This document shows, piece by piece, positions 1 through 58,567 of a stretch of 58,567 nt of DNA (positions within the stretch are counted from its first letter, which is position 1; each line of letters opens with the position of its first letter). The notes below the pieces were generated by a model. It did no database searches. It was not told where the DNA came from and saw only the letters and a program-made list of their open reading frames with translations. The DNA comes from Bacteroidales bacterium (lineage in GTDB: Bacteria; Bacteroidota; Bacteroidia; Bacteroidales; Muribaculaceae), in contig JAUNGA010000003.1 in assembly GCA_030524765.1 (NCBI GenBank), positions 14,439 through 73,005 on the forward strand. The letters are read 5' to 3'. A program made the position numbers and the translations under genes.

Positions 1-1017
1 ATAGGCCTTAATCTGTTTTTTATCTTGCTGTGTCCCCGGCTGATGCGGGTGGCTCCGTCGACAGTCGACTGGTTTTACGATCCGGCGTTCGGTATCGGAT
101 ACATTTTTCTGGCCAACCTCATCGCGTCAGCCGTCAATCTGGTGCTGATGGTGCCCGAGCTGACAGGTTTCAGATGGCGTTTCAACGGCCGTCTGCTGCG
201 CGAGATGCTGGTCTATTCGGCACCCCTGCTTGTACTCGGTGTGGCCGGTATCATGAACCAGACCATAGACAAGATACTCTATCCGACGCTTGCGGCCGAT
301 CGCGGCGACGCCCTCGAGGGGCTCGGTATCTACGGCGCCAACTACAAGATAGCAATTGTGATGCTGATGTTCATACAGGCATTCAGATTTGCTTACGAAC
401 CCTTTATATTCGCCCGTAACAAAGAGGGCGGCGACGGTAAATATCAGGCCTATCGCGATGCCATGAAATATTTTGTGCTCTTCGGACTGCTGATATTCAT
501 GGGTGTGATGTTTTATATCGACATCATCAAGTATTTTATTTCGCCGCGATATTTCTCGGGACTCAAGGTTGTGCCTATCGTTATGATGGCCGAGCTTTTC
601 TTCGGTATATTCTTCAATCTGTCACTGTGGTACAAGCTCACTGACAAGACTGTGTGGGGCATGTGGTTCTCGCTGCTCGGTCTGGCTGTCACGCTCACTC
701 TCAATATCATACTCGTGCCTCGCATCGGTTATATGGGATGCGCATGGGCGGCCCTCTGCTCATACGGCACAATGATGGTGACAAGCTACTTTGTGGGCCG
801 GGCCAAACATCCGATCGGATATGAGACGGGCCGCATACTGTCTTACTTTGCCATAGCGGCGTTGCTTTACGTCATAGGCATGTATTGTCTGACACCCTGG
901 CCGGTGGCCAACGGCATAATACGGTTCTTTATCCTCGCCGGTTTTGTGATTGTGATAATCAGGCGCGAGCCGGTGCCTATGCCCGATCGCATGAGACGTA
1001 TATTGCGCATACGATGA
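1..1017 (+). CDS. Polysaccharide flippase (MOP superfamily), 5' end cut by window
   Basis: The frame is open from base 1, so the start lies upstream; about 338 C-terminal residues are visible. At least eight hydrophobic segments are separated by short basic loops, and a cytosolic-type loop (NKEGGDGKYQAYRDAMKY) precedes a TM pair. This matches the C-terminal half of Wzx-like polysaccharide exporters of the MATE/MOP superfamily, which flip undecaprenyl-linked repeat units across the inner membrane. The stop overlaps the start of a GT4 glycosyltransferase by 4 bp (ATGA), so both belong to one capsule, exopolysaccharide or O-antigen operon. No single catalytic motif defines this family, so the call rests on topology and context. 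The apparent TTG start at 25 is not the real start. Confidence 0.8.
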   Translation: MGLNLFFILLCPRLMRVAPSTVDWFYDPAFGIGYIFLANLIASAVNLVLMVPELTGFRWRFNGRLLREMLVYSAPLLVLGVAGIMNQTIDKILYPTLAADRGDALEGLGIYGANYKIAIVMLMFIQAFRFAYEPFIFARNKEGGDGKYQAYRDAMKYFVLFGLLIFMGVMFYIDIIKYFISPRYFSGLKVVPIVMMAELFFGIFFNLSLWYKLTDKTVWGMWFSLLGLAVTLTLNIILVPRIGYMGCAWAALCSYGTMMVTSYFVGRAKHPIGYETGRILSYFAIAALLYVIGMYCLTPWPVANGIIRFFILAGFVIVIIRREPVPMPDRMRRILRIR

Positions 1018-2234
1018 AGGTCACGCTCGTAAATCACAGTGATTCTCTCGGCGGGGCCTCGGTGGTGACCTATCGTCTGATGCATGCCCTGCGGCGTCTC
1101 GGTGTCGATGCACGTATGCTCGTGACATCAAAGACCACCGACGACCGGGCTGTGACTCAGGCCGCTTCACGACTGCGATCACGGCTGCCGTTTCTGGCCG
1201 AGCATCTCGAGATCTTTATCGGGAACGGACGCTCGCGGGCCGATCTGTTCAAGGCATCGATAGCTACCGCAGGCCTGCCGCTGAGCCGTCATCCGCTTGT
1301 GCGCGATGCCGATGCGGTGATTCTCAACTGGGTCAACCAGGGCATGCTGTCGCTCGGCGAGATCGGCCGTATAGCCTCGGCAAAGCCAACGGTGTGGACA
1401 ATGCACGATATGTGGAATATGACCGGAATCTGTCATCATGCCGCCCTGTGCGGGCGCTATCTCGACCGATGCTGTGATTGCCCGCTGTTGCACTCGTCGG
1501 CCGGACCGCACGATCTGGCGGCACGTACATTTGACCGCAAGATGGAATTGTATCACAGACGGCGCATACGGTTTGTCGCTGTGAGCTCGTGGCTTGCCGA
1601 CCGTGCCCGCGGCAGCGCACTGATGCGGGATGCCGATATAGAGATGATACCCAATCCGTTTTTTGTCGACGAAGCCGCCGCCCCTGTGGCTATGACCCGG
1701 GCCGATGCCGGATTGCCCGCAGAGGGACGGCTGGTGGTGATGTGCGCGGCGCGGCTTGACGATCCTGTCAAGGGGTTGCCTATCGCAGTCGAGGCATTCA
1801 ACCGGCTCGGCCGTACCGACATCATCCCAGTCTTCGTGGGCGCTCTGCGTGATCCCCGGGCTCTCGACGGGCTGCAATGTCGGTTTATACGCACCGGGCC
1901 GATAGACGATCCCGAGCGTCTGCGTGCGATCTATCACCATGCCTCGGCTGTGCTGTCGACCTCGAGCTATGAGTCGTTTGGCGCGACACTTGTAGAGGGG
2001 CAGGCCGCCGGCTGTGTGCCCGTGGCGTTTGCCCACGACGGCCGTGCCGACATCGTCATCGACGGTAAGACCGGCTATACCGCCGACTATCCTGATGCGG
2101 CAGGCATATCCCGGGCGATAGCCCGTGCTGTCGATGATCCCATACCCCCCGAGCAGCTTGCCGGACATGCCGGACTGTTTTCGTGGCAGCATGTCGGGCG
2201 TCGCTATATCGATCTGATACAGTCGATGCTGTAA
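1014..2234 (+). CDS. Glycosyltransferase family 4 (GT-B fold)
   Basis: 406 aa, starting at the ATG that overlaps the flippase stop; the frame is open further upstream but that stretch lies inside the flippase gene. The N-terminus (NHSDSLGGASVVTYRL) is the usual GT4 glycine-rich acceptor-side loop. Around residues 127-165 lies the HDMWNMTG segment followed by a Cys cluster (CHH..C..C.CP), a signature of a GT4 subgroup found in surface-polysaccharide clusters. Near residues 310-345 the E-x7-E donor-binding motif is present as ESFGATLVE, followed by GCVPVAF. It should transfer an activated sugar at the cytoplasmic face of the inner membrane to the lipid-linked glycan exported by the flippase. 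Donor and acceptor cannot be read from sequence. A hairpin follows 3 nt after the stop. Confidence 0.88.
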   Translation: MKVTLVNHSDSLGGASVVTYRLMHALRRLGVDARMLVTSKTTDDRAVTQAASRLRSRLPFLAEHLEIFIGNGRSRADLFKASIATAGLPLSRHPLVRDADAVILNWVNQGMLSLGEIGRIASAKPTVWTMHDMWNMTGICHHAALCGRYLDRCCDCPLLHSSAGPHDLAARTFDRKMELYHRRRIRFVAVSSWLADRARGSALMRDADIEMIPNPFFVDEAAAPVAMTRADAGLPAEGRLVVMCAARLDDPVKGLPIAVEAFNRLGRTDIIPVFVGALRDPRALDGLQCRFIRTGPIDDPERLRAIYHHASAVLSTSSYESFGATLVEGQAAGCVPVAFAHDGRADIVIDGKTGYTADYPDAAGISRAIARAVDDPIPPEQLAGHAGLFSWQHVGRRYIDLIQSML

Positions 2235-2237
2235 CAG

Positions 2238-2270
2238 CACACCCCGTGCCATCGGGTGGCACAGGGTGTG
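2238..2270 (+). terminator. Hairpin terminator of the polysaccharide operon
   Basis: Inverted repeat with 14-nt arms (cacaccccgtgcca / tggcacagggtgtg), one mismatch and a 5-nt loop, starting 3 nt after the GT4 stop. The T-run is weak (gattatggttg), so efficiency is uncertain. It also lies 24 nt beyond the stop of the converging small gene. Confidence 0.6.
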
Positions 2271-2294
2271 GATTATGGTTGAATGTAGCGAAGC

Positions 2295-2540
2295 CTACTG
2301 CTCGGCATAGCTGAGTACGGTAGGCGACTCTACATCGACTCCATACTCACGGGCACGTTCAAGGATAGCTCGTGCCAGTTTAGGTTTCAGATCTTCAGGA
2401 CAATATCTGAAGTAAGCCTCGGCGGCACGCACATGTGCAGCGTCGGGCATGGGGTATTCGCGTCGCTCGGGCAACCCGTATATAGAGTCGGGCAGCACCT
2501 TGCGTTCGGTATCTGTAAGACGATCATTCATAATATTCAT
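2295..2540 (-). CDS. Small DUF6582-like protein
   Basis: 81 aa from the ATG at 2540 (a second ATG three codons in, at 2531, is equally possible). The frame extends further upstream toward the tRNA-Pro promoter, but that part is basic and unlike the rest. The core reads LPDSIYGLPERREYPMPDAAHVRAAEAYF, given here only as key residues: LPxS, LPxxRxYP, D and HVRxA, followed by a basic helix. This matches my recollection of the DUF6582-type domain seen in phage and bacterial genomes. No enzymatic residues, signal peptide or TM segment. Function unknown. It sits between a polysaccharide operon and a tRNA gene with no other phage-like gene nearby, so it may be a domesticated remnant or simply a chromosomal family member. 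Confidence 0.7.
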   Translation of the reverse strand: MNIMNDRLTDTERKVLPDSIYGLPERREYPMPDAAHVRAAEAYFRYCPEDLKPKLARAILERAREYGVDVESPTVLSYAEQ

Positions 2541-2595
2541 CTTTTGTATTCTGCCTATTAAAACGCCTGTTGTCTGACTAAAGTTTTCAAACTTC

Positions 2596-2626
2596 TTGCG
2601 TCGAAGCAAAAAAAGTGCTACCTTTG
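2596..2626 (+). promoter_or_regulatory. Promoter of tRNA-Pro
   Basis: -7 box TACCTTTG at 2619-2626 with TTG (CTTG context) 20 bp upstream at 2596-2598. This matches the Bacteroidetes primary-sigma consensus. The tRNA 5' end is 11 nt after the -7 box. Confidence 0.75.
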
Positions 2627-2637
2627 CATCCGCAAGG

Positions 2638-2714
2638 CGGGGCGTAGCGCAGTCCGGTAGCGCACCTGGTTTGGGACCAGGTGGTCGCAGGTTCGAATCC
2701 TGTCACCCCGACCA
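2638..2714 (+). tRNA. tRNA-Pro(TGG), CCA encoded
   Basis: 77-nt cloverleaf. The anticodon arm is CCTGG-TTTGGGA-CCAGG, giving anticodon TGG; the T arm is GCAGG-TTCGAAT-CCTGT with a terminal G-T pair; the D arm is GCGC/GCGC with the GG of the D loop. The acceptor stem CGGGGCG / CACCCCG has a C6-A67 mismatch. The discriminator A and CCA are encoded at 2711-2714. Confidence 0.95.
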
Positions 2715-2760
2715 AAAACGGCCGCAAGTATCCGAATATGGTACTTGCGGCCGTTTTTGG
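2712..2760 (+). terminator. Perfect 19-bp hairpin terminator after tRNA-Pro
   Basis: Arms 2712-2730 and 2742-2760 are exactly complementary over 19 bp with an 11-nt loop; the right arm ends in a T-run (cgtttttgg). The left arm begins within the encoded CCA, so the terminator stem and the mature tRNA 3' end share bases. Confidence 0.85.
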
Positions 2761-2796
2761 TATAGTCGGGTATCGGTCCGGCAAGATTTCCAAGGG

Positions 2797-2846
2797 CCGG
2801 GCTCTAAAATGCCCGGCGCCCGGGTCGATGATCGACTCGGGCGCCG
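2797..2846 (-). terminator. Hairpins terminating tRNA-Arg
   Basis: Two GC-rich hairpins lie downstream of tRNA-Arg on the minus strand: arms 2814-2827 / 2833-2846 (one G-T pair), and a shorter ccgggc / gcccgg pair at 2797-2802 / 2811-2816 with a TTTTAGA loop. They share bases, so they may be alternatives. Together with 2712-2760 they insulate the convergent tRNA genes. Confidence 0.55.
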
Positions 2847-2858
2847 TATGTCGGGGTG

Positions 2859-2930
2859 TACCCCGGAGCAGAATCGAACTGCTATCAAAAGTTTAGGAAA
2901 CTTCTATTCTATCCGTTGAACTACCGGGGC
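2859..2930 (-). tRNA. tRNA-Arg(CCT), CCA not encoded
   Basis: 72-nt cloverleaf on the minus strand. The acceptor is GCCCCGG / CCGGGGT plus discriminator A; the anticodon arm is GAAGT-TTCCTAA-ACTTT, giving anticodon CCT; the T arm is GCAGT-TCGATTC-TGC type. CCA is absent from the DNA, unlike the neighbouring tRNA-Pro, so it must be added enzymatically. Confidence 0.93.
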
Positions 2931-2936
2931 GTAGTG

Positions 2937-2968
2937 CAAAGGTAGCAATTTTTGTGATTCTGTGCAAA
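2937..2968 (-). promoter_or_regulatory. Promoter of tRNA-Arg
   Basis: Minus-strand TTTG (2968-2965), a 20-bp spacer and TACCTTTG (2944-2937), a full match to the Bacteroidetes consensus. The tRNA begins 6 nt after the -7 box. The -33 element lies 5 bp from the stop codon of the efflux permease, so operon read-through could reach the tRNA. Confidence 0.85.
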
Positions 2969-2973
2969 ATCTT

Positions 2974-4212
2974 TTATGAAATGGTCTGCGCATCGTCGGG
3001 CAAAGGCCCATAGCGGCGAATTGAGCGTCGACGGATAGTGGCTGTGACCCACCAGGCTGTCAGGAAGTAGATGCCGGTCAATATCCACATGGCTATGTAG
3101 GGCCGGGCCGACTCGGCGAGGGTGGCGCCGTTGGAATTGATGCGTATGAAACCCTCGACACCCCAGGTGGCAGGCACGAGATTGCCCATCCAGGTCCAGA
3201 AGTCGTTCATGGCATAGCGGGGCCACGTCAGTCCTGACAGGAAGAGGAACAACACCGATGTAAAGACTATTATCGGGAAGGCACTCTCTCGCTCTTTACA
3301 GAGATATTGCACTGTCTGGCCGAACATTGCTGTCGACAGCAGCAGCGGGAAGATGAAGAGCAGATAGTCGACCGGGTCACCTTGGTGCGGCAGACCGAAT
3401 ATCTCGGGGATATATCGCACGACATAGATTGTCAGCGGGATGTAGAATATGACGTAACACAGGGCCTTGCCCCATACGATGGCAGATGCCGACAGATCGT
3501 CGAGCATCATCGGGTCGGTGCCGTAGAATCTGCGTCGACGCTCGCGCGATGTACCTGAGATAAAGCATATACCGAGCACCATGCTCTGCTGCAGTATCAG
3601 TATGACAATGCCGGGCATGACAAACGAAGCGAAGCCCTGACCGGGATCGCCCAGGAATGTGTTGGCGGTATTGACCGGCAGTCCCGATATGCCGAGCGCC
3701 GACACACCGGTGGCCTGCAGGCGTGTCATGGTGATGTCAGAGGCGAGTTTGAGCTGCAGGTCGGTGAGAGCCGACAGGTAGGCACGGTATCGCAGCAGCA
3801 GGCTTACCTCGGCGTAGAACGGCACCGTGGCCTGTTCGCCGCGTACGATTTTTTTCTCGTAGTCTGACGGTATCTCGAGTATGCCGAATACCTTCTGCGA
3901 GGCAAAGAGGTCTTTGGCCTCGCCCATGTCGGTGCAGTAGTCGTATATGGCCACCGATGGCGATGCCTCGAGACTGCGCACGAGTGTGCGCGATGATGGC
4001 GTGCACGAATTATCGACCACGGCTATCGGCATTTTTGTGACAATCTCGGGATTGTAGATGAGTGTGTAGACTACCGGATACACCAGCGGCAGGGCTATGA
4101 AGAAGAGCATCACACCTACATCGTCGAGTATCATGGTCCACTCGCGCCTGAAAGCCAGACCAAGCTGAACGAACCAGTTGTGACGTCTGTTTTTATCTGT
4201 TGTCTTGCTCAT
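2974..4212 (-). CDS. ABC-2 type transporter permease (second of pair)
   Basis: 412 aa. One N-terminal TM segment (about residues 30-52) follows a basic cytosolic start and is followed by a long periplasmic domain (about 55-220) containing AVVDNS, and then a cluster of five to six TM helices to about residue 395. This is the ABC2_membrane_3 / YhbS-like layout of drug-export permeases. It is the last gene of the TolC-HlyD-permease-permease operon, 12 bp after the other permease, with which it probably forms a heterodimer. No nucleotide-binding subunit is encoded nearby. A tRNA-Arg promoter begins just beyond its stop. Substrate unknown; lipophilic drugs or envelope components are possible by family. 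Confidence 0.88.
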   Translation of the reverse strand: MSKTTDKNRRHNWFVQLGLAFRREWTMILDDVGVMLFFIALPLVYPVVYTLIYNPEIVTKMPIAVVDNSCTPSSRTLVRSLEASPSVAIYDYCTDMGEAKDLFASQKVFGILEIPSDYEKKIVRGEQATVPFYAEVSLLLRYRAYLSALTDLQLKLASDITMTRLQATGVSALGISGLPVNTANTFLGDPGQGFASFVMPGIVILILQQSMVLGICFISGTSRERRRRFYGTDPMMLDDLSASAIVWGKALCYVIFYIPLTIYVVRYIPEIFGLPHQGDPVDYLLFIFPLLLSTAMFGQTVQYLCKERESAFPIIVFTSVLFLFLSGLTWPRYAMNDFWTWMGNLVPATWGVEGFIRINSNGATLAESARPYIAMWILTGIYFLTAWWVTATIRRRSIRRYGPLPDDAQTIS

Positions 4213-4224
4213 TTCCGTAACGAT

Positions 4225-5388
4225 TTATGGTACATAGACCGGTTTGAGGCATGCCCGGCGCAGACGCCACAGCAGTGTGGCGGCAACAAACGGGAAGATG
4301 ATGAGCGCCACATAATACATGCGCGCATAGTAGACCGGGAATGCGTCGAGACCTACCGTAAAGTAGATGAGCATCATATAGCGCACCGGCACGAGGTAGG
4401 AGAAAATGGCTATGGGGCCGTACATATTCTGTACCGGGAACGATATGCCGGCAAACGAGAACGACAGTATGCCGATCAGCGCGCAGCAGGTGAATGCGAG
4501 ACGCGGGTTGGGCAACACGCAGGTGATGAACAGCGCGAATGCCATCGACGCGATTATAAACAGTTCTATCGCCAACGACATCGCCCACAGGTCTCCGCAG
4601 GGGAAGTGGTTGTAGCAGAACATCAGCGCGAGGCAGAACTGGCTCACCACACTCCATACCACAAAATGTGGCAGCAGCTTGGCGGTGACGGCCACGGTGA
4701 TGTGGTCGTGTGCCGATGCGAGCCACTGTGCCGAGGTGCCCTGTTTGATTTCAATAGTGATCGAGAATACCGTCATCAGATAGATCATCAGACCGAGCAC
4801 CGCGAATATGAATGTGGGTGACAGATAGATCGCATAGCTCAGCCATGGATTGCCTATAGGATGATCCTGTATGACCACCGGTTGCAGCAAAGGTCCGACA
4901 CTGGTGTCGCTCATGCCGGCCGAGACGAGCAGAGTGCGTACCACCGACCCCGATGTGGTCACGGCGACGGTTTTGAACCCCTTGAATGTGAGGGTGCCGG
5001 GGACGAAGTAGGTCAGATTGTTGTAATACTCAAGAGTCGGGGTCTTCCCGGCGAGTACGTCGCGCTCGAAGTTGTCCGGAATGACAAAGAATCCGAATAT
5101 GTCGCCTGTGCGTATATCATCCATCGCGTCGTCATAGCTCTCGCAATGTCTGCTTACGTCGATAAGCTCGGTGGCGCCCAGCGAGCGCGTTATCGAGCGC
5201 GACATGGTCGAGTGGTCGAGATCGACGACGGCGGTAGGCACCTTGAGAGGCAGGCCCTCGTTGAGCAGGCTCACAAAGAAGAGTGCCATGAATACGGGCA
5301 CGACAATCATGCCGCCAAGATACATCTTGCGCGAGCATATGCGGCCGATCTCGCGGCGCACCGTCTGCCAAAATCCTACGTCAATCAT
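4225..5388 (-). CDS. ABC-2 type transporter permease (first of pair)
   Basis: 387 aa, starting at the ATG 12 bp after the HlyD-family gene. An N-terminal TM at about 22-42, a periplasmic domain (about 45-195) with the family's AVVDLDHSTMSRSI segment, then a C-terminal block of five to six TM segments. Same architecture and clear homology to the permease encoded immediately downstream (both have the AVVD-x5 motif after TM1). Together with the HlyD and TolC proteins it should form a tripartite envelope-spanning exporter. No ATPase domain is fused to it. Confidence 0.88.
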   Translation of the reverse strand: MIDVGFWQTVRREIGRICSRKMYLGGMIVVPVFMALFFVSLLNEGLPLKVPTAVVDLDHSTMSRSITRSLGATELIDVSRHCESYDDAMDDIRTGDIFGFFVIPDNFERDVLAGKTPTLEYYNNLTYFVPGTLTFKGFKTVAVTTSGSVVRTLLVSAGMSDTSVGPLLQPVVIQDHPIGNPWLSYAIYLSPTFIFAVLGLMIYLMTVFSITIEIKQGTSAQWLASAHDHITVAVTAKLLPHFVVWSVVSQFCLALMFCYNHFPCGDLWAMSLAIELFIIASMAFALFITCVLPNPRLAFTCCALIGILSFSFAGISFPVQNMYGPIAIFSYLVPVRYMMLIYFTVGLDAFPVYYARMYYVALIIFPFVAATLLWRLRRACLKPVYVP

Positions 5389-5400
5389 CTCATCATGATG

Positions 5401-6423
5401 TTATTTGTCGTAGATGATCGACATGCCGGGGCGCAGACCGTCGACTTGTCCGGCAGGACGGGCCTTGATCTCGAATGTGCGGCTGTCCCACGAACCGTTT
5501 GATTTGGTCGAACGCCATGTGGCGTATGTGCCCATGTCGCGGATGTAGTAGACCTCGGCTTTGATCTTTTTCTGACCGAGAGCGGGTACCATCACCTCTA
5601 TTTCCTTACCCATCGGCAGGTCTTCGAGCAACTCCTCGCGCACGTTGAAGGTGATCCAGCGCTTGTCGTTACGCAGCAGGCTTATGATAGGTGTGCCCAT
5701 GGCCACGAGTTCGCCCGGCTCGGGGTATATCTGGTCGATTGTGCCGTCGTTGGGGGCTGTCAGATAGCTGTCTTCGAGCACGGCGTTTACCTGGCTGACA
5801 GCGCCGCCGGCAGCCTGCACCATAGCGGCTGTCGACTCTTTGTCTTCGCTCTGTGCGCCGGCCTTGGCAAGCGAGAGATTGCTCTGTGCTGTGGCGAGTG
5901 CGGCCTTGCTGCCATCGTAGGCGGCCTTGGCCTCGTCGCGTTTCTGCTCGGAGATCACACCCTCTTTATATAGGTTTTCCATGCGGTCGTATGTCTTTTT
6001 GGCGATTGTCACCGCGGCCTGTGCCTGTGCCACCATGTCTGATGCGGCCTGTATGATCTGGCGGCGTGTGCCGGCATCGACCTTGCGGTTCTGTGCACTG
6101 GCCACCTCTTTCATAGCCTCGGCTTGTGTGAGCTGGGCCTCGACCACACCCGAGTGGATGTGCACGAGTGTGTCGCCTGCATGCACCGTGTCGCCCTCCT
6201 CGACAAAGAATTCGACAACGCGGCCGGGCAGTTTGCCCGATATGCGCACTGTGGTGCCTTCGACCTGTCCTTCGACGATATTGTCGGGGTGGTTGAGGCA
6301 CAGAAATCCGATTACGGCGATTATGGCTGCCGCCAGCACCACTATTCCCATTGTGATGAGCAGCGAGCGCTCGGCTTTCTGCTCTTTGGGCTGAGTCTGA
6401 GATGAATTGTTATCGTTTGCCAT
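5401..6423 (-). CDS. HlyD/EmrA-family periplasmic adaptor (membrane fusion protein)
   Basis: 340 aa. A short polar N-terminus, one TM anchor at about residues 24-46, a lipoyl-like half-motif (GRVVEFFVEEGDTVHAGDTL) near 70-90, an Ala/Gln-rich helical hairpin at about 105-215 (coiled coil that contacts TolC), and a second beta-barrel half with TAPNDGTI at about 240. This order is diagnostic of inner-membrane-anchored adaptors. It lies between the TolC gene (34 bp upstream) and the permeases (12 bp downstream), so it should bridge them across the periplasm. Confidence 0.93.
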   Translation of the reverse strand: MANDNNSSQTQPKEQKAERSLLITMGIVVLAAAIIAVIGFLCLNHPDNIVEGQVEGTTVRISGKLPGRVVEFFVEEGDTVHAGDTLVHIHSGVVEAQLTQAEAMKEVASAQNRKVDAGTRRQIIQAASDMVAQAQAAVTIAKKTYDRMENLYKEGVISEQKRDEAKAAYDGSKAALATAQSNLSLAKAGAQSEDKESTAAMVQAAGGAVSQVNAVLEDSYLTAPNDGTIDQIYPEPGELVAMGTPIISLLRNDKRWITFNVREELLEDLPMGKEIEVMVPALGQKKIKAEVYYIRDMGTYATWRSTKSNGSWDSRTFEIKARPAGQVDGLRPGMSIIYDK

Positions 6424-6457
6424 TTTAGGTCAGATTTTTTTACGTTGAGCGATGATT

Positions 6458-7897
6458 TCAATAAAGGGTGCCGAGACACTTCGACAGATACACGTTGCAG
6501 AGCCGCACGTCGATCATGGCGTCGATCTGCTCTGAGTGGGCCTTGAGCCATGCGGTCTGAGCCTCGAGCACATTGTCGGTTGTGGCCATGCCTTCGCGGA
6601 ACGCGAGATTGGCGCAGCGCAGGTTTTCGTTGGCCTGGGCGAGATTGGCCTCGGTCATATTGTATGTCTTGTAGGCTTCGGTGGTCTTGAAAGATGCCTG
6701 TTGCACCTGCAGGTCGACGAGAGTGCGGGCATCGTCGAGCTGCAGCCGCATTACGGTCTCGTCGACCTCGGCGGCCCGATAACGGTTGTAGTTGCCGCCC
6801 CAGTGCCATATCGGCACGGTGACCGAGACGCCTACCGAGAAGGCTCCCTTGAATTTCTTGCTGAATCCGTCAAACATGTTCGGGTTTGAGAAGCTGTATG
6901 CGCCTATGAGTGCCACGTTGGGCAGCATCTCGGCCATGGCGAGACGTTTTTTATGGCCCATGATGCCTACGCCCAGACGTAGAGCCTCGAGATCGGGGCG
7001 ACGGGCATAAACGTCGGCCATGTTGTAGCTTGTGGCTACCTCGGCGGTCAGTTCGGGAGAATCCTTGTCTTCGTCGGCGAGAGTGAAAGTCTCGTTGACC
7101 GGCAGGCCACATACCTGTGCGAGAGCCATGCGGCTCAATACGAGTCCGTTTTCGACCTTGGTGAGATCGACCTGAGCCGAATTGAGCTTGACATCGACGC
7201 TCAATACATCGCTGCGCGTGACTACGCCCTGGTCAAACATCAGATGCACGTTGTGCGACAGCGAGTCGAGCAGATTGACATAGCTGCTGGCCAGACGGTA
7301 TTTGGCCTTGAGCGACACCACCTGCCAGTAGGCCGCGTCGACGGCATAGATCACATTCTCGACCTCGCTGAGATGCATCTGCCGGGCCACCTGCTCGGCG
7401 TCGCGGGTGATATTGTTCATGGCTACGATCTTGCCTCCCATAAAGATCGGCTGAGTGAGAGTGATCGCACCGAAGAAGACATTATGTATGTCGTAGGTCA
7501 TCGCCTCTTTGGGTATCAGGGCCACCTCAGAGGGTATGTATTGCCCGTCGGGCCCTTTGACCGGCATACCTGTTGCCGGATCGGTCACGAGGTTGAACTG
7601 ATAAGACCCGGTCTTCGGATCGAAAGATTTGGTCGGCAGCAGCTGATCTTTGTCAAAAATTGAGATCTCGCGCTGATTATAGACATAGCCGCCGGCAAAG
7701 TCGATGGCAGGCAGGTAGGCTGCAAAGGCCTCCTTGTTCTGATACCCGGCTTTGCGAATGTTGCTGCGGGTGATCATCAGCTGCTTGTTTGACTCGATGG
7801 CCATGTTACGGCACGAGTCGAGCGTCACCGGCCCTTCAATAGCCAGTGCCGCAGCTGTGCCGCATGCCATGAGTGTGATGAAGGCTTTAAACCTCAT
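6458..7897 (-). CDS. TolC-family outer-membrane efflux protein
   Basis: 479 aa with an N-terminal signal peptide (about residues 1-19, cleavage near AAALA). Two repeats of the outer-membrane efflux protein fold are visible: LDSCRNMAIESNKQL near 27-40 and a second helical repeat after about 260, with the beta-strand segment FGAITLTQPIFMGGK near 150 and VSVTVPIWHWGGNYN near 375. First gene of the efflux operon. A consensus promoter and a pair of direct repeats lie upstream at 8020-8090. It would provide the outer-membrane exit duct for the exporter. Confidence 0.93.
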   Translation of the reverse strand: MRFKAFITLMACGTAAALAIEGPVTLDSCRNMAIESNKQLMITRSNIRKAGYQNKEAFAAYLPAIDFAGGYVYNQREISIFDKDQLLPTKSFDPKTGSYQFNLVTDPATGMPVKGPDGQYIPSEVALIPKEAMTYDIHNVFFGAITLTQPIFMGGKIVAMNNITRDAEQVARQMHLSEVENVIYAVDAAYWQVVSLKAKYRLASSYVNLLDSLSHNVHLMFDQGVVTRSDVLSVDVKLNSAQVDLTKVENGLVLSRMALAQVCGLPVNETFTLADEDKDSPELTAEVATSYNMADVYARRPDLEALRLGVGIMGHKKRLAMAEMLPNVALIGAYSFSNPNMFDGFSKKFKGAFSVGVSVTVPIWHWGGNYNRYRAAEVDETVMRLQLDDARTLVDLQVQQASFKTTEAYKTYNMTEANLAQANENLRCANLAFREGMATTDNVLEAQTAWLKAHSEQIDAMIDVRLCNVYLSKCLGTLY

Positions 7898-8019
7898 AGT
7901 GGTATATTAATAGTTTGAAACGTTCGTTAAACAGACTCCTATTAATTTAACCCGTATGTCGGATAAATGTTGATAGGCAGTCATTGAAAAATCAATTTAC
8001 AAGGTCTGTTTGACTGTCA

Positions 8020-8050
8020 CAAAAATAGTACTACTAAGCCTAATTGCAAA
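8020..8050 (-). promoter_or_regulatory. Promoter of the efflux operon
   Basis: Minus-strand TTTG (8050-8047), a 19-bp spacer and TATTTTTG (8027-8020). Predicted transcription start near 8013-8015, giving a leader of about 115 nt before the TolC-family ATG at 7897. Confidence 0.75.
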
Positions 8051-8052
8051 GT

Positions 8053-8090
8053 CCAATTGGATAAAATGCCCGAAATTGGATAAAAAGTCC
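8053..8090. repeat. Direct repeats upstream of the efflux promoter (candidate activator site)
   Basis: aattggataaaa occurs at 8055-8066 and again at 8074-8085, an offset of 19 bp, and each copy is followed by a GCC/GTCC element. A partial third copy (aattgcaaagtcc) at 8042-8054 overlaps the -33 box. Placement directly upstream of -33 on the same face after about two turns fits an AraC-type or similar activator. Confidence 0.5.
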
Positions 8091-8099
8091 AAAAAAATA

Positions 8100-8129
8100 A
8101 GAGCAGCCGATCCAGTGGTCGGCTGCTCT
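8100..8129 (-). terminator. Intrinsic terminator of the 8160-9488 gene
   Basis: An 11-bp perfect stem (agagcagccga / tcggctgctct), an 8-nt loop, then TTATTTTTTT on the minus strand. A strong factor-independent terminator 30 bp after the stop codon. Confidence 0.85.
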
Positions 8130-8159
8130 GTGGTGTCTCTTAGAGAAAAATGAGAGAGA

Positions 8160-9488
8160 TCAGCGTATGATGATCTTATCGGTGGTATTGCCCTGACGGC
8201 GGATGTAGATACCCGGTGCCGAGGGTTCGGTGATGCGTATGCCGCGCAGGTCATAATATTCGGCAGGCGTGTCGGTGGCATCGGTGTTGATGTCGCGTAT
8301 GCCGGCGGCTACGTTGACATAGTCATCAAATACCGAGTGTGTGAGCGGCTGCCATTGGTCGGTCTCGAGATCCAACGCCGATAAGGTGTATTCGAGGGGA
8401 TATGCTGTCGTGGAGTCATATACTACCTCGCCTTTGAGCCAGTCAAAAATCTCTTCGACACCGTCAGCTGTCTCTGACGAGTATATCAGTGTCTCAAGCC
8501 CATAGGCGTCATAGTGGTATTTTTCGGTCGAGACCATGGTGCCTTCGGTGGCGCTGACAGTGGTGAGATTAAATTCCGCGCTGCCGTTGTCATCGATGAT
8601 TCTGAGGCTTTCGGTCGATCTGATGCCTTCGTCCGGCAGGTCGAGCACGAGATTGTATGAACCCTTGTCGTCGGGGTAGGTGGCCGACACCGGTCCTATA
8701 CGATCACCCTCAGACCAGTATGTGGCCGATTTGATGCGGTTGTTGACAGAGGTGAGGTCGCTGATTGACGTGAGCTGTCCGTCGGTGCGATCCCAGACGA
8801 TGTCGGTGTATTTTTCGCCGTCGCCCCATACGGGCTGAAAATTGTTGTCGAGAGTCAGCACGCGCTCTTCGACTTCAGTGGCGCGTCCGTCGGCGCCATA
8901 TTTTACGGTGAAACGCTGTACGGCCTCGTAGGCATTGCCATACATAGTCTGCACTTCTACCGAAGTGATCGATCCCTGTGCATTGCGCTCGACGATGCGG
9001 CGGTAGGTGTTGCCCGAGTAGTTCCATTCCACGCCGGTCCAGAAACCTTGATTGTTGTCGATGATCAGCGATTTGACAATGGGATCGTATTTACGTTCGA
9101 TTATCTCAGACTTTGTCCATACGGTGCCGTCGGCACTGGTCTCGGTGAGCTGGGTCGTGCGCATGCCGTTTGCGTCGTAAGTATTGGTGGTGCGAGAGTA
9201 TTCGTCCCAGTCGTTGCCTTCGGCCGGAGCTGACACGTGGGTCAGTACATGGCCCTCGCTGTCGTAGGTGTATGAGTTGACTGATGACGCCTCCCATTTA
9301 CGGCCTGTCCAGTCAAAGATCTTTTCGGTGCCGGCACGCCACAGCTCGTTGGCCTTGGCTGCTTCGTGTTGAGAAGCCTTATGTATCCCGAGACGGTTGT
9401 GATGCAGGCTATGCATTGTCACGGGCGAGGCTGCCTGAGCCGATACGGCCAATGCGATAGCAGAAGAAAGAAGTAAAAATTTGCTCAT
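8160..9488 (-). CDS. Secreted YD-repeat-like protein with C-terminal sorting-type tail
   Basis: 442 aa from the ATG at 9488; the frame extends to 9533 but only the later start places a signal peptide (MSKFLLLSSAIALAVSAQA) at the N-terminus. The body is a beta-rich array of irregular repeats with W..Y.YD..G and Y.YDA.G..T motifs resembling RHS/YD-type or DUF4595-like repeats. The last 35 residues (AEYYDLRG, then APGIYI and a basic end TDKIIIR) match the short C-terminal domain that many Bacteroidetes secreted proteins carry for type IX secretion or cell-surface sorting. No catalytic residues are apparent. It is divergently transcribed from a second secreted protein with the same kind of tail. 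Confidence 0.8.
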   Translation of the reverse strand: MSKFLLLSSAIALAVSAQAASPVTMHSLHHNRLGIHKASQHEAAKANELWRAGTEKIFDWTGRKWEASSVNSYTYDSEGHVLTHVSAPAEGNDWDEYSRTTNTYDANGMRTTQLTETSADGTVWTKSEIIERKYDPIVKSLIIDNNQGFWTGVEWNYSGNTYRRIVERNAQGSITSVEVQTMYGNAYEAVQRFTVKYGADGRATEVEERVLTLDNNFQPVWGDGEKYTDIVWDRTDGQLTSISDLTSVNNRIKSATYWSEGDRIGPVSATYPDDKGSYNLVLDLPDEGIRSTESLRIIDDNGSAEFNLTTVSATEGTMVSTEKYHYDAYGLETLIYSSETADGVEEIFDWLKGEVVYDSTTAYPLEYTLSALDLETDQWQPLTHSVFDDYVNVAAGIRDINTDATDTPAEYYDLRGIRITEPSAPGIYIRRQGNTTDKIIIR

Positions 9489-9540
9489 ATATTTTCTGTT
9501 ATAGATTGATTTATCAATTGGTATGATAGACATATCAGTG

Positions 9541-9548
9541 CAAATTTA
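9541..9548 (-). promoter_or_regulatory. -7 box of the 8160-9488 gene
   Basis: TAAATTTG on the minus strand, 52 nt before the ATG at 9488. No good TTTG at the expected distance, so only the -7 element is supported. Confidence 0.5.
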
Positions 9549-9625
9549 CAACAAAATCTGATAAAATCGTTTATTTTCGGGTCATAATGTTACGATAATT
9601 GCATAAAGCGGATATGGCTATCTGA

Positions 9626-9657
9626 TTTGCGATTATATAAAAGAATACCTAACTTTG
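9626..9657 (+). promoter_or_regulatory. Promoter of the 9796 gene
   Basis: TTTG at 9626-9629, a 20-bp spacer and TAACTTTG at 9650-9657: a full Bacteroidetes consensus promoter. Confidence 0.8.
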
Positions 9658-9795
9658 CGTCACCGCGCGAAAACCTTGGTGAAATTGATTCGGCGTAAGA
9701 TCCAATTACCCCGACACAGTATCCGTAGAATGGCGAGCTGTACATGCATTCAATATCTTAAAACTAAATCGAGACTTAATCAAAAGTGTAAACAT

Positions 9796-11169
9796 ATGCC
9801 CGGATTTTTACTAAAAACCTTATTTATTACCGCTGCAGTTGCAGCAACGCTGTCGGCCGGAGCCGAGGAGCGCTCTTTCACGATTGCATTTGGTGCCGAC
9901 GAGGTATCAACCAATACTCTCACCAATGATGACTTTGTCGGCGCGGTGCGCTCGGGCAAGTCTTATATCGCCGATGTGACGAGTGTCGTGGCGGTCTTTC
10001 CTGAGAAAGACGGCATAAAACTGTCATCATCAAAAACAGCCGGTGGGTTCAACATCCATCTGGCCGATGGCGCGCAGATTGTGGCCAAACGCATTGAGGT
10101 CGAGGCGTGGCGTTATGACAATCAGCGGGATGAGGATGCAGGCCTGTATATCAACTCTGAGCCACTCGACATACCGTCGCTTACGCCTGAGACATATACC
10201 GTGACGTTGCCGACACGCCCCGAGACTACGGTCACCAACCTGATTGTCAAGGCCGACAAACGTGTCTATATCTCGTCGATCACAGTCGTTTATGACAGCT
10301 CGCACGGCACGGTCGACGATGAGCGTCAGACAGTGGCCACACCGGTCTTTACGCCCGGAGGCGGTACTGTGACTCTCGGAACGTCGATCGAGATCGCGTG
10401 TGCGACCGATGGCGCTACCATATATTATACGCTCGACGGCTCTGAGCCTACAACCCGGTCAGAGGTCTATACCGGGCCTATTGTGGCCGATGAGGATATC
10501 CTTCTGCAGGCGTTTGCCTCAAAAACGGGAATGGACGACAGCGAGACGGCCTTTGCGTCGTATCGCGTGATCGAGGTCGGTGAGGGTGCCACAGCCTATA
10601 CATTCAATTTTGCCGAGCCTGAGACGCTGAATCCCTCGATACCGGCTCCGGCTCAGGGCGAGAGTGTGCTGCTCGACGGCCGGACGTTTTCGCAGGGCGA
10701 AGTATCGGTGACATTCAAGGCCGGCGAGACGGGCAACACCCACGTGCGACTTTACGGCTCGTATGATGCGGGTTGTGACCTGCGTATCTACGACGGTGAG
10801 AGCATGACCGTGCGATCGCTCAATGCATCGCTGATGATCACTTCGATAGCCTATGACATATCATTCAGCGGCACGTCAGATGTCGACATGTATCCGTCGG
10901 CAGGCCGATATGACTGGCTCGATACAGCATGGTATGCCGACGGCGAGACGGTCACCGATGTCACACTCACATCAATACAGCAGAGCCGCATGTCGGCCAT
11001 GACGGTGGTGGTGGAGCCTACGTCGGGTGTCGATGATGTTGCGGTCGATGCTCCTGCCGATGCCGTCTATGTCGATATGACGGGCCGACGCATCGGTGCC
11101 GGCGCTCTTGTGCCGGGCGTTTATGTGCGCGTCGCCGGTGAAAAAGCAGAGAAGATCGTGGTGAACTGA
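9796..11169 (+). CDS. Secreted protein with chitobiase/hexosaminidase C-terminal-type domain and sorting tail
   Basis: 457 aa from the ATG at 9796, chosen because it gives a signal peptide (MPGFLLKTLFITAAVAATLSAGA); the frame open to 9655 runs into the promoter. About residues 25-160 form an uncharacterised beta domain. About 180-255 match the CHB_HEX_C_1 type Ig-like domain (TPGGGTVTLG, ATIYYTLDGSEPT, TGPI, LQAFASKTGM). About 260-415 form another beta-sandwich. The last 35 residues (VYVDMTGRRIG, VPGVYVRV, EKIVVN) are a T9SS-type tail. No catalytic domain is seen, so an adhesive or glycan-binding surface role is an inference. Confidence 0.82.
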   Translation: MPGFLLKTLFITAAVAATLSAGAEERSFTIAFGADEVSTNTLTNDDFVGAVRSGKSYIADVTSVVAVFPEKDGIKLSSSKTAGGFNIHLADGAQIVAKRIEVEAWRYDNQRDEDAGLYINSEPLDIPSLTPETYTVTLPTRPETTVTNLIVKADKRVYISSITVVYDSSHGTVDDERQTVATPVFTPGGGTVTLGTSIEIACATDGATIYYTLDGSEPTTRSEVYTGPIVADEDILLQAFASKTGMDDSETAFASYRVIEVGEGATAYTFNFAEPETLNPSIPAPAQGESVLLDGRTFSQGEVSVTFKAGETGNTHVRLYGSYDAGCDLRIYDGESMTVRSLNASLMITSIAYDISFSGTSDVDMYPSAGRYDWLDTAWYADGETVTDVTLTSIQQSRMSAMTVVVEPTSGVDDVAVDAPADAVYVDMTGRRIGAGALVPGVYVRVAGEKAEKIVVN

Positions 11170-11206
11170 TTGAGACTTGTGTATTAACCGACACATTATA
11201 ATATAT

Positions 11207-11254
11207 AATGACAGCGGGCTGCGTCGCAAATGTGAGACGCAGCCCGCTGTCATT
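11207..11254. terminator. Bidirectional terminator
   Basis: Near-perfect 19-bp stem (11207-11225 with 11236-11254) around a 10-nt loop between two convergent genes, with AT-rich flanks on both sides. It should stop transcription from both directions. Confidence 0.85.
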
Positions 11255-11268
11255 TCTGAGGGGTGTAT

Positions 11269-11766
11269 TTATTTCTTGACAAATTTGTGCGCCGGAGCGT
11301 AGTCGAGCTGGATCATGGGTACGGGTGTCACCGTGGTGTCGGTAGCGGCGGCATCGAAAGCCTCGGCCGGATAAATGCCGGCTGCGATGACATCAGCCGC
11401 AGGATTGACAAAGTAGACAGCATCGGCGCCTGAGCGTGCGATTGCGTTGAGCGCTTCGGTTGTGGGCTGATTGACAGTGTAGATGGCGGCTGATCGCAGC
11501 GATGTGCGGCGCGAGCGGGCGATGGCTGATTCCTCGGCGGTGGTATTGTCGTCGGCCATACCGGTCGAGCGCCATGCTCCGTTGAGGATCACGACTGCTC
11601 CGCAAGGTTTCTTGCCTTGTTCGACAGCAGTCTCTGCGGCTGTCACAGCCATGTCGATAAACATTTCGTCGGTCGGCGCTACTTTATCGACCTTGGTGAT
11701 TGCGACCTGGGCCGCCGCTGCGATTGCCAGCACGGCTACGGTCATGATTGTCAGTAATTTTCTCAT
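11269..11766 (-). CDS. Secreted deaminase-like protein lacking zinc ligands (pseudoenzyme candidate)
   Basis: 165 aa with a signal peptide (about 1-20, ending AIAAAAQ). Residues 33-130 follow the cytidine/guanine deaminase fold: FIDMAVTAAETAVEQGKKPCGAVVI parallels the helix and PFGAV strand of guanine deaminases (key residues F35, A40, G51, P54, GAVV 56-59), and IYTVNQPTTEAL parallels LYTSCEPCPMCL. The His-Ala-Glu motif is Thr76-Ala77-Glu78 and the PCxxC motif is Pro101-Thr102-Thr103-Glu104-Ala105. The Glu is kept but the His and both Cys that bind zinc are lost. Transcribed 6 bp after a secreted glycosidase gene, so the pair is probably co-expressed. The export signal and missing metal site argue for a binding or structural role. 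The fold assignment is by eye. Confidence 0.72.
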   Translation of the reverse strand: MRKLLTIMTVAVLAIAAAAQVAITKVDKVAPTDEMFIDMAVTAAETAVEQGKKPCGAVVILNGAWRSTGMADDNTTAEESAIARSRRTSLRSAAIYTVNQPTTEALNAIARSGADAVYFVNPAADVIAAGIYPAEAFDAAATDTTVTPVPMIQLDYAPAHKFVKK

Positions 11767-11772
11767 ATTCTC

Positions 11773-14028
11773 TTATTTAACTTTGGTGATGATCATTCGG
11801 TCGACGATGGCATGATTCGTGTTGATGTTCATGTTCTCGTCTTCGGGACGGAATGTCACGGCGATCTTGTGGCTGCCGGCCTTGAGAGGCACGCGCACGG
11901 TGTTGGTGCGTCCCCAGTCGTTCCAGTTTGCTACGCCGCGATGGGGCATGACTACTGTGCCGGCCGGGATGCCGTCGACCTCGATGGTGCGGATCGCACA
12001 CTTGTTCTCGGTATTGACCGGTCCGTTGCCGTTGGCATATACCAGGGTGACGGCATAATCGCCGTCGGCGTCAGCATCGACATCAACGACGAGGGGAGAT
12101 GACTTGTGGTCGAGCTCCACGAACCCGTTGCCGTGCCATCCTTCGATCGGTGTCGCGGGCTGATAGCTTACCTCGGGCGATGCCAACGCTGTGGTCTCAC
12201 CGGCAAAGTCGATGATCGTGGCACTGCGGTTTGACATGGGTTCAGAGGCAAACGACTCTACGCCGTCGACACTCACACCGATCACCTGATACTCGCCCGG
12301 TACGGTGGCCGGGAAAGATGTCTGACGGGTATTGGCTATTCGCTCGCCATCGCGCAGTATGACGTAGTGGCCGATATACTCGATAGGGTTCCACTCGAGA
12401 TTTCCCTCGAGATTGAACCGTGCGATAGGGGTGAGCGGAGCCTTGACGTTGGCCGTGCGGTTGACATGCATCGGCTCGATGTCGTTGTCGGCCATGGTGA
12501 TGACGATGTCGTTGGTACCGCGGATATTGGCGGGTATGAAGGGTTTGTGCTCTTTGCCATTGAGGGTAAACGAAGCGATGCGGTCGCCATAACCTTTGAC
12601 TGTGATGTTGAGTACGGCATCGCGGTATCTGAATCCGCTCAGTGTGCGTGTGTCGGCCAGCGCACGCGGCACGAATGGCTTGAATGCCAGGCCGTCTTTC
12701 TCGAAATTGATGCCGAATAGGATGCGGTGGGTGATGGCGAGGTTGCCGGCCAGACACCAGAGCATGTTCGACGAATTGAGCTCGGTGGCGATGTCGCCGT
12801 TGTCGAGCACAAAGTTTTCTTTGTTGGTCGTGAATAATGCCGCCGGACGGAATACGGCGCCTATGGCCTCCATTGTGCCGGGCTCGTTGCCGACCTTGGC
12901 GTTGGCGATTGCCCAGTAGGCACCTACCCATGGCCATAACGCGTTGTTGTGATATGGCGGCATGTCGGCTATCTGCGGGAAGAAAATGGCGGCGCCGAAC
13001 GGGGTGGTGGGATTGTTCTCGGTGATAGAACGTGCGCGGTCGGCATCGGCTACATCATATAGGATGGCGAGCGATTCGCCCAATGTCTCGGCACGCGGGT
13101 TGAGGATAGCATTCTCGCGACCGTAGTTGTACATCGCATAGTAGCCTTTGTCGGCCATCCATAGCTTGTCGTTGACAGCCTTGGCGATGCGGTCGGCCTC
13201 GGCGGCATATGCGGCACTCTCGTCTTTGTGCCCGAGGTCGGCGGCGATGTCGGCGAGTACGCGCAAAGCCTGCACATGCACGATCGATGTGCCGAGAGCC
13301 TCGCTGTTGTATATATCGGCTGTCTGCATCCAGCGCGGATAGCTCTGCTCGCGCCAGTCGATGAATGATGTCTCGCCCTTGACCAGACCACCCTCGGTGT
13401 GGGTGACAAGCAGGTCGTCGTCGACCGATTTCTTGATGATGGGATATATATATTCGAGCCATTCGCGGTCGCCGGTCACTTTATATAGCTCGTATGCGGC
13501 GACAGCCCATATCAGACGGTCTGAGCTGACAGGCCATGCGCCTCCGCTGCCGGTGTCCTGCACGATGCGGCCGTCGGGAGTGACTTTGTGCATCAGCGAT
13601 ATGCGCGACGCCTCGGGTTGCATGTATGCCATTGACAGCAAGATCGAATAGCTGACATCGCGTGTCCATACGCCCGACCACTCCTTGCCGGTGCGCAGGG
13701 TGGTGTCGGGCTCGACGGCGTTGACCATCTCGTCGAGACCCAGATTGTATATGGCCTGATGCAGTTTGTTGGGGGTGTCGAGTTGTGGATATGAGCTGAG
13801 ATCGTTTTTGATCTGCCAGTGTTTGTTGACAGGCATGAAATAGCCGGGCTGTGCCGAGTAGGTCGAGAATATCTGCCGGCCGTCGGGCGACCATGCCATG
13901 TACTCGGCCTGCGAAATGGTGTCGCCGTGCCAGCTGTAGGCGTCGGTGGCAACGATTTCCCGGGCAGACGCGGATCCGGCGAGGGCAATGCCCGCGAGTG
14001 CGGTTGTAAGTATGTGTTTATGTCTCAT
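11773..14028 (-). CDS. Secreted six-hairpin glycoside hydrolase with C-terminal carbohydrate-binding domain
   Basis: 751 aa from the ATG at 14028, which gives a signal peptide (MRHKHILTTALAGIALAGSASA); the frame runs further to 14091 into tilS. Residues about 90-480 form an (alpha/alpha)6 barrel: GVWTRDVSYSILL, GSGGAWPVSSDRL, ETSFIDWREQSYP, HNNALWPWVGAYWA and TELNSSNMLW are the conserved-looking helix ends with acidic residues that could be catalytic. About 560-640 is Ig/Fn3-like, and about 645-750 resembles a CBM6/CBM35 sandwich (ANGNGP, NTENKCAIRTIEVDG, LKAGSHKI). I cannot assign a GH number; rhamnosidase-, debranching- and GH63-like proteins share the fold. Downstream partner: the deaminase-like protein. 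Confidence 0.83.
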   Translation of the reverse strand: MRHKHILTTALAGIALAGSASAREIVATDAYSWHGDTISQAEYMAWSPDGRQIFSTYSAQPGYFMPVNKHWQIKNDLSSYPQLDTPNKLHQAIYNLGLDEMVNAVEPDTTLRTGKEWSGVWTRDVSYSILLSMAYMQPEASRISLMHKVTPDGRIVQDTGSGGAWPVSSDRLIWAVAAYELYKVTGDREWLEYIYPIIKKSVDDDLLVTHTEGGLVKGETSFIDWREQSYPRWMQTADIYNSEALGTSIVHVQALRVLADIAADLGHKDESAAYAAEADRIAKAVNDKLWMADKGYYAMYNYGRENAILNPRAETLGESLAILYDVADADRARSITENNPTTPFGAAIFFPQIADMPPYHNNALWPWVGAYWAIANAKVGNEPGTMEAIGAVFRPAALFTTNKENFVLDNGDIATELNSSNMLWCLAGNLAITHRILFGINFEKDGLAFKPFVPRALADTRTLSGFRYRDAVLNITVKGYGDRIASFTLNGKEHKPFIPANIRGTNDIVITMADNDIEPMHVNRTANVKAPLTPIARFNLEGNLEWNPIEYIGHYVILRDGERIANTRQTSFPATVPGEYQVIGVSVDGVESFASEPMSNRSATIIDFAGETTALASPEVSYQPATPIEGWHGNGFVELDHKSSPLVVDVDADADGDYAVTLVYANGNGPVNTENKCAIRTIEVDGIPAGTVVMPHRGVANWNDWGRTNTVRVPLKAGSHKIAVTFRPEDENMNINTNHAIVDRMIITKVK

Positions 14029-14071
14029 CGGTATTTGTTGAAAAATGGTAGGGTGTTGGGTGATAAGTTTT

Positions 14072-15421
14072 TTATTCTCTATTATTGTCAATCAGTTCGA
14101 GTCTCAGATACCGTCGTGTGTCGGGCCCGACAGTAAAGAGGTTTGAAGCCCTTAGCCCCACGGCCCACACAATCTCGCCGTCGCGGGTCAGCAACCATGA
14201 GTCGCGCTTGGCGGCGGCGCTCATTCTGGCCTCGGCGTATATGTCGCTGACCAGTTTTGAGCCATGCATGCCGTATGGCGTCATGCGGTCGCCACGCTCG
14301 CGATGGCGCAGCAGCCAGCTGTGGGTGCCGTCAAGCGCGCAGGCATCGATATATATGACTTTGGGATTGCGCTCGGGTTTAAACTCTGTGATGTGGTGAT
14401 GTGTCACGGCGATATGCACAGGCGAATGGATGTCGCGCCCGGGGACGATCTCGACCGCTCCGGCCGGTAGGGGCTCGGTGGCGTGAGGGGCACGCAGCAT
14501 GCCGTGGTCGACTTCGCGGGCGTGGCCCGTCCCGGGGGCGGTGAAACGGCCACCATCGCGGGCAGCGGCGGCGAGCATGCCGTCGGTCTGGGTGCGGTTG
14601 AAACCCTCGCCGCGCAGCATCTCGAAGAGCAGTACCCGGGCCTGCGGTTCGGCCGCCGACAAGGCTGTCAGGTCTATATCTCCAGTGGCAATATCGGTAT
14701 ATGTCGAGCGGGCCGATGCGATCGCGCGGTCATAGACGGCGCGATTATCGCGCAGCATCGACATGGTGCGCAGTATTGCCTCGTCGGGGCGTTCGAAAAG
14801 CTCGGCCATGAGCGGCATCAGACGATTGCGTATGCGGTTGCGGGCAAAATCGTCACCGGCGTTTGTGCTGTCGTCGACCCATGTCAGACCGCGGTAGCGC
14901 AGATAATCCTCGATGTCGGCGCGCGAGCATCCGAGCATGGGGCGCACTATGTCGCCATTGCGTGATGACATCCCGGTCAGACCGGCAATGCCGGTTCCCC
15001 GCATGAGGTTGAGAAAAAAGGTCTCGATCTGGTCCTCGCGATGGTGACCCACGGCGACAGCTTGTGCGCAGTCGCGGTCGAGCAGCGAACGAAACCAGTC
15101 GTAGCGCAATGCGCGACAAGCCATTTCGATCGATTCGCCCGTGGCCCGGCGGCGGGCATCAACATCAAAATCTTTGAGATAGACATCGACATCAAGCCGT
15201 GCGGCGGTGTCGAGTACATGATCGGCATCGCGCATTGATTCGGCTCCGCGCAGGTGATAGTTGCAGTGGGCGGCCACACAGTCATAGCCTAACTCGACAA
15301 GCGAGGCGAGCAGAGCCACCGAGTCGGCGCCACCGCTGCAGGCAACAATTACCTTGCCGTCGCGACGCAAAAGACTGTCGGCCGCGATGCTTTGTCTGAT
15401 CTGTCTTATGAGACTGTGCAT
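14072..15421 (-). CDS. tilS: tRNA(Ile)-lysidine synthase
   Basis: 449 aa. TilS ligates lysine to C34 of the CAU-anticodon tRNA-Ile so that it decodes AUA as isoleucine. The PP-loop motif ACSGGADSVALL lies near residues 28-39. The N-type ATPase domain follows (AHCNYHLRG, VGHHREDQIETFFLNLMRGTG near 130-155, MLGCSRADIEDYL), and then TilS substrate-binding and C-terminal domains to residue 449, the usual long form. The start at 15421 is 5 nt after a consensus -7 box, so the mRNA should be leaderless or almost so. The glycosidase gene begins 43 bp after its stop and may be co-transcribed. Confidence 0.96.
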   Translation of the reverse strand: MHSLIRQIRQSIAADSLLRRDGKVIVACSGGADSVALLASLVELGYDCVAAHCNYHLRGAESMRDADHVLDTAARLDVDVYLKDFDVDARRRATGESIEMACRALRYDWFRSLLDRDCAQAVAVGHHREDQIETFFLNLMRGTGIAGLTGMSSRNGDIVRPMLGCSRADIEDYLRYRGLTWVDDSTNAGDDFARNRIRNRLMPLMAELFERPDEAILRTMSMLRDNRAVYDRAIASARSTYTDIATGDIDLTALSAAEPQARVLLFEMLRGEGFNRTQTDGMLAAAARDGGRFTAPGTGHAREVDHGMLRAPHATEPLPAGAVEIVPGRDIHSPVHIAVTHHHITEFKPERNPKVIYIDACALDGTHSWLLRHRERGDRMTPYGMHGSKLVSDIYAEARMSAAAKRDSWLLTRDGEIVWAVGLRASNLFTVGPDTRRYLRLELIDNNRE

Positions 15422-15426
15422 GACTG

Positions 15427-15458
15427 CAAATTTACAAAAATCGGTTTAAACAGCCAAA
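15427..15458 (-). promoter_or_regulatory. tilS promoter abutting the start codon
   Basis: Minus-strand TTTG (15458-15455), a 20-bp spacer and TAAATTTG (15434-15427). Only 5 nt (CAGTC) separate the -7 box from the ATG at 15421. Confidence 0.8.
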
Positions 15459-15487
15459 AAGTTGCCCCGAATTGGCAATAAGGTGAT

Positions 15488-15516
15488 TTTGCGTTAAGAA
15501 ATAATTATTAAATTTG
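15488..15516 (+). promoter_or_regulatory. Promoter of the lipid-kinase gene, abutting its start
   Basis: TAAATTTG at 15509-15516, 8 nt before the ATG at 15525. The best -33 (TTTG at 15488-15491) has a 17-bp spacer, shorter than usual, so the -33 is less certain than the -7. Confidence 0.6.
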
Positions 15517-15524
15517 CAGTGCAA

Positions 15525-16496
15525 ATGGAAAAACGACGCCTGACACTCATTATAAATCCAATTGCCGGTACCCTGTCAAAACGGGGACTGGAAAACTGGC
15601 TATTGCCTAAGCTAAGCAAGATGGGTTATGATGCGCGCACCGAGTACACCACCGGCCCCGGCGACGCCACGCGCCTTGCCGCAGATGCCGCCATCCGCGG
15701 CGACTATGGCGTGCTGGCCTGTGGCGGCGACGGCACAGTCAATGAAGTGGCCACAGGCTTGATCGGCACATCGACGGCGTTGGGCATATTGCCTGCCGGC
15801 TCGGGCAATGGCCTTGCCCGCCACATCGGCATACCTATCGACATCTCGCGCTCGCTCAAGGTGATAGCCGAGGACCATGTAGAGGCATGCGACTACGGCG
15901 AGGTCAATGGCCGTCCGTTTTTCTGCACGTTCGGTGTCGGATTTGATGCGGCAGTCAGCGAGCGGTTTGCCCGCAAGCACCGTCGCGGTCTGTCGACCTA
16001 CATTGCCAGTGCCATCGACGAGTTTGTAAAATACGATCCGCAGACCTATGAGATAATCACCGGCGACCGCGTCATCACCAACAAAGCCTTTCTCGTGGTG
16101 GTGTGCAATGCATCGCAATATGGCAACAACACCTTTGTGGCACCGTCGGCATCGATACGCGACGGCCTGCTTGATGTGACTATCGTGCACAACGGCACAT
16201 TGCTCACCCATGCCCTGTCGGGGTTCGAGATGATAACAGGCATCATTGGCAATCACGGCAAGATACAGACATTCCGCACCAACGAGCTTACCATCCGCCG
16301 CCAGAAAGCGACCGTCACCCATATCGACGGCGACCCGGCCGAATTGCCCGCCGAACTGCACATCAAGTGTCACCCCGGCGAATTGCGCATCTTCACCACG
16401 GCCCACAAGAGCCGCTTCAGACCCATCATCACTCCTCTGGCTCTGATGCTGCGCGACTGGCACATAACGCTCTCGCGACTATTCAGACGAAATTAA
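15525..16496 (+). CDS. Diacylglycerol/sphingolipid kinase-family lipid kinase (DagK_cat)
   Basis: 323 aa from the ATG at 15525; an in-frame GTG two codons earlier is closer to the -7 box than a transcription start should be. The N-terminus LIINPIAGT and the nucleotide-binding GGDGTVNEVATGL (about 65-78) and PAGSGNGLARH (about 92-103) define the DAGK catalytic domain; a C-terminal beta domain carries HIDGDPAEL (about 270). Family members phosphorylate diacylglycerol, undecaprenol or, in Bacteroidetes that make sphingolipids, long-chain bases or ceramides. The exact lipid cannot be told from sequence. Divergent from tilS across about 100 bp. Confidence 0.9.
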   Translation: MEKRRLTLIINPIAGTLSKRGLENWLLPKLSKMGYDARTEYTTGPGDATRLAADAAIRGDYGVLACGGDGTVNEVATGLIGTSTALGILPAGSGNGLARHIGIPIDISRSLKVIAEDHVEACDYGEVNGRPFFCTFGVGFDAAVSERFARKHRRGLSTYIASAIDEFVKYDPQTYEIITGDRVITNKAFLVVVCNASQYGNNTFVAPSASIRDGLLDVTIVHNGTLLTHALSGFEMITGIIGNHGKIQTFRTNELTIRRQKATVTHIDGDPAELPAELHIKCHPGELRIFTTAHKSRFRPIITPLALMLRDWHITLSRLFRRN

Positions 16497-16532
16497 TTTT
16501 TTTAACGAACGGCAACTTTTATTGCTGAAAAA

Positions 16533-16564
16533 TTTCTTTAATAAAAATATAAGTAATAAATTTG
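16533..16564 (+). promoter_or_regulatory. Promoter of oadA
   Basis: TTTC at 16533-16536, a 20-bp spacer and TAAATTTG at 16557-16564; leader of about 65 nt to the ATG at 16635. Confidence 0.7.
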
Positions 16565-16634
16565 CACATTATCACAATTCGGAAACAATAAGAGCCGTCG
16601 GCGTGCATCCGACGGACGGAGTAAAAAACAAGAT

Positions 16635-18500
16635 ATGGAAACACGAAAACTAAAAATCCGCGACCTGACACTTCGCGATGGTCAGCAATCGTTGTTCGCA
16701 ACCCGCCTGAGTCAGGCCGAGATCGACAAACTGCTGCCTTATTACGAGAATGCCGGCTTCTATATTATGGAAGTATGGGGCGGCGCAGTACCCGATTCTG
16801 TGATGCGTTATCTCGACGAGTCGCCCTGGGACCGTCTGCGCAGCGTGTCAAAGGCCATGAAGGGCAAATCGCTGCTCTCGGCTCTTTCACGCGGCCGCAA
16901 CCTGTTTGGCTATGTGCCTTATCCCGACTATGTGCTGCGCGGATTCTACGAGGAGGCTATCAAGAACGGTCTCAACGTGATGCGTATCTTCGATGCCCTC
17001 AATGACATCGACAACGTCAAGGAGTCAATCAAGATGATCAACGAGCTGGGCGGCATAGCCGACGGCGCTGTATGCTATACGGTCGACCCGAAGGCTCCCG
17101 AGGCTCCGAAACAAGGATTTTTTGGTCGTCTGTTCGGCAAGAAAGCCGCCGAGCCCGAGAAGATCTTCACTGACGAATATTTCGTAGAAAAGGCTAAGGA
17201 AATGGAACGCCTCGGTGCCAAGATCATCACTCTCAAAGATATGGCCGGTCTGGTGTCGCCTCTGCGTGCCGCCTCGATCATATCGAAGCTCAAGGCAAAT
17301 GTGAGCGTGCCCGTAGACTTCCACACCCACTGCACGCCCGGCTATGGTCTTGCATCGTCGATCATGGCCATCATCAACGGCGTCGATATTCTCGATACCA
17401 ACATATGGTGGTTTGGCGGCGGCTCGGCTGCACCTGCCATCGAGCTTATATATATCTTTGCCAAGAAACTGGGCGTAGAGCTTGACGTCAACATGAAGGC
17501 TGTGGGCGAGATCCGCGAGCATCTGCTCGACGCACGTCGCTCGCTGGCCGCATTTGACCTCAACAAAGACAGGATGCCCCGCGAGTTTGACCCGCTCAAA
17601 CCGCTGCCTGCCGAGGTCGAGGCTATTGTTGACGAGGCTATCGCATGCGCCAAGGCAAGCGATGAGGAGGGTCTGCTCGATGCATGCCATCGTCTCGAGG
17701 CTTATTTCGGTTTCCCAAAACCCAACGAACTGGTCAAGAATGCCGAGGTGCCGGGCGGTATGTATTCAAACATGGTGGCCCAGCTCAAGGCTCTGCATGC
17801 CGAGGATCTGCTCGAGGATGCCATGGCGCTTATCCCGATGGTACGCCGCGACGCCGGCCTTGTGCCTCTGGTGACCCCGACATCGCAGATCGTGGGCGCA
17901 CAGGCTGTCAATGTGGCTCTTGACCGCAAGAAAGGACAGCCCGACTATTCGAACTGCTCTAATCAGTTTATCTCGCTTGTCAAGGGCGAATACGGACACA
18001 CTCCGGTGGCTATCGAGGAATCGTTCCGTGAAAAAATCACCGGCAGCCCCGTCGGGCGTCCATACGACGTGTCGAGCTACCGTGCTCCCGAGAATCCGGT
18101 AATGGAGGATCTGGGAGGCTGCAAGCTGGCCAAGAATACCGAAGAAGAGCTGCTGCTGGCTCTGCTGCCTACGGTTGCTAACGGTTTCCTCAAACGCCGC
18201 CGTCAGGAGGAGTTTGCCGCCACCGAGGCTGCCAAGCCCAAAGAAGTCAAGGCCGAAGAGCCTAAGAAAGTCGAGGAGCCCATCACAGGCCCGACTCTGA
18301 AAGCTCCGATGGGTGGTCGCGTGGTCGAGATCAACGTCAAGCCCGGCGATACTATTGCCAAGGGTGATGTGCTGCTGGTTTACGAGGCAATGAAGATGGA
18401 AAATGACATCAATGCCGAATTCGGCGGTAAGGTCAAGCGCATCTTTGTGGCTCCCGACGATGTGGTCAACACTGACCAGGTGCTGATCGAGTTTGAATAA
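16635..18500 (+). CDS. oadA: Biotin-dependent decarboxylase/carboxyltransferase alpha subunit (OadA/PycB type)
   Basis: 621 aa. The HMGL-like carboxyltransferase barrel spans about 5-275 (IRDLTLRDGQQSLFATR metal/substrate motif, RIFDALND, LKDMAGLVSP, DFHTHCTPG), followed by the conserved carboxylase domain (about 300-480), a Lys/Glu/Pro-rich hinge (about 520-555) and a biotinyl domain with YEAMKMEND, whose Lys at about 588 carries biotin. It moves CO2 between oxaloacetate (or a related acid) and biotin. No OadB/OadG or biotin carboxylase gene is adjacent, so partners must be encoded elsewhere or it works as pyruvate carboxylase subunit B. A terminator follows, so it is monocistronic. Confidence 0.92.
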   Translation: METRKLKIRDLTLRDGQQSLFATRLSQAEIDKLLPYYENAGFYIMEVWGGAVPDSVMRYLDESPWDRLRSVSKAMKGKSLLSALSRGRNLFGYVPYPDYVLRGFYEEAIKNGLNVMRIFDALNDIDNVKESIKMINELGGIADGAVCYTVDPKAPEAPKQGFFGRLFGKKAAEPEKIFTDEYFVEKAKEMERLGAKIITLKDMAGLVSPLRAASIISKLKANVSVPVDFHTHCTPGYGLASSIMAIINGVDILDTNIWWFGGGSAAPAIELIYIFAKKLGVELDVNMKAVGEIREHLLDARRSLAAFDLNKDRMPREFDPLKPLPAEVEAIVDEAIACAKASDEEGLLDACHRLEAYFGFPKPNELVKNAEVPGGMYSNMVAQLKALHAEDLLEDAMALIPMVRRDAGLVPLVTPTSQIVGAQAVNVALDRKKGQPDYSNCSNQFISLVKGEYGHTPVAIEESFREKITGSPVGRPYDVSSYRAPENPVMEDLGGCKLAKNTEEELLLALLPTVANGFLKRRRQEEFAATEAAKPKEVKAEEPKKVEEPITGPTLKAPMGGRVVEINVKPGDTIAKGDVLLVYEAMKMENDINAEFGGKVKRIFVAPDDVVNTDQVLIEFE

Positions 18501-18521
18501 TCAGACATAAACGATACAATC

Positions 18522-18564
18522 AGGCAGGTTACCTCATACCGCGCAACGGTAAGTGTAACCTGCC
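18522..18564 (+). terminator. Terminator of oadA
   Basis: An 11-bp perfect stem (aggcaggttac / gtaacctgcct) with a 21-nt loop and TTTTGTTTTAAA tail. Confidence 0.85.
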
Positions 18565-18595
18565 TTTTGTTTTAAACAGTCAAAACGACCGATAA

Positions 18596-20023
18596 ATGAT
18601 AACCTTCCTAATCTGTCTCGCTGCCCTGGTGACAGCATACTTTACGTACGGCAAGTATCTCGAGCGACAGGCCGATGCCGACGACTCGCGCCCCACGCCA
18701 TGTAAACGTCTGGCCGACGGTGTCGATTTCATAGCCATGCCCCGGTGGCGTGTCTTTCTGATACAGTTGCTCAACATTGCCGGTACGGGACCGATTTTCG
18801 GTGCCATTCTGGGTGCCTGCTTTGGCCCTGTGGCGTTTTTGTGGATCACATTGGGAGGAATCTTCTTCGGTGCGATGCATGACTATCTGTCGGGCATGAT
18901 GATCGTGAGAGGCGACGGACGTTCGCTGCCCGAGATTGCGGGCGAGTATCTCGGCACGCCCACGAGACATTTCATGCGTTGGTTCTCGATTGTGCTGATG
19001 GTGCTGGTGGGCGCGGTGTTTCTGCTAAGTCCCGCACAGCTGTTGTCGACATTGGTCGATGGTGTCAGTGCAGACGGATGGGTGTGGATTATACTGGCAT
19101 ATTATGTGCTGGCGACTGTGCTGCCTGTCGACAAGGTCATCGGACGATGCTACCCTGTTTTTGGTGCCGCGCTTATCATCATGGCGTTGTCGCTGCTCGG
19201 CGTCATACTTGTCGAGGACTATAGTGTGCCTGAGTTGACGTCGCTGCACAATTATCAGCCTGATGCATGGTCGATGCCGATCATCCCCACATTGTTTATC
19301 ACGATTGCATGCGGCGCGATCTCGGGATTCCATGCCACCCAGTCGCCTATGATGGCACGTTGTGTCGGGCGCGAGAGCGAGTGCAGGTCGGTGTTCTATG
19401 GCTCGATGATATCAGAGAGCATAATCGCTCTGATATGGGCAGCCATAGCCATGGCATTTTTTGGCGGGGTGGGGCAGCTCAATACTGTTCTTGCCGAAAA
19501 CGGCGACAATCCGGCCTGGGCTGTCGATGTCATATCGCATACGACACTCGGACGTATCGGCGGTGTGCTTGCGATATTGGGTGTGGTGGCCGCTCCGATC
19601 ACATCGGGTGATACGGCATTCCGTTCGGCGCGTCTCATTATATCAGATATGTTTAAATTTGATCAGAAACCGTTGCTCAACCGTTTTGCGGTGTGCATAC
19701 CGCTGTTTGTGGTCGGTTTCTTGATCACACAAGTCAACTTCGGTATCGTATGGCGGTATTTTGCCTGGTGCAACCAGACTCTTGCAGCCATTACTCTGTG
19801 GGCGATATATGTATGGCTTGTGCGTCGAGGCAAGAACTATTGGGTGGCGCTGATCCCGGCACTTGTGATGACCTATATAGTGTCATCGTTTGTATTTATC
19901 TCAGACCAGTTTGCCGGCATGCAGATGCGCTGGCTCGCCTATGCCCTGGGCGGTCTGGTCACTCTTGTGGTGGCATGGGGCGTAATGTCCGGTCAGGCAT
20001 GTAAGACAGGATGCAAGCACTGA
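18596..20023 (+). CDS. cstA: Carbon starvation protein A family transporter
   Basis: 475 aa and about twelve to thirteen hydrophobic helices. The N-terminal segment (YGKYLERQADAD, TPCKRLADGVDF) and the RWRVFLIQLLNIAGTGP and GAILGACFGPVAF segments are the CstA signature; GGIFFGAMHDYLSGMM and GFHATQSPMMARC follow. This is the short form, well below the roughly 700 aa of the E. coli protein. CstA-type proteins import peptides or pyruvate during carbon limitation. The gene starts 32 bp after the oadA terminator and its 3' end overlaps the following GT2 start by 13 bp. No separate promoter was recognised. Confidence 0.93.
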   Translation: MITFLICLAALVTAYFTYGKYLERQADADDSRPTPCKRLADGVDFIAMPRWRVFLIQLLNIAGTGPIFGAILGACFGPVAFLWITLGGIFFGAMHDYLSGMMIVRGDGRSLPEIAGEYLGTPTRHFMRWFSIVLMVLVGAVFLLSPAQLLSTLVDGVSADGWVWIILAYYVLATVLPVDKVIGRCYPVFGAALIIMALSLLGVILVEDYSVPELTSLHNYQPDAWSMPIIPTLFITIACGAISGFHATQSPMMARCVGRESECRSVFYGSMISESIIALIWAAIAMAFFGGVGQLNTVLAENGDNPAWAVDVISHTTLGRIGGVLAILGVVAAPITSGDTAFRSARLIISDMFKFDQKPLLNRFAVCIPLFVVGFLITQVNFGIVWRYFAWCNQTLAAITLWAIYVWLVRRGKNYWVALIPALVMTYIVSSFVFISDQFAGMQMRWLAYALGGLVTLVVAWGVMSGQACKTGCKH

Positions 20024-20943
20024 TCACAATAGTAATCCCGGTCTTCAACCGGGCACAGATTGTAGGGCGCACCCTTGACAGTATCGAGCGTCAGACTTTG
20101 CGTCCGCTCGACGTGGTGCTTGTCGATAACAACTCGACCGACGGCAGCCTCGGTGTGCTTGAGAACTGGCGCGACCGAGTGTCGGGCGACGGCCTGAGGG
20201 TAAAGGTGCTGGGTGAGACGGCTCCCGGTGCCTGTGCCGCCCGAAATGCCGGCCTTGCCGCAGTCGAGACTCCGTGGGTGCTGTTTTTCGATTCTGACGA
20301 TACGATGACGCCCGATCATTGCCGTATGGCCGCCGAGGCAGCAGTCTCAGATCCTGCGGCAGATGTCGTAGGATGGGGTGTTGTCATGCATGAATTGTCG
20401 GGCGGCCGTTCAATCCGGCACTTCTATGCAAAAGATGCGGCTTTCCATAACATCTTTCATGGATCTATGGCGACACAGCGTTATATGTGTCGTACCGACC
20501 TTGTACGGAAGTGCGGGGCGTGGTCTGACGGCATAGCCGGATGGAATGATGTCGAGCTGGGAATGCGTATATTGGCCATGGCCGGTAAAATCATTAATGC
20601 GGGCCGATGCGATACGGTAGATGTATGGTGTGGCGAGGAGTCTATAACGGGAAAAAATTTCAATTCGGGCGCGTCTCGCTTCGAGACGTCGCTTGACCGT
20701 ATGCAGTCTTATGCGACACCGTCGCTGGCCCGGGCGATAAATCTTAAACGTATGATACTGGCCGGCGACTGCTGTGCCGAGGGTGCGGCAGAGACGGCCG
20801 GCCGTCTGCGACGCCGAGCGCTTGCCGACGAACCGTCGGCTTTCTACCGCATGCTGTTACGGACGGTATATGCCTATGTGCGCCGGGGTGGTCGTGGAGT
20901 GGCCAGGTTGCTCCGGCCGTTCTATGGTATCACTCTCCGATGA
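20011..20943 (+). CDS. Glycosyltransferase family 2 (GT-A)
   Basis: 310 aa starting inside the last codons of cstA. GT-A features: ITIVIPVFNRAQIVGRTL at the N-terminus, DVVLVDNNSTDGS near 32-44, GACAARNAGL near 70, and the DxD-type metal/nucleotide motif FFDSDDTM near 90. The C-terminal third has a basic amphipathic region rich in RRGGRG that could contact the membrane. Probably adds a sugar to a surface glycan or lipid; acceptor unknown. The 3' end overlaps the 3' end of the converging yjbQ-type gene by 14 bp. The overlap with cstA suggests translational coupling although the functions look unrelated. Confidence 0.87.
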   Translation: MQALITIVIPVFNRAQIVGRTLDSIERQTLRPLDVVLVDNNSTDGSLGVLENWRDRVSGDGLRVKVLGETAPGACAARNAGLAAVETPWVLFFDSDDTMTPDHCRMAAEAAVSDPAADVVGWGVVMHELSGGRSIRHFYAKDAAFHNIFHGSMATQRYMCRTDLVRKCGAWSDGIAGWNDVELGMRILAMAGKIINAGRCDTVDVWCGEESITGKNFNSGASRFETSLDRMQSYATPSLARAINLKRMILAGDCCAEGAAETAGRLRRRALADEPSAFYRMLLRTVYAYVRRGGRGVARLLRPFYGITLR

Positions 20944-21343
20944 CAGTGGCCACGATACGTCGCGGGCCGCCATAGTCACGGAATTCACACAGATAAATAC
21001 CCTGCCATGTGCCGAGATTCAGTCGGCCGTCGGTTATGGGCAGTGTCAGCGTCGAACCGACGATGACCGATTTGGCGTGTGACGGCATATCGTCGGGGCC
21101 TTCGTCGGTATGGAGATACCGGGATGGGTCTTCGGGTACCATGCGGTCGAATATTTCACGCAGGTCGCGACGCACGTCAGGGTCGGCGTTCTCGTTTAGA
21201 GCGAGGGCCGCCGATGTGTGTTTTATCAGCAGGCTTAGCAGACCGCATCGTGGCAGTGTGCCGAGCCGTCCGGTGATGTCGCCTGTGATGAGATGTATGC
21301 CGCGTGGACGCGGATCGAGTGTAAATTCGGTCTGATTGATCAT
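20930..21343 (-). CDS. YjbQ/UPF0047 family protein
   Basis: 137 aa, full length for the family. Diagnostic segments: HTSAALALNENADPDVRRDL (about 42-61), LHTDEGPDDMPSHAKS (about 77-92) and GTWQGIYLCEFRDYGG (about 112-127), the conserved His/Asp/Glu residues forming a putative metal site. E. coli and archaeal homologues show weak secondary thiamine-phosphate synthase activity; the physiological role is unsettled. Monocistronic on the minus strand with a -7 box TATCTTTG 20 nt upstream, tail-to-tail with the GT2 gene. Confidence 0.92.
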   Translation of the reverse strand: MINQTEFTLDPRPRGIHLITGDITGRLGTLPRCGLLSLLIKHTSAALALNENADPDVRRDLREIFDRMVPEDPSRYLHTDEGPDDMPSHAKSVIVGSTLTLPITDGRLNLGTWQGIYLCEFRDYGGPRRIVATVIGE

Positions 21344-21363
21344 TTAGTCTGATAGTTTTATGA

Positions 21364-21371
21364 CAAAGATA
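21364..21371 (-). promoter_or_regulatory. -7 box of the yjbQ-type gene
   Basis: TATCTTTG on the minus strand 20 nt before the ATG at 21343; no clear -33. Confidence 0.5.
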
Positions 21372-21433
21372 ATCAAAAACGCGGGCTGATATGTTATAAA
21401 TTTATCAAAGTTTCAACTAAATAAAAATATATT

Positions 21434-21805
21434 ATGATTAAAGCTATGCTTTTGGCGGGATGCGGCGGATTTGTCGGCACCTGCGGACGCTATCTGATAG
21501 GTAAGTGGTGCGCCGGAATGTGGCACGGACCATTCCCTATGGGCACATTTATGGTTAATATCATAGGCTGCTTTATAATCGGCCTTTTCTTCGGTCTGCT
21601 CGAGAAGGCACATGTGATGACTCCCGGCGAGAACGTTATGTTGATCACAGGTTTCTGTGGCGGCTTTACGACATTCTCGTCGTTTGCCGACGATATGTGG
21701 GTGCTCGGCTCGAAGGGCGACTGGGGCACTTGTGTACTATATCTGGCACTGAGCGTCATAATCGGTGTGCTGCTCGTATGGGGTGGACGCGCGCTGATCC
21801 GCTAA
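21434..21805 (+). CDS. crcB: Fluoride channel CrcB/Fluc
   Basis: 123 aa and four TM segments, the normal single-domain size. The family motifs are present: GGFVGTCGRYLIG near 11-23, GTFMVNIIGCFIIG near 38-51 with the channel Asn, and GFCGGFTTFSSFADD near 73-87 with the Phe-box and TM3-break region. It works as an antiparallel dual-topology dimer that lets fluoride leave the cytosol. No fluoride riboswitch core was found in the 90 bp upstream, so expression is probably not fluoride-switched at RNA level. The upstream region is very AT-rich with no clear consensus promoter. Confidence 0.95.
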   Translation: MIKAMLLAGCGGFVGTCGRYLIGKWCAGMWHGPFPMGTFMVNIIGCFIIGLFFGLLEKAHVMTPGENVMLITGFCGGFTTFSSFADDMWVLGSKGDWGTCVLYLALSVIIGVLLVWGGRALIR

Positions 21806-21814
21806 GTACAATCT

Positions 21815-21846
21815 TTTGGTTGTAAACGGCAATTTTCGTATATTTG
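21815..21846 (+). promoter_or_regulatory. Promoter of the 2-hydroxyacid dehydrogenase gene
   Basis: TTTG at 21815-21818, a 20-bp spacer and TATATTTG at 21839-21846; the predicted start is near 21850-21854. Confidence 0.8.
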
Positions 21847-21864
21847 GGTCACCAAAATTGACCC
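21846..21864. promoter_or_regulatory. Palindrome at the transcription start (candidate operator)
   Basis: gggtca-ccaaaat-tgaccc: 6-bp arms and a 7-nt centre. It begins at the last base of the -7 box, spans the expected start and ends 3 nt before the ATG at 21868. Position suits a repressor site; as RNA it could instead be a start-proximal hairpin. Confidence 0.45.
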
Positions 21865-21867
21865 TAA

Positions 21868-22821
21868 ATGAAAATTGTAATACTTGACGGATATGTCGCC
21901 AATCCGGGTGACCTTTCGTGGCAAGAACTCGCCGGGATCGGCGACCTCACTGTATATGATCGCACGGCGCCCGACGACGTCATAGAACGTTGTCGGGGCG
22001 CCGCGGTCGTTTTTACTAACAAAGTTGTGCTTGACTCAGCTGTCATCGGCGCATTACCTGATTTGAAATTTATAGGTGTGCTTGCGACCGGATACAACAA
22101 CGTCGATATCGCGGCAGCCTGCCAACGTGGTATTACAGTGTGCAATGTACCTGCCTACAGCACTGAGTCGGTGGCTCAGCTCGTGTTTGCTCTGCTGCTT
22201 GAGCTGACCAATCGCGTGGGTGACTATGACCGGGCAGTAGCAGCCGGCGGGTGGCAGACGTGTCATGATTTCAGCTTTACGCTCGGACCGATATATGAAT
22301 TGTCGGGACGTACAATCGGTATATATGGTCTGGGCAATATCGGCCGGCGTGTAGCTTGTATCGCCAATGCATTCGGTATGCGGGTGATAAGCCCGACCTC
22401 CAAGGCCGCCGATGCCATACCTGATTATGTGACCAAGGTGACATTTGACGAGATGCTTGAGCTGGCCGATGTAATATCGGTCAACGCACCGTTGGATGCC
22501 GACAACCGGGGCCTTTTCGGCCGCGAGACGTTGTCGCGTATGCGTCAGGGCGCTTTGCTTATCAATACAGCCCGCGGTCCGTTGGTCGACGAGCAGGCTT
22601 TGGCCGATGCTCTGCGTAGCGGTAGACTCGGAGGAGCGGCTGTGGATGTGCTGTGTGAGGAACCTCCCCGTCAGGGTTCGCCCTTGATCGGCTGTCCGCG
22701 ATGTCTGATCACGCCTCATATCGCGTGGCAGTCAGTAGAGGCTCGTCGTCGGTTGATAGACATCACTACAGCCAACCTGCAGTGTTGGCTGGCCGGGCGA
22801 CCGCAGAATGTCGTGAGATAA
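21868..22821 (+). CDS. D-2-hydroxyacid dehydrogenase, NAD(P)-dependent (glycerate/hydroxypyruvate reductase-like)
   Basis: 317 aa. The substrate-binding lobe includes GVLATGYNNVDIAAA (about 71-85). The Rossmann motif GIYGLGNIGRRVA lies near 150-162. The catalytic triad is recognisable: Arg in NTARGPLVDE (about 234), Glu in CEEPP (about 263) and His in TPHIAWQS (about 282). Overall most like the glycerate dehydrogenase/hydroxypyruvate reductase branch. Reduces a 2-keto acid or oxidises a D-2-hydroxy acid in the cytosol. Monocistronic: own promoter, possible operator at the start and a terminator directly after the stop. Confidence 0.92.
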   Translation: MKIVILDGYVANPGDLSWQELAGIGDLTVYDRTAPDDVIERCRGAAVVFTNKVVLDSAVIGALPDLKFIGVLATGYNNVDIAAACQRGITVCNVPAYSTESVAQLVFALLLELTNRVGDYDRAVAAGGWQTCHDFSFTLGPIYELSGRTIGIYGLGNIGRRVACIANAFGMRVISPTSKAADAIPDYVTKVTFDEMLELADVISVNAPLDADNRGLFGRETLSRMRQGALLINTARGPLVDEQALADALRSGRLGGAAVDVLCEEPPRQGSPLIGCPRCLITPHIAWQSVEARRRLIDITTANLQCWLAGRPQNVVR

Positions 22822-22854
22822 AAAAACGGGACACCGATGAGGCGTCCCGTTTTT
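22822..22854. terminator. Bidirectional terminator
   Basis: aaaaacgggac / gtcccgttttt arms (11 bp) around an 11-nt loop; T-runs in both directions. It ends both the dehydrogenase gene and the converging bamA-skp operon. Confidence 0.88.
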
Positions 22855-22873
22855 ATTATGGGATTATTATCTC

Positions 22874-23380
22874 TTATTTGATGCCGAGTTTGGTTTTTAC
22901 GAGAGCGGTGACGTCAACTACATCGTTGCCCTGATAGAGAATCAGGCCGGCGTCCATAGGGAGGATGAAGGTGAAATTGCCTTCCTGACCTACGGCCTTG
23001 ACTGCATCGTTGAATTTGGCCTGGATGGGTGCGAGGAGCTGCTCCTGCTGACGCTGAAGGTCCTGAGTCGCGGTCTGACGGAACTGCTCCACTTTGGTGG
23101 CGCGGTCCTGGATCTCCTGCATACGACGCTCTTTGATGGTCTCGGGGGTGTTGGGATCATTCTGGATACCCTGGAAGTCTGTGTAGAGTTTGTTGAGTTC
23201 TTCCTGAAGTTTCTGGAACTCGGCCTCATATTTTTTAGAGGCTTCGTTGAGCTGGTTCTGCATCTCGGTGGTCTCGGGCATTGCGCTGAAAACGTCGTCT
23301 ATGCGTACGGTGCCGAATTTCTGAGCGGCTGCCGAGAGGGGCAGGGCCACGACCAGAGCTAAAAGGATTTTTTTAAGCAT
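22874..23380 (-). CDS. OmpH/Skp-family periplasmic chaperone (distal copy)
   Basis: 168 aa. A signal peptide (MLKKILLALVVALPLSAAA) is followed by the family N-terminus FGTVRIDDVFSAMPE and a long charged Gln/Glu/Lys-rich coiled coil (about 40-125), and ends with DVTALVKTKLGIK. Skp trimers hold unfolded outer-membrane proteins in a tentacled cavity on their way to BamA. It follows another skp-like gene by 51 bp and ends the bamA operon before a terminator. Confidence 0.9.
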   Translation of the reverse strand: MLKKILLALVVALPLSAAAQKFGTVRIDDVFSAMPETTEMQNQLNEASKKYEAEFQKLQEELNKLYTDFQGIQNDPNTPETIKERRMQEIQDRATKVEQFRQTATQDLQRQQEQLLAPIQAKFNDAVKAVGQEGNFTFILPMDAGLILYQGNDVVDVTALVKTKLGIK

Positions 23381-23431
23381 GATAACTTTAGTTTATTTGA
23401 TTAATGATTTTGCAGGTATAGTATATGCGGG

Positions 23432-23947
23432 TCAATTACTGTATCCGAGTTTGTTGAGTACCTCGTTGCTGATGTCGATCGTCGGCGAGGCGAAAATGAT
23501 CTCAGACGAAGACGCGCGGTCGAAGACGGCCTGATAGCCGCGTTGCTGTGCAACTGATTTGATGGCGTTGTAGACTTCGTCCTGAATGGGTTTGAGCAGC
23601 GACTGGCGTTTTTTATACAGTTCGCCCTCGGGACCGAAATATTTATAGCGCAGATCAGTCGCCTCTTTCTCTTTGGCCACGATTTCTTCCTCACGTTTTT
23701 TGATCTGGTCGTCATTTAGGAAGACTTTTTCAGAAAGGAAGTTCTGATACATGATCTCGGCCTCTTTGCCGACGGCCTCAACCTCGCGCTGCCAGCGTTG
23801 TGAGAGCTGGTTGAGCTGTTCGTTGGCCATCTCGTAAGCAGGCACGTTGCGCAGTATGTATTCCATGTCTACCATGGCGAATTTCTGGGCTGAGGCAGCG
23901 GCGATGCCGGCGAATATCAGCAGAAGTGTGAGGGCGAGTTTTTTCAT
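23432..23947 (-). CDS. OmpH/Skp-family periplasmic chaperone (proximal copy)
   Basis: 171 aa from the ATG at 23947, which gives a clean signal peptide (MKKLALTLLLIFAGIAAASA); the frame is open to 23989. FAMVDMEYILRNVPAYE is the canonical first strand, followed by a coiled coil with KKREEEIVAKEKEATDL near 85-101, and a C-terminal strand DISNEVLNKLGY. Paralogue of the next gene; tandem Skp copies behind bamA are usual in Bacteroidales and may form mixed or client-specific trimers. Confidence 0.92.
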   Translation of the reverse strand: MKKLALTLLLIFAGIAAASAQKFAMVDMEYILRNVPAYEMANEQLNQLSQRWQREVEAVGKEAEIMYQNFLSEKVFLNDDQIKKREEEIVAKEKEATDLRYKYFGPEGELYKKRQSLLKPIQDEVYNAIKSVAQQRGYQAVFDRASSSEIIFASPTIDISNEVLNKLGYSN

Positions 23948-24006
23948 GTCTGAGTCAATTTTGATGAGTGTACTTATTAAATAAGACATTCGAAAGACGA
24001 AAAGGT

Positions 24007-26631
24007 TTAGAATTCCTGTCCGAGAATGAAGTGGAAGTGGCTGCCACCTTTATAGCCGTCAACACGGTCGAAGCCGTAGGCCCAGTCGATACCCATCATG
24101 CCGACCATAGGCAGGAAGATACGCACACCGGCGCCGGCACTGCGTTTCATGCTGAACGGGTTGAACTGGCTGACCGATGTCCAGGCGTTACCGCCCTCGA
24201 CAAAAGCCAGAGCATATATAGTGGTTGATGCCTGGAGCATGAGCGGGAAATGCAGCTCCATGCCGAGGCGTGCGTAGGCATAGCCGTCGCGGCCCCAGGG
24301 CGTGAGCACACCGTTGTCATAACCGCGCAGGGCGATAGTCTCGGTTGCATAGGTGTATGATCCCGACATACCGTCACCACCTACATAGAAAGTCTCGAAG
24401 GGCGACTTGAGATAGCGGTTGTAGCTGCCGAGCAGACCGAAATCGGCACGTGTCATGAGCACTGGTGTCCAGGTGCCGTCAGCATTGGCCAGAGGGGTGT
24501 ATGTGCGCGATTTGAAGCGCAGTTTCCAATATTCGATCCACTGGTAGAGCTGTTTTTTTGATTCGGTGGTGTTTTCCTCGGAGAGCTTTTTCCAATCGCG
24601 TTTGCCGGTGAACCACTGCGCGGGAGGGGTGAACGAGAAGTTGAGCGAGAAGCTCGAACCGCTGCGGGTATAGAGGGGATTGTCGATAGAGTTGCGTGCG
24701 AGTGTCAGACCGAATACAAGTGCGTTTGACGTACCGTTGCGCATATAGTAAAGATAATCCCAGTTTTTGAGGTAATACCAGTTGTAGCCGAGCTCGGCGG
24801 TGAATGTGAAGTAGTCGTCGGGCCAGTTGAGTCGCTTGCCGAAACCTACGTTGACGCCTACCATCTGCAGCACTTTGTTGGGGTCATACGAGGCCTGGTA
24901 GCTGTTCTGATAGTAGTCGTTGTAATATCCGCCGTAGTTGTAGCCGTAGAGCGAGTTGTAGTAGCCGCCGTTCATGTAGCGCGAGTTGTAGTACGAACTG
25001 TTGACGCCGGTCTGACGGCTATAGTATGCCGATACCGAGAGCGAGTTGGGACGTTTGCCACCGAACCATGGATCGAGGAACGAAATCGAGTAGGCCTGAT
25101 AGTAGCGCGCGTTGGTCTGGGCGCTGATCGTGAAGGTCTGGCCTTCGCCCTGCGGTATGATGCCTTTGTAGGTCGACGGATAGAAGAGATTCTTGATCGA
25201 GAAGTTGGTGAACTTCAGCGAGAGTTTGCCGATGATGCCGGTCTGACCCCAGCCCATAGAGAATTCTATCTGGTCGTTGGCTTTCGACTCGAGGTTAAAG
25301 ATGATGTCGACGGTGCCGTTGTCTTCGTTGGGCTCGGGACGTATATCCATATGCTCGGGATCGAAGTGTCCGGTCTGTGCGATCTCGCGGGCCGAACGCA
25401 TCAGGTCGGTCTTGTTGAACAGGTCGCCTGGACGTACGCGCAGCTCGCGGCGGATCACCTTCTCGTAGAGTCGGTCGTTGCCGTTGATTACCACGTTGTT
25501 GATACGTGCCTGCGGGCCTTCGATGATGCGCATTTCGAGAGAGATGCTGTCGCCGGTCACCTCACTCTCTATTGGCACGAGATTATAGAAGAGGTAGCCG
25601 CGGTCCATGTAGAGGTTTGCTACGGCATCGTCGTCCTCGGTAAGACGTTTGTTCATCTGTTTCTGATTGTAGATGTCGCCCGGTTTCATACCGAGGAACT
25701 GGTCGAGCAGGTCAGAAGGATAGAGTGTGTTGCCCACCCAGTTGATGTCTTTGATGAAGTATTGCTTACCCTCGTCTATGGTAATGTAGACGTCGACCCT
25801 GTTGTCGCTGTATGGCACGACGCTGTCGGCCACAATGCGTGCGTCGCGATAACCTTTCTCGTTGTATTTTTCGAGGATGCGGTTGAGGTCGTCGGCATAG
25901 TCGCTGCGGACGAATTTTTTCTGACGGAAGAGGTTGAGCAGCTTGCCGTTCTCGTTGGTCTTTTTCATCACGCGCTGTATCTGGTTGTCAGACAGAATAT
26001 CATTGCCGGTGATATAGATCTTGTGCACCTTTACCTTATCGTGCTTGTCTACGGCGATGTCGACGATCATTTCGCCGGGGGCCGAGAGGTCTTCGTGGAG
26101 CGTGATGTTGACTTTGGCATTGGTAAAGCCCTTGTCGGCAAAGAATTTCTGAACGATAAGCTCGGCACGGTTTATGATATTCTGTGTGATCTGGTTGCCC
26201 TTCATCAGGTTGAGGCGATTTTGTAGTTCGTCGCGCTCGCCTTTCTTCATACCTATGTAGTTGACCTGCGAGATGCGAGGCTGGGTGCGCAGGTTGAGTG
26301 TGAGCCATGCACGGTCGCCGACGGTCTTGTCGAGCCGGAACTGTGCCTGCTGGAACAAGCCCTGTCGCATGAGACGTTTTGTGGCCTGGGTGATGTCGTC
26401 GCCAGGTATTGACACTCGGTCGCCTATCTTGAGTCCGGCATATCCCAGCACGAGCTCGTCAGCGTAGTTGGGGGCGCCCTCGACGCGTATGTCTACGATC
26501 TCGTAGGTGCGCGGCATGTTTGAATAAATAACCGGAGGATTGAAAATCGTATCGGCAGCCTGCTGTGCGGCGGCCTTTATCTGGCAGCAGCCCAGCAACA
26601 GCACGACGAGTGTGATCAGTCTATAGCGCAT
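24007..26631 (-). CDS. bamA: Outer-membrane protein assembly factor BamA
   Basis: 874 aa. Signal peptide (about 1-22), then about five POTRA domains (about 45-470; for example YEIVDIRVEGAPN, ISQVNYIGMKKGERDEL, VKVHKIYITGNDILSD, FIKDINWVGNTLYPS, ARINNVVINGNDRLYE) and a 16-strand barrel ending in Phe. The barrel-lumen loop motif is LRGY-DNG near 765, the Bacteroidetes version of VRGF. An unusual Tyr/Asn/Gly-rich stretch lies at about 555-605 in an extracellular loop. Catalyses folding and insertion of outer-membrane proteins; essential. Lies between uppS and two skp genes. Confidence 0.96.
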   Translation of the reverse strand: MRYRLITLVVLLLGCCQIKAAAQQAADTIFNPPVIYSNMPRTYEIVDIRVEGAPNYADELVLGYAGLKIGDRVSIPGDDITQATKRLMRQGLFQQAQFRLDKTVGDRAWLTLNLRTQPRISQVNYIGMKKGERDELQNRLNLMKGNQITQNIINRAELIVQKFFADKGFTNAKVNITLHEDLSAPGEMIVDIAVDKHDKVKVHKIYITGNDILSDNQIQRVMKKTNENGKLLNLFRQKKFVRSDYADDLNRILEKYNEKGYRDARIVADSVVPYSDNRVDVYITIDEGKQYFIKDINWVGNTLYPSDLLDQFLGMKPGDIYNQKQMNKRLTEDDDAVANLYMDRGYLFYNLVPIESEVTGDSISLEMRIIEGPQARINNVVINGNDRLYEKVIRRELRVRPGDLFNKTDLMRSAREIAQTGHFDPEHMDIRPEPNEDNGTVDIIFNLESKANDQIEFSMGWGQTGIIGKLSLKFTNFSIKNLFYPSTYKGIIPQGEGQTFTISAQTNARYYQAYSISFLDPWFGGKRPNSLSVSAYYSRQTGVNSSYYNSRYMNGGYYNSLYGYNYGGYYNDYYQNSYQASYDPNKVLQMVGVNVGFGKRLNWPDDYFTFTAELGYNWYYLKNWDYLYYMRNGTSNALVFGLTLARNSIDNPLYTRSGSSFSLNFSFTPPAQWFTGKRDWKKLSEENTTESKKQLYQWIEYWKLRFKSRTYTPLANADGTWTPVLMTRADFGLLGSYNRYLKSPFETFYVGGDGMSGSYTYATETIALRGYDNGVLTPWGRDGYAYARLGMELHFPLMLQASTTIYALAFVEGGNAWTSVSQFNPFSMKRSAGAGVRIFLPMVGMMGIDWAYGFDRVDGYKGGSHFHFILGQEF

Positions 26632-26672
26632 AATGTGTGGTTGGCGTATGGTAGTGTGGGGGAGTGAGTGGT

Positions 26673-27419
26673 TTATTGTTGTTTGACCTGGTCATCGGTG
26701 AGCCCGAAACGCCGTTGGCGGTGCTGGAACTCTGCGATGGCGTTGCGGAAGTCATCTTTTGTGAAATCGGGCCAGAAAACGGGTGTGACAATGATCTCGG
26801 TGTAGGCTATCTCCCAGAGCAGATAGTTGCTTACACGCATGTCGCCTCCGGTGCGTATCAGCAGGTCGGGATCAGGCATGAATGCCGTAGAAAGTCGGGT
26901 CGATACCGATTCGGCGTTGATCGATTCGGGATCGATGTTGCCTGCGGCGGCTTCGATGGCTATGCGTCGGGCGGCGTTGACTATGTCCCAGCGGGCTGAA
27001 TAGCTCAGCGCGAGCACGAGTGTGAGGCCGGTGCAGTGGGCCGTGGCTGCTATGCAGTTGTCGAGCCGCTCGCGGGCACGCGGGGGCATACGGTCGATGT
27101 CGCCGATCATCCGCAGGCTCACATTGTTTTTTATCAGGTCGGCGGTCTCGCGCTCGATTGCCACGACGATGAGGTCCATCAAGGCATCAACCTCGGCCTG
27201 GGGACGATTCCAGTTTTCAGTCGAGAATGTATATAGTGTGAGGTATTTGACACCGAGCTCCGAGGCGGCCTCGGTGATGCGTCGCACAGTGTTGACACCC
27301 TCGACGTGTCCGGCCGAGCGTTCGTAACCGCGGGCGGTGGCCCAACGGCCGTTGCCGTCCATGATTATGGCCACGTGTGCCGGTATGCGGGTCAGATCGA
27401 TGTCTGTAGTTTGATTCAT
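26673..27419 (-). CDS. uppS: Undecaprenyl diphosphate synthase (cis-prenyltransferase)
   Basis: 248 aa, normal size. HVAIIMDGNGRWATARGYER (about 13-32) carries the catalytic Asp and pyrophosphate-binding residues; SAGHVEG, YTFSTENWNRPQ (about 72-83) and RTGGDMRVSNYLLWEIAY (about 190-207) follow. Elongates FPP with IPP to C55-PP, the lipid carrier for peptidoglycan and surface glycans. 6 bp downstream of the DUF6089 gene and 41 bp upstream of bamA, the standard Bacteroidales arrangement. Confidence 0.96.
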   Translation of the reverse strand: MNQTTDIDLTRIPAHVAIIMDGNGRWATARGYERSAGHVEGVNTVRRITEAASELGVKYLTLYTFSTENWNRPQAEVDALMDLIVVAIERETADLIKNNVSLRMIGDIDRMPPRARERLDNCIAATAHCTGLTLVLALSYSARWDIVNAARRIAIEAAAGNIDPESINAESVSTRLSTAFMPDPDLLIRTGGDMRVSNYLLWEIAYTEIIVTPVFWPDFTKDDFRNAIAEFQHRQRRFGLTDDQVKQQ

Positions 27420-27425
27420 AGCTCG

Positions 27426-28118
27426 TCAGTCTACATAGTGACAGGTCTCGCAACGTTTGCCAAACTCATAGGATATGCCTATGGTAAGTCGCGAAAACCA
27501 GTCGGTATTTTTATAGAAATCGGTTTTTATCTGGTTGAGGTCGGCGAGGTCGCGTCCGTCGACGTGATCGCTGAACACTTTTGTCATGCTGAACTCGGCA
27601 TGCAGATTGATACGCTCTTTGAGCTTGAACTTGATGCCGAATGCCATAGGCAGACTGGGCGCGACGGCGGTGTTGCCGCCCGAGGTGGCCATGCTGACGC
27701 CGATACCGACTGCCAGATAAGGTGACCAGCGGCGCAGGCGTTTGTAGGTCTCGCCTATGCCGTAGCCAAAGAAGTTGAACTCGCCGCGTACGCTCAGATC
27801 CCATACCTGTGATGTGAAGGAGTAGTTGGCTCCGTCCGGCAGGATGTCAGATATGTCAGATGTGTCACCGCTGAGGCCGGTTGTCGACAGCGAGGCTCTG
27901 AATGCCCAGCGTGTGTCGAGTATATAACGGGCGCCGAGATCGGCTGTAAAGCCGGGACGCTTGAATATGTTTGTGCTCGCGTCGCCGAGATACCCGCTCA
28001 TGCCCAGACCGCCCCCGAAGTCAAACTTGTAGGGCGCGATCTGTTGTGCCGCGACACGGCCCGAGAGGGCTGTGAGACACAACATGATGAGAGTGAATAT
28101 CTTGGTAGTGCCGGTCAT
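27426..28118 (-). CDS. DUF6089-family outer-membrane beta-barrel protein
   Basis: 230 aa from the ATG at 28118, 4 nt after the upstream stop; the earlier TTG at 28130 is less likely. Signal peptide (MTGTTKIFTLIMLCLTALSGRVAAQ), then alternating amphipathic strands (FDFGGGLGMSGYLGD, WAFRASLSTTGLSGD, LAVGIGVSM, LTIGISYEFGKR) typical of an 8-10 strand barrel. The end RCETCHYVD has two Cys that could pair. The family is regularly found next to uppS and bamA in Bacteroidales, but its function is unknown; a role in envelope assembly is inferred from context. Confidence 0.85.
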   Translation of the reverse strand: MTGTTKIFTLIMLCLTALSGRVAAQQIAPYKFDFGGGLGMSGYLGDASTNIFKRPGFTADLGARYILDTRWAFRASLSTTGLSGDTSDISDILPDGANYSFTSQVWDLSVRGEFNFFGYGIGETYKRLRRWSPYLAVGIGVSMATSGGNTAVAPSLPMAFGIKFKLKERINLHAEFSMTKVFSDHVDGRDLADLNQIKTDFYKNTDWFSRLTIGISYEFGKRCETCHYVD

Positions 28119-28122
28119 GTAT

Positions 28123-29595
28123 TTATTCAACTGGTTTGAAACTCATGCGATTGATAACTCCGCGCCATACTGTGTTGCAGGTGGTGCCGTCGGCCCTGCG
28201 GCCTCCGAAGAGATAGATGTAGGGGCACTCCCATGATTCTGACGGACGACTGATGCGGCTCATGCCGGGTACGGTCACTGATGCCGACATGCGTGTCGAG
28301 AGTACGAATGCCTGGGCGTCGTAGGTGGCCGGCATCACGTCGGGCAGCTGAAGCTTGTCAGGAGCTTTGGTCCAGTTATATCCGTAATCATATGATGCGT
28401 AGACGGTTTTTGATACGGATCCGTCGGCCTTGCGGCCTCCGAATGCCAGAATGGTCGATATTTCGGTAGCTACAAGGTTGCCTGCCACTGAGAATGTATA
28501 GTAAGGAACAGTGGTCATGCCCTCGAGCCCTTCGGGCAGAGCTTTCTTTGAAATTCTGGCCCATGAGTTGCCGTCGTATCCCCATGTGTCTGCCGATAGT
28601 GAGCCGTCGGCTTTGCGGCCGCCGATGATCATCAACTGTGGTGTTGAGGCCATTTCGAAGTCGTAATATACGGGCATCGACATGCCTTTGACGGGCATAT
28701 CTTGTGGCAGGGGGCAAGATGTGCCGCGGCCGAGATCCTCGATCTCGGGCGACGTGCCTGTCGTGATTCCCAGCAGTGAGCCCTGGTATGAACCTATGAT
28801 GGTCTGCCAACGCTGAGGACATGCCACCCATGTGCTGCCGATGTCGGTCGAGCGGTAGAGTGTGTTGTTGTCGGCCAGAATATAGAGTGTGTCGTCATCA
28901 AGAGCGGTAAAACTCTCGATGACAGGCTTGAATGGGAATCTGATAGATCGGGCTGTGTGTGCGGCCTGGTTGAGCGTCGAGTTGCCCAGATCGTGTATAT
29001 TGTGATAATAAGAGAGACAATAGGTCGATTGATAGGATGTGAGAGTGAACAGACGTTTTTTGCCTGCTGTGCTGTGCTGTGCGTCGGGGTTGGCAAAATC
29101 AGATGGCAGACGCCACGAATTGACATTGCTCCACTCGAGAGTGTCGCTCTCGACTTTGTGCACGTTGACATAAATCTGATATGTGCGCTGGGTGAGACCG
29201 TCGGGCGAAACCACCCGCATCGACACGGGATGTGTGAAATCGATGGTGTCGTTTGACTTTGAGGTATAGTTGTATGTCGTGTCGGCCTTGCCGTTGCGCT
29301 TGACTGTCAATTCGATGAGCGAAGCTCCCTCGAGCGGCGTGATGACAGGTGTGAGAGCGGTGACCTTGGTGCCGCATGGCAGCGAGTCGGCATTGAATAT
29401 CATGCCTTTGGTGAGGTCAATAGAGAAAAATACCGAGTCGAGATTAGTCATCACACTATCGTTTTTGGTCAGCGTGAATTTGCTGATTGCGACGCAAGAT
29501 GCGGTCACTTCGACTGATTCGTATGTGGAATTGCAAGCGATGAAGTTGGCGGCGGCCAAAACAACAGCAAAACAAATTGCAAGCTTTCTTATCAT
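28123..29595 (-). CDS. DUF6242-type lipoprotein with kelch-like propeller
   Basis: 490 aa. Type-II signal peptide with the lipidation Cys at about 21 (AANFIACNS). An N-terminal beta domain (about 25-150) matches the DUF6242 N-terminal region; thereafter a beta-propeller in which GGRKADGS-type strands recur three times (about 335, 395 and 470), each followed by an aromatic W/Y strand. Probably anchored in the outer membrane. It precedes DUF6089, uppS and bamA in one operon, so its function may relate to the envelope, but none is established. A -7 box (TAACTTTG) lies 25 nt upstream. Confidence 0.82.
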   Translation of the reverse strand: MIRKLAICFAVVLAAANFIACNSTYESVEVTASCVAISKFTLTKNDSVMTNLDSVFFSIDLTKGMIFNADSLPCGTKVTALTPVITPLEGASLIELTVKRNGKADTTYNYTSKSNDTIDFTHPVSMRVVSPDGLTQRTYQIYVNVHKVESDTLEWSNVNSWRLPSDFANPDAQHSTAGKKRLFTLTSYQSTYCLSYYHNIHDLGNSTLNQAAHTARSIRFPFKPVIESFTALDDDTLYILADNNTLYRSTDIGSTWVACPQRWQTIIGSYQGSLLGITTGTSPEIEDLGRGTSCPLPQDMPVKGMSMPVYYDFEMASTPQLMIIGGRKADGSLSADTWGYDGNSWARISKKALPEGLEGMTTVPYYTFSVAGNLVATEISTILAFGGRKADGSVSKTVYASYDYGYNWTKAPDKLQLPDVMPATYDAQAFVLSTRMSASVTVPGMSRISRPSESWECPYIYLFGGRRADGTTCNTVWRGVINRMSFKPVE

Positions 29596-29620
29596 TTTAC
29601 GGAAAAATAGTTTCAGTCTG

Positions 29621-29628
29621 CAAAGTTA
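29621..29628 (-). promoter_or_regulatory. -7 box of the DUF6242-uppS-bamA operon
   Basis: TAACTTTG on the minus strand 25 nt before the ATG at 29595. No convincing -33. Confidence 0.5.
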
Positions 29629-29688
29629 TAATTTCGGCTCAAATGTGAGGGCCCGGACGGGCATCTTTTGTCTGTTTTCGAGTGTTTT

Positions 29689-30699
29689 TTATAGGTTTTT
29701 AACGCAGATAAGCGGATTTTTGGTATAAAAGTCTAAACGGTTGCCGTCAATCTCACGTGACAGTGCGGGTGTGGCTGCCAGTCGGGGTGATGGTGAGCGT
29801 CCGTGCCGCCCAAGACTGACAGGCGAAGTCTCGACGCGTGCCAGATCCCATAATCCGGCGTCGATAAACGATTGCAGCAGTGTCGGTCCGCCTTCGACAA
29901 GTATTGATGTCAGATTCTGTAGGTAAAGGGTGTGCATAATCTCGCCTAAAGGAACGCAATCGTTGATAATCAGAGGTGTGACGGGCATCTTGAGGGCGTC
30001 AGGGTTGATGCGGCCTCTGCGGTCGAGTATCACGGGACGGGGTGATCGTCCGGGCCAGAGACGGCAGTCGAGCCGTGGCGAGTCGGCAAGTATGGTGCCC
30101 GAACCGACGAGTATGGCATCATTGCAGGCACGCAGACGGTGCACGAGCATAGATGTGATAGGTGTTGACAGTCGCGCAGGTTGTCCGTCGGGTCGGTCGC
30201 TGTCTGTAAAACCGTCGGCCGATCGGGCCCATTTGAGCGTGATGAATGGCCGTTGTAGTTCGTGCGCGGTCATGAACCGGGCGTTCAGGCTTCGCGACTG
30301 CTCAGACATGACTCCCTCGACGACTTCGACTCCGGCGGCGCGCAGCATGGCCACACCGCGTCCGGCCACCTCGCGGAACGGGTCGGCCGCGGCAATCACC
30401 ACCCGGGGAATGCCCGTGTCGATGATAAGTTGCGCGCATGGCGGTGTCTTGCCATAGTGCGAGCACGGCTCGAGTGTGACATACATGGTGCAATCATGCA
30501 GCAGCATACGGTCGCCAACCGATGCAATGGCGTTTACCTCGGCATGAGCCTCGCCACAGCGACGATGATAGCCCTCGCCGATAATTCGCCCGTCGGGCGA
30601 CACGATTACGGCTCCGACCATAGGATTGGGCGAGGTGTTGCCGCGGCCACGGGCGGCGAGTTCGAGTGCACGCCGCATGTATTCGGGATTGACTTGCAT
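29689..30699 (-). CDS. ribD: Bifunctional riboflavin biosynthesis protein RibD
   Basis: 336 aa from the ATG at 30699, which overlaps the upstream stop by one base (TAATG). The deaminase domain (about 1-145) has HAEVNAI (about 50-56) and the zinc Cys motif EPCSHYGKTPPC (about 76-87), with TSPNPMVGAVIV before. The reductase domain (about 150-336) has FITLKWARSADG, DAILVGSGTILADSPRLDCR and ILVEGGPTLLQSF. It converts the pyrimidine intermediate of riboflavin synthesis by deamination and NADPH reduction. Coupled to a zinc peptidase gene upstream. Confidence 0.95.
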   Translation of the reverse strand: MQVNPEYMRRALELAARGRGNTSPNPMVGAVIVSPDGRIIGEGYHRRCGEAHAEVNAIASVGDRMLLHDCTMYVTLEPCSHYGKTPPCAQLIIDTGIPRVVIAAADPFREVAGRGVAMLRAAGVEVVEGVMSEQSRSLNARFMTAHELQRPFITLKWARSADGFTDSDRPDGQPARLSTPITSMLVHRLRACNDAILVGSGTILADSPRLDCRLWPGRSPRPVILDRRGRINPDALKMPVTPLIINDCVPLGEIMHTLYLQNLTSILVEGGPTLLQSFIDAGLWDLARVETSPVSLGRHGRSPSPRLAATPALSREIDGNRLDFYTKNPLICVKNL

Positions 30700-31568
30700 T
30701 ACAGTTGGTTGTAGGCCGGAGAGAATGTGTCGCCCTGCAGGGGATCGCCTGTGCGGATGCCTTTGCTCAGCCACGCCACACGTTGTGATGATCGTCCGTG
30801 GTTGAATGAATCCGGCATCTCGCGGCCGTAGGCTTTGCGTTGCAGATAATCGTCGCCGATCTTGGATGCGGCATTTATGGCATTCTCGACGTCGCCTTCC
30901 TCGAGCGAGCCAAACATCTCATTGTCGCGATGAGCCCAGACCCCGGCATAATAGTCGGCCTGCAACTCAAGGCGCACGCTGATCTGATTTGATTCGCGCT
31001 CACTGACGCTGTTCATCAGCTGATGGGCTTTGTCGAGCGTGCCGAGCAGATACTGCACGTGATGGCCTACCTCATGGGCAATGACATAGGCGTAGGCAAA
31101 ATCGCCGTCGGCGCCGATCTGGTCTTTCATCTGCTTGAAGAAATCAAGATCGATATAGACGGTCTGGTCGGCGGAGCAATAGAATGGACCGGTCTGTGAC
31201 GTTGCCGAACCGCATCCCGACTGAACCGATCCGCTGAAAAGCACCAGCTTGGGACACTCATATTCGCCCCAGCCCTGACGACGGAATTCGTCGGTCCAGA
31301 CATCCTCGGTGCCGGCAAGCACTTTCGAGGCAAGATCGGCAAGGCGCTCGTCTTCGGCGTCGGGGGTATAATTCTGGGTGTATTGAGGCTGCGACAGGCT
31401 GTTGCCTATCACCGAGTTGAGCACATCGCCGATGTTACCGCCCGACAATAATGTGATGATGCCGGCGATTACCACGCCGACAATACCGCCGCCGATGCCG
31501 AGGGTGCGTCCCGACACACCACGCCTGTCATTCACATTGCCGCTTTTACGTCTTCCGTCAAGTCTCAT
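30699..31568 (-). CDS. Neutral zinc metallopeptidase, YpfJ/KPN_02809 family
   Basis: 289 aa. A basic N-terminus (MRLDGRRKSGNVNDRRG), one TM helix at about 23-42, then an extracytoplasmic domain. The zinc motif is HEVGH at 165-169, with the third ligand likely in the ELQADYYAGVWAH segment (about 204-216) further on. CGSATSQTGPFYCSADQTVYID (key residues: two Cys, FYC, D) is conserved in this family. Substrate unknown. The stop overlaps the ribD start by one base, giving a two-gene operon. Confidence 0.93.
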   Translation of the reverse strand: MRLDGRRKSGNVNDRRGVSGRTLGIGGGIVGVVIAGIITLLSGGNIGDVLNSVIGNSLSQPQYTQNYTPDAEDERLADLASKVLAGTEDVWTDEFRRQGWGEYECPKLVLFSGSVQSGCGSATSQTGPFYCSADQTVYIDLDFFKQMKDQIGADGDFAYAYVIAHEVGHHVQYLLGTLDKAHQLMNSVSERESNQISVRLELQADYYAGVWAHRDNEMFGSLEEGDVENAINAASKIGDDYLQRKAYGREMPDSFNHGRSSQRVAWLSKGIRTGDPLQGDTFSPAYNQL

Positions 31569-31650
31569 AAGATATTCATTTGATGTTTTATATTATAACA
31601 ACAGATATGCGTCATTCGCTTGTAATTAAGTCGAAGATACATATAAAGTA

Positions 31651-31682
31651 ATTGCAAAATTAGTGAGATTAATATAACTTTG
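31651..31682 (+). promoter_or_regulatory. Promoter of the + strand DUF6056 gene
   Basis: ATTG at 31651-31654, a 20-bp spacer and TAACTTTG at 31675-31682; 14 nt before the ATG at 31697. Confidence 0.7.
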
Positions 31683-31696
31683 CAATAAAAAATATT

Positions 31697-33214
31697 ATGT
31701 ACGGAACAATAATGAGGGTACGCAACATCCCGTTTCTGATAATTGTCATATGTTTTGCGGTATGTTTTTTCTGTTACCCGATAGCGCTTGATGACTTTTG
31801 GTTTCTTTATGATTATAAATGCGGTCTGAACGAAGATGGCAGCGGTAGCATATGGGACGGACTGAATAATTTCTGGTCGTATCGTATAAACAGTGACAAT
31901 GGCAGGCTTGGCAATATGATAGGTATAATGTTTCTGCTGTTGCCGAGGTGGATAGGAGCAGTGATCACAACCATTACATTCGTACTGGGGATATATATGA
32001 TGTGTCGTCTTGCAAAAATCAAGATTGACGATTATAACTCAATCGGTTTATTGATAATGATGATCACATTCGGTCTGCCATGGCATGATTCTATATTCAC
32101 GACTGTATATTCATTCAATTATATATGGGATATCCCGATAATGCTATGGTGTATAATACTGTTCTTTAGCCGGGAAAAGCATAATTGTGCGGTAGCGTTC
32201 TTATGGGGCGTGATTCTGGGTGCCTGGCATGAGATATACAGTCTGCCGGTTTTGTCGGCCTTTGTGGTATTACTTGTATTACGGCTCGTAGCGGTAAGAA
32301 AAGACCGTCTGTTTATTATTGCCGGCCTGATTGTCGGATTGTTATGGCTTATGGTGATTCCCGCATGGAGTCAGCGGGTAGGCAATGATATAAGATGGAA
32401 TTTCTCGGTTTATTCGTTTATACAGCTACTTTATCATTATATGGGTTTCCTGCCGTTTGTCGTTTTAATCGCGGTATGTGCGGTCAGGCGTAAGTGGCGC
32501 AGGATAATTCTTGATCCTATGGTGATATTAGTGCTTGTAGCTTGCCTTGTAGTGATAGGTGTGCAAGTTATTGTAAGACAGGCCCGGGCTGGTTTCCCTG
32601 CATATATACTTGCATTTGTGGGAATACTGTATTTATTGCGGTATATGTTCCCCCGCATATTTGTCGGGAGCAATTGGCGGGGATGGCCAATTACTTTTAT
32701 TCTTATGCTTTTTGTATCAGTGCATATGATTGTAGCTGACAAGGAGGTTATAAGACTTGATAAAGAAGTTAAGGCTATAGAAAAGGTCTATGCACAACAT
32801 ACCGATCGACCGATTACAATTTTTGCCGATATGACTTATGACTGGCAATTGTCTCCCCTTGCATTTAAGAAAGGCACATTTGAATATCATCCACATGGAT
32901 GGCAATATATCTGCTATACCCATTATACCGGTTATCCATTGCATGATCTTGTGCCGATGCAACTCAAAGGATATAAAGCAGGAATGGGTGAGCCGTTGCC
33001 CGGGAACGCCGGTGCACATCTATATAAGGGTGTTGTTGTCGCGCCGTATCCCGGGAAAGACAAAGGTGTAGAAGTATTTTATGGAGGAAAGACAACCGGT
33101 GGTGATATGTCCGTTTTCCGTGGCAGTGATGGTAAGCTGTATTGTTTTGTTTATCCTTACCTGCATACATGGGATTATTTCAGAGAGATATCAGGTGTCG
33201 AGATTGTTGAATGA
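31697..33214 (+). CDS. DUF6056-family polytopic membrane protein (+ copy)
   Basis: 505 aa from the ATG at 31697 (a second ATG five codons in, at 31712, would give MRVRNIPF). About ten to eleven TM helices and a soluble C-terminal domain of about 145 aa. Motifs shared with the minus-strand neighbour: an acidic DD loop after TM1 (ALDDFW), DNGRLGNM near 78, FNYIWD near 142, GAWHEIYSLP near 180, and an extracytoplasmic ARAGFP loop. The layout resembles GT-C type glycosyltransferases or O-antigen ligase-like proteins, but I see no proven catalytic motif. The gene is clearly AT-richer than the flanking genes, and codon usage differs (many ATA, TTA and TAT), which suggests acquisition. Confidence 0.78.
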   Translation: MYGTIMRVRNIPFLIIVICFAVCFFCYPIALDDFWFLYDYKCGLNEDGSGSIWDGLNNFWSYRINSDNGRLGNMIGIMFLLLPRWIGAVITTITFVLGIYMMCRLAKIKIDDYNSIGLLIMMITFGLPWHDSIFTTVYSFNYIWDIPIMLWCIILFFSREKHNCAVAFLWGVILGAWHEIYSLPVLSAFVVLLVLRLVAVRKDRLFIIAGLIVGLLWLMVIPAWSQRVGNDIRWNFSVYSFIQLLYHYMGFLPFVVLIAVCAVRRKWRRIILDPMVILVLVACLVVIGVQVIVRQARAGFPAYILAFVGILYLLRYMFPRIFVGSNWRGWPITFILMLFVSVHMIVADKEVIRLDKEVKAIEKVYAQHTDRPITIFADMTYDWQLSPLAFKKGTFEYHPHGWQYICYTHYTGYPLHDLVPMQLKGYKAGMGEPLPGNAGAHLYKGVVVAPYPGKDKGVEVFYGGKTTGGDMSVFRGSDGKLYCFVYPYLHTWDYFREISGVEIVE

Positions 33215-33291
33215 AGATGTTATATCATTGTCGATATGACATCCATAGGTCATATGATGGAGTGTATCTATACAGATACGTTATATATAAC

Positions 33292-34797
33292 CTATAGATC
33301 CACGTTTAATGGTAGCGGATGAAGAAGTATGTCAATAGATGAATAGTTAGGATAATACCACGCGAGCCGTTTGCCTGTAGATGGTTCGACAAATGGAACG
33401 GTATAGAATTCGCGTTGAGATGTACCTTTGCCATAGTCGACATTGAATAAGACGATGTCAGGAGAGTCGGTCAATGCAGGACCAACAAGAATACCGTCTC
33501 GGTTCTCTATCATTGCCGATCCAGGAATAAAGACTGATGATTTATAATTTACTGCTGATTTCGGTATGGTCATGATAGGCATTCCATCAAAACCGTAGAA
33601 CCGATTGAAGACATTTACATTGCCATAATGTGCCAGTAGTCCGTAATAGGGCTTTTGTAGGCAGATGTAAGGGGAGTCCTCACGTAATGTCATGCCGACG
33701 AAGTGTGGCTCTGATGGTTGTGCACGGTATGCCTCAATAGCCTGTCGCGTTTCGCGGTTTATCTTTATTGCAATGTAGTCTACAAAAATCAAGTGAATAA
33801 ATATTATAGCATTGATTAAGGCGAGTATAATCATACCGGATCGTCTGGAACACCTGAAACCCTTAAGATTTGCCCACAAATAGACAGAGCTCAGGCATGC
33901 AAGAGTAATTCCGAGTGAACCTGAGCGTGGACCAGTCGGAAACATCAGCATCATTATAGTGCCCAAGAGAGATAAGGCGGCTCCGGCTGCTACATGTGAA
34001 TCCATGCAAATATGGCGATATTCTTTCTTGGTGACCATGAACAGCCATGTAAGTACGAAAACTACAGTCGGAATAGCGAATGGATATAATATTGCTGATC
34101 GGTTTTCGAAATAAGCCCAAGTATTATTGAGGAATCCCGGTGATACTATAAGATAAAGTGTACCTATGAGGAGGCCTGTGAGATTTAAGATGTTATATCT
34201 GGTACGCATGTCGCGATACAGCATAAGAAGGCCTGCTATCGTTATAGTGAGGGGTATGCCGAAACCCTCATGCCAGACTGCTACGATTAAACCGACTAAA
34301 AAAGATTGCCATGCCTTGAGATGTGTGTTATACCAGTTGAATATACATATAAGCGCCAATGCGGTAGCCCACAGATAGTTTAGCTGGAAGTTTATCAGAT
34401 ATAGCTGATCGATCCATGGGAAGAATACAATTATTGATGCTGTCCACAAGGATGCGGTTATAGGTTTGTTCTGTAGGGAAGCCCATTTTATACCTATGTA
34501 AAATACTGTTGCAAGGGCGATCATTGATATGATGCCTGGAATGGCTCTGGGCAATACTGCAATCAAAATCATTATGACGTTTGCCAGCCTTGGATTATCG
34601 TTATAGTAACGGTAGCTGACAGATTCGCAGACACTATGCCACCAATCGCCGTTTCCATTGAGTATCATATCGCGGAATGGCATCATATAGCCGAGGTCGT
34701 CGCTGAGAGGCGGCATTGCTATAAAACCAATCCCGGCCAGAAATGCAGTGATGGCCGGCAATATCATCCAACTATATTGTCGCAGAATTCGGTTCAT
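33292..34797 (-). CDS. DUF6056-family polytopic membrane protein (- copy)
   Basis: 501 aa and about eleven TM helices plus a C-terminal soluble domain. Divergent paralogue of the converging + strand gene: LSDDLGY after TM1, DNPRLANV near 68, LNYLWA near 135, AVWHEGFGIP near 170, GPRSGSLG near 290. The C-terminal domain contains short AT-coded beta strands (SAVNYKSSVFIPG). Also AT-rich relative to neighbours. It is transcribed from a consensus promoter just beyond the terminator of the peptidoglycan operon. Possible GT-C-like transferase for a surface glycan; function not established. Confidence 0.76.
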   Translation of the reverse strand: MNRILRQYSWMILPAITAFLAGIGFIAMPPLSDDLGYMMPFRDMILNGNGDWWHSVCESVSYRYYNDNPRLANVIMILIAVLPRAIPGIISMIALATVFYIGIKWASLQNKPITASLWTASIIVFFPWIDQLYLINFQLNYLWATALALICIFNWYNTHLKAWQSFLVGLIVAVWHEGFGIPLTITIAGLLMLYRDMRTRYNILNLTGLLIGTLYLIVSPGFLNNTWAYFENRSAILYPFAIPTVVFVLTWLFMVTKKEYRHICMDSHVAAGAALSLLGTIMMLMFPTGPRSGSLGITLACLSSVYLWANLKGFRCSRRSGMIILALINAIIFIHLIFVDYIAIKINRETRQAIEAYRAQPSEPHFVGMTLREDSPYICLQKPYYGLLAHYGNVNVFNRFYGFDGMPIMTIPKSAVNYKSSVFIPGSAMIENRDGILVGPALTDSPDIVLFNVDYGKGTSQREFYTVPFVEPSTGKRLAWYYPNYSSIDILLHPLPLNVDL

Positions 34798-34820
34798 TAC
34801 GATAATTTGACAGATTGTGA

Positions 34821-34852
34821 CAAAATTACAAAATAATTAAAGACAAACCAAA
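34821..34852 (-). promoter_or_regulatory. Promoter of the - strand DUF6056 gene
   Basis: Minus-strand TTTG (34852-34849), a 20-bp spacer and TAATTTTG (34828-34821), 23 nt before the ATG at 34797. Confidence 0.8.
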
Positions 34853-34855
34853 AGT

Positions 34856-34897
34856 ACATAAGCCACAATATCCCGAAAGAGTTATTGTGGCTTATGT
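34856..34897 (-). terminator. Terminator of the peptidoglycan-salvage operon
   Basis: A perfect 15-bp stem (34856-34870 with 34883-34897), a 12-nt loop, then TACTTTTGGTTTGTCTTT on the minus strand. It lies 18 bp past the last gene and 4 bp before the -33 of the next transcription unit. Confidence 0.88.
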
Positions 34898-34915
34898 GTC
34901 TGCGGGGCGGTTACG

Positions 34916-35593
34916 TCACTCGCGTACGTAGGGGAGGATGATATCGCGCCATATGAGGTAGCCGGGGGCAAGCAAATGCAGCCCGTCGTTTGTGAGGTCG
35001 GCACGTAGATTGCCGTCGGCATCGCAGAAGGCGGGATGCAGGTTGATCCATGTGGCGCCTTTGGCTTTGACCATCGGCTCGATGAGACTATTGATCCGGC
35101 GTATGGTATCTTCTTTACCTGCCATGAGTCTGTAGCGGCCAAAACTATTGTTGACGGGCAGCATCGACTGTACGTACAGTCGTGTGTCAGGGGTTGCCTC
35201 GCGTATATAGTCGACGAGCTCGCCTATGGCGGTGGCTATCGAGTCGGCAGAGAGATCATGACTGACATCGTTAGCTCCGGCCAACAGGAAAATCTTGGCG
35301 GGCTTGCCGGCGACCACCGAGCCTATGCGCTCGCGGATACCTTCGACGATGTCGCCGTTGATGCCGCGGTTGACAACATTGGGCATGCCGAGCAACTCGT
35401 GCCATTCGCAGCCGTGAGTAAGGCTATTGCCGAGAAAAACGATGGTTGTCGAGTCGACGCCGAGTGCATCGAAGAGCGATGCCCGCTGGTAGTAGAGTTC
35501 GCCGTATTTTGGCTTGTCGGGCACGTTTTCGGCAGATATGCTTGTCATGGCTGTGGCGAGCATTGCGATGACGATAAGGAAGTGGCGCAGCAT
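34916..35593 (-). CDS. Secreted SGNH/GDSL hydrolase
   Basis: 225 aa from the ATG at 35593, one nt after the murQ stop; it gives a signal peptide (MLRHFLIVIAMLATAMTSISA), whereas the longer frame to 35743 lies inside murQ. The four SGNH blocks are present: GNSLTHG (Ser, about 53-59), the GINGD Gly block (about 75-79), GANDV (Asn, about 104) and DGLHL with the catalytic Asp/His (about 205). It should remove acyl or acetyl groups outside the cytoplasm. As last gene of the salvage operon a plausible substrate is O-acetylated muramic acid or another PG ester, an inference from context. Confidence 0.88.
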   Translation of the reverse strand: MLRHFLIVIAMLATAMTSISAENVPDKPKYGELYYQRASLFDALGVDSTTIVFLGNSLTHGCEWHELLGMPNVVNRGINGDIVEGIRERIGSVVAGKPAKIFLLAGANDVSHDLSADSIATAIGELVDYIREATPDTRLYVQSMLPVNNSFGRYRLMAGKEDTIRRINSLIEPMVKAKGATWINLHPAFCDADGNLRADLTNDGLHLLAPGYLIWRDIILPYVRE

Positions 35594-35594
35594 A

Positions 35595-36428
35595 TCAGTT
35601 TTCTTTGAGCGTTTCGCCCTCGCGATAAGCGTCAACGGCTGCTTTGACCGATCCGTGCATGAGCAGTTGACGTTTGGCCTCATCGTATGGCAGGCCGAGT
35701 TCGTCGATGACCATGCGTGTGCCACGGTCGACGAGCTTGGCATTGGTGAGTTGCATATTGACCATTTTGTTGCCTTTCACGCGTCCCATCTGTATCATTA
35801 CCGAGGTGGTGATCATGTTGCAGATCATCTTCTGGCCGGTGCCTGATTTCATGCGCGACGATCCTGTGACATACTCGGGACCTACCACCATCTCTATAGC
35901 GATGTCAGCAGCCTCGCTGACAGGGGCGTCGGGGTTTGAGGTTATGGCAGCAGTGAGTATGCCATGCTCGCGGCAGTCATTCAGCGCGCCTATCACGTAG
36001 GGGGTAGTGCCTGATGCGGCGATGCCTATGACCGTGTCTTTGTCATTGATATTGAATTTCTGCAGGTCTTTCCATCCTTGATGTTCGTCGTCCTCGGCGT
36101 TCTCGACGGCATTGCGGAGTGCGGTGTCTCCACCGGCTATCAAACCGATGACCCATGATGGATCCATGCCGAATGTGGGTGGAATCTCAGATGCGTCGAG
36201 CACGCCGAGTCGTCCCGATGTTCCGGCACCGATATAGAATATGCGTCCGCCACGTTTCATGCGTCCGACAATACGTGTGACGAGTTGTTCGATCTGAGGC
36301 AGGGCCTTCTCGACGGCGAAAGCCACCTTTTTGTCTTCGTTGTTTATATCGCGCAGGATCTCGCCTACCGATTTTTTCTCAAGGTCGCTGTATAGCGACG
36401 GTTGTTCGCTGATTTTTACAAATGCCAT
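35595..36428 (-). CDS. murQ: N-acetylmuramic acid 6-phosphate etherase
   Basis: 277 aa, slightly shorter than the about 300 aa E. coli enzyme. The SIS fold shows GGRIFYIGAGTSGRLGVLDA (key residues GAGTSGRLG), then SEIPPTFG with a conserved Glu, NAVENAEDD (second acidic site), GIAASGTTPYV and TGSSRMKSGTGQKM. It cleaves the lactyl ether of MurNAc-6-P to give GlcNAc-6-P and D-lactate in the cytosol. It lies between the kinase gene (27 bp) and the SGNH hydrolase gene (1 bp), and a D-lactate dehydrogenase-like gene is in the same operon. Confidence 0.97.
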   Translation of the reverse strand: MAFVKISEQPSLYSDLEKKSVGEILRDINNEDKKVAFAVEKALPQIEQLVTRIVGRMKRGGRIFYIGAGTSGRLGVLDASEIPPTFGMDPSWVIGLIAGGDTALRNAVENAEDDEHQGWKDLQKFNINDKDTVIGIAASGTTPYVIGALNDCREHGILTAAITSNPDAPVSEAADIAIEMVVGPEYVTGSSRMKSGTGQKMICNMITTSVMIQMGRVKGNKMVNMQLTNAKLVDRGTRMVIDELGLPYDEAKRQLLMHGSVKAAVDAYREGETLKEN

Positions 36429-36455
36429 GATTTGCAGCAGGTTTATGTTATAAGG

Positions 36456-37298
36456 TTATGCAGTGTGAAATTTGATGAGACCCTGCATAGGGCTTTTGAT
36501 GATAGTGCCGATGTGGCAATCGCACTGAGCGGCGGCTTCGGCAAGTACTTCGCGGAAGTAGTAGGCTATCGAACCGATGAAGTTTATGTCAAGGTCGCGG
36601 TAGCCGGGATATTGGGCGATGTTGCGTATAAAGAATGAACGGAACGAGTTGAGCACCAGCCGATGTATCTGAGGCTGATCGATATTCTCGAGCAGGAAGG
36701 GCGTCAGCGAGGCCATAAACCGGTTGGCCTGTGGCTCTTTGTAGACACGACGTATGATCGTGAGCCTGTCGAGGTCGTACTGCTTGAGAAATTTCTCGCT
36801 CAATGCCGGGGACAGCTGATTTTTGAGCACGTCGCCGAGCAACAGTTTGCCAAGCACGGCACCGGAACCTTCGTCACCGAGTATATATCCCAGCGGCGAG
36901 ACGTTGTCGCGTATCTCCGAGCCGTCGTAATAGCACGAGTTCGATCCTGTGCCCATGATGCAGGCGATGCCGGGCCGGCGGCCGCATAGGGCACGGGCGG
37001 CGGCAAGCAGGTCGGTGTGTACCTCGACAGTAGCGGCAGAGGGAATGTTGGCTCTGATGGCCCGCTCGACATTGCCGCATACCTCGGGAGAGATGCAGCC
37101 AGCTCCGTAGAAATATACAGCCTCGGGCGTAAAGCCGGCCAGCTCGGGCATGAGTTCGTCGGCGAGGCGAGCCCGTATCTCTTCCTCGGTGAGCATCACG
37201 GCGTTGATGCCGGTTGTGAAGGTTTGTTTTACGACTTTACCGTCGTCGAGCAGACACCAGTCGATCTTGGTGCTGCCGCAATCTGCAATCAGTATCAT
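36456..37298 (-). CDS. BadF/BadG-type amino-sugar kinase (MurK-like)
   Basis: 280 aa. ASKHA-fold motifs: DCGSTKIDWCL (phosphate 1) at the N-terminus, TGINAVMLTEEEI, FYGAGC near 88, ACIMGTGSNSCYY (phosphate 2) near 116-128, and GYILGDEGSGAVLGK (adenosine) near 138-152. These belong to the N-acetylglucosamine/N-acetylmuramic acid kinase group. The start overlaps the stop of the NagX-like gene by 4 bp and murQ follows, as in the described MurNAc catabolic cluster of Tannerella, where MurK phosphorylates MurNAc at O6. GlcNAc may also be a substrate. Confidence 0.9.
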   Translation of the reverse strand: MILIADCGSTKIDWCLLDDGKVVKQTFTTGINAVMLTEEEIRARLADELMPELAGFTPEAVYFYGAGCISPEVCGNVERAIRANIPSAATVEVHTDLLAAARALCGRRPGIACIMGTGSNSCYYDGSEIRDNVSPLGYILGDEGSGAVLGKLLLGDVLKNQLSPALSEKFLKQYDLDRLTIIRRVYKEPQANRFMASLTPFLLENIDQPQIHRLVLNSFRSFFIRNIAQYPGYRDLDINFIGSIAYYFREVLAEAAAQCDCHIGTIIKSPMQGLIKFHTA

Positions 37299-38470
37299 AT
37301 CTTGATGTATATTTTTTTCTTATATAGTATGTAGCCGACACACCAGTTGACGAGTACAAACAGCAGGGCAAAGATGAGTGACGCAAGAGTGGCGTCGTCG
37401 CAGCATATAGGCAATAGAATGCCCTCGTAGATCCATCCTTTGATTGAGATCATGCCTGACTCGACTCCGCTCCAGGGAATACGCACAGTGCCGATGATGA
37501 TTGATAGAATTGCTCCGAGACAGTACATGAACAGGGGATTGATGCCGAATGCCTCGAAGAACCGACACCATCGGCGATAGCCCTTTATGTCGATAATCCA
37601 GATGAGCAGGCCGAGGAAACTCGCTGCAAGACCGCAGGTGGTGAGAACGAATGTCGGTGACCATATTTTTTTGTTGATCGGCAGACCGAATGACAGCAGA
37701 AATCCGCTGAACGTAAGGATTGTGCCGACGATAAACAGGCGGTTGATGCGCAGTGTGTTGTCTTTGGTCGAGGTAATCATCGAGCCGCAGACAAAGCCAA
37801 TGAGCATGTGTGCGATCGACGGCAGGGTGCTGAGCAGACCCTCGGGGTCGAATTTGAGCCGTACGCCGCCTACAGTGTCGGCATACATGTGATCGGCACC
37901 GAGCACCCGGTGGTCGATAACCGATATGATGTTGTTGTCGGCAAATTCGAATCCGTTGCCCGACAACAGCAATACGGTGTAGACGACAAGCAGCAGGGCG
38001 ATGAACCACGGCAGTGACCTGTGGTTGATCCATAGCGCCACGAGCGAGCCTACGCCATAGCAGATCGCCAGACGTGGCATGACACCGAGAATGCGTATGT
38101 GATCGAAGTTGAGCACTGCCTCCCAGAACGTCTTCTCGTTGAGGATGCCCCGCAGGAAGAGTCCGAACCATGCTATGAACATGCCTATTAGAAATATTAC
38201 GACCGTGCGGCGCAGTATTTTGCAATAGGTGGGCCACGAGCCGCTGAAGTTGTATTTGCGCAGCGAGAAGTAGGTAGAGATACCCATTATGAACATAAAG
38301 AACGGGAAGACCAGGTCGGTGGGTGTCAGCCCGTTCCATTCGGCATGTTCGAGCGGAGCGTAGATGTGCCCCCACGATCCTGGGTTGTTTACCAGGATCA
38401 TGCCTGCGATGGTGATGCCCCGCAGGATATCGAGGGCAAGCAGTCTTGATGTTTTTGCTTTTTCAGCCAT
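37295..38470 (-). CDS. Membrane acyltransferase, NagX/HGSNAT-like (DUF5009)
   Basis: 391 aa from the ATG at 38470; the longer frame lies within the dehydrogenase gene. About ten TM helices. RLLALDILRGITIAGMILVNNPGSW at the N-terminus (key residues: D13, RG, NNPG) and PTDLVFPFFMFIMG are diagnostic of the heparan-alpha-glucosaminide N-acetyltransferase/NagX group, which uses cytosolic acetyl-CoA to acetylate amino-sugars across the membrane. ATGA overlap with the kinase gene. Within a PG-salvage operon it may re-acetylate glucosamine or muramic residues or take part in their uptake; this is an inference. Confidence 0.88.
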   Translation of the reverse strand: MAEKAKTSRLLALDILRGITIAGMILVNNPGSWGHIYAPLEHAEWNGLTPTDLVFPFFMFIMGISTYFSLRKYNFSGSWPTYCKILRRTVVIFLIGMFIAWFGLFLRGILNEKTFWEAVLNFDHIRILGVMPRLAICYGVGSLVALWINHRSLPWFIALLLVVYTVLLLSGNGFEFADNNIISVIDHRVLGADHMYADTVGGVRLKFDPEGLLSTLPSIAHMLIGFVCGSMITSTKDNTLRINRLFIVGTILTFSGFLLSFGLPINKKIWSPTFVLTTCGLAASFLGLLIWIIDIKGYRRWCRFFEAFGINPLFMYCLGAILSIIIGTVRIPWSGVESGMISIKGWIYEGILLPICCDDATLASLIFALLFVLVNWCVGYILYKKKIYIKI

Positions 38471-38501
38471 GTGCGTGATGTGACGATTGGTTTGAGTTGG
38501 A

Positions 38502-41318
38502 TCAGGCCGGCGAGGTGCATTCGTCGACGAGATAGACGATCGATTTGTATGAAATGCCACTGTTGTGTGTGAGGCCGATCTCGCATGTGCGCGAGTTTGA
38601 GTATCCGGCTTTTACACCTGCCTTGTCGAGCGCCGGACGCAGCTTGCGCAGCGCCCATCGGTTCAATTCGGGAAGGTTAAAGCCCTTGTCGCCGGCAAAT
38701 CCGCAGCATCCGACCTCGGCCGGTACGGTCACTGAGGTCGAGCAGCGCCCGGCAAGAGCTACGATTGTATCGCCCAGGCCCATGCGACGCGTCGAGCAGG
38801 TGATGTGTACGGCCACAGGGGTATCGGTGGGGGTAAAACGCAAATGTGGCACAAGGAAGCGCTCGATAAACTCTGCCGGTTCGTAAAGCTGCATCGACTT
38901 GATGTGGTCGCGCATGCGGTGCAGACAGGGACTCTGATCGCACAGCACGGGGTATCGTCCATTGTCAGATGCCTTTATCAGTGCTTGCTCGAGTTTCGCA
39001 GTCATGTTGTCGGCGATGTCGGGCATGCCTTTGCTCTCCCATATCATACCGCAGCACAGTGCATCAAGTCCATCGGGAAAAATGACTTCGTAACCGGCCT
39101 TGTGGCACAGGTTGACCATAGTGTCGACCAGTGGGGCGATCTCTTTGCCTTTCTCGCGTGTGACGCCCATGGCACGGTTGATACACGAGGGGAAATAGAC
39201 CACTTTTCGTTCAGACGGCTGTTGCGGTGTCTTGACAGTCTTGTCGGGCGAGTAGGGTGCCGGCAGAGATTCTGTCCACAGTGGCAGGCCGACGGCATGC
39301 ATGCCGCGGCCGATAGTGTCGACTGCTTTGTCGCCCAATATGCGGTGAGCCAGATCGGCGGCACCAAGGGCGATACGCAGGCCTTTTGATATACCCGTGA
39401 GATGGCGGGCGGCAAACAATCCTGACTTGTATCCGAGTGATCCCTCGGGGATGGCCTCGCGGCGTAAGATGTGGATTAGATCGCCGGTGTTTATGCCCAT
39501 CGGACAGGATGTGCTGCACAGTCCGTCTCCTGCGCATGAGTCTATGCCGGGATGTTTGAACTGGGCTGAAAGTTTGTCGGCCATCGCCGCATCGTCGGCA
39601 TTGCCTGTCGAGCGCAGACGCGATATCTCGCGTGTGACAACGACTCTCTGCCGGGCAGAGAGTGTGAATCCGCAGCTGACACAGTTGACCTCGCAGAATC
39701 CACACTCGATGCATTTGTCGACAACCGGATAGGTGGGTGCGAGGGGCTTGAGATCCTTGATGAAACACTCGGGATCGTCGTTGAAGATCACTCCCTGATT
39801 CAGAATGCCGTCGGGATCGAATGCGTCTTTGATGCGGCGCATGATATTCCATGCCTTGTCGCCCCACTCGCGTCGCACAAACGGTGCCATGTTGCGTCCA
39901 ACGCCGTGCTCGGCCTTGAGCGAGCCGTCGTATCGGTCGACGACCAGATGCTCGATGGCCTGCATCATATTGCGATAGCGGTCGATATCGGCCTTGGTGT
40001 CGAAAGACTGCGAGATGACAAAGTGATAGTTGCCCTCGAGAGCGTGGCCGTAGATGCATGCGTCAGGGTAGCCTGAGTCGTTGAGCAGTTTGACAAGCTC
40101 GACTGTTGCCGTGGGGAGGTCTTCGATATAAAAAGCGATGTCTTCGATCAGTGCTGTCGTGCCCGAGGGGCGGGTGCCGCCGACTGCGGGGAATATGCCC
40201 GATCGCAGTCCCCACCAGTGGCCGGTCTCGGCCGGGTCGGTAGAGAAGTGCGCCGGTTTGTAAAGCCTGAACTGATTGATGACGGCCATTATTGCGTCGA
40301 TCTTGTCGTTTAGCTCGGCGGCGGTGTCGGCCTTGGTGTCAAGCAGTAGCGCTGTCAGTCCGGTGCCGGTGGTGTCGTGTACGGCCTCGAGTGATTTGCG
40401 GTCAAGCATCTCGCAACTGTAGACCGGTGCACCCTTTTTGAGAGCCACCACGCACCGGCATGCCTCGGCCATATCGTCGAAATAGAGCATCGCCGACGCC
40501 GTGTAGGGATAGAGGTGCGATGTCTCAAGTGTGGCCCGGCTGAGGAATCCGAGTGTGCCCTCGCTGCCCACCATGCAGTGGGCGATTATGTCAAAGGGAT
40601 CGTCGTAGGTGACAAATGGCAACAGGTTGAGACCTGTGACGTTTTTGATCGAGTATTTATGGCGTATACGCCGTGTGAGCTCACGGTCGGCTCTGATGAG
40701 ATCGCGGATGTCACAGATCTCGGTGAGCATGCGTGGATGGGTCTTGGCGAAGGCTGCGCGCGACTCGGCATCGGCGGTATCGAGCACGGTGCCGTCGGCG
40801 AGTACGATGCGCATGGTGCGCAGTATCTTGTCACTGTTGGCGTGAGTGCCGCAGTTCATGCCTGAGGCATTGTTGATGATTATGCCTCCGACCATGGCCG
40901 ACCGTTTAGACGCCGGGTCGGGCGCAAAGATTCGTCCGAATGGTGCGAGAATCTCGTTGACCCTTGCGCCGACGATGCCAGGCTCAAGGGTTATGGCAGA
41001 TGCATCGCCGGAGATCTCATAGTACTCCCAGCCCTTACCGGCGACGATCAGCACTGAGTCTGTGATCGACTGGCCCGACAGACTTGTGCCGGCGGCACGG
41101 AATGTCACAGGTACGAAATTGGCTGTGGCTGCCTTGAGCAGCCGCGAGATCTCGTTCTCGTCGGCCGCACGCACCACAATGCGCGGGATCTTGCGGTAGA
41201 AACTTGCATCGGTGCCCCATGCCAGCCGCCGCAGCTCGTCGGTGTAGATGCGGTCGGCGGGGATAAAGGCGCGTATGTCCTTGAGAAATTCGTCGTGTCG
41301 GGGTGAGGGAGCGGTCAT
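38502..41318 (-). CDS. FAD/Fe-S D-lactate dehydrogenase-type oxidoreductase (GlcD-GlpC fusion)
   Basis: 938 aa. FAD-binding type 4 domain (about 35-260; VTFRAAGTSLSGQS, GGIIINNASGMNCGTHANSD), FAD-linked oxidase C-terminal domain (about 265-520; ALEGNYHFVIS, KAEHGVGRNMAPF), a ferredoxin module with CIECGFCEVNC (about 550) and CAGDGLCSTSCP (about 600), and a C-terminal CCG region (FPSCINR, ALCCGMIWES, HITCSTRRMG, VGCCGFAGDKG). This is the layout of the large D-lactate/D-2-hydroxyglutarate dehydrogenases that feed electrons into quinones. Since MurQ in the same operon releases D-lactate, that is the likely substrate (inference). 3 bp after namZ. Confidence 0.92.
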   Translation of the reverse strand: MTAPSPRHDEFLKDIRAFIPADRIYTDELRRLAWGTDASFYRKIPRIVVRAADENEISRLLKAATANFVPVTFRAAGTSLSGQSITDSVLIVAGKGWEYYEISGDASAITLEPGIVGARVNEILAPFGRIFAPDPASKRSAMVGGIIINNASGMNCGTHANSDKILRTMRIVLADGTVLDTADAESRAAFAKTHPRMLTEICDIRDLIRADRELTRRIRHKYSIKNVTGLNLLPFVTYDDPFDIIAHCMVGSEGTLGFLSRATLETSHLYPYTASAMLYFDDMAEACRCVVALKKGAPVYSCEMLDRKSLEAVHDTTGTGLTALLLDTKADTAAELNDKIDAIMAVINQFRLYKPAHFSTDPAETGHWWGLRSGIFPAVGGTRPSGTTALIEDIAFYIEDLPTATVELVKLLNDSGYPDACIYGHALEGNYHFVISQSFDTKADIDRYRNMMQAIEHLVVDRYDGSLKAEHGVGRNMAPFVRREWGDKAWNIMRRIKDAFDPDGILNQGVIFNDDPECFIKDLKPLAPTYPVVDKCIECGFCEVNCVSCGFTLSARQRVVVTREISRLRSTGNADDAAMADKLSAQFKHPGIDSCAGDGLCSTSCPMGINTGDLIHILRREAIPEGSLGYKSGLFAARHLTGISKGLRIALGAADLAHRILGDKAVDTIGRGMHAVGLPLWTESLPAPYSPDKTVKTPQQPSERKVVYFPSCINRAMGVTREKGKEIAPLVDTMVNLCHKAGYEVIFPDGLDALCCGMIWESKGMPDIADNMTAKLEQALIKASDNGRYPVLCDQSPCLHRMRDHIKSMQLYEPAEFIERFLVPHLRFTPTDTPVAVHITCSTRRMGLGDTIVALAGRCSTSVTVPAEVGCCGFAGDKGFNLPELNRWALRKLRPALDKAGVKAGYSNSRTCEIGLTHNSGISYKSIVYLVDECTSPA

Positions 41319-41321
41319 AGT

Positions 41322-42551
41322 TTATTCGTATATATAATATTTGGACGATGCGGCGCGGAAAGGCTCGACGTCTTTGTTCCAGTAGTCGATAATGTCGTCT
41401 ACACGGTGGTTGCGAGAGAACCGGCGGCGTATCTCTTTGCTGCCGGTGACCTTGTCAAACATATTGAAGCGGGCTTTGTCGGCTGTCTCGAAAGCCTTAT
41501 GGTCAGGATACATGTCGGCCAGCTCCTGCATCACATAGAACTGGGTGAGTGACAGCGGAGCCTTGTGGCGATCGGTGACATATACCTCGACACCCTGCAG
41601 GTTCTCGCCTTTGCCGAAACCGTAGAAAGGTTTGATATGTATGGGGCGGAACATCAGGCCGGGCAACTTGAGCGAGTTGAGACGACGGGCCAGCTCGTCG
41701 GCATTGACCCACGAGGCACAAAACAGCTTGAATGGCTCGGTATAACCGACGCCAATGTTCATGTAATTGATCTCGCCCATGATACCCGACAGGGGGTAAA
41801 GCGCGGCGGTCTCCGGAGTAGGGATATGCGGCGAGGGGAGCACCCAGGGCATCCCGGTCTCGCGGAAATCCATGTCGCGTGTCCAACCCTGCATTGGTAT
41901 AACGGTCAGATCGACCTTAAGGTTGTCGCCTATGAGGCCCTCGCCGTTGAGATACTGTGCGAGCTCGCCGGGAGTGAGTCCGTATATGTAGGGGATGGGA
42001 AACTGGCTGACAAACGAGTAGCACGAGTCTTCGACCACGTTGCCCTCGATCTTGTTGCCGCCTACGGGGTTCGGCCGGTCGAGCACCATGAACTGCTTGC
42101 CGAGCTCGGCGCAGGCTTCCATGGCCAGACCCATAGTAGAGATGAACGTGAACGACCGGCAGCCTATGTCCTGAATGTCATATATGAGCACGTCCACGTC
42201 TTTGAGCATCTCGGGGGTGGGCTTGCGGCTTTTGCCGTATATAGAGTAGACGGTGACGCCTGTGGCCGGATCGACAAAATTGTCGACGTGGTCGCCGGCA
42301 TGCACATCGCCGCGCACACCATGCTCTGGTGCATATAAGCCGGTGAGTGTGACTCCCGGTGCCTCGTGCAGAATGTCGATGGTCGACCGCAGTGAGTTGT
42401 CGACGCCTGTCGGATTGGTGATGAGTCCGACACGTTTGCCTTGCAGAGGTGCGAAATCCATGTCGCGCAGCACCTCGATGCCGGGTTTTACCTGTGCTGA
42501 GGCCACTGTGACGGCCAGAGCCGCGAGAGCCGATAATATAGTTTTTTTCAT
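41322..42551 (-). CDS. namZ: Exo-beta-N-acetylmuramidase NamZ (DUF1343)
   Basis: 409 aa with a signal peptide (MKKTILSALAALAVTVASA). Family motifs: GLITNPTGVD near 42-51, GLYAPEHGVRGD near 72-83, YGKSRKPT, DIQDIGCRSFTFISTM near 125-140, DRPNPVGG near 158 and PSPHIPTPETA near 243. DUF1343 proteins characterised in Bacillus and Tannerella cleave MurNAc from the non-reducing end of PG-derived glycans. It would supply MurNAc in the periplasm for the AmpG-type permease gene located 6 bp upstream. Confidence 0.94.
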   Translation of the reverse strand: MKKTILSALAALAVTVASAQVKPGIEVLRDMDFAPLQGKRVGLITNPTGVDNSLRSTIDILHEAPGVTLTGLYAPEHGVRGDVHAGDHVDNFVDPATGVTVYSIYGKSRKPTPEMLKDVDVLIYDIQDIGCRSFTFISTMGLAMEACAELGKQFMVLDRPNPVGGNKIEGNVVEDSCYSFVSQFPIPYIYGLTPGELAQYLNGEGLIGDNLKVDLTVIPMQGWTRDMDFRETGMPWVLPSPHIPTPETAALYPLSGIMGEINYMNIGVGYTEPFKLFCASWVNADELARRLNSLKLPGLMFRPIHIKPFYGFGKGENLQGVEVYVTDRHKAPLSLTQFYVMQELADMYPDHKAFETADKARFNMFDKVTGSKEIRRRFSRNHRVDDIIDYWNKDVEPFRAASSKYYIYE

Positions 42552-42557
42552 GAGTTG

Positions 42558-44480
42558 TCAGTCTTTTTTAGATTCGGTTTTCCGGCCGAAATTGGGATCG
42601 ATCTTGAGGAAAGCGCATACGCCGATGGTGGCTGCGCAGCATATCATCGTCCAGATGAAGAAGTGGCGATAGCCGATAGTCTCCTGCAGCCATCCTGCGG
42701 CCATGCCCGGGAGCATCATGCCTAACGCCATGAATCCTGTGCAGATGGCATAATGGGCGGTCTTGTGACGACCCTCGGAGAAGTATATGAGATAGAGCAT
42801 ATAAGCCGTGAAGCCGAATCCATAGCCGAACTGTTCGATGAAAACGCATATGTTGACCACGAGCAGCGAGTGGTCAGATGCATAGCTCAGATAGACGAAT
42901 GTCAGGCAGGTGAGCGACATGCTCCATGCCATAGGCCAGAGCCATTTCTTGAGACCTCCCTTTGCGGCCGCGATACCGCCGATGATACCGCCGATTGTAA
43001 GGCCGATGATGCCTACGGTGCCATAGACGATGCCCACCTGGCCCGTTGTCAGGCCAAGACCGCCCTTGTCGATCGGGTCGAGCAGGAACGGGTTGATGAG
43101 TTTGACGAGCTGGGCCTCGGGCAGTCGGTAGAGGAGCATGAAAGCTATGGCCACCCATACCTGAGGTTTCTGGAAGAATGTCTTGAATGTGTCAAAGAAC
43201 TCGCGCATGATGTTGCCTGCCGACGAGCGGTCGTTGCCGCTGTCAGATGCAGGACGGGGCAGCGCCCAGCTGTGGTAGACGGCCACGATAAAGAAGAATG
43301 CCGACAGCACGGCAAACACTACCAGCCATGCCATGGGGATATTGCCCGATGCACCCTCGAACGAGGCCGATGCAGGCGCGGTGAGCTTGTGGTCGATTTC
43401 ATAATACAGCCAGGCTGTCTTGTCCCAGTTGGCCTCGGTGAACACAAATCGTGTCGACAATGCGTTTTGCTCGAGCTTGATGCTCTGATCGCCTGCCTTG
43501 TGGGTGACGTTGAGCACGATTTCCTCGCCGGGGGCAGGTCGGCGATTGAGCCGCAGTCCTACGATGGCGATGTTGTTGTCGCGTTCGTTGTACGGTTCAC
43601 GCTGCTCGCCGAATGTCTCGCGGACCCAGGCTGTAAACGAGCCCTCGCCGTTTTTTGAGGCAGGCGTCGCGTCGACAGATGCGGACTTGGCTGAGGCGGG
43701 TACCTCGGCGGCTACAAAACCGTTGCGCTCGTTGCAGTGCTTGACTGAATCGCGCATCATGGCGGCATAGGCTTTGAACGGCATCACCGAGTCGCGGCCA
43801 TTGACCGATACGCTTACCTCGCGCGGAGCGACAGTGGCGACACGTGTCTGTGCCGCAGGGGTGAAAAACTGCATCTCTCCCTGCAGATCGGCCTCGGCAG
43901 AATATATGGCCGTCATGTCGGGCGCCGACCATTCGACGGCCGGATCGGCATCGACGCTTACGCGCAGCGGCTCGAGACCCGAGTTGGTCTCTATCAGGCC
44001 TGCGATGATGACCAGCAGGCCCTGGCCGGCTACGGTGGCAACTCGGTAGAATGTCGAGCGCACGCCCACGTAGAGCGATTGTTCGTGCTCGCTCAGTGCG
44101 AGCATATAGAATCCGTCGGCGGCTATATCGTGCGTGGCCGACGTAAAGCCCACGATCCAGAATATGGCCAGCGTGAGCTGGAAGAAGAACGGTGTGGGTA
44201 TGGTGAAGGCTATGCCGGCCAGTGCGAATGCTATGATCCACTGCATGGTCAGCGTCCACCACCGTTTAGTGCGGATGATGTCGACAAACGGGCTCCAGAA
44301 GGGTTTGATGACCCAGGGCAGATAGAGCCATCCGGTGTATAGGGCGATGTCGGTGTTTGAGATACCCAGGCGCTTGTACATGATGACCGAAATGGTCATC
44401 ACGGCCACGTAAGGCAGGCCCTGCGCGAAGTAAAGCGTAGGTATCCAGGCCCAGGGATTGCGTTTGGTCGTTTTGCTCAT
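42558..44480 (-). CDS. ampG: AmpG-family muropeptide MFS transporter with large periplasmic insert
   Basis: 640 aa from the ATG at 44480. The N-terminal half has the AmpG signature WAWIPTLYFAQGLPYVAV, LPWVIKPFWSPFVD and GFTSATHDIAADGF. TM1-5 span about 13-165 and the remaining helices about 383-620. Between TM5 and TM6, residues about 166-380 form a polar beta-rich insert that by topology should face the periplasm. Typical AmpG proteins are about 430-490 aa. It imports MurNAc-containing sugars or muropeptides by proton symport. Adjacent to namZ (6 bp) and the SpoIID-like gene (13 bp). Confidence 0.93.
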   Translation of the reverse strand: MSKTTKRNPWAWIPTLYFAQGLPYVAVMTISVIMYKRLGISNTDIALYTGWLYLPWVIKPFWSPFVDIIRTKRWWTLTMQWIIAFALAGIAFTIPTPFFFQLTLAIFWIVGFTSATHDIAADGFYMLALSEHEQSLYVGVRSTFYRVATVAGQGLLVIIAGLIETNSGLEPLRVSVDADPAVEWSAPDMTAIYSAEADLQGEMQFFTPAAQTRVATVAPREVSVSVNGRDSVMPFKAYAAMMRDSVKHCNERNGFVAAEVPASAKSASVDATPASKNGEGSFTAWVRETFGEQREPYNERDNNIAIVGLRLNRRPAPGEEIVLNVTHKAGDQSIKLEQNALSTRFVFTEANWDKTAWLYYEIDHKLTAPASASFEGASGNIPMAWLVVFAVLSAFFFIVAVYHSWALPRPASDSGNDRSSAGNIMREFFDTFKTFFQKPQVWVAIAFMLLYRLPEAQLVKLINPFLLDPIDKGGLGLTTGQVGIVYGTVGIIGLTIGGIIGGIAAAKGGLKKWLWPMAWSMSLTCLTFVYLSYASDHSLLVVNICVFIEQFGYGFGFTAYMLYLIYFSEGRHKTAHYAICTGFMALGMMLPGMAAGWLQETIGYRHFFIWTMICCAATIGVCAFLKIDPNFGRKTESKKD

Positions 44481-44493
44481 GGTATGATAATTG

Positions 44494-45858
44494 TTATTCG
44501 TAAAGACGTGTGATGTCGGCGTCGACAAAGTAATGGGCAAGAATCGAGCGATAGTCATATCCACGGGCGCCCATGACGGCGGCGCCTATCTGGCACAGAC
44601 CTACGCCGTGGCCCCATCCGGCGCCGCGCAGAGTGAATGTCCCGGGCAGGCCGGTGACGGGATCGGCATCGCCTGTCTCGACGATAAAAGCCGAACTGTA
44701 GAGATGGCTCGGAGACAGCGTGCGGCGTATCTCGAGCTCCTTGCCGATAATCATCGTGCGGTGTGTGCCTACAATGCGCAGACGCACGAGCCTGCCCGAT
44801 GTGCCGCGCTCGACGGGCTCGAGCGCACGTATGGCGCCGAAGTCGATGCCCGATCGCTCGGCAACGAGAGCAGCCAGCTGATCCTGGGTATATGTGACTG
44901 TCCAGCGATAGAAGTCGGTGGTCTCCTGATCATAGTTGTTGAGCACCTGGCTTAGAATACTCTTGTCGGCCGTGTTGCAGAATGCATCGGGACGTGATGT
45001 GATCCACTGCGATGCCCGGTCCTCGACATGCAGATCGGGGAAGTCGGTCTCGTCGGTGCTGTCGCGGCGCGCCGAGAGATAGTGCAGATGACGCGGTTCC
45101 CAGCAGTTTTCAAACTCCTCGAAGACACCGCCGCAGCATTTTGAGAAACGTGCGTCGCACAATTCACCGTCGTAGGCGAGAACCTCGCCGCGGGTAGCCT
45201 CGACCGCTTCGTTGACCGCTTGTGTGGTCTGGCGTGTGAGGCCCTGATAGCGCTGGCAATGGTCGTCGGCACATACATGGAAATCGGTGTGGTCCTCGCG
45301 GTCATACCAACGTATGAGTTGGTCATCGGTGCGTGTGCATGCCGAGTATTTCTCACCATGATCGGCGATTCGTCTCTGTTTGTCGATCTGTGCGAGCAGC
45401 CAGCTGCGCGATATGACGGCATGAGCCTTGAGCAGCGCCGGCGAAGCCGTAGCACTCATTTCTGATGATATGACGCTCTTGAGATAATCCTCGACGTGGA
45501 CTATGTTGATGGCTGTGATGCCGCCGTTGGGGGCCGGACGCAGCTCAAGACTGCCGGCAAATGTCTGGTCTTCGCGTCGCTGCCAGTGAAAGCCGACGCC
45601 TATCACTACATCGTGCAGCGTAAAAGTGGCGTTGCTGTCAAGGCTCTCGAATGTGGGGAGACTGTCGATGACCACGTGACCGTCGGGCGATATGACAGCG
45701 ATGCGACCGTCGTCGGCGATGCGTGCGAGGCACGAACCGCTCAGTCTGACCGGCCCGAGCCGGTAAGCGCCGTTGAGATCAAATCGCAGTTCTGCGACAG
45801 TGAGTATGCCGACACGTACGCTCGGTTCGGATTGAAATTTATTCAACATCTGATGCAA
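44494..45858 (-). CDS. SpoIID/LytB-domain protein without signal peptide
   Basis: 454 aa from the ATG at 45858, overlapping the DUF4922 gene by 20 bp; the ATG at 45849 is an alternative. RVGILTVAELRFDLNGAY starts the fold (shown here by key residues VGIL and FDLNG). The SpoIID domain shows VEDYLKSVISSEMSATASP (about 120-138) with the catalytic-type Glu, KAHAVISRSWLL, and CADDHCQRYQGL and DARFSKCCGGVFEEF near 200-250. SpoIID is a lytic transglycosylase acting on denuded glycan. No signal peptide or TM is seen, so a cytosolic location, acting on imported PG fragments, is implied unless the start is wrong. Confidence 0.87.
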   Translation of the reverse strand: MHQMLNKFQSEPSVRVGILTVAELRFDLNGAYRLGPVRLSGSCLARIADDGRIAVISPDGHVVIDSLPTFESLDSNATFTLHDVVIGVGFHWQRREDQTFAGSLELRPAPNGGITAINIVHVEDYLKSVISSEMSATASPALLKAHAVISRSWLLAQIDKQRRIADHGEKYSACTRTDDQLIRWYDREDHTDFHVCADDHCQRYQGLTRQTTQAVNEAVEATRGEVLAYDGELCDARFSKCCGGVFEEFENCWEPRHLHYLSARRDSTDETDFPDLHVEDRASQWITSRPDAFCNTADKSILSQVLNNYDQETTDFYRWTVTYTQDQLAALVAERSGIDFGAIRALEPVERGTSGRLVRLRIVGTHRTMIIGKELEIRRTLSPSHLYSSAFIVETGDADPVTGLPGTFTLRGAGWGHGVGLCQIGAAVMGARGYDYRSILAHYFVDADITRLYE

Positions 45859-46777
45859 TACGGTTTATCTCGTCTGCGTTGAGGCATAGCTCGTCAAAGA
45901 CGCGTATGACTGTTTCGGCGTCGAGCGCGTCGAAATCTTTTTCAAGAGGCGTGATGAATACGCCGCCCATGTCGACCGATGCGGGACTGAGCAGCATGGT
46001 GCCTTCGCCCTCGGTACCGTAAAAACTGGGCCGATGGCGTTTGCGCGGAATTACGACGAGTCGCACTCCGGCCGCGGTGGCGTAGCACAGCAGATTCATC
46101 ATGGGCTCGCGTTCGCCCTCGGGCACCGGCATGGCACGGTAGAGCCGGTCGAATAGCCGTTGTGCGGCCTCGGGGCTGTAGGCATCGATTACAAAGACAC
46201 GCAACGGCAGCGAGTCGGCCAATGCGAGCACCGATTCACCGTCGGTGGCTATGGTCTTGAGTTCGCAGTCTTCGAGAGCCGGGGCAAGAGTGAGAAAGTC
46301 GCTGTTGCCGGCCTGAAAGTGCATGTGGTCGGGCGCTGATGCTCCGCAGCGCGGTCCGTTGTAGAATATGGTGTACTCGTTGAGGTCTGCGGCCAGACGG
46401 GCCATGTCGGCAATGCGGCCGGCGATGAGCTGGTCGGTATGAGACTTGTCGGGTATTGTCAAGTGACGCGGAAAGATCGGGAAGGGGTTGACCAGCACTG
46501 TATAGCGGCCGCCCCAGTCGATGCCCTGCTGCTCGGCGGGGCGGTTGGCCTCGCAGAGAAAGCATTTGCGCTCGCGTATTGTCTTTGCGTCGACTTTTGC
46601 GCCCGACGACACGATGCGCGCCGGATTGAACTGGACCTTTACCGTCCAGCCGGGCAACTCGACGTTCTTGACCCTGACGCCGTCGAGTGCTTTGAAATTA
46701 TCGGCCGCAAGAGGCCATGCGGCCTTTTGCGACTCGATAAAATCATTTATCTGCTGAGATGAGAGTCTGTTGCTCAT
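45839..46777 (-). CDS. DUF4922, HIT-like nucleotidyl/phosphorylase-family protein
   Basis: 312 aa from the ATG at 46777 overlapping the GT2 stop (ATGA). CFLCEANRP (Cys72, Cys75) may bind zinc; [13 protein letters not shown] near 98-110 is the typical HIT-superfamily strand, and [10 protein letters not shown] gives His151-x-His153-x-Gln155, the HxHxQ triad form used by Ap4A phosphorylase, GalT and GDP-sugar phosphorylases. It probably transfers a nucleotidyl group or phosphorolyses a nucleotide sugar in the cytosol. Lies with GT2 and SpoIID genes in the salvage operon; its role there is unknown. Confidence 0.86.
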
Positions 46778-48237
46778 GCCTGTTTGTTGAGTGCCTGGCG
46801 GGCTTTGAGCTCCCAGGTGCGTATGCGGTCTTTGTAGAGGTTGTTGGCGTTGGTCTTGACGATGTCGAGAGCGTGGTCTGAGTTGTCTTCCCAGCGGCGG
46901 CAGAGATATACGACGTCGTAGACGCGGCCAATCTGGTTGTGGCGCGAGAAGGCCAGTCCGAGGGCATAGTCTTCGCCATACGATGTGTTGGGCACACCGA
47001 TCTGGCGCAACATGGGTGTGTAGAATGCTCGTGGCGCGCCCAGACCGTTGATGCGCAAGGCGTTGTTGCGACCGTTCTCGGGAGTCCATTCGCGATGGTC
47101 GATGACGCCCGGCGGAATCATATTCATGTCGATGTCGGTGAGCATGTATGTGCCCACTACCATGCCGCAGTTCTGCTCGTAGAACGCTGCGACCATTTTG
47201 GCGAGTGTGTTCTCGTCGGCATAGACGTCATCAGAGTCGAGCTGTACGGCAAATTTGCCGCATGACGGATGATTGGCTCCGAGATTCCAGCAACCGCCGA
47301 TGCCGAGGTCGTCGCGCTCGGGTATGATGTGGATGACACGGGGATCATCGGCGAATTCCCGAATGGCCTCGGTAGTACCGTCGGTCGACCCGTTGTCGAT
47401 GATAATGAGGTTGAAGGGAAAATCGGTCTTTTGCGACAGTACGCTGCGGATGGCATCACGTATGGTGCGCACACGGTTGCGCACGGGGATGATGACAGAT
47501 GCCTCATACTCGAAGTCGCCGCGATCAAACGATATTTTGTCGAATACGGGCTCGAGGTACGCTCCGACGGCTTTGAGGTGGGCGGTGCAAGCCTGTTCCA
47601 TCTCGATCTGCACGCCACGGTTCTTGGGGTCGACGTAGCTGAATATCGCCTCGCCCGACTCGTTGCGCGGCGCAGCGATGACTGTATAGAGATATTCGTT
47701 GATATGCACTATGGGCGCTATACGGCCGAGACGCAGACGCAGGTCGTAGAGACCGGCGGCTTTGTAGTCGACGTCGATACCGGCTGCGGCACGGCGAAAG
47801 TCGACGGTGTCGAAGAGCATTACGGCGCCGAAGTCGAAGTCGTCGCGCAATGCGCCTTCCTGCCAGTCGATCACGGGCATATTCGAGCGCTTGCCGTCGA
47901 CGACGAGATATGAGTCGGCATAGACCATTCCGGCGCCCGAGTCGGTGGCGATACGCGTCATGCGCTCGAGTGCGAGATAGCCAGGCACGAGTATATCCTG
48001 ACGGTTGAAGAGCAGGATGTAATCGCCCGTAGCAGCCTCGGCGATGCGTTTGACAGTGGCCGATGATGCCGGAGAGTCGATATTGATTACTGCGCATCCG
48101 GCCGGAACGGCAGCCTCGGGATCAGTGGCGAGGATAGTGATTTTGTCGACGATGTCGGTCGAGCGCAGAGCCTCGACTGTGGCGGCCATGCTCTCGGCAG
48201 AGGCCTGTGCGATAAAACAGCTGACAGTTTTTTTCAT
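46774..48237 (-). CDS. Tandem glycosyltransferase family 2 protein with degenerate first domain
   Basis: 487 aa. The second GT-A domain (about 235-460) is complete: [46 protein letters not shown] and the DxD form [12 protein letters not shown] near 333. The first 230 aa follow the same pattern ([20 protein letters not shown]) but the acidic pair is NRQD and the N-terminal strand is weak, so this copy is probably non-catalytic. No TM. It overlaps DUF4922 by 4 bp. Acceptor unknown; position in the PG-salvage operon suggests a glycan built from, or linked to, recovered amino-sugars (inference). Confidence 0.85.
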
Positions 48238-48269
48238 GTGCTATTCGGGGGGTAGTATAGGGGATTTTG

Positions 48270-51233
48270 TTATTTGCTGAAGAAATCGAGTATCTGACGC
48301 ATGAGATTGGCGCGCGAAGACGTGCCCTCGATTGTCTCGAAGGGGAAGCCCAGTATGACTGTGCGATAGCCGCCCATGTCTGATGCGGTGCCGGCGACGA
48401 GATTGTTCTCGTCATATCGCATGATGGTGCAGCCCTTGGTCTTGTCAGAGGCATAGAACGAATCGGGCGACTCTACGGCATATATGTCTGCGTTGAGCTC
48501 GTGCGAGAAGTCGAATCGGCCTCCGGTAAACTGTTTGAAGCGGCATGGTACCTCATATGCCATGCCCTCGGTCGAGGCCTGACCTACGCGCCAGTGATAA
48601 CCGAGCACCTCGGTGGCAAATTTCTGGTCGGCCTCGGCAACGGCGGCCGACGAGTGAGGATTGTCCCAGAGGTCTGTAGCTACATACGAGCCGGTGACAA
48701 AAACGCTTGTGCCGGCGGCAGTGGCGGCAGTGAGTTTGCGCTGCAACTCGCCGGGGAATGTCTTGTAGCGGGTGCCATAGACGCCACGGCCCTGCTTGAT
48801 CTCTTTCTGTTTGCCCAATATGAGGTCGACAATACGTGGCTGGCCCTCGACCGCCGATGCGGCATAGGCGCCGACCGATGACGAGATAAACGAGTGTCCT
48901 GCGTCGACAATCGCGCGGCCGTGGGTATATACATAGTCGAATGTGTTGCCGGCGATCACCTTGTCCTCGTAGTTTGAACGCGATGCGCCGAAACCGGCAG
49001 CGTCGTCGTCCATCCATGGAATGTCGCGGCGATACTCAAATTGTGAGCCGATGAAGGCAATCTCGCTGACATAGGGCACGCCATGATCGCGCACGTCGTA
49101 GAATCCGGCTATGTCGCCTGCCTCAAACCAGTCGGGAGCGCTGACGCGGGTAAATCCGTTGACCACCATCACAGGCTCTGAACCGTTGGCGAGGTCGCAG
49201 AGAGCGAGCACTTCTGAGGGGAAGCTTACGCCACCCTCGTTGGCAGCGATGATGCGGTATGAGTGGATATCGGTGTCAGATACGGTGACGGTGTATTCAG
49301 GTTCGGTGACTTCGGCAAGTTTTGTGAAGCCGAGATCATCGGCCCGGCGATGCTCTATTATATAATATGTGGGCATGGCAGTCGACTCGAGCGAGTCGGG
49401 TGTCGCATCCCATGTGAGCCTATAAGTGCGGGCTGCCTTGTCGGCAGCGATGGCGAAGTTGTGCACGGGCAGGGGTTGCACCACATATTCGCGGCCATCG
49501 CGGTGTGCAAGGAATTTGAGCATGCCTTTGTAGACTGCGCGCGAAACCGTGAAGCGGAAGTTGGGGTCGAGACCATATTTCATGTCGGCAAAATTCTGGT
49601 GCGACAGCAGTTCGAGCAGCATGGCGGGTACTTCAGGCACGCGGGCCTCGAAATATGATTTGTCCCACATGCCGCGACGGGTCCAGCGTGGCTCGAAACC
49701 GGCACACACATCGTTGACGATGTCGGTCATGATCAGGTCGGTGAGATCGCGCGACATCATGCGCGACGAGCCGTTGCCGAGTGTGTCGCCAACGGTGCTG
49801 TAAATGCCGAGTGTGCCGACGATCGAATCGTTGCGGAATGTGCCTGCATCGCTGTGGAATGCAAAGCTGAGGTCGACAGGTACGCCGAGGCCTTCGCGTC
49901 CGGGCATTTGCGGGGATCCGCCGGCAAGCCAGTTGACCCACAGGCCACGCGAACGGTAGTCGTCGTTGTAGTCGTTGACATTGTCAGACGGGGTGTAGAC
50001 ACTGTCAGGTGCTCCGGCCCATTGCAGCCAGTAGCGGGCACCTTCGACCCAGCGGGGATATCCGCTGAGCGTGTACTGATAGTCGATCGAGTCGAGCGGC
50101 TCTTTGACGATGCGTGCCACATTGCCCATGCCGCCGCCGATTTTGACGGCGTCGGCTGTGACGACTGTGCCCGGAGTAGCACTGAGGTCGCTCAACTGCA
50201 CTACGGGCACGTTATTGCCGGCCTTGAGCGGGAAGTGGCCGAGATATATCCATGTGCCGCCGCCCATGCGCTGGTTGATCGTGAAGTGGCGCAGACCGTT
50301 GGCCGTATTGACCGTGTAGTGTGCGTCGGGAGCGCTGTTGGGCTCGCTGACATAGCTGACATAAACGGCGTAATTGCCGTCGGCGGGTATATCGGCCGTC
50401 CACAGCGCGTACGACTCATCCTTGCGGTCGGTCGTGGTGGTGTGGCGGCGTGCCTTGCCCTGACGGAAGGGATTCTGACTGTTGACGAGACTTGCGCCGT
50501 CCCATGCAAAGCCGGGTGTCGATGCGTCATCCCATTTGGCGTCACGCGAGAATTCGATGAAACCCGGTGTGGCCGCGTTGTCGGCATCTATAATTATCTC
50601 GGTGCGGTTGGTATCGCGTTCTCGGGGACTCATGACGTATGCGCCGGCATTCTCGAGCATGGGCATGAGATAGGGCATGACATAGCTTTGCGTATATAAG
50701 TCCTCGACGGTCTGGAATATGCGAGCGCGCTGCCACTCCCATCGGTTGAGTTTTGGCTCGAAGTACCATCCGTGGCTCTGCCACAGTGCTATGTTTGCAC
50801 CGTCGAGACCTTTTGGGGCCGCAGGTGCATCCTCGCGGACGACAAATGGCAGGGGCGAGGGCGTCAGGACGGTTTTCTTGTCGGCAAAAAGGGCGAGTTC
50901 GTCGAGGGTGTGGCCGTCAGCGATGATACGCACTTTGTAGGTCTGCGGCAACCTGAGTGCCTTGAGTATGTCGGTTTTGAGCGACGCAAGTGTCTCGGCT
51001 GTCAGGGGAAGATATGATGTGGCGGTATTGCACTTGACGGTGACGGTACGTCTGTTGCGGTCGACGGTGACTTTGTCGACTTTCATAGATCCGTATCCGG
51101 TAGATCCGGGCCTGTAGCTGTTGATGGCATTGAGCACCTTTGTCTCGCGGGATGTAACTGATGTGTTTTGTGCGTCGGCGAGACACGGCGCAAGCAGCAA
51201 TGTAAGGCTTAAAGCGAGTTTACAGATATTCAT
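48270..51233 (-). CDS. Secreted multidomain amidase-like protein with golvesin-type insert and Fn3
   Basis: 987 aa from the ATG at 51233, giving a signal peptide (MNICKLALSLTLLLAPCLADA); the frame to 51281 includes the -7 box. About 30-130 is a GerMN/AMIN-like beta domain. From about 150, IALWQSHGWYFEP starts an N-acetylmuramoyl-L-alanine amidase-like fold, interrupted at about 215-375 by a golvesin/xanthan-lyase-type sandwich (YAVYVSYVSEPNSAPDAHYTV, GGTWIYLGHFPLKAG), then resumed (FAFHSDAGT; PAMLLELLSHQNFADMKYG). An Fn3 domain follows (about 620-710) and a further alpha/beta domain (about 715-987). First gene of the salvage operon; would release peptides or glycans from peptidoglycan. Confidence 0.82.
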   Translation of the reverse strand: MNICKLALSLTLLLAPCLADAQNTSVTSRETKVLNAINSYRPGSTGYGSMKVDKVTVDRNRRTVTVKCNTATSYLPLTAETLASLKTDILKALRLPQTYKVRIIADGHTLDELALFADKKTVLTPSPLPFVVREDAPAAPKGLDGANIALWQSHGWYFEPKLNRWEWQRARIFQTVEDLYTQSYVMPYLMPMLENAGAYVMSPRERDTNRTEIIIDADNAATPGFIEFSRDAKWDDASTPGFAWDGASLVNSQNPFRQGKARRHTTTTDRKDESYALWTADIPADGNYAVYVSYVSEPNSAPDAHYTVNTANGLRHFTINQRMGGGTWIYLGHFPLKAGNNVPVVQLSDLSATPGTVVTADAVKIGGGMGNVARIVKEPLDSIDYQYTLSGYPRWVEGARYWLQWAGAPDSVYTPSDNVNDYNDDYRSRGLWVNWLAGGSPQMPGREGLGVPVDLSFAFHSDAGTFRNDSIVGTLGIYSTVGDTLGNGSSRMMSRDLTDLIMTDIVNDVCAGFEPRWTRRGMWDKSYFEARVPEVPAMLLELLSHQNFADMKYGLDPNFRFTVSRAVYKGMLKFLAHRDGREYVVQPLPVHNFAIAADKAARTYRLTWDATPDSLESTAMPTYYIIEHRRADDLGFTKLAEVTEPEYTVTVSDTDIHSYRIIAANEGGVSFPSEVLALCDLANGSEPVMVVNGFTRVSAPDWFEAGDIAGFYDVRDHGVPYVSEIAFIGSQFEYRRDIPWMDDDAAGFGASRSNYEDKVIAGNTFDYVYTHGRAIVDAGHSFISSSVGAYAASAVEGQPRIVDLILGKQKEIKQGRGVYGTRYKTFPGELQRKLTAATAAGTSVFVTGSYVATDLWDNPHSSAAVAEADQKFATEVLGYHWRVGQASTEGMAYEVPCRFKQFTGGRFDFSHELNADIYAVESPDSFYASDKTKGCTIMRYDENNLVAGTASDMGGYRTVILGFPFETIEGTSSRANLMRQILDFFSK

Positions 51234-51278
51234 GTGGCAAGATTCAAGGATACGGAAGTGTGAGCCGCCCTTTAACCA

Positions 51279-51286
51279 CAAAGTTA
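51279..51286 (-). promoter_or_regulatory. -7 box of the salvage operon
   Basis: TAACTTTG on the minus strand, 45 nt before the ATG at 51233. No TTTG at the right distance, so the operon promoter may need an activator. Confidence 0.5.
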
Positions 51287-51385
51287 AAATAAACTTTTCG
51301 TACGCTCTCTACATTATATTAAGAAAAATTACTAAAATAAGAAATTTTAAGAATTGGTAACATATATTTTATGTTTTGTGGCATG

Positions 51386-52186
51386 TCATTCGAGCCATGA
51401 CGGCATGACCGAGTCGGGTTGCTCGGTCTCGGTCGCAGGCTCGACGTGCTTTATCTCGGGCCGGTCGGCCTCTGTCGCAGTAGAGGCGGGGATAAACGGC
51501 ATCAATGGCGATGCGACGCCGAGTACGGGAGCCGATGCCGCCGGTCGTACAGCCGGTGTGAGTGCCGGTGCCAGATCTGCGAGATTGATCGTCGGGACAT
51601 CTTGTGGCGGCATATCGTCAGGAGCCGGGGTGCCTTTCGGAGGACTTTTCCGGCGGGCGGCATATGTGATCGCTTCGACACGTCCTCCGCAGTAGTAGCG
51701 GTCGCGCCAGTATCCGTCGGTGATGCTACTCTCGGTGACGCCGCGCGACGATGATGCATGTATCATGCGTCCGGCACCGATGTAGAGGCCTACGTGATTT
51801 ATGCGGTCGCCTCCCGGTTTATTGACAAAAAAGACAAGGTCGCCGGGTTGTATGTCACGACGGTCGACGCGCAGACAATATCTGCTTTGCGACCGGCTGT
51901 CGCGCGGCAGCCTGATATCGGCCACATGCTCGAATACGTTGCATGTCAGCCCCGAGCAGTCGATGCCTTTGCGATCGTTGCCGCCATAGCGATATGGGGT
52001 GCCGAGCCAGCGGCGTGCGCATTCGATCAGCGAGCCGGCAATGTCGCGGTCGACACTCTCGCGGGTCGATCCGGTGACGACAGTCTGTCCGTGCGAGCCA
52101 CGCATGGTCTTGCGCGACGAGTGGCACGATCCCATTACGAGGACCGACATCAATGCTACGGCAATCAACAGCAGACGACTTTTCAT
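51386..52186 (-). CDS. NlpC/P60 (C40) peptidase lipoprotein
   Basis: 266 aa from the ATG at 52186, giving a lipoprotein signal (VLVMGSC, Cys21); the upstream part of the frame lies in the promoter. The NlpC/P60 domain (about 48-165) shows LGTPYRYGGNDRKGIDCSGL with nucleophile Cys77, His131 in NHVGLYIG, and third-site His143 in RMIHAS. The C-terminal 90 residues are Pro/Ala-rich and probably disordered (SPPKGTPAPDDMPP). Family enzymes cut D-Glu/meso-DAP-type PG stem-peptide bonds. 152 bp upstream of and on the same strand as the salvage operon. Confidence 0.92.
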   Translation of the reverse strand: MKSRLLLIAVALMSVLVMGSCHSSRKTMRGSHGQTVVTGSTRESVDRDIAGSLIECARRWLGTPYRYGGNDRKGIDCSGLTCNVFEHVADIRLPRDSRSQSRYCLRVDRRDIQPGDLVFFVNKPGGDRINHVGLYIGAGRMIHASSSRGVTESSITDGYWRDRYYCGGRVEAITYAARRKSPPKGTPAPDDMPPQDVPTINLADLAPALTPAVRPAASAPVLGVASPLMPFIPASTATEADRPEIKHVEPATETEQPDSVMPSWLE

Positions 52187-52190
52187 ATGA

Positions 52191-52198
52191 CAAATATA
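52191..52198 (-). promoter_or_regulatory. -7 box abutting the nlpC/P60 start
   Basis: TATATTTG on the minus strand with only 4 nt (TCAT) before the ATG at 52186; no matching -33 seen. Confidence 0.5.
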
Positions 52199-52259
52199 CA
52201 AACAATAACATCATCAGCTATAATCGCATGGCTATTTTTAACCATTTTAATACTATATC

Positions 52260-52291
52260 TTGCCGTAAGTGCGAAAAATATATTATCTTCG
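52260..52291 (+). promoter_or_regulatory. Probable promoter of the GH13 gene
   Basis: TTG at 52260-52262, a 21-bp spacer and TATCTTCG at 52284-52291 (one mismatch to TAnnTTTG); 36 nt before the ATG at 52328. Confidence 0.55.
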
Positions 52292-52327
52292 CACAGGAAA
52301 TATCTACTTACCAAACATAACATCTAC

Positions 52328-53743
52328 ATGAAACTAAAACACTTGTTGCTCGTCTCAGCTGCCATCATGCCGGCATTGCATCTGTCGGCCCAGGCCAAGA
52401 CTGAAGACGAGGTTATCCTCCACGCATGGTCGTGGTCGCTTGATACCATCGCAGATAACATGAAAGACATCGCTGCCGCAGGCTATGACTACGTGCAGAC
52501 ATCACCCGTGCAGGCATGCTTTGTGGGCGATGGCGGCGGCATGGCGCTCTTCAGCGAGCCCGGCGACTCTGTGCAGGGCAAATGGTATTATTATTATCAG
52601 CCGACCGACTGGACTATCGGCAACTATATGCTCGGTACACGTGATGACTTCAAGGCCATGTGCGACAGCGCCTACAAATATGGCGTGAAGGTGATTGTCG
52701 ATGTGTTGCCCAATCATACGGCAATCGACCATACCGCAGTGTTGCCCGGTCTTGACAATGCCGTCGGCGGCCACGACAAACTCTATCATGCCAACGGTTT
52801 CAACCCGATACGTGACTACAATGACCGCTATCAGTGCACTACAGGCGAGATGGGCGGCCTGCCTGACGTAAACACCGAGAATCCGGACTTTCAGTACTAC
52901 TACATGCAGTATGTCAACGATCTGATCAATCTGGGTGCACGTGGCTTCCGTTACGATACAGCAAAGCATATCGGTCTGCCCTCAGACCCGCTCGATTCGC
53001 TGGCGGTACGCAATAACTTCTGGGATGTGGCTACCGGTCGCGAGGGTGTGAAGGGTCTGTCGCTGCTGATGCCCGACAGCCTGTTTATCTATGGTGAGGT
53101 GCTGCAGGACCGCAATGTCAAGGAAAATGAATATGCCGAGTATATGGATCTGACGGCAAGTGCCTACGGCCACTTGCTGCGCGATGCTCTGCGTGCGGGC
53201 AGCGCCTCAGAGGCTCTGATCACTGACTGGAATCATTCGGTGTCGCCCGATCGCCTGGTGACATGGGTCGAGAGCCACGACACGTATTGCAACGCACACG
53301 AATCGGCTGACATGACCGACGAGCAGATGCGCATGGGATGGGTGTTCCTGACCGCGCGTCAGCACGGACGCCCGCTCTTCTATAGCCGTCCTGCCGGCAG
53401 CACACGCGATAATTACTGGGGCAACAACCGCATCGGTGCCCGTGGCAATGATGAGTTCAAGCATCCCGAGGTAGTGGCTGCCAACAAATTCCGCGCTGCC
53501 ATGCATGGTGAGGCCGAGGAGATCATGACCGCCAAGGAAGGCGCGGTAGTTGAGATATGCCGAGGCGAGGCCGGCGCCGCTCTGATCAATATGAGCAAGG
53601 ATGCCCACAAGATCAAGATGGGTACCTCTCTGCCCGACGGAACCTATACAGATGCAGTCTCAAATGCCGAATTCAAAGTCAACAAGGGCGTCATTGAGGG
53701 TCGCCTGGCTCCGATGACTTCTTACATTCTCTATGCAGAATAG
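52328..53743 (+). CDS. Secreted alpha-amylase-type GH13 glycoside hydrolase
   Basis: 471 aa from the ATG at 52328, giving a signal peptide (MKLKHLLLVSAAIMPALHLSAQA); the long upstream frame overlaps nlpC and the promoter. GH13 motifs: DVLPNHT (about 125-131), GFRYDTAKH with nucleophile Asp210, IYGEVLQ with acid/base Glu257 and VESHDTY with His317-Asp318. The small C-terminal beta domain ends at SYILYAE. No lipobox or starch-binding domain, and no SusC/SusD pair nearby, so it is not part of a classical polysaccharide-utilisation locus. Probably a periplasmic or secreted amylase releasing malto-oligosaccharides. Confidence 0.94.
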   Translation: MKLKHLLLVSAAIMPALHLSAQAKTEDEVILHAWSWSLDTIADNMKDIAAAGYDYVQTSPVQACFVGDGGGMALFSEPGDSVQGKWYYYYQPTDWTIGNYMLGTRDDFKAMCDSAYKYGVKVIVDVLPNHTAIDHTAVLPGLDNAVGGHDKLYHANGFNPIRDYNDRYQCTTGEMGGLPDVNTENPDFQYYYMQYVNDLINLGARGFRYDTAKHIGLPSDPLDSLAVRNNFWDVATGREGVKGLSLLMPDSLFIYGEVLQDRNVKENEYAEYMDLTASAYGHLLRDALRAGSASEALITDWNHSVSPDRLVTWVESHDTYCNAHESADMTDEQMRMGWVFLTARQHGRPLFYSRPAGSTRDNYWGNNRIGARGNDEFKHPEVVAANKFRAAMHGEAEEIMTAKEGAVVEICRGEAGAALINMSKDAHKIKMGTSLPDGTYTDAVSNAEFKVNKGVIEGRLAPMTSYILYAE

Positions 53744-53803
53744 TCATTTTGTAAGTTAGATGGCGTGAAAAATCGTCATATAGCTATGTTATAAAACATA
53801 TTG

Positions 53804-53848
53804 TTCGTCCACCATGTGAATTTAACACAAGTTAACATGGTGGACGAA
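53804..53848 (+). terminator. Terminator of the GH13 gene
   Basis: A perfect 14-bp stem (ttcgtccaccatgt / acatggtggacgaa), a 17-nt loop and a TTTT tail, 60 bp after the stop. Confidence 0.82.
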
Positions 53849-53979
53849 TTTTAAGCACATCGCCCAAGTTTTATATAAATTTCTTAAAAATTAGGGTACT
53901 CTTAGTAAAACATTAGCACCAATGCTTGTTTTTTGCTAAAAAACGAAATTTTAGGGCTGTGTCGGCTAACGATTCAAAA

Positions 53980-54011
53980 TTTGGAAAAACCGAAAACATG
54001 CCTTACCTTTG
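53980..54011 (+). promoter_or_regulatory. Orphan consensus promoter
   Basis: TTTG at 53980-53983, a 20-bp spacer and TACCTTTG at 54004-54011. A perfect consensus with no annotated + strand gene downstream; the next gene is convergent. Confidence 0.75.
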
Positions 54012-54016
54012 TATCG

Positions 54017-54143
54017 GAAATGAAACGACAAGCATTTAGCTTTTTCATAGAAGAAGTTTAAAAGAAATCTGGAATAGACATATTAATCTAACATTAAGTA
54101 CTATGTGTAAGTGAGTAAGAGCGGTCTGTGAAGATCGCTCTTA
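54017..54143 (+). ncRNA. Candidate small RNA / leader-type transcript
   Basis: A transcript starting about 6 nt after the orphan -7 box would run through a 13-codon ORF and end at a hairpin (arms 54116-54126 and 54133-54143, 11 bp with one G-T pair, 6-nt loop). The tail after the hairpin is only moderately T-rich (ttattggttgg). Total about 125 nt. No known RNA family recognised. Confidence 0.45.
54020..54061 (+). other. 13-codon micro-ORF next to the orphan promoter
   Basis: ATG at 54020, 8 nt after the -7 box, encoding MKRQAFSFFIEEV then TAA. Too short for homology; coding potential rests only on promoter position. No runs of one amino acid as in attenuator leaders. Confidence 0.25.
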
Positions 54144-54150
54144 TTGGTTG

Positions 54151-54170
54151 GTATGACGGGCATGTCATAC
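54151..54170. repeat. Short inverted repeat
   Basis: gtatgac-gggcat-gtcatac, 7-bp perfect arms, directly after the small-RNA hairpin. Role unknown. Confidence 0.4.
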
Positions 54171-54204
54171 ATCTGTGGTGAAAGTCCATGTGGGGCGTAA
54201 AGAA

Positions 54205-54231
54205 CAACCGCAGCTTGTGGAGCCGCGGTTG
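54205..54231 (-). terminator. Terminator of the galactose operon
   Basis: caaccgc / gcggttg arms plus an inner 3-bp extension around a TGTGG loop, followed on the minus strand by TTGTTCTTTAC. 22 bp after the last gene. Confidence 0.65.
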
Positions 54232-54252
54232 CCGTGTATATGTCGGTGTGAC

Positions 54253-55158
54253 TTATGCGAAGAGTGGGGTAGGATATTGGCCGGCCTCGTGAAGCGCTGC
54301 GAGCTTGGCAACGACGTCGGGACGGTCGGCGCTGTAGGTCACACCAAACCAGCGTGAGTCAGTGTCGAGCACGCGGACGGTGGCCTCGCCGTTACGGATG
54401 AGTGTGTCAACGCACAGAGGAATGAAGAACTCTGACTTGGGTGTGTTGAGGTCTTTCTCGAGGAATTTGACAAACTCGCGAGCCGAGTAATCGAAGTAGT
54501 CGGGTGTGAAACCCCAGAAGTTCATCGATACGGGTGTCTTGGGATCGAGGGTCTGTATCTGGCCGTTCTCGTCGGTAAAGGTGATGTTGTGGTCTTTGTC
54601 GTAGCTGATGGCTGTGCGCTCGACTACAGATGTGAGCAGGCCGTTGTCGGTGCTGCATACGCCGCGTGCCACCGAACCGTTGTCGGTCATGGTGTTGCCT
54701 ACGCGGAAGCCGACCATAGAATAGTCGCCTTTTTTGTCGCGGGGACGCTGGAGATCGGCTGCCATGACCTCAAACGCGTTTCGCCCGTAGAAGTCATCGG
54801 CATTTATGACGGCAAAGGGTTCGTTGATGGCGCCTGCGCCCATGAGCACGGCGTGGTTGGTGCCCCAGGGTTTTGCGCGGTCGGCGGGACAGGTGAATCC
54901 CTCGGGTAGCGCGTCGATGCTCTGGAATACAACCTCGACAGGGATGCGTCCCTCGTATTTCGACAGGATTTTATCGCGGAAGTCTTTCTCGAAATCTTTG
55001 CGTATAACGAATACTACTTTGCCGAAGCCGGCACGGATGGCGTCGAAGATAGAGTAATCCATGATGGTCTCGCCGTTCGGGCCCAGACCGTCGAGCTGTT
55101 TGAGACCGCCGTAACGGCTGCCCATGCCTGCTGCAAGTACGAATAATGTAGGTTTCAT
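54253..55158 (-). CDS. Sugar-phosphate nucleotidyltransferase (NTP_transferase family)
   Basis: 301 aa. The N-terminus LFVLAAGMGSRYGGLKQLD carries the pyrophosphorylase signature G-x-G-x-R and catalytic Lys; GTNHAVLMGAGAINEPFAVINADDFYG near 97-122 (key residues GT, NADD) is the uridine- or thymidine-nucleotide/metal site. The C-terminal part has WGFTPDYFDYSAREFVKFL. It makes an NDP-sugar plus PPi from a sugar-1-phosphate. In an operon with galK, galE and galM but no galT, it may activate galactose-1-phosphate directly, or supply UDP-glucose for GalE; the substrate is not proven. Confidence 0.9.
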   Translation of the reverse strand: MKPTLFVLAAGMGSRYGGLKQLDGLGPNGETIMDYSIFDAIRAGFGKVVFVIRKDFEKDFRDKILSKYEGRIPVEVVFQSIDALPEGFTCPADRAKPWGTNHAVLMGAGAINEPFAVINADDFYGRNAFEVMAADLQRPRDKKGDYSMVGFRVGNTMTDNGSVARGVCSTDNGLLTSVVERTAISYDKDHNITFTDENGQIQTLDPKTPVSMNFWGFTPDYFDYSAREFVKFLEKDLNTPKSEFFIPLCVDTLIRNGEATVRVLDTDSRWFGVTYSADRPDVVAKLAALHEAGQYPTPLFA

Positions 55159-55171
55159 TGTCGGTCAAAAC

Positions 55172-56209
55172 TTATTTGTTGTCAAATCTGAATTCGATTG
55201 TCTGACGGTACTCCTTTCCCGGTTCGAGTAGAGTCGAGGGGAAGTCGTGCCGGTTGGGGGCATCAGGGAAGGCCTGGCATTCGATGGCCACGCCGTCGTA
55301 GTCGTGGTAGGTCGCACCGTCTTTGCCGGCCGGACAGCCTTCGAGCCAGTTGCCTGTGTAGACTTGCACGCCGGGCTGTGTGGTGGCTACAGTGAGCCGT
55401 CGGCCTGAGTGTTCGTCGACGAGCACTGCTGCTTCGTTGAGAGAGCCGTTGCCGTCGATCACCCAGCAGTTGTCATAACCTTTGCCATAGCGTAATGCGG
55501 GAAAGTCGGCTTTGATGTCGCGGCCGATCTCGTGGGCGGTGGTGAAGTCCATGGGGGTACCCGCTACCGCTGCAGGCTCGCCGACAGGGATAAGGGTGTC
55601 GTCGGTGGGCAGATAGCGCGATGCGTTGAGTTGCAAGGTATGGCCGAGCACCGAGCCCGAGGCATGTCCGCCGAGGTTCCAGTAGGCGTGGTTGGTGAGA
55701 TTGATCACGGTCTTGGCATCTGTTACGGCCTGCAGGTCGAGGCGCAGGGTGCAGTTGTCATCGAAGGTGTATGTGGCAGTGACATCGAGTCGGCCCGGAT
55801 AACCCTCCTCGCCGTCGGCTGAGGTGTATCCGAGTGTTACCGAATCGGCTGTGGCGGAGATAAGGGTCCAAAGCCGGTTCTGAAATCCTGTAGGGCCGCC
55901 GTGCAGTGCGTTCGGCCCGTTGTTGATGGCGAGGGTGTACTCCTTGCCGTCGATCGAGAAGTGACCGCGGGCGATGCGGTTGGCATAGCGTCCGGGCACC
56001 TTGCCGGCACAAGGACCGTCGGCCATGTAGTCGGCAGGGTCGGCATAGCCGAGCACCACGTCGTCGAGGCGGCCGTGACGGTCGGGCACGCGCACTGCCA
56101 CGATACCGGCTCCGAGAGTCGACAGTGTGGCTGATGCACCCGATGAGTTGGTGATGGTCAGCAGGGTGATGTCGCCGACCGATGTATTGAATGTCTCTTT
56201 TGTGATCAT
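55172..56209 (-). CDS. galM: Aldose 1-epimerase (galactose mutarotase)
   Basis: 345 aa from the ATG at 56209 overlapping the galE stop (ATGA); the longer frame lies within galE. Mutarotase fold: GYADPADYM, GRYANRIARG (about 75-84), NALHGGPTGFQNR (about 100-112), NLTNHAYWNLGG with the catalytic His (about 170-181) and the Glu in AIECQAFPDAPN (about 305). Interconverts beta- and alpha-galactose, the galactokinase substrate. No signal peptide, so cytosolic. 13 bp before the nucleotidyltransferase gene. Confidence 0.95.
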   Translation of the reverse strand: MITKETFNTSVGDITLLTITNSSGASATLSTLGAGIVAVRVPDRHGRLDDVVLGYADPADYMADGPCAGKVPGRYANRIARGHFSIDGKEYTLAINNGPNALHGGPTGFQNRLWTLISATADSVTLGYTSADGEEGYPGRLDVTATYTFDDNCTLRLDLQAVTDAKTVINLTNHAYWNLGGHASGSVLGHTLQLNASRYLPTDDTLIPVGEPAAVAGTPMDFTTAHEIGRDIKADFPALRYGKGYDNCWVIDGNGSLNEAAVLVDEHSGRRLTVATTQPGVQVYTGNWLEGCPAGKDGATYHDYDGVAIECQAFPDAPNRHDFPSTLLEPGKEYRQTIEFRFDNK

Positions 56210-57234
56210 GACATGTGTCGTATGTGTTTCTCCCATGCCCATGCCGAGCGAAGGGTGTCGTCAAGCGAGCGTTCGGCTTTCCATCCGAGGACTTCGTTGG
56301 CGAGTGATGTGTCTGCCCATACGGCCGGTACGTCACCGGGGCGGCGTGCCACGATCTTGTAAGGGAGCTTGATGTCGTTTACAGCCTCGAATCGCGAGAT
56401 GAGCTCGAGCACTGAGACGGGACGACCTGTGCCGACGTTGAATATTTCGTATTTCTCGGCCATTTTGCCGGCTGTCATGCGTCTGACAGCTGCTACATGG
56501 GCTTTGGCAAGATCGACCACGTCGATGTAGTCGCGCAGACATGTGCCGTCGGGGGTGTCATAGTCGTCGCCGAAGACGCTCAGGCACTCGCGGATGCCGG
56601 CAGCGGTCTGGGTGACGAATGGCAGCAGATTGTTGGGCACACCGCGGGGCAACTCGCCTATGAGAGCCGAGGGATGGGCGCCGATGGGGTTGAAGTAGCG
56701 CAGGGCTATGCCGTAGAGTCCTGCATAGGCACGGCAGCAGTCGTGCAGAATGTCTTCGGCGATCTGCTTTGTGTTGCCATATGGTGATGTGGCTGGCTGA
56801 CGAGGTGTCTGCTCGGTGACGGGCAAAGTATCGGCCTCGCCGTAGACGGTGGCCGATGATGAGAAGAGTATGTTGGGGCGGTTGAAGTCGTGCATCATCT
56901 CGACGATGTTCATGAACGACACAAGATTGTTCTGATAGTATTTTAGAGGTTCGTCCATCGACTCGCCCACGGCCTTGTAGGCTGCAAAGTGGATAACCGT
57001 GTTGAACTGATGCCGCTCGAAGACTCCACGCAGGGCGTCTTTGTCGCATGTGTCGACGAGCTCGAATGCAACCTTTTGGCCGAGAATCCGCTCTACGCCG
57101 TCGATGGCGCCACGTTCGGAGTTTGACAGGTTGTCAATGATCACGACGTCGAATCCCGCCTCGACAAGAGCGACGGCTGTGTGCGAGCCGATATAGCCTG
57201 CACCGCCTGAAATAAGAACTGTCTCTTTATTCAT
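56206..57234 (-). CDS. galE: UDP-glucose 4-epimerase
   Basis: 342 aa. Rossmann motif GGAGYIGSHT at about 9-18, DNLSNSERGA near 36, and the catalytic SSSATVYGE with SPYGNTKQIAEDI (Tyr-x3-Lys, about 150) characteristic of GalE in the short-chain dehydrogenase family. PDGTCLRDYIDVVDLAKAH near 230. Interconverts UDP-galactose and UDP-glucose. 27 bp after galK and coupled to galM by a 4-bp overlap. Confidence 0.96.
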   Translation of the reverse strand: MNKETVLISGGAGYIGSHTAVALVEAGFDVVIIDNLSNSERGAIDGVERILGQKVAFELVDTCDKDALRGVFERHQFNTVIHFAAYKAVGESMDEPLKYYQNNLVSFMNIVEMMHDFNRPNILFSSSATVYGEADTLPVTEQTPRQPATSPYGNTKQIAEDILHDCCRAYAGLYGIALRYFNPIGAHPSALIGELPRGVPNNLLPFVTQTAAGIRECLSVFGDDYDTPDGTCLRDYIDVVDLAKAHVAAVRRMTAGKMAEKYEIFNVGTGRPVSVLELISRFEAVNDIKLPYKIVARRPGDVPAVWADTSLANEVLGWKAERSLDDTLRSAWAWEKHIRHMS

Positions 57235-57261
57235 TATAGTGTGTGATATGTGTAGTCGGTG

Positions 57262-58401
57262 TTATTCTACGCGACGGGCGCCATCGCTGATGACGACTTC
57301 GTAGATCTTGGGTTCGTGGCCATATCTGGCCGCGAATCTGTCGCGTGCAGTGGCCGTGAACTTGTCGAGGAGGTCGTTCTTTACCAGGTTGATGGTGCAG
57401 CCGCCAAAACCGCCGCCCATGATGCGCGAGCCGGTTACGCCACATTCCCTGGCGATCTCGTTGAGGTAGTCGAGCTCCTCACAGCTTACTTCGTAGTCGT
57501 GAGAGAGTCCGGCATGTGTGGCATACATGCAGCGGCCCACGGTGTCGTAGTCGCCGGCGTTGAGAGCGTCGCATACGTCGAGCACACGCTGTTTCTCCTC
57601 GATGACATATTTGGCGCGCAGGTAGTCTTCGGCGGTGATGTCGCTCTTGATAGCCTCGAGCATGTGCATCTCGGCATCGCGCAGGGTCTCGATGCCGAGA
57701 CGTTTTGCCACTCGCTCGCAAGATGCGCGGCGCTTGTTGTAGGGCGAGTCGGCCAGCTCATGTTTCACGACAGAGTCGACCAGCACGAGGGTATAGCCCT
57801 CGGGGTTGAACGGGAAGTATTCGTATTCGCCCGAACGGCAGTCGAGACGCATGAGGTGACCTTTTTTGCCGAATACGCTGGCAAACTGATCCATGATGCC
57901 GCAGTTAACGCCACAGTAGTTGTGCTCGGTCGACTGGCCTATGCGTGCGAGCTCGAATTTATCGATGGTGTTGCCGTTGAACAGGTCGTTGAGTGCGAAT
58001 GCGAAGCAAGACTCAAGAGCGGCCGATGAGCTGAGGCCTGCACCGAGTGGCACGTTGCCGGCGAATACGGCATCAAAGCCCTTGACGGTGCCTCCGCGTT
58101 TGATGATCTCGCGGCATACGCCGAAAATGTAGCGTGCCCACGACTGCGAGGGAGCATCGGCCTCGTTGAGCCCGAATTCCACATACTCGTCGATGTCGAT
58201 AGAGAACACACGCACGGTGTCGGTGTCGTTGGGGCGGATTTCGGCCATGATCACTTTGTCGATGGCGCCGGGAAATACGAAGCCGCCGTTATAGTCGGTA
58301 TGCTCGCCGATGAGATTGATGCGTCCGGCCGATGCGTAGATCGTGCCTTCGGCGCCGAAACGCTCGGCAAACACTTTGTTGATTATCTCTTTAAGTTCCA
58401 T
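57262..58401 (-). CDS. galK: Galactokinase
   Basis: 379 aa. GHMP-kinase motifs: the galactokinase signature GRINLIGEHTDYNGG (about 26-40), the ATP loop PLGAGLSSSAALE (about 115-127) and GGGFGGC near 345. It phosphorylates alpha-D-galactose at C1. First gene of the operon; the leader from the predicted start at about 58458 is 57 nt. A palindrome overlaps its promoter, suggesting sugar-responsive control. Confidence 0.96.
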   Translation of the reverse strand: MELKEIINKVFAERFGAEGTIYASAGRINLIGEHTDYNGGFVFPGAIDKVIMAEIRPNDTDTVRVFSIDIDEYVEFGLNEADAPSQSWARYIFGVCREIIKRGGTVKGFDAVFAGNVPLGAGLSSSAALESCFAFALNDLFNGNTIDKFELARIGQSTEHNYCGVNCGIMDQFASVFGKKGHLMRLDCRSGEYEYFPFNPEGYTLVLVDSVVKHELADSPYNKRRASCERVAKRLGIETLRDAEMHMLEAIKSDITAEDYLRAKYVIEEKQRVLDVCDALNAGDYDTVGRCMYATHAGLSHDYEVSCEELDYLNEIARECGVTGSRIMGGGFGGCTINLVKNDLLDKFTATARDRFAARYGHEPKIYEVVISDGARRVE

Positions 58402-58453
58402 AATTTTTCAGGTTAGTCAGGTTAGGGTATAACGTTAATAAGCCAATAGATGT

Positions 58454-58491
58454 GTTTCGCCACAAAGTTACGAAAAACTTTGTGACGAAAC
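58454..58491. promoter_or_regulatory. Palindromic candidate operator of the gal operon
   Basis: Arms gtttcgccacaaagtt (58454-58469) and aactttgtgacgaaac (58476-58491) pair over 15 of 16 positions around a 6-nt centre. The palindrome contains the -7 box of the galK promoter and reaches its -33 element, so a bound protein would block or reset transcription initiation. Confidence 0.6.
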
Positions 58492-58494
58492 AAC
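58463..58494 (-). promoter_or_regulatory. Promoter of galK-galE-galM operon
   Basis: Minus-strand GTTG (58494-58491), a 20-bp spacer and TAACTTTG (58470-58463). The -33 has one mismatch to TTTG. 61 nt before the galK ATG. Confidence 0.7.
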
Positions 58495-58567
58495 ATCACA
58501 TAGCCGGATGTGCACGGCTGACGCATCTTAAATTTTTACAACGTCAAAACTTTTTAAGGCATAGAGC

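Follow-up and report, generated by a model that had tools for sequence, protein, structure and literature searches.

The closest described counterpart of the locus analysed here is the operon Tanf_08345-08385 of Tannerella forsythia, which carries, in this order, genes for a xanthan lyase, gtf, gtf, lytB, ampG, ybbC, murT, murK and murQ (PMC5388701, PMC7670621, in the sections available). In that bacterium, the same sections of PMC5388701 describe gtf, gtf and lytB as co-transcribed with ampG, ybbC (namZ) and murTKQ on a single transcript. T. forsythia has no MurA or MurB, an AmgK/MurU route to UDP-MurNAc is cited for it (PMC7670621, in part), and among the literature matches listed it is the only organism for which MurNAc auxotrophy without MurA/MurB appears. 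In the E. coli MurP/MurQ route, MurQ is the etherase that gives GlcNAc-6-P and D-lactate (PMC5790795, in part); the operon described below has this enzyme in common with E. coli, but it lacks a PTS importer and has instead a separate kinase and non-PTS uptake.

The window, that is, the whole stretch of 58,567 nucleotides that was analysed, comes from a gut lineage of the Bacteroidales with Muribaculaceae among its closest named contigs, whereas T. forsythia is oral, and contains eleven minus-strand genes (g1 to g11) that follow one another head to tail between 51233 and 34916. Nine of them are alike in kind and order to those of T. forsythia, compared by family and order rather than by sequence, and they follow a promoter placed before the first gene in both operons, in a host that equally lacks recognisable MurA and MurB. 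The locus is likely to be a version, in gut Bacteroidales, of the ampG-namZ-murTKQ salvage operon known from T. forsythia, and here it would supply the cell's own MurNAc. Two genes are added to the T. forsythia set: g7, which is D-lactate-dehydrogenase-like and separates namZ from murT, and g11, an SGNH gene placed after murQ; moreover, the window has an NlpC/P60 gene upstream instead of a second MurK-like kinase.

From g1 to g11, the junctions measure +32, -4, -11, +13, +6, +3, +31, -4, +27 and +1 bp. Upstream of g1 lies a -7 box of the Bacteroidota type, TAACTTTG (51279..51286, minus strand, starting at 51286), and of 44 sequences, the window among them, 37 have a TAnnTTTG box in the 180 bp before g1, against 5.6 expected from base shuffles; a simple test of the window upstream of g1 showed no -33 TTG. 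The g1 reading frame also permits a TTG start at 51281. At the other end, an intrinsic terminator (34856..34897, minus strand) is predicted to fold into an RNA hairpin of -24.6 kcal/mol (z -5.95), a stability that none of 200 shuffles reached. The first-pass annotation had reported eleven close-packed minus-strand genes between a -7 box at 51286 and a strong terminator at 34856-34897, and all of these elements are present. Consensus scans between 34000 and 52500 returned 15 terminator-like sites against 13.5 expected, and 22 sigma-70-type sites against 12.8 expected (sd 4.0) with a consensus that is not the Bacteroidota promoter type; some of the latter lie on the minus strand within the unit, which may contain internal promoters. 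Junction lengths, the conserved promoter box and the one terminator lead to the prediction that the eleven genes form one operon.

A neighbourhood search, already proposed in that annotation, recovered the whole g1-g11 set in 25 of 80 related loci, which are the best 80 of 130 NamZ relatives found and thus favour close kin, many of them being cut by contig ends. This conservation, with a lactate-dehydrogenase-type gene inside the unit, upholds the earlier view of a single unit for peptidoglycan salvage that begins with secreted hydrolases and leads to MurQ. At its centre, g6 (41322..42551, minus strand) encodes the exo-beta-N-acetylmuramidase NamZ (Pfam NamZ_N 1.7e-85, NamZ_C 3.6e-38), and g5 (42558..44480, minus strand) an AmpG-type muropeptide permease that matches the NCBIfam AmpG family at 1.2e-47, under the cut-off, and AmpG structures, with 8zgz at 6.4e-16; its insert of about 190 residues is present at some loci and absent from others. 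The MurNAc 6-kinase MurK is encoded by g9 (36456..37298, minus strand), which matches 8oqw ('ATPase', 1.7e-94) and 8ow9 ('putative novel MurNAc kinase', 5.5e-94). The residues named in PMC10465942 are the S-P-L stretch and a T; the window keeps both the MurNAc-fitting stretch, NVSPLGYILGDEG, and the T (HTDLLAA), and across 51 rows S is found in 44, P in 47, L in 47 and T in just 28. The unit closes with the MurNAc-6-phosphate etherase MurQ (g10, 35595..36428, minus strand; NCBIfam 373.8 bits, cut-off 168) and a secreted SGNH/GDSL hydrolase (g11, 34916..35593, minus strand; Pfam 1.8e-22) with a signal-like N-terminus.

The first gene, g1 (48270..51233, minus strand), the counterpart of which in T. 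forsythia is the 'xanthan lyase' gene, encodes a secreted Golvesin_C protein (Pfam 2.7e-26) that is probably an N-acetylmuramoyl-L-alanine amidase split by the Golvesin domain. Amidase_3 is matched weakly in 35 of the 40 members of its alignment (best 5.6e-5, window 0.24), and H154, E177, H460 and E541, which we take from the family pattern to be the Amidase_3 zinc/catalytic residues, are invariant in all 40. Since the window protein scores 11.8 bits, below the Pfam gathering threshold of 27, it is not filed as an Amidase_3 member, and the profile of this alignment found no amidase among solved structures up to E 1.

The next three genes, all on the minus strand, encode a family 2 glycosyltransferase (g2, GT2, 46774..48237; Pfam 1.4e-26), a DUF4922 protein of the HxHxQ nucleotidyltransferase/phosphorylase-like kind (g3, 45839..46777; Pfam 7.4e-65) and a SpoIID/LytB protein (g4, 44494..45849; Pfam 3.9e-25, 4rwr 1.7e-27). 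H151, H153 and Q155 of g3 are invariant (34/34) and its profile matches the Ap4A phosphorylase 4i5t at 3.9e-6, while E130 of g4 is kept in 66/66 rows. A hydrophobicity scan found no signal-like N-terminus in g2, g3 or g4, and for g4 a crude rule based on hydrophobicity gave the same result in 61 of 65 orthologs; all three products are probably cytosolic, and their roles in the pathway are putative. The GT2 family of g2 and this probable location would fit the earlier idea that the three genes form a separate glycan-synthesis branch beside salvage, which nevertheless appears improbable: SpoIID proteins cleave peptidoglycan, no result points to a synthesis product, and g2 and g4, together with g5, travel with namZ even at six loci (L100, L101, L107, L108, L110, L112) where murTKQ was not found nearby and g3 was not detected. 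Moreover, the claim that GT2, DUF4922 and SpoIID lie outside the described MurTKQ route does not hold, since the match of nine genes in kind and order places them within the unit that, in the available part of PMC5388701, is transcribed together with murTKQ.

In the position of murT lies g8 (37295..38470, minus strand), a NagX/HGSNAT-type membrane protein that matches NCBIfam NagX at 2.6e-32, under the cut-off; with an equivalog score of 112.4 bits against 480, it is regarded as a NagX relative and not filed as NagX. Its earlier description as a 'NagX-like' acylation gene is right as to the family likeness, but the place that it occupies is that of murT. TfMurT has itself been reported as a distant NagX relative, and His297 is named as the catalytic histidine of HGSNAT (PMC9007349, in part). 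Like the NagX/HGSNAT transmembrane acetyltransferases, insofar as the sections available describe them (PMC9007349, PMC12423673), g8 has the family match, the DxxR motif and the catalytic histidine: in profile comparison it matches human HGSNAT at 1.3e-36 with H42 opposite His297, H42 is found in 50/50 rows, and D14 and R17 in 49/50, i.e., in all rows that cover them; the TmAT study, in the part available, also groups DUF5009 with HGSNAT (PMC12423673). The retention of the acetyltransferase histidine in all 50 MurT-type rows calls the transporter role into question. It is conceivable, if on balance doubtful, that g8 is no MurNAc transporter but an HGSNAT/NagX-like transmembrane N-acetyltransferase, which would re-acetylate de-N-acetylated wall sugars in the periplasm and, with the SGNH esterase, standardise modified sugars for import by AmpG or another carrier. 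The Marinifilum loci, where g11 and g2-g5 accompany a g8 relative but neither murK nor murQ was found in the vicinity, speak for this. However, g8 sits with MurNAc genes and scores far below the NagX cut-off, it is missing between g7 and g9 at two loci (L041, L044), and its T. forsythia relative is published as a transporter: growth of an E. coli murP mutant on MurNAc was enabled by TfMurT and TfMurK together and by neither alone (reported second-hand in PMC5790795, in part). For MurT-type proteins, the conserved histidine makes the published assignment directly testable.

Between namZ and g8, g7 (38502..41318, minus strand) has the FAD_binding_4, FAD-oxidase_C, 4Fe-4S and CCG architecture of a 2-hydroxyacid dehydrogenase, and the cofactor-type cysteines examined are kept in 53/53 rows. 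It is probably a D-lactate dehydrogenase, judging from architecture and co-occurrence: true MurQ occurs in 18 of 20 genomes of the order with a close g7 versus 44 of all 198 (one-sided p 9e-12, ignoring kinship), and g7 follows namZ in 35 of 47 comparable loci, being absent from 12, and adjoins it in three further arrangements (L119, L123, L126). Within the g7/MurQ count, one genome (G051) has stops in both frames. The enzyme could alternatively act on another 2-hydroxy acid, such as glycolate or 2-hydroxyglutarate, its place in the operon being incidental; this is unlikely in view of the association with MurQ and namZ, even though the nearest solved structures include glycolate oxidase and LctD beside mitochondrial D-LDH, no NCBIfam equivalog reaches its cut-off, 14 of 19 distant loci fetched around g7 show no other g1-g11 gene (some contigs being short), and one genus genome, G036, keeps g7 with no murQ nearby. 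The first-pass statement that the unit handles lactate is thus sustained as regards a lactate-dehydrogenase-type gene inside it, the D-lactate step itself being a prediction.

The purpose of the operon is likely to shift from nutrition to wall building in a host without recognisable MurA/MurB. The host genome is a draft of 127 contigs (90.8% complete) in which MurB_C has no match (10 of 14 control genomes match) and a profile search recognises no MurA, while later wall synthesis is kept, with MurD/E/F, MraY, MurG and Ddl over their cut-offs and MurC (311.8 bits) just under its own (335.1). An AroA-like frame (279.5 bits, cut-off 287.25) provides the host's only EPSP-synthase match and scores just 26.4 bits as MurA. 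Among 37 genus genomes searched (the host's own and 36 drawn), 32 lack both genes, including six, at 99% completeness, of the nine with at least 98%; all six have a close NamZ, and the two that were read (G016, G030) contain the whole g1-g11 set. That this is an ordinary nutrient-salvage operon in a MurNAc-making bacterium, MurA and MurB being merely absent from draft assemblies, is highly improbable. A single gap could remove both genes, since murA and murB are adjacent in all five genus genomes that have them, and two of these (G006, G013) carry both pathways. However, the chance that all were missed is about 10^-38 (a rough figure that treats completeness as independent), and DnaB is found in every one of the 47 genomes with a completeness of 90% or more in the same set. 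In G036, of which the 20 kb read at the operon locus hold g5-g9 only, without g1-g4, murQ or g11, the site where its sister G017 has murA-murB bears an intact hyp355-dnaB-tolC-MFP-RND stretch, so an assembly gap does not account for the absence in this genome. MurA is likewise missing from G397, a genome of another genus that is listed as a single contig with 98% completeness. Across the family, 72 of 198 genomes have no MurA over the cut-off, a count inflated by draft incompleteness, and those of other genera were scored on MurA only.

A close NamZ, taken as the marker of the operon in most genomes of the genus, occurs in 31 of the 32 MurA/B-less genomes (one of the 31 partial) versus two of the five with MurA/B (Fisher p 0.005; if the partial one is scored as absent, p is 0.012); by independent pairs, the association within the genus is not significant, few evolutionary changes underlying it. 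The host and most sampled members of the genus probably depend on neighbours for the MurNAc with which they build their wall.

The auxotrophy, the fluxes and the substrates of g1, g7, g8 and g11 are those predicted from sequence. Outside the inner membrane, g1 would strip stem peptides, g11 would take off ester groups and NamZ would free MurNAc from glycan ends, after which g5 could bring in disaccharides and the MurT-type g8 could serve free MurNAc. Inside, MurNAc could be converted by an AmgK/MurU-like pair, encoded elsewhere, into UDP-MurNAc for MurC-F, replacing MurA/MurB, or by MurK and MurQ into GlcNAc-6-P and D-lactate, which g7 would oxidise to pyruvate. Adjacent AmgK-like and MurU-like genes (L175) are the host's candidates for this pair; both score far under the curated cut-offs (58.6 bits vs 550 and 122.7 vs 250, respectively). 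One of the two proteins has its best match in MurU models; the other, AmgK-like protein is a fusion with a RapZ C-terminal domain and matches RapZ first and AmgK models second. The MurA/B-bearing G017 has the pair as well; in G030, the AmgK-like gene has no MurU-like neighbour.

MurA/B-bearing genus genomes nest within MurA/B-less ones, and their MurA sequences occupy two positions in the family tree, though not firmly; in the best 30 murA loci of the family, read with 1.5 kb flanks and including G017, murB is the neighbour of murA seven times and dnaB in G017 only. At an even balance of confidence, obligate dependence on the walls of others would be widespread in this gut family instead of being peculiar to T. 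forsythia, the genus having been ancestrally MurA/MurB-less and reliant on the salvage operon, with murB-murA regained at least twice (beside dnaB in G001/G017 and elsewhere in G006/G013) before some lines dropped the operon; repeated loss of MurA/MurB, instead of regain, may also have occurred. Fosfomycin targets MurA. If such dependence is true, insensitivity to fosfomycin would be predicted, and a sizeable part of a gut family would be unable to make a sugar needed by all walled bacteria and would take it from its neighbours, in a direct cell-wall cross-feeding within the gut. This would help to explain the difficult isolation of many such bacteria and would suggest MurNAc or peptidoglycan in the medium as a simple aid.

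The eleven minus-strand genes of the window are separated by junctions of -11 to +32 bp and encode, in transcription order, a secreted Golvesin_C protein (g1), a GT2 enzyme (g2), a DUF4922 protein (g3), a SpoIID/LytB protein (g4), an AmpG-like protein (g5), NamZ (g6), a 2-hydroxyacid dehydrogenase with FAD, 4Fe-4S and CCG domains (g7), a NagX/HGSNAT relative in the position of MurT (g8), MurK (g9), MurQ (g10), and an SGNH protein (g11). The first gene is preceded by a Bacteroidota -7 box starting at 51286, with no -33 TTG seen there in the window, and among 44 sequences, 37 have a TAnnTTTG box 5' of g1 versus 5.6 expected. The hairpin at 34856-34897 (z -5.95) forms a strong end of the unit. 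The genes, the box and the terminator described in the first-pass annotation were all found. An Rfam scan of the window returned two tRNAs and nothing more, and an NCBIfam search of g1, g3, g6 and g11 gave no matches. Upstream, an NlpC/P60 peptidoglycan peptidase gene (51386-52186, minus strand) lies 152 bp from g1, with the promoter box between them, and is a same-strand neighbour in five related loci (L035, L038, L039, L046 and L056).

In a tblastn comparison of the best 80 of 130 loci fetched by NamZ, the full set g1-g11 was present in 25, and many of the remaining loci were cut by contig ends. Only frames that were not truncated in their locus and whose length was 0.8 to 1.35 times that of the query entered the ortholog counts, which left 23 AmpG rows. 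The operon AmpG (42558-44480 in the window) and its relatives occur in two main sizes, of about 421-469 and 621-658 aa, and an insert of ~190 aa is present or absent even within Marinifilum. In Marinifilum, namZ stands opposite a set consisting of g1-g5, g11 and a g8 relative (L090-L093, L095, L096 and L099), and neither murK nor murQ was found near the set; g1 was not detected in L096, whose locus stops at that point. The window's own genome encodes, outside the operon, a second and distant NamZ (34% identical) on contig C68 (L002), and most genomes of its genus have a copy like it.

The closest described precedent is Tannerella forsythia, in which a nine-gene unit is reported, from RT-PCR, to be transcribed as one RNA under the regulator GppX (PMC5388701; PMC7670621) and contains, by family and order, the same nine gene kinds in the same order as the window operon. 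The proposal that GT2, DUF4922 and SpoIID stand apart from the described route is rejected, since this single transcript covers the same kinds (PMC5388701). In T. forsythia, MurT, MurK and MurQ are reported to serve free MurNAc and AmpG to serve disaccharides (PMC5388701; PMC7670621). T. forsythia is also reported to possess a second MurK-like kinase, K1058, such as that encoded ahead of the operon in L061, L068, L077, L087 and L088, whereas the window operon has no such kinase upstream. Moreover, a strong periplasmic amidase was inferred in T. forsythia, apparently with no gene named for it (PMC7670621), and g1 is a candidate for an amidase of this type. Pfam Amidase_3 matched 35 of 40 members of the g1 family weakly (best 5.6e-5, window 0.24), and the profile of g1 and its relatives matched only Golvesin-type and fibronectin-type structures and no amidase structure. 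Four residues, invariant in 40/40 sequences (alignment of 39 of 43 references plus the window), flank the Golvesin insert on both sides and, by the family pattern, are presumably the zinc and catalytic set of an amidase.

The proteins g2, g3 and g4 all look cytosolic from their sequences. An invariant HxHxQ motif characterizes g3 (33 of 53 references plus the window), which has a distant match to Ap4A phosphorylase; a GalT-like activation of MurNAc-1-P by g3 is a speculative possibility. A glutamate of g4 (44494-45849) is kept in 66/66 rows, 31 of 65 references having been aligned with the window separately, and the g4 orthologs start straight at the domain, no signal-like N-terminus being detected by a crude rule in 61 of 65, which is odd for SpoIID, a peptidoglycan-cleaving family. 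In g8, H42 is aligned opposite His297 of HGSNAT and is kept in 50/50 rows; 31 of 49 references were aligned with the window separately. NagX has been proposed as an acetyltransferase, with TfMurT noted as a distant relative (PMC9007349), while growth rescue by TfMurT, reported second-hand (PMC5790795), speaks for transport; both roles may be true.

Among the 47 loci with murT, murK or murQ after namZ, the dehydrogenase g7 follows namZ in 35 and is missing from the other 12, one of which (L111) has murQ 9 kb off. It adjoins namZ in other arrangements in L119, L123 and L126, lies inside the operon in L115 and L116, and occurs without other operon genes in 14 of 19 loci read. Among 198 genomes of the order, a close g7 was found in 20 (read by eye, at least 35% identity over nearly full length; a tally of 148 includes distant paralogues) and a true MurQ in 44 (read by eye, at least 53% identity; the tally of 83 at E 0.001 includes other SIS proteins). 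Both were present in 18 of the 20 (one-sided Fisher 9e-12, kinship ignored). MurQ-derived D-lactate is the obvious putative substrate, and the lactate handling first proposed has the support of enzyme type and co-occurrence.

The draft genome carrying the window has no MurB_C match, versus matches in 10 of 14 control genomes, and its single EPSP-synthase match is AroA-like (279.5 bits, cut-off 287.25), scoring only 26.4 bits as MurA against a cut-off of 392.7. MurE, MurD, MraY, MurG, MurF-Alr and Ddl exceed their cut-offs and MurC falls just under; since these later enzymes are kept, synthesis of peptidoglycan from UDP-MurNAc seems to continue in this cell. Across 37 genomes of the genus (this one and 36 drawn), five (G001, G006, G010, G013 and G017) have both MurB and a MurA that exceeds the cut-off, and the other 32 have neither, six of them being 99% complete; two of these six, G016 and G030, hold all eleven operon genes on reading. 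The operon NamZ is found in 31 of the 32 (in part only in G014) versus 2 of the 5 with MurA/MurB (p 0.005, or 0.012 with G014 counted as missing). In the family (198 genomes), MurA exceeds the cut-off in 126 and not in 72, a number inflated by incomplete drafts and including G361, where MurA is present but split. Four further members of the genus (G328, G353, G365 and G376, 98-99% complete) also lack MurA. Outside the genus, MurA is likewise absent from several genera of the family, among them nearly complete genomes (G237, G262, G245, G254 and G255) and one, G397, that is listed with a single contig. In a literature search mostly confined to papers outside subscription, T. forsythia was the only MurNAc auxotroph among the matches listed, and matches joining 'Muribaculaceae' and 'MurNAc', judged by titles and abstract beginnings, were apparently unrelated.

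In G017 and G001, which have no close NamZ, the murB-murA pair is flanked by a tolC-type gene on one side and dnaB on the other. Their sister on the DnaB tree (100/99), G036, keeps these neighbours, with dnaB and tolC standing 226 bp apart, and the 12 kb read at the site gave no match to murA or murB at an E-value below 1; because the neighbours are intact, the absence is not an assembly gap. G036, which lacks MurA and MurB, has a short operon, ampG-namZ-g7-murT-murK (g5-g9; L204, 6757-14708), and no murQ was found near its g7, though it keeps this gene; the short operon adjoins a gene whose 455-aa product has an N-terminus resembling that of lipoproteins. A clean deletion at the site is a weakened reading, because the dnaB-adjacent pair could have been inserted in the sister line. 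Among the 30 best-scoring murA loci of the family, murB lies within the 1.5-kb flank in seven, and dnaB only in G017. On the MurA tree of the family, the sequences from this genus occupy two positions, one of them near genus g156, a placement that is not firm. On the DnaB tree, which leaves out G010, G015 and G021 (no DnaB match) and holds too few independent contrasts for an association test, MurA/MurB-bearing rows are nested inside rows lacking them and two changes are needed. The evidence leans towards regain of the murB-murA pair, repeated loss being possible.

An AmgK/MurU-like pair is encoded on another contig (L175), with scores under the cut-offs and AmgK searched by the broad APH family only. 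A nucleotidyltransferase gene at 54253-55158 was rejected as part of a window-local pair, as it sits with galM, galE and galK and the better pair is elsewhere; the galactose cluster spans 54253-58401 on the minus strand. The operon would supply MurNAc to a predicted auxotroph without MurA and MurB. Outside, g1 would strip peptides, g11 would take off esters and g6 would free MurNAc; g5 and g8 would carry out uptake. Inside, one branch could convert MurNAc into UDP-MurNAc through the L175 pair, and the other, through g9 and g10, would yield GlcNAc-6-P and D-lactate, the latter to be recovered by g7.
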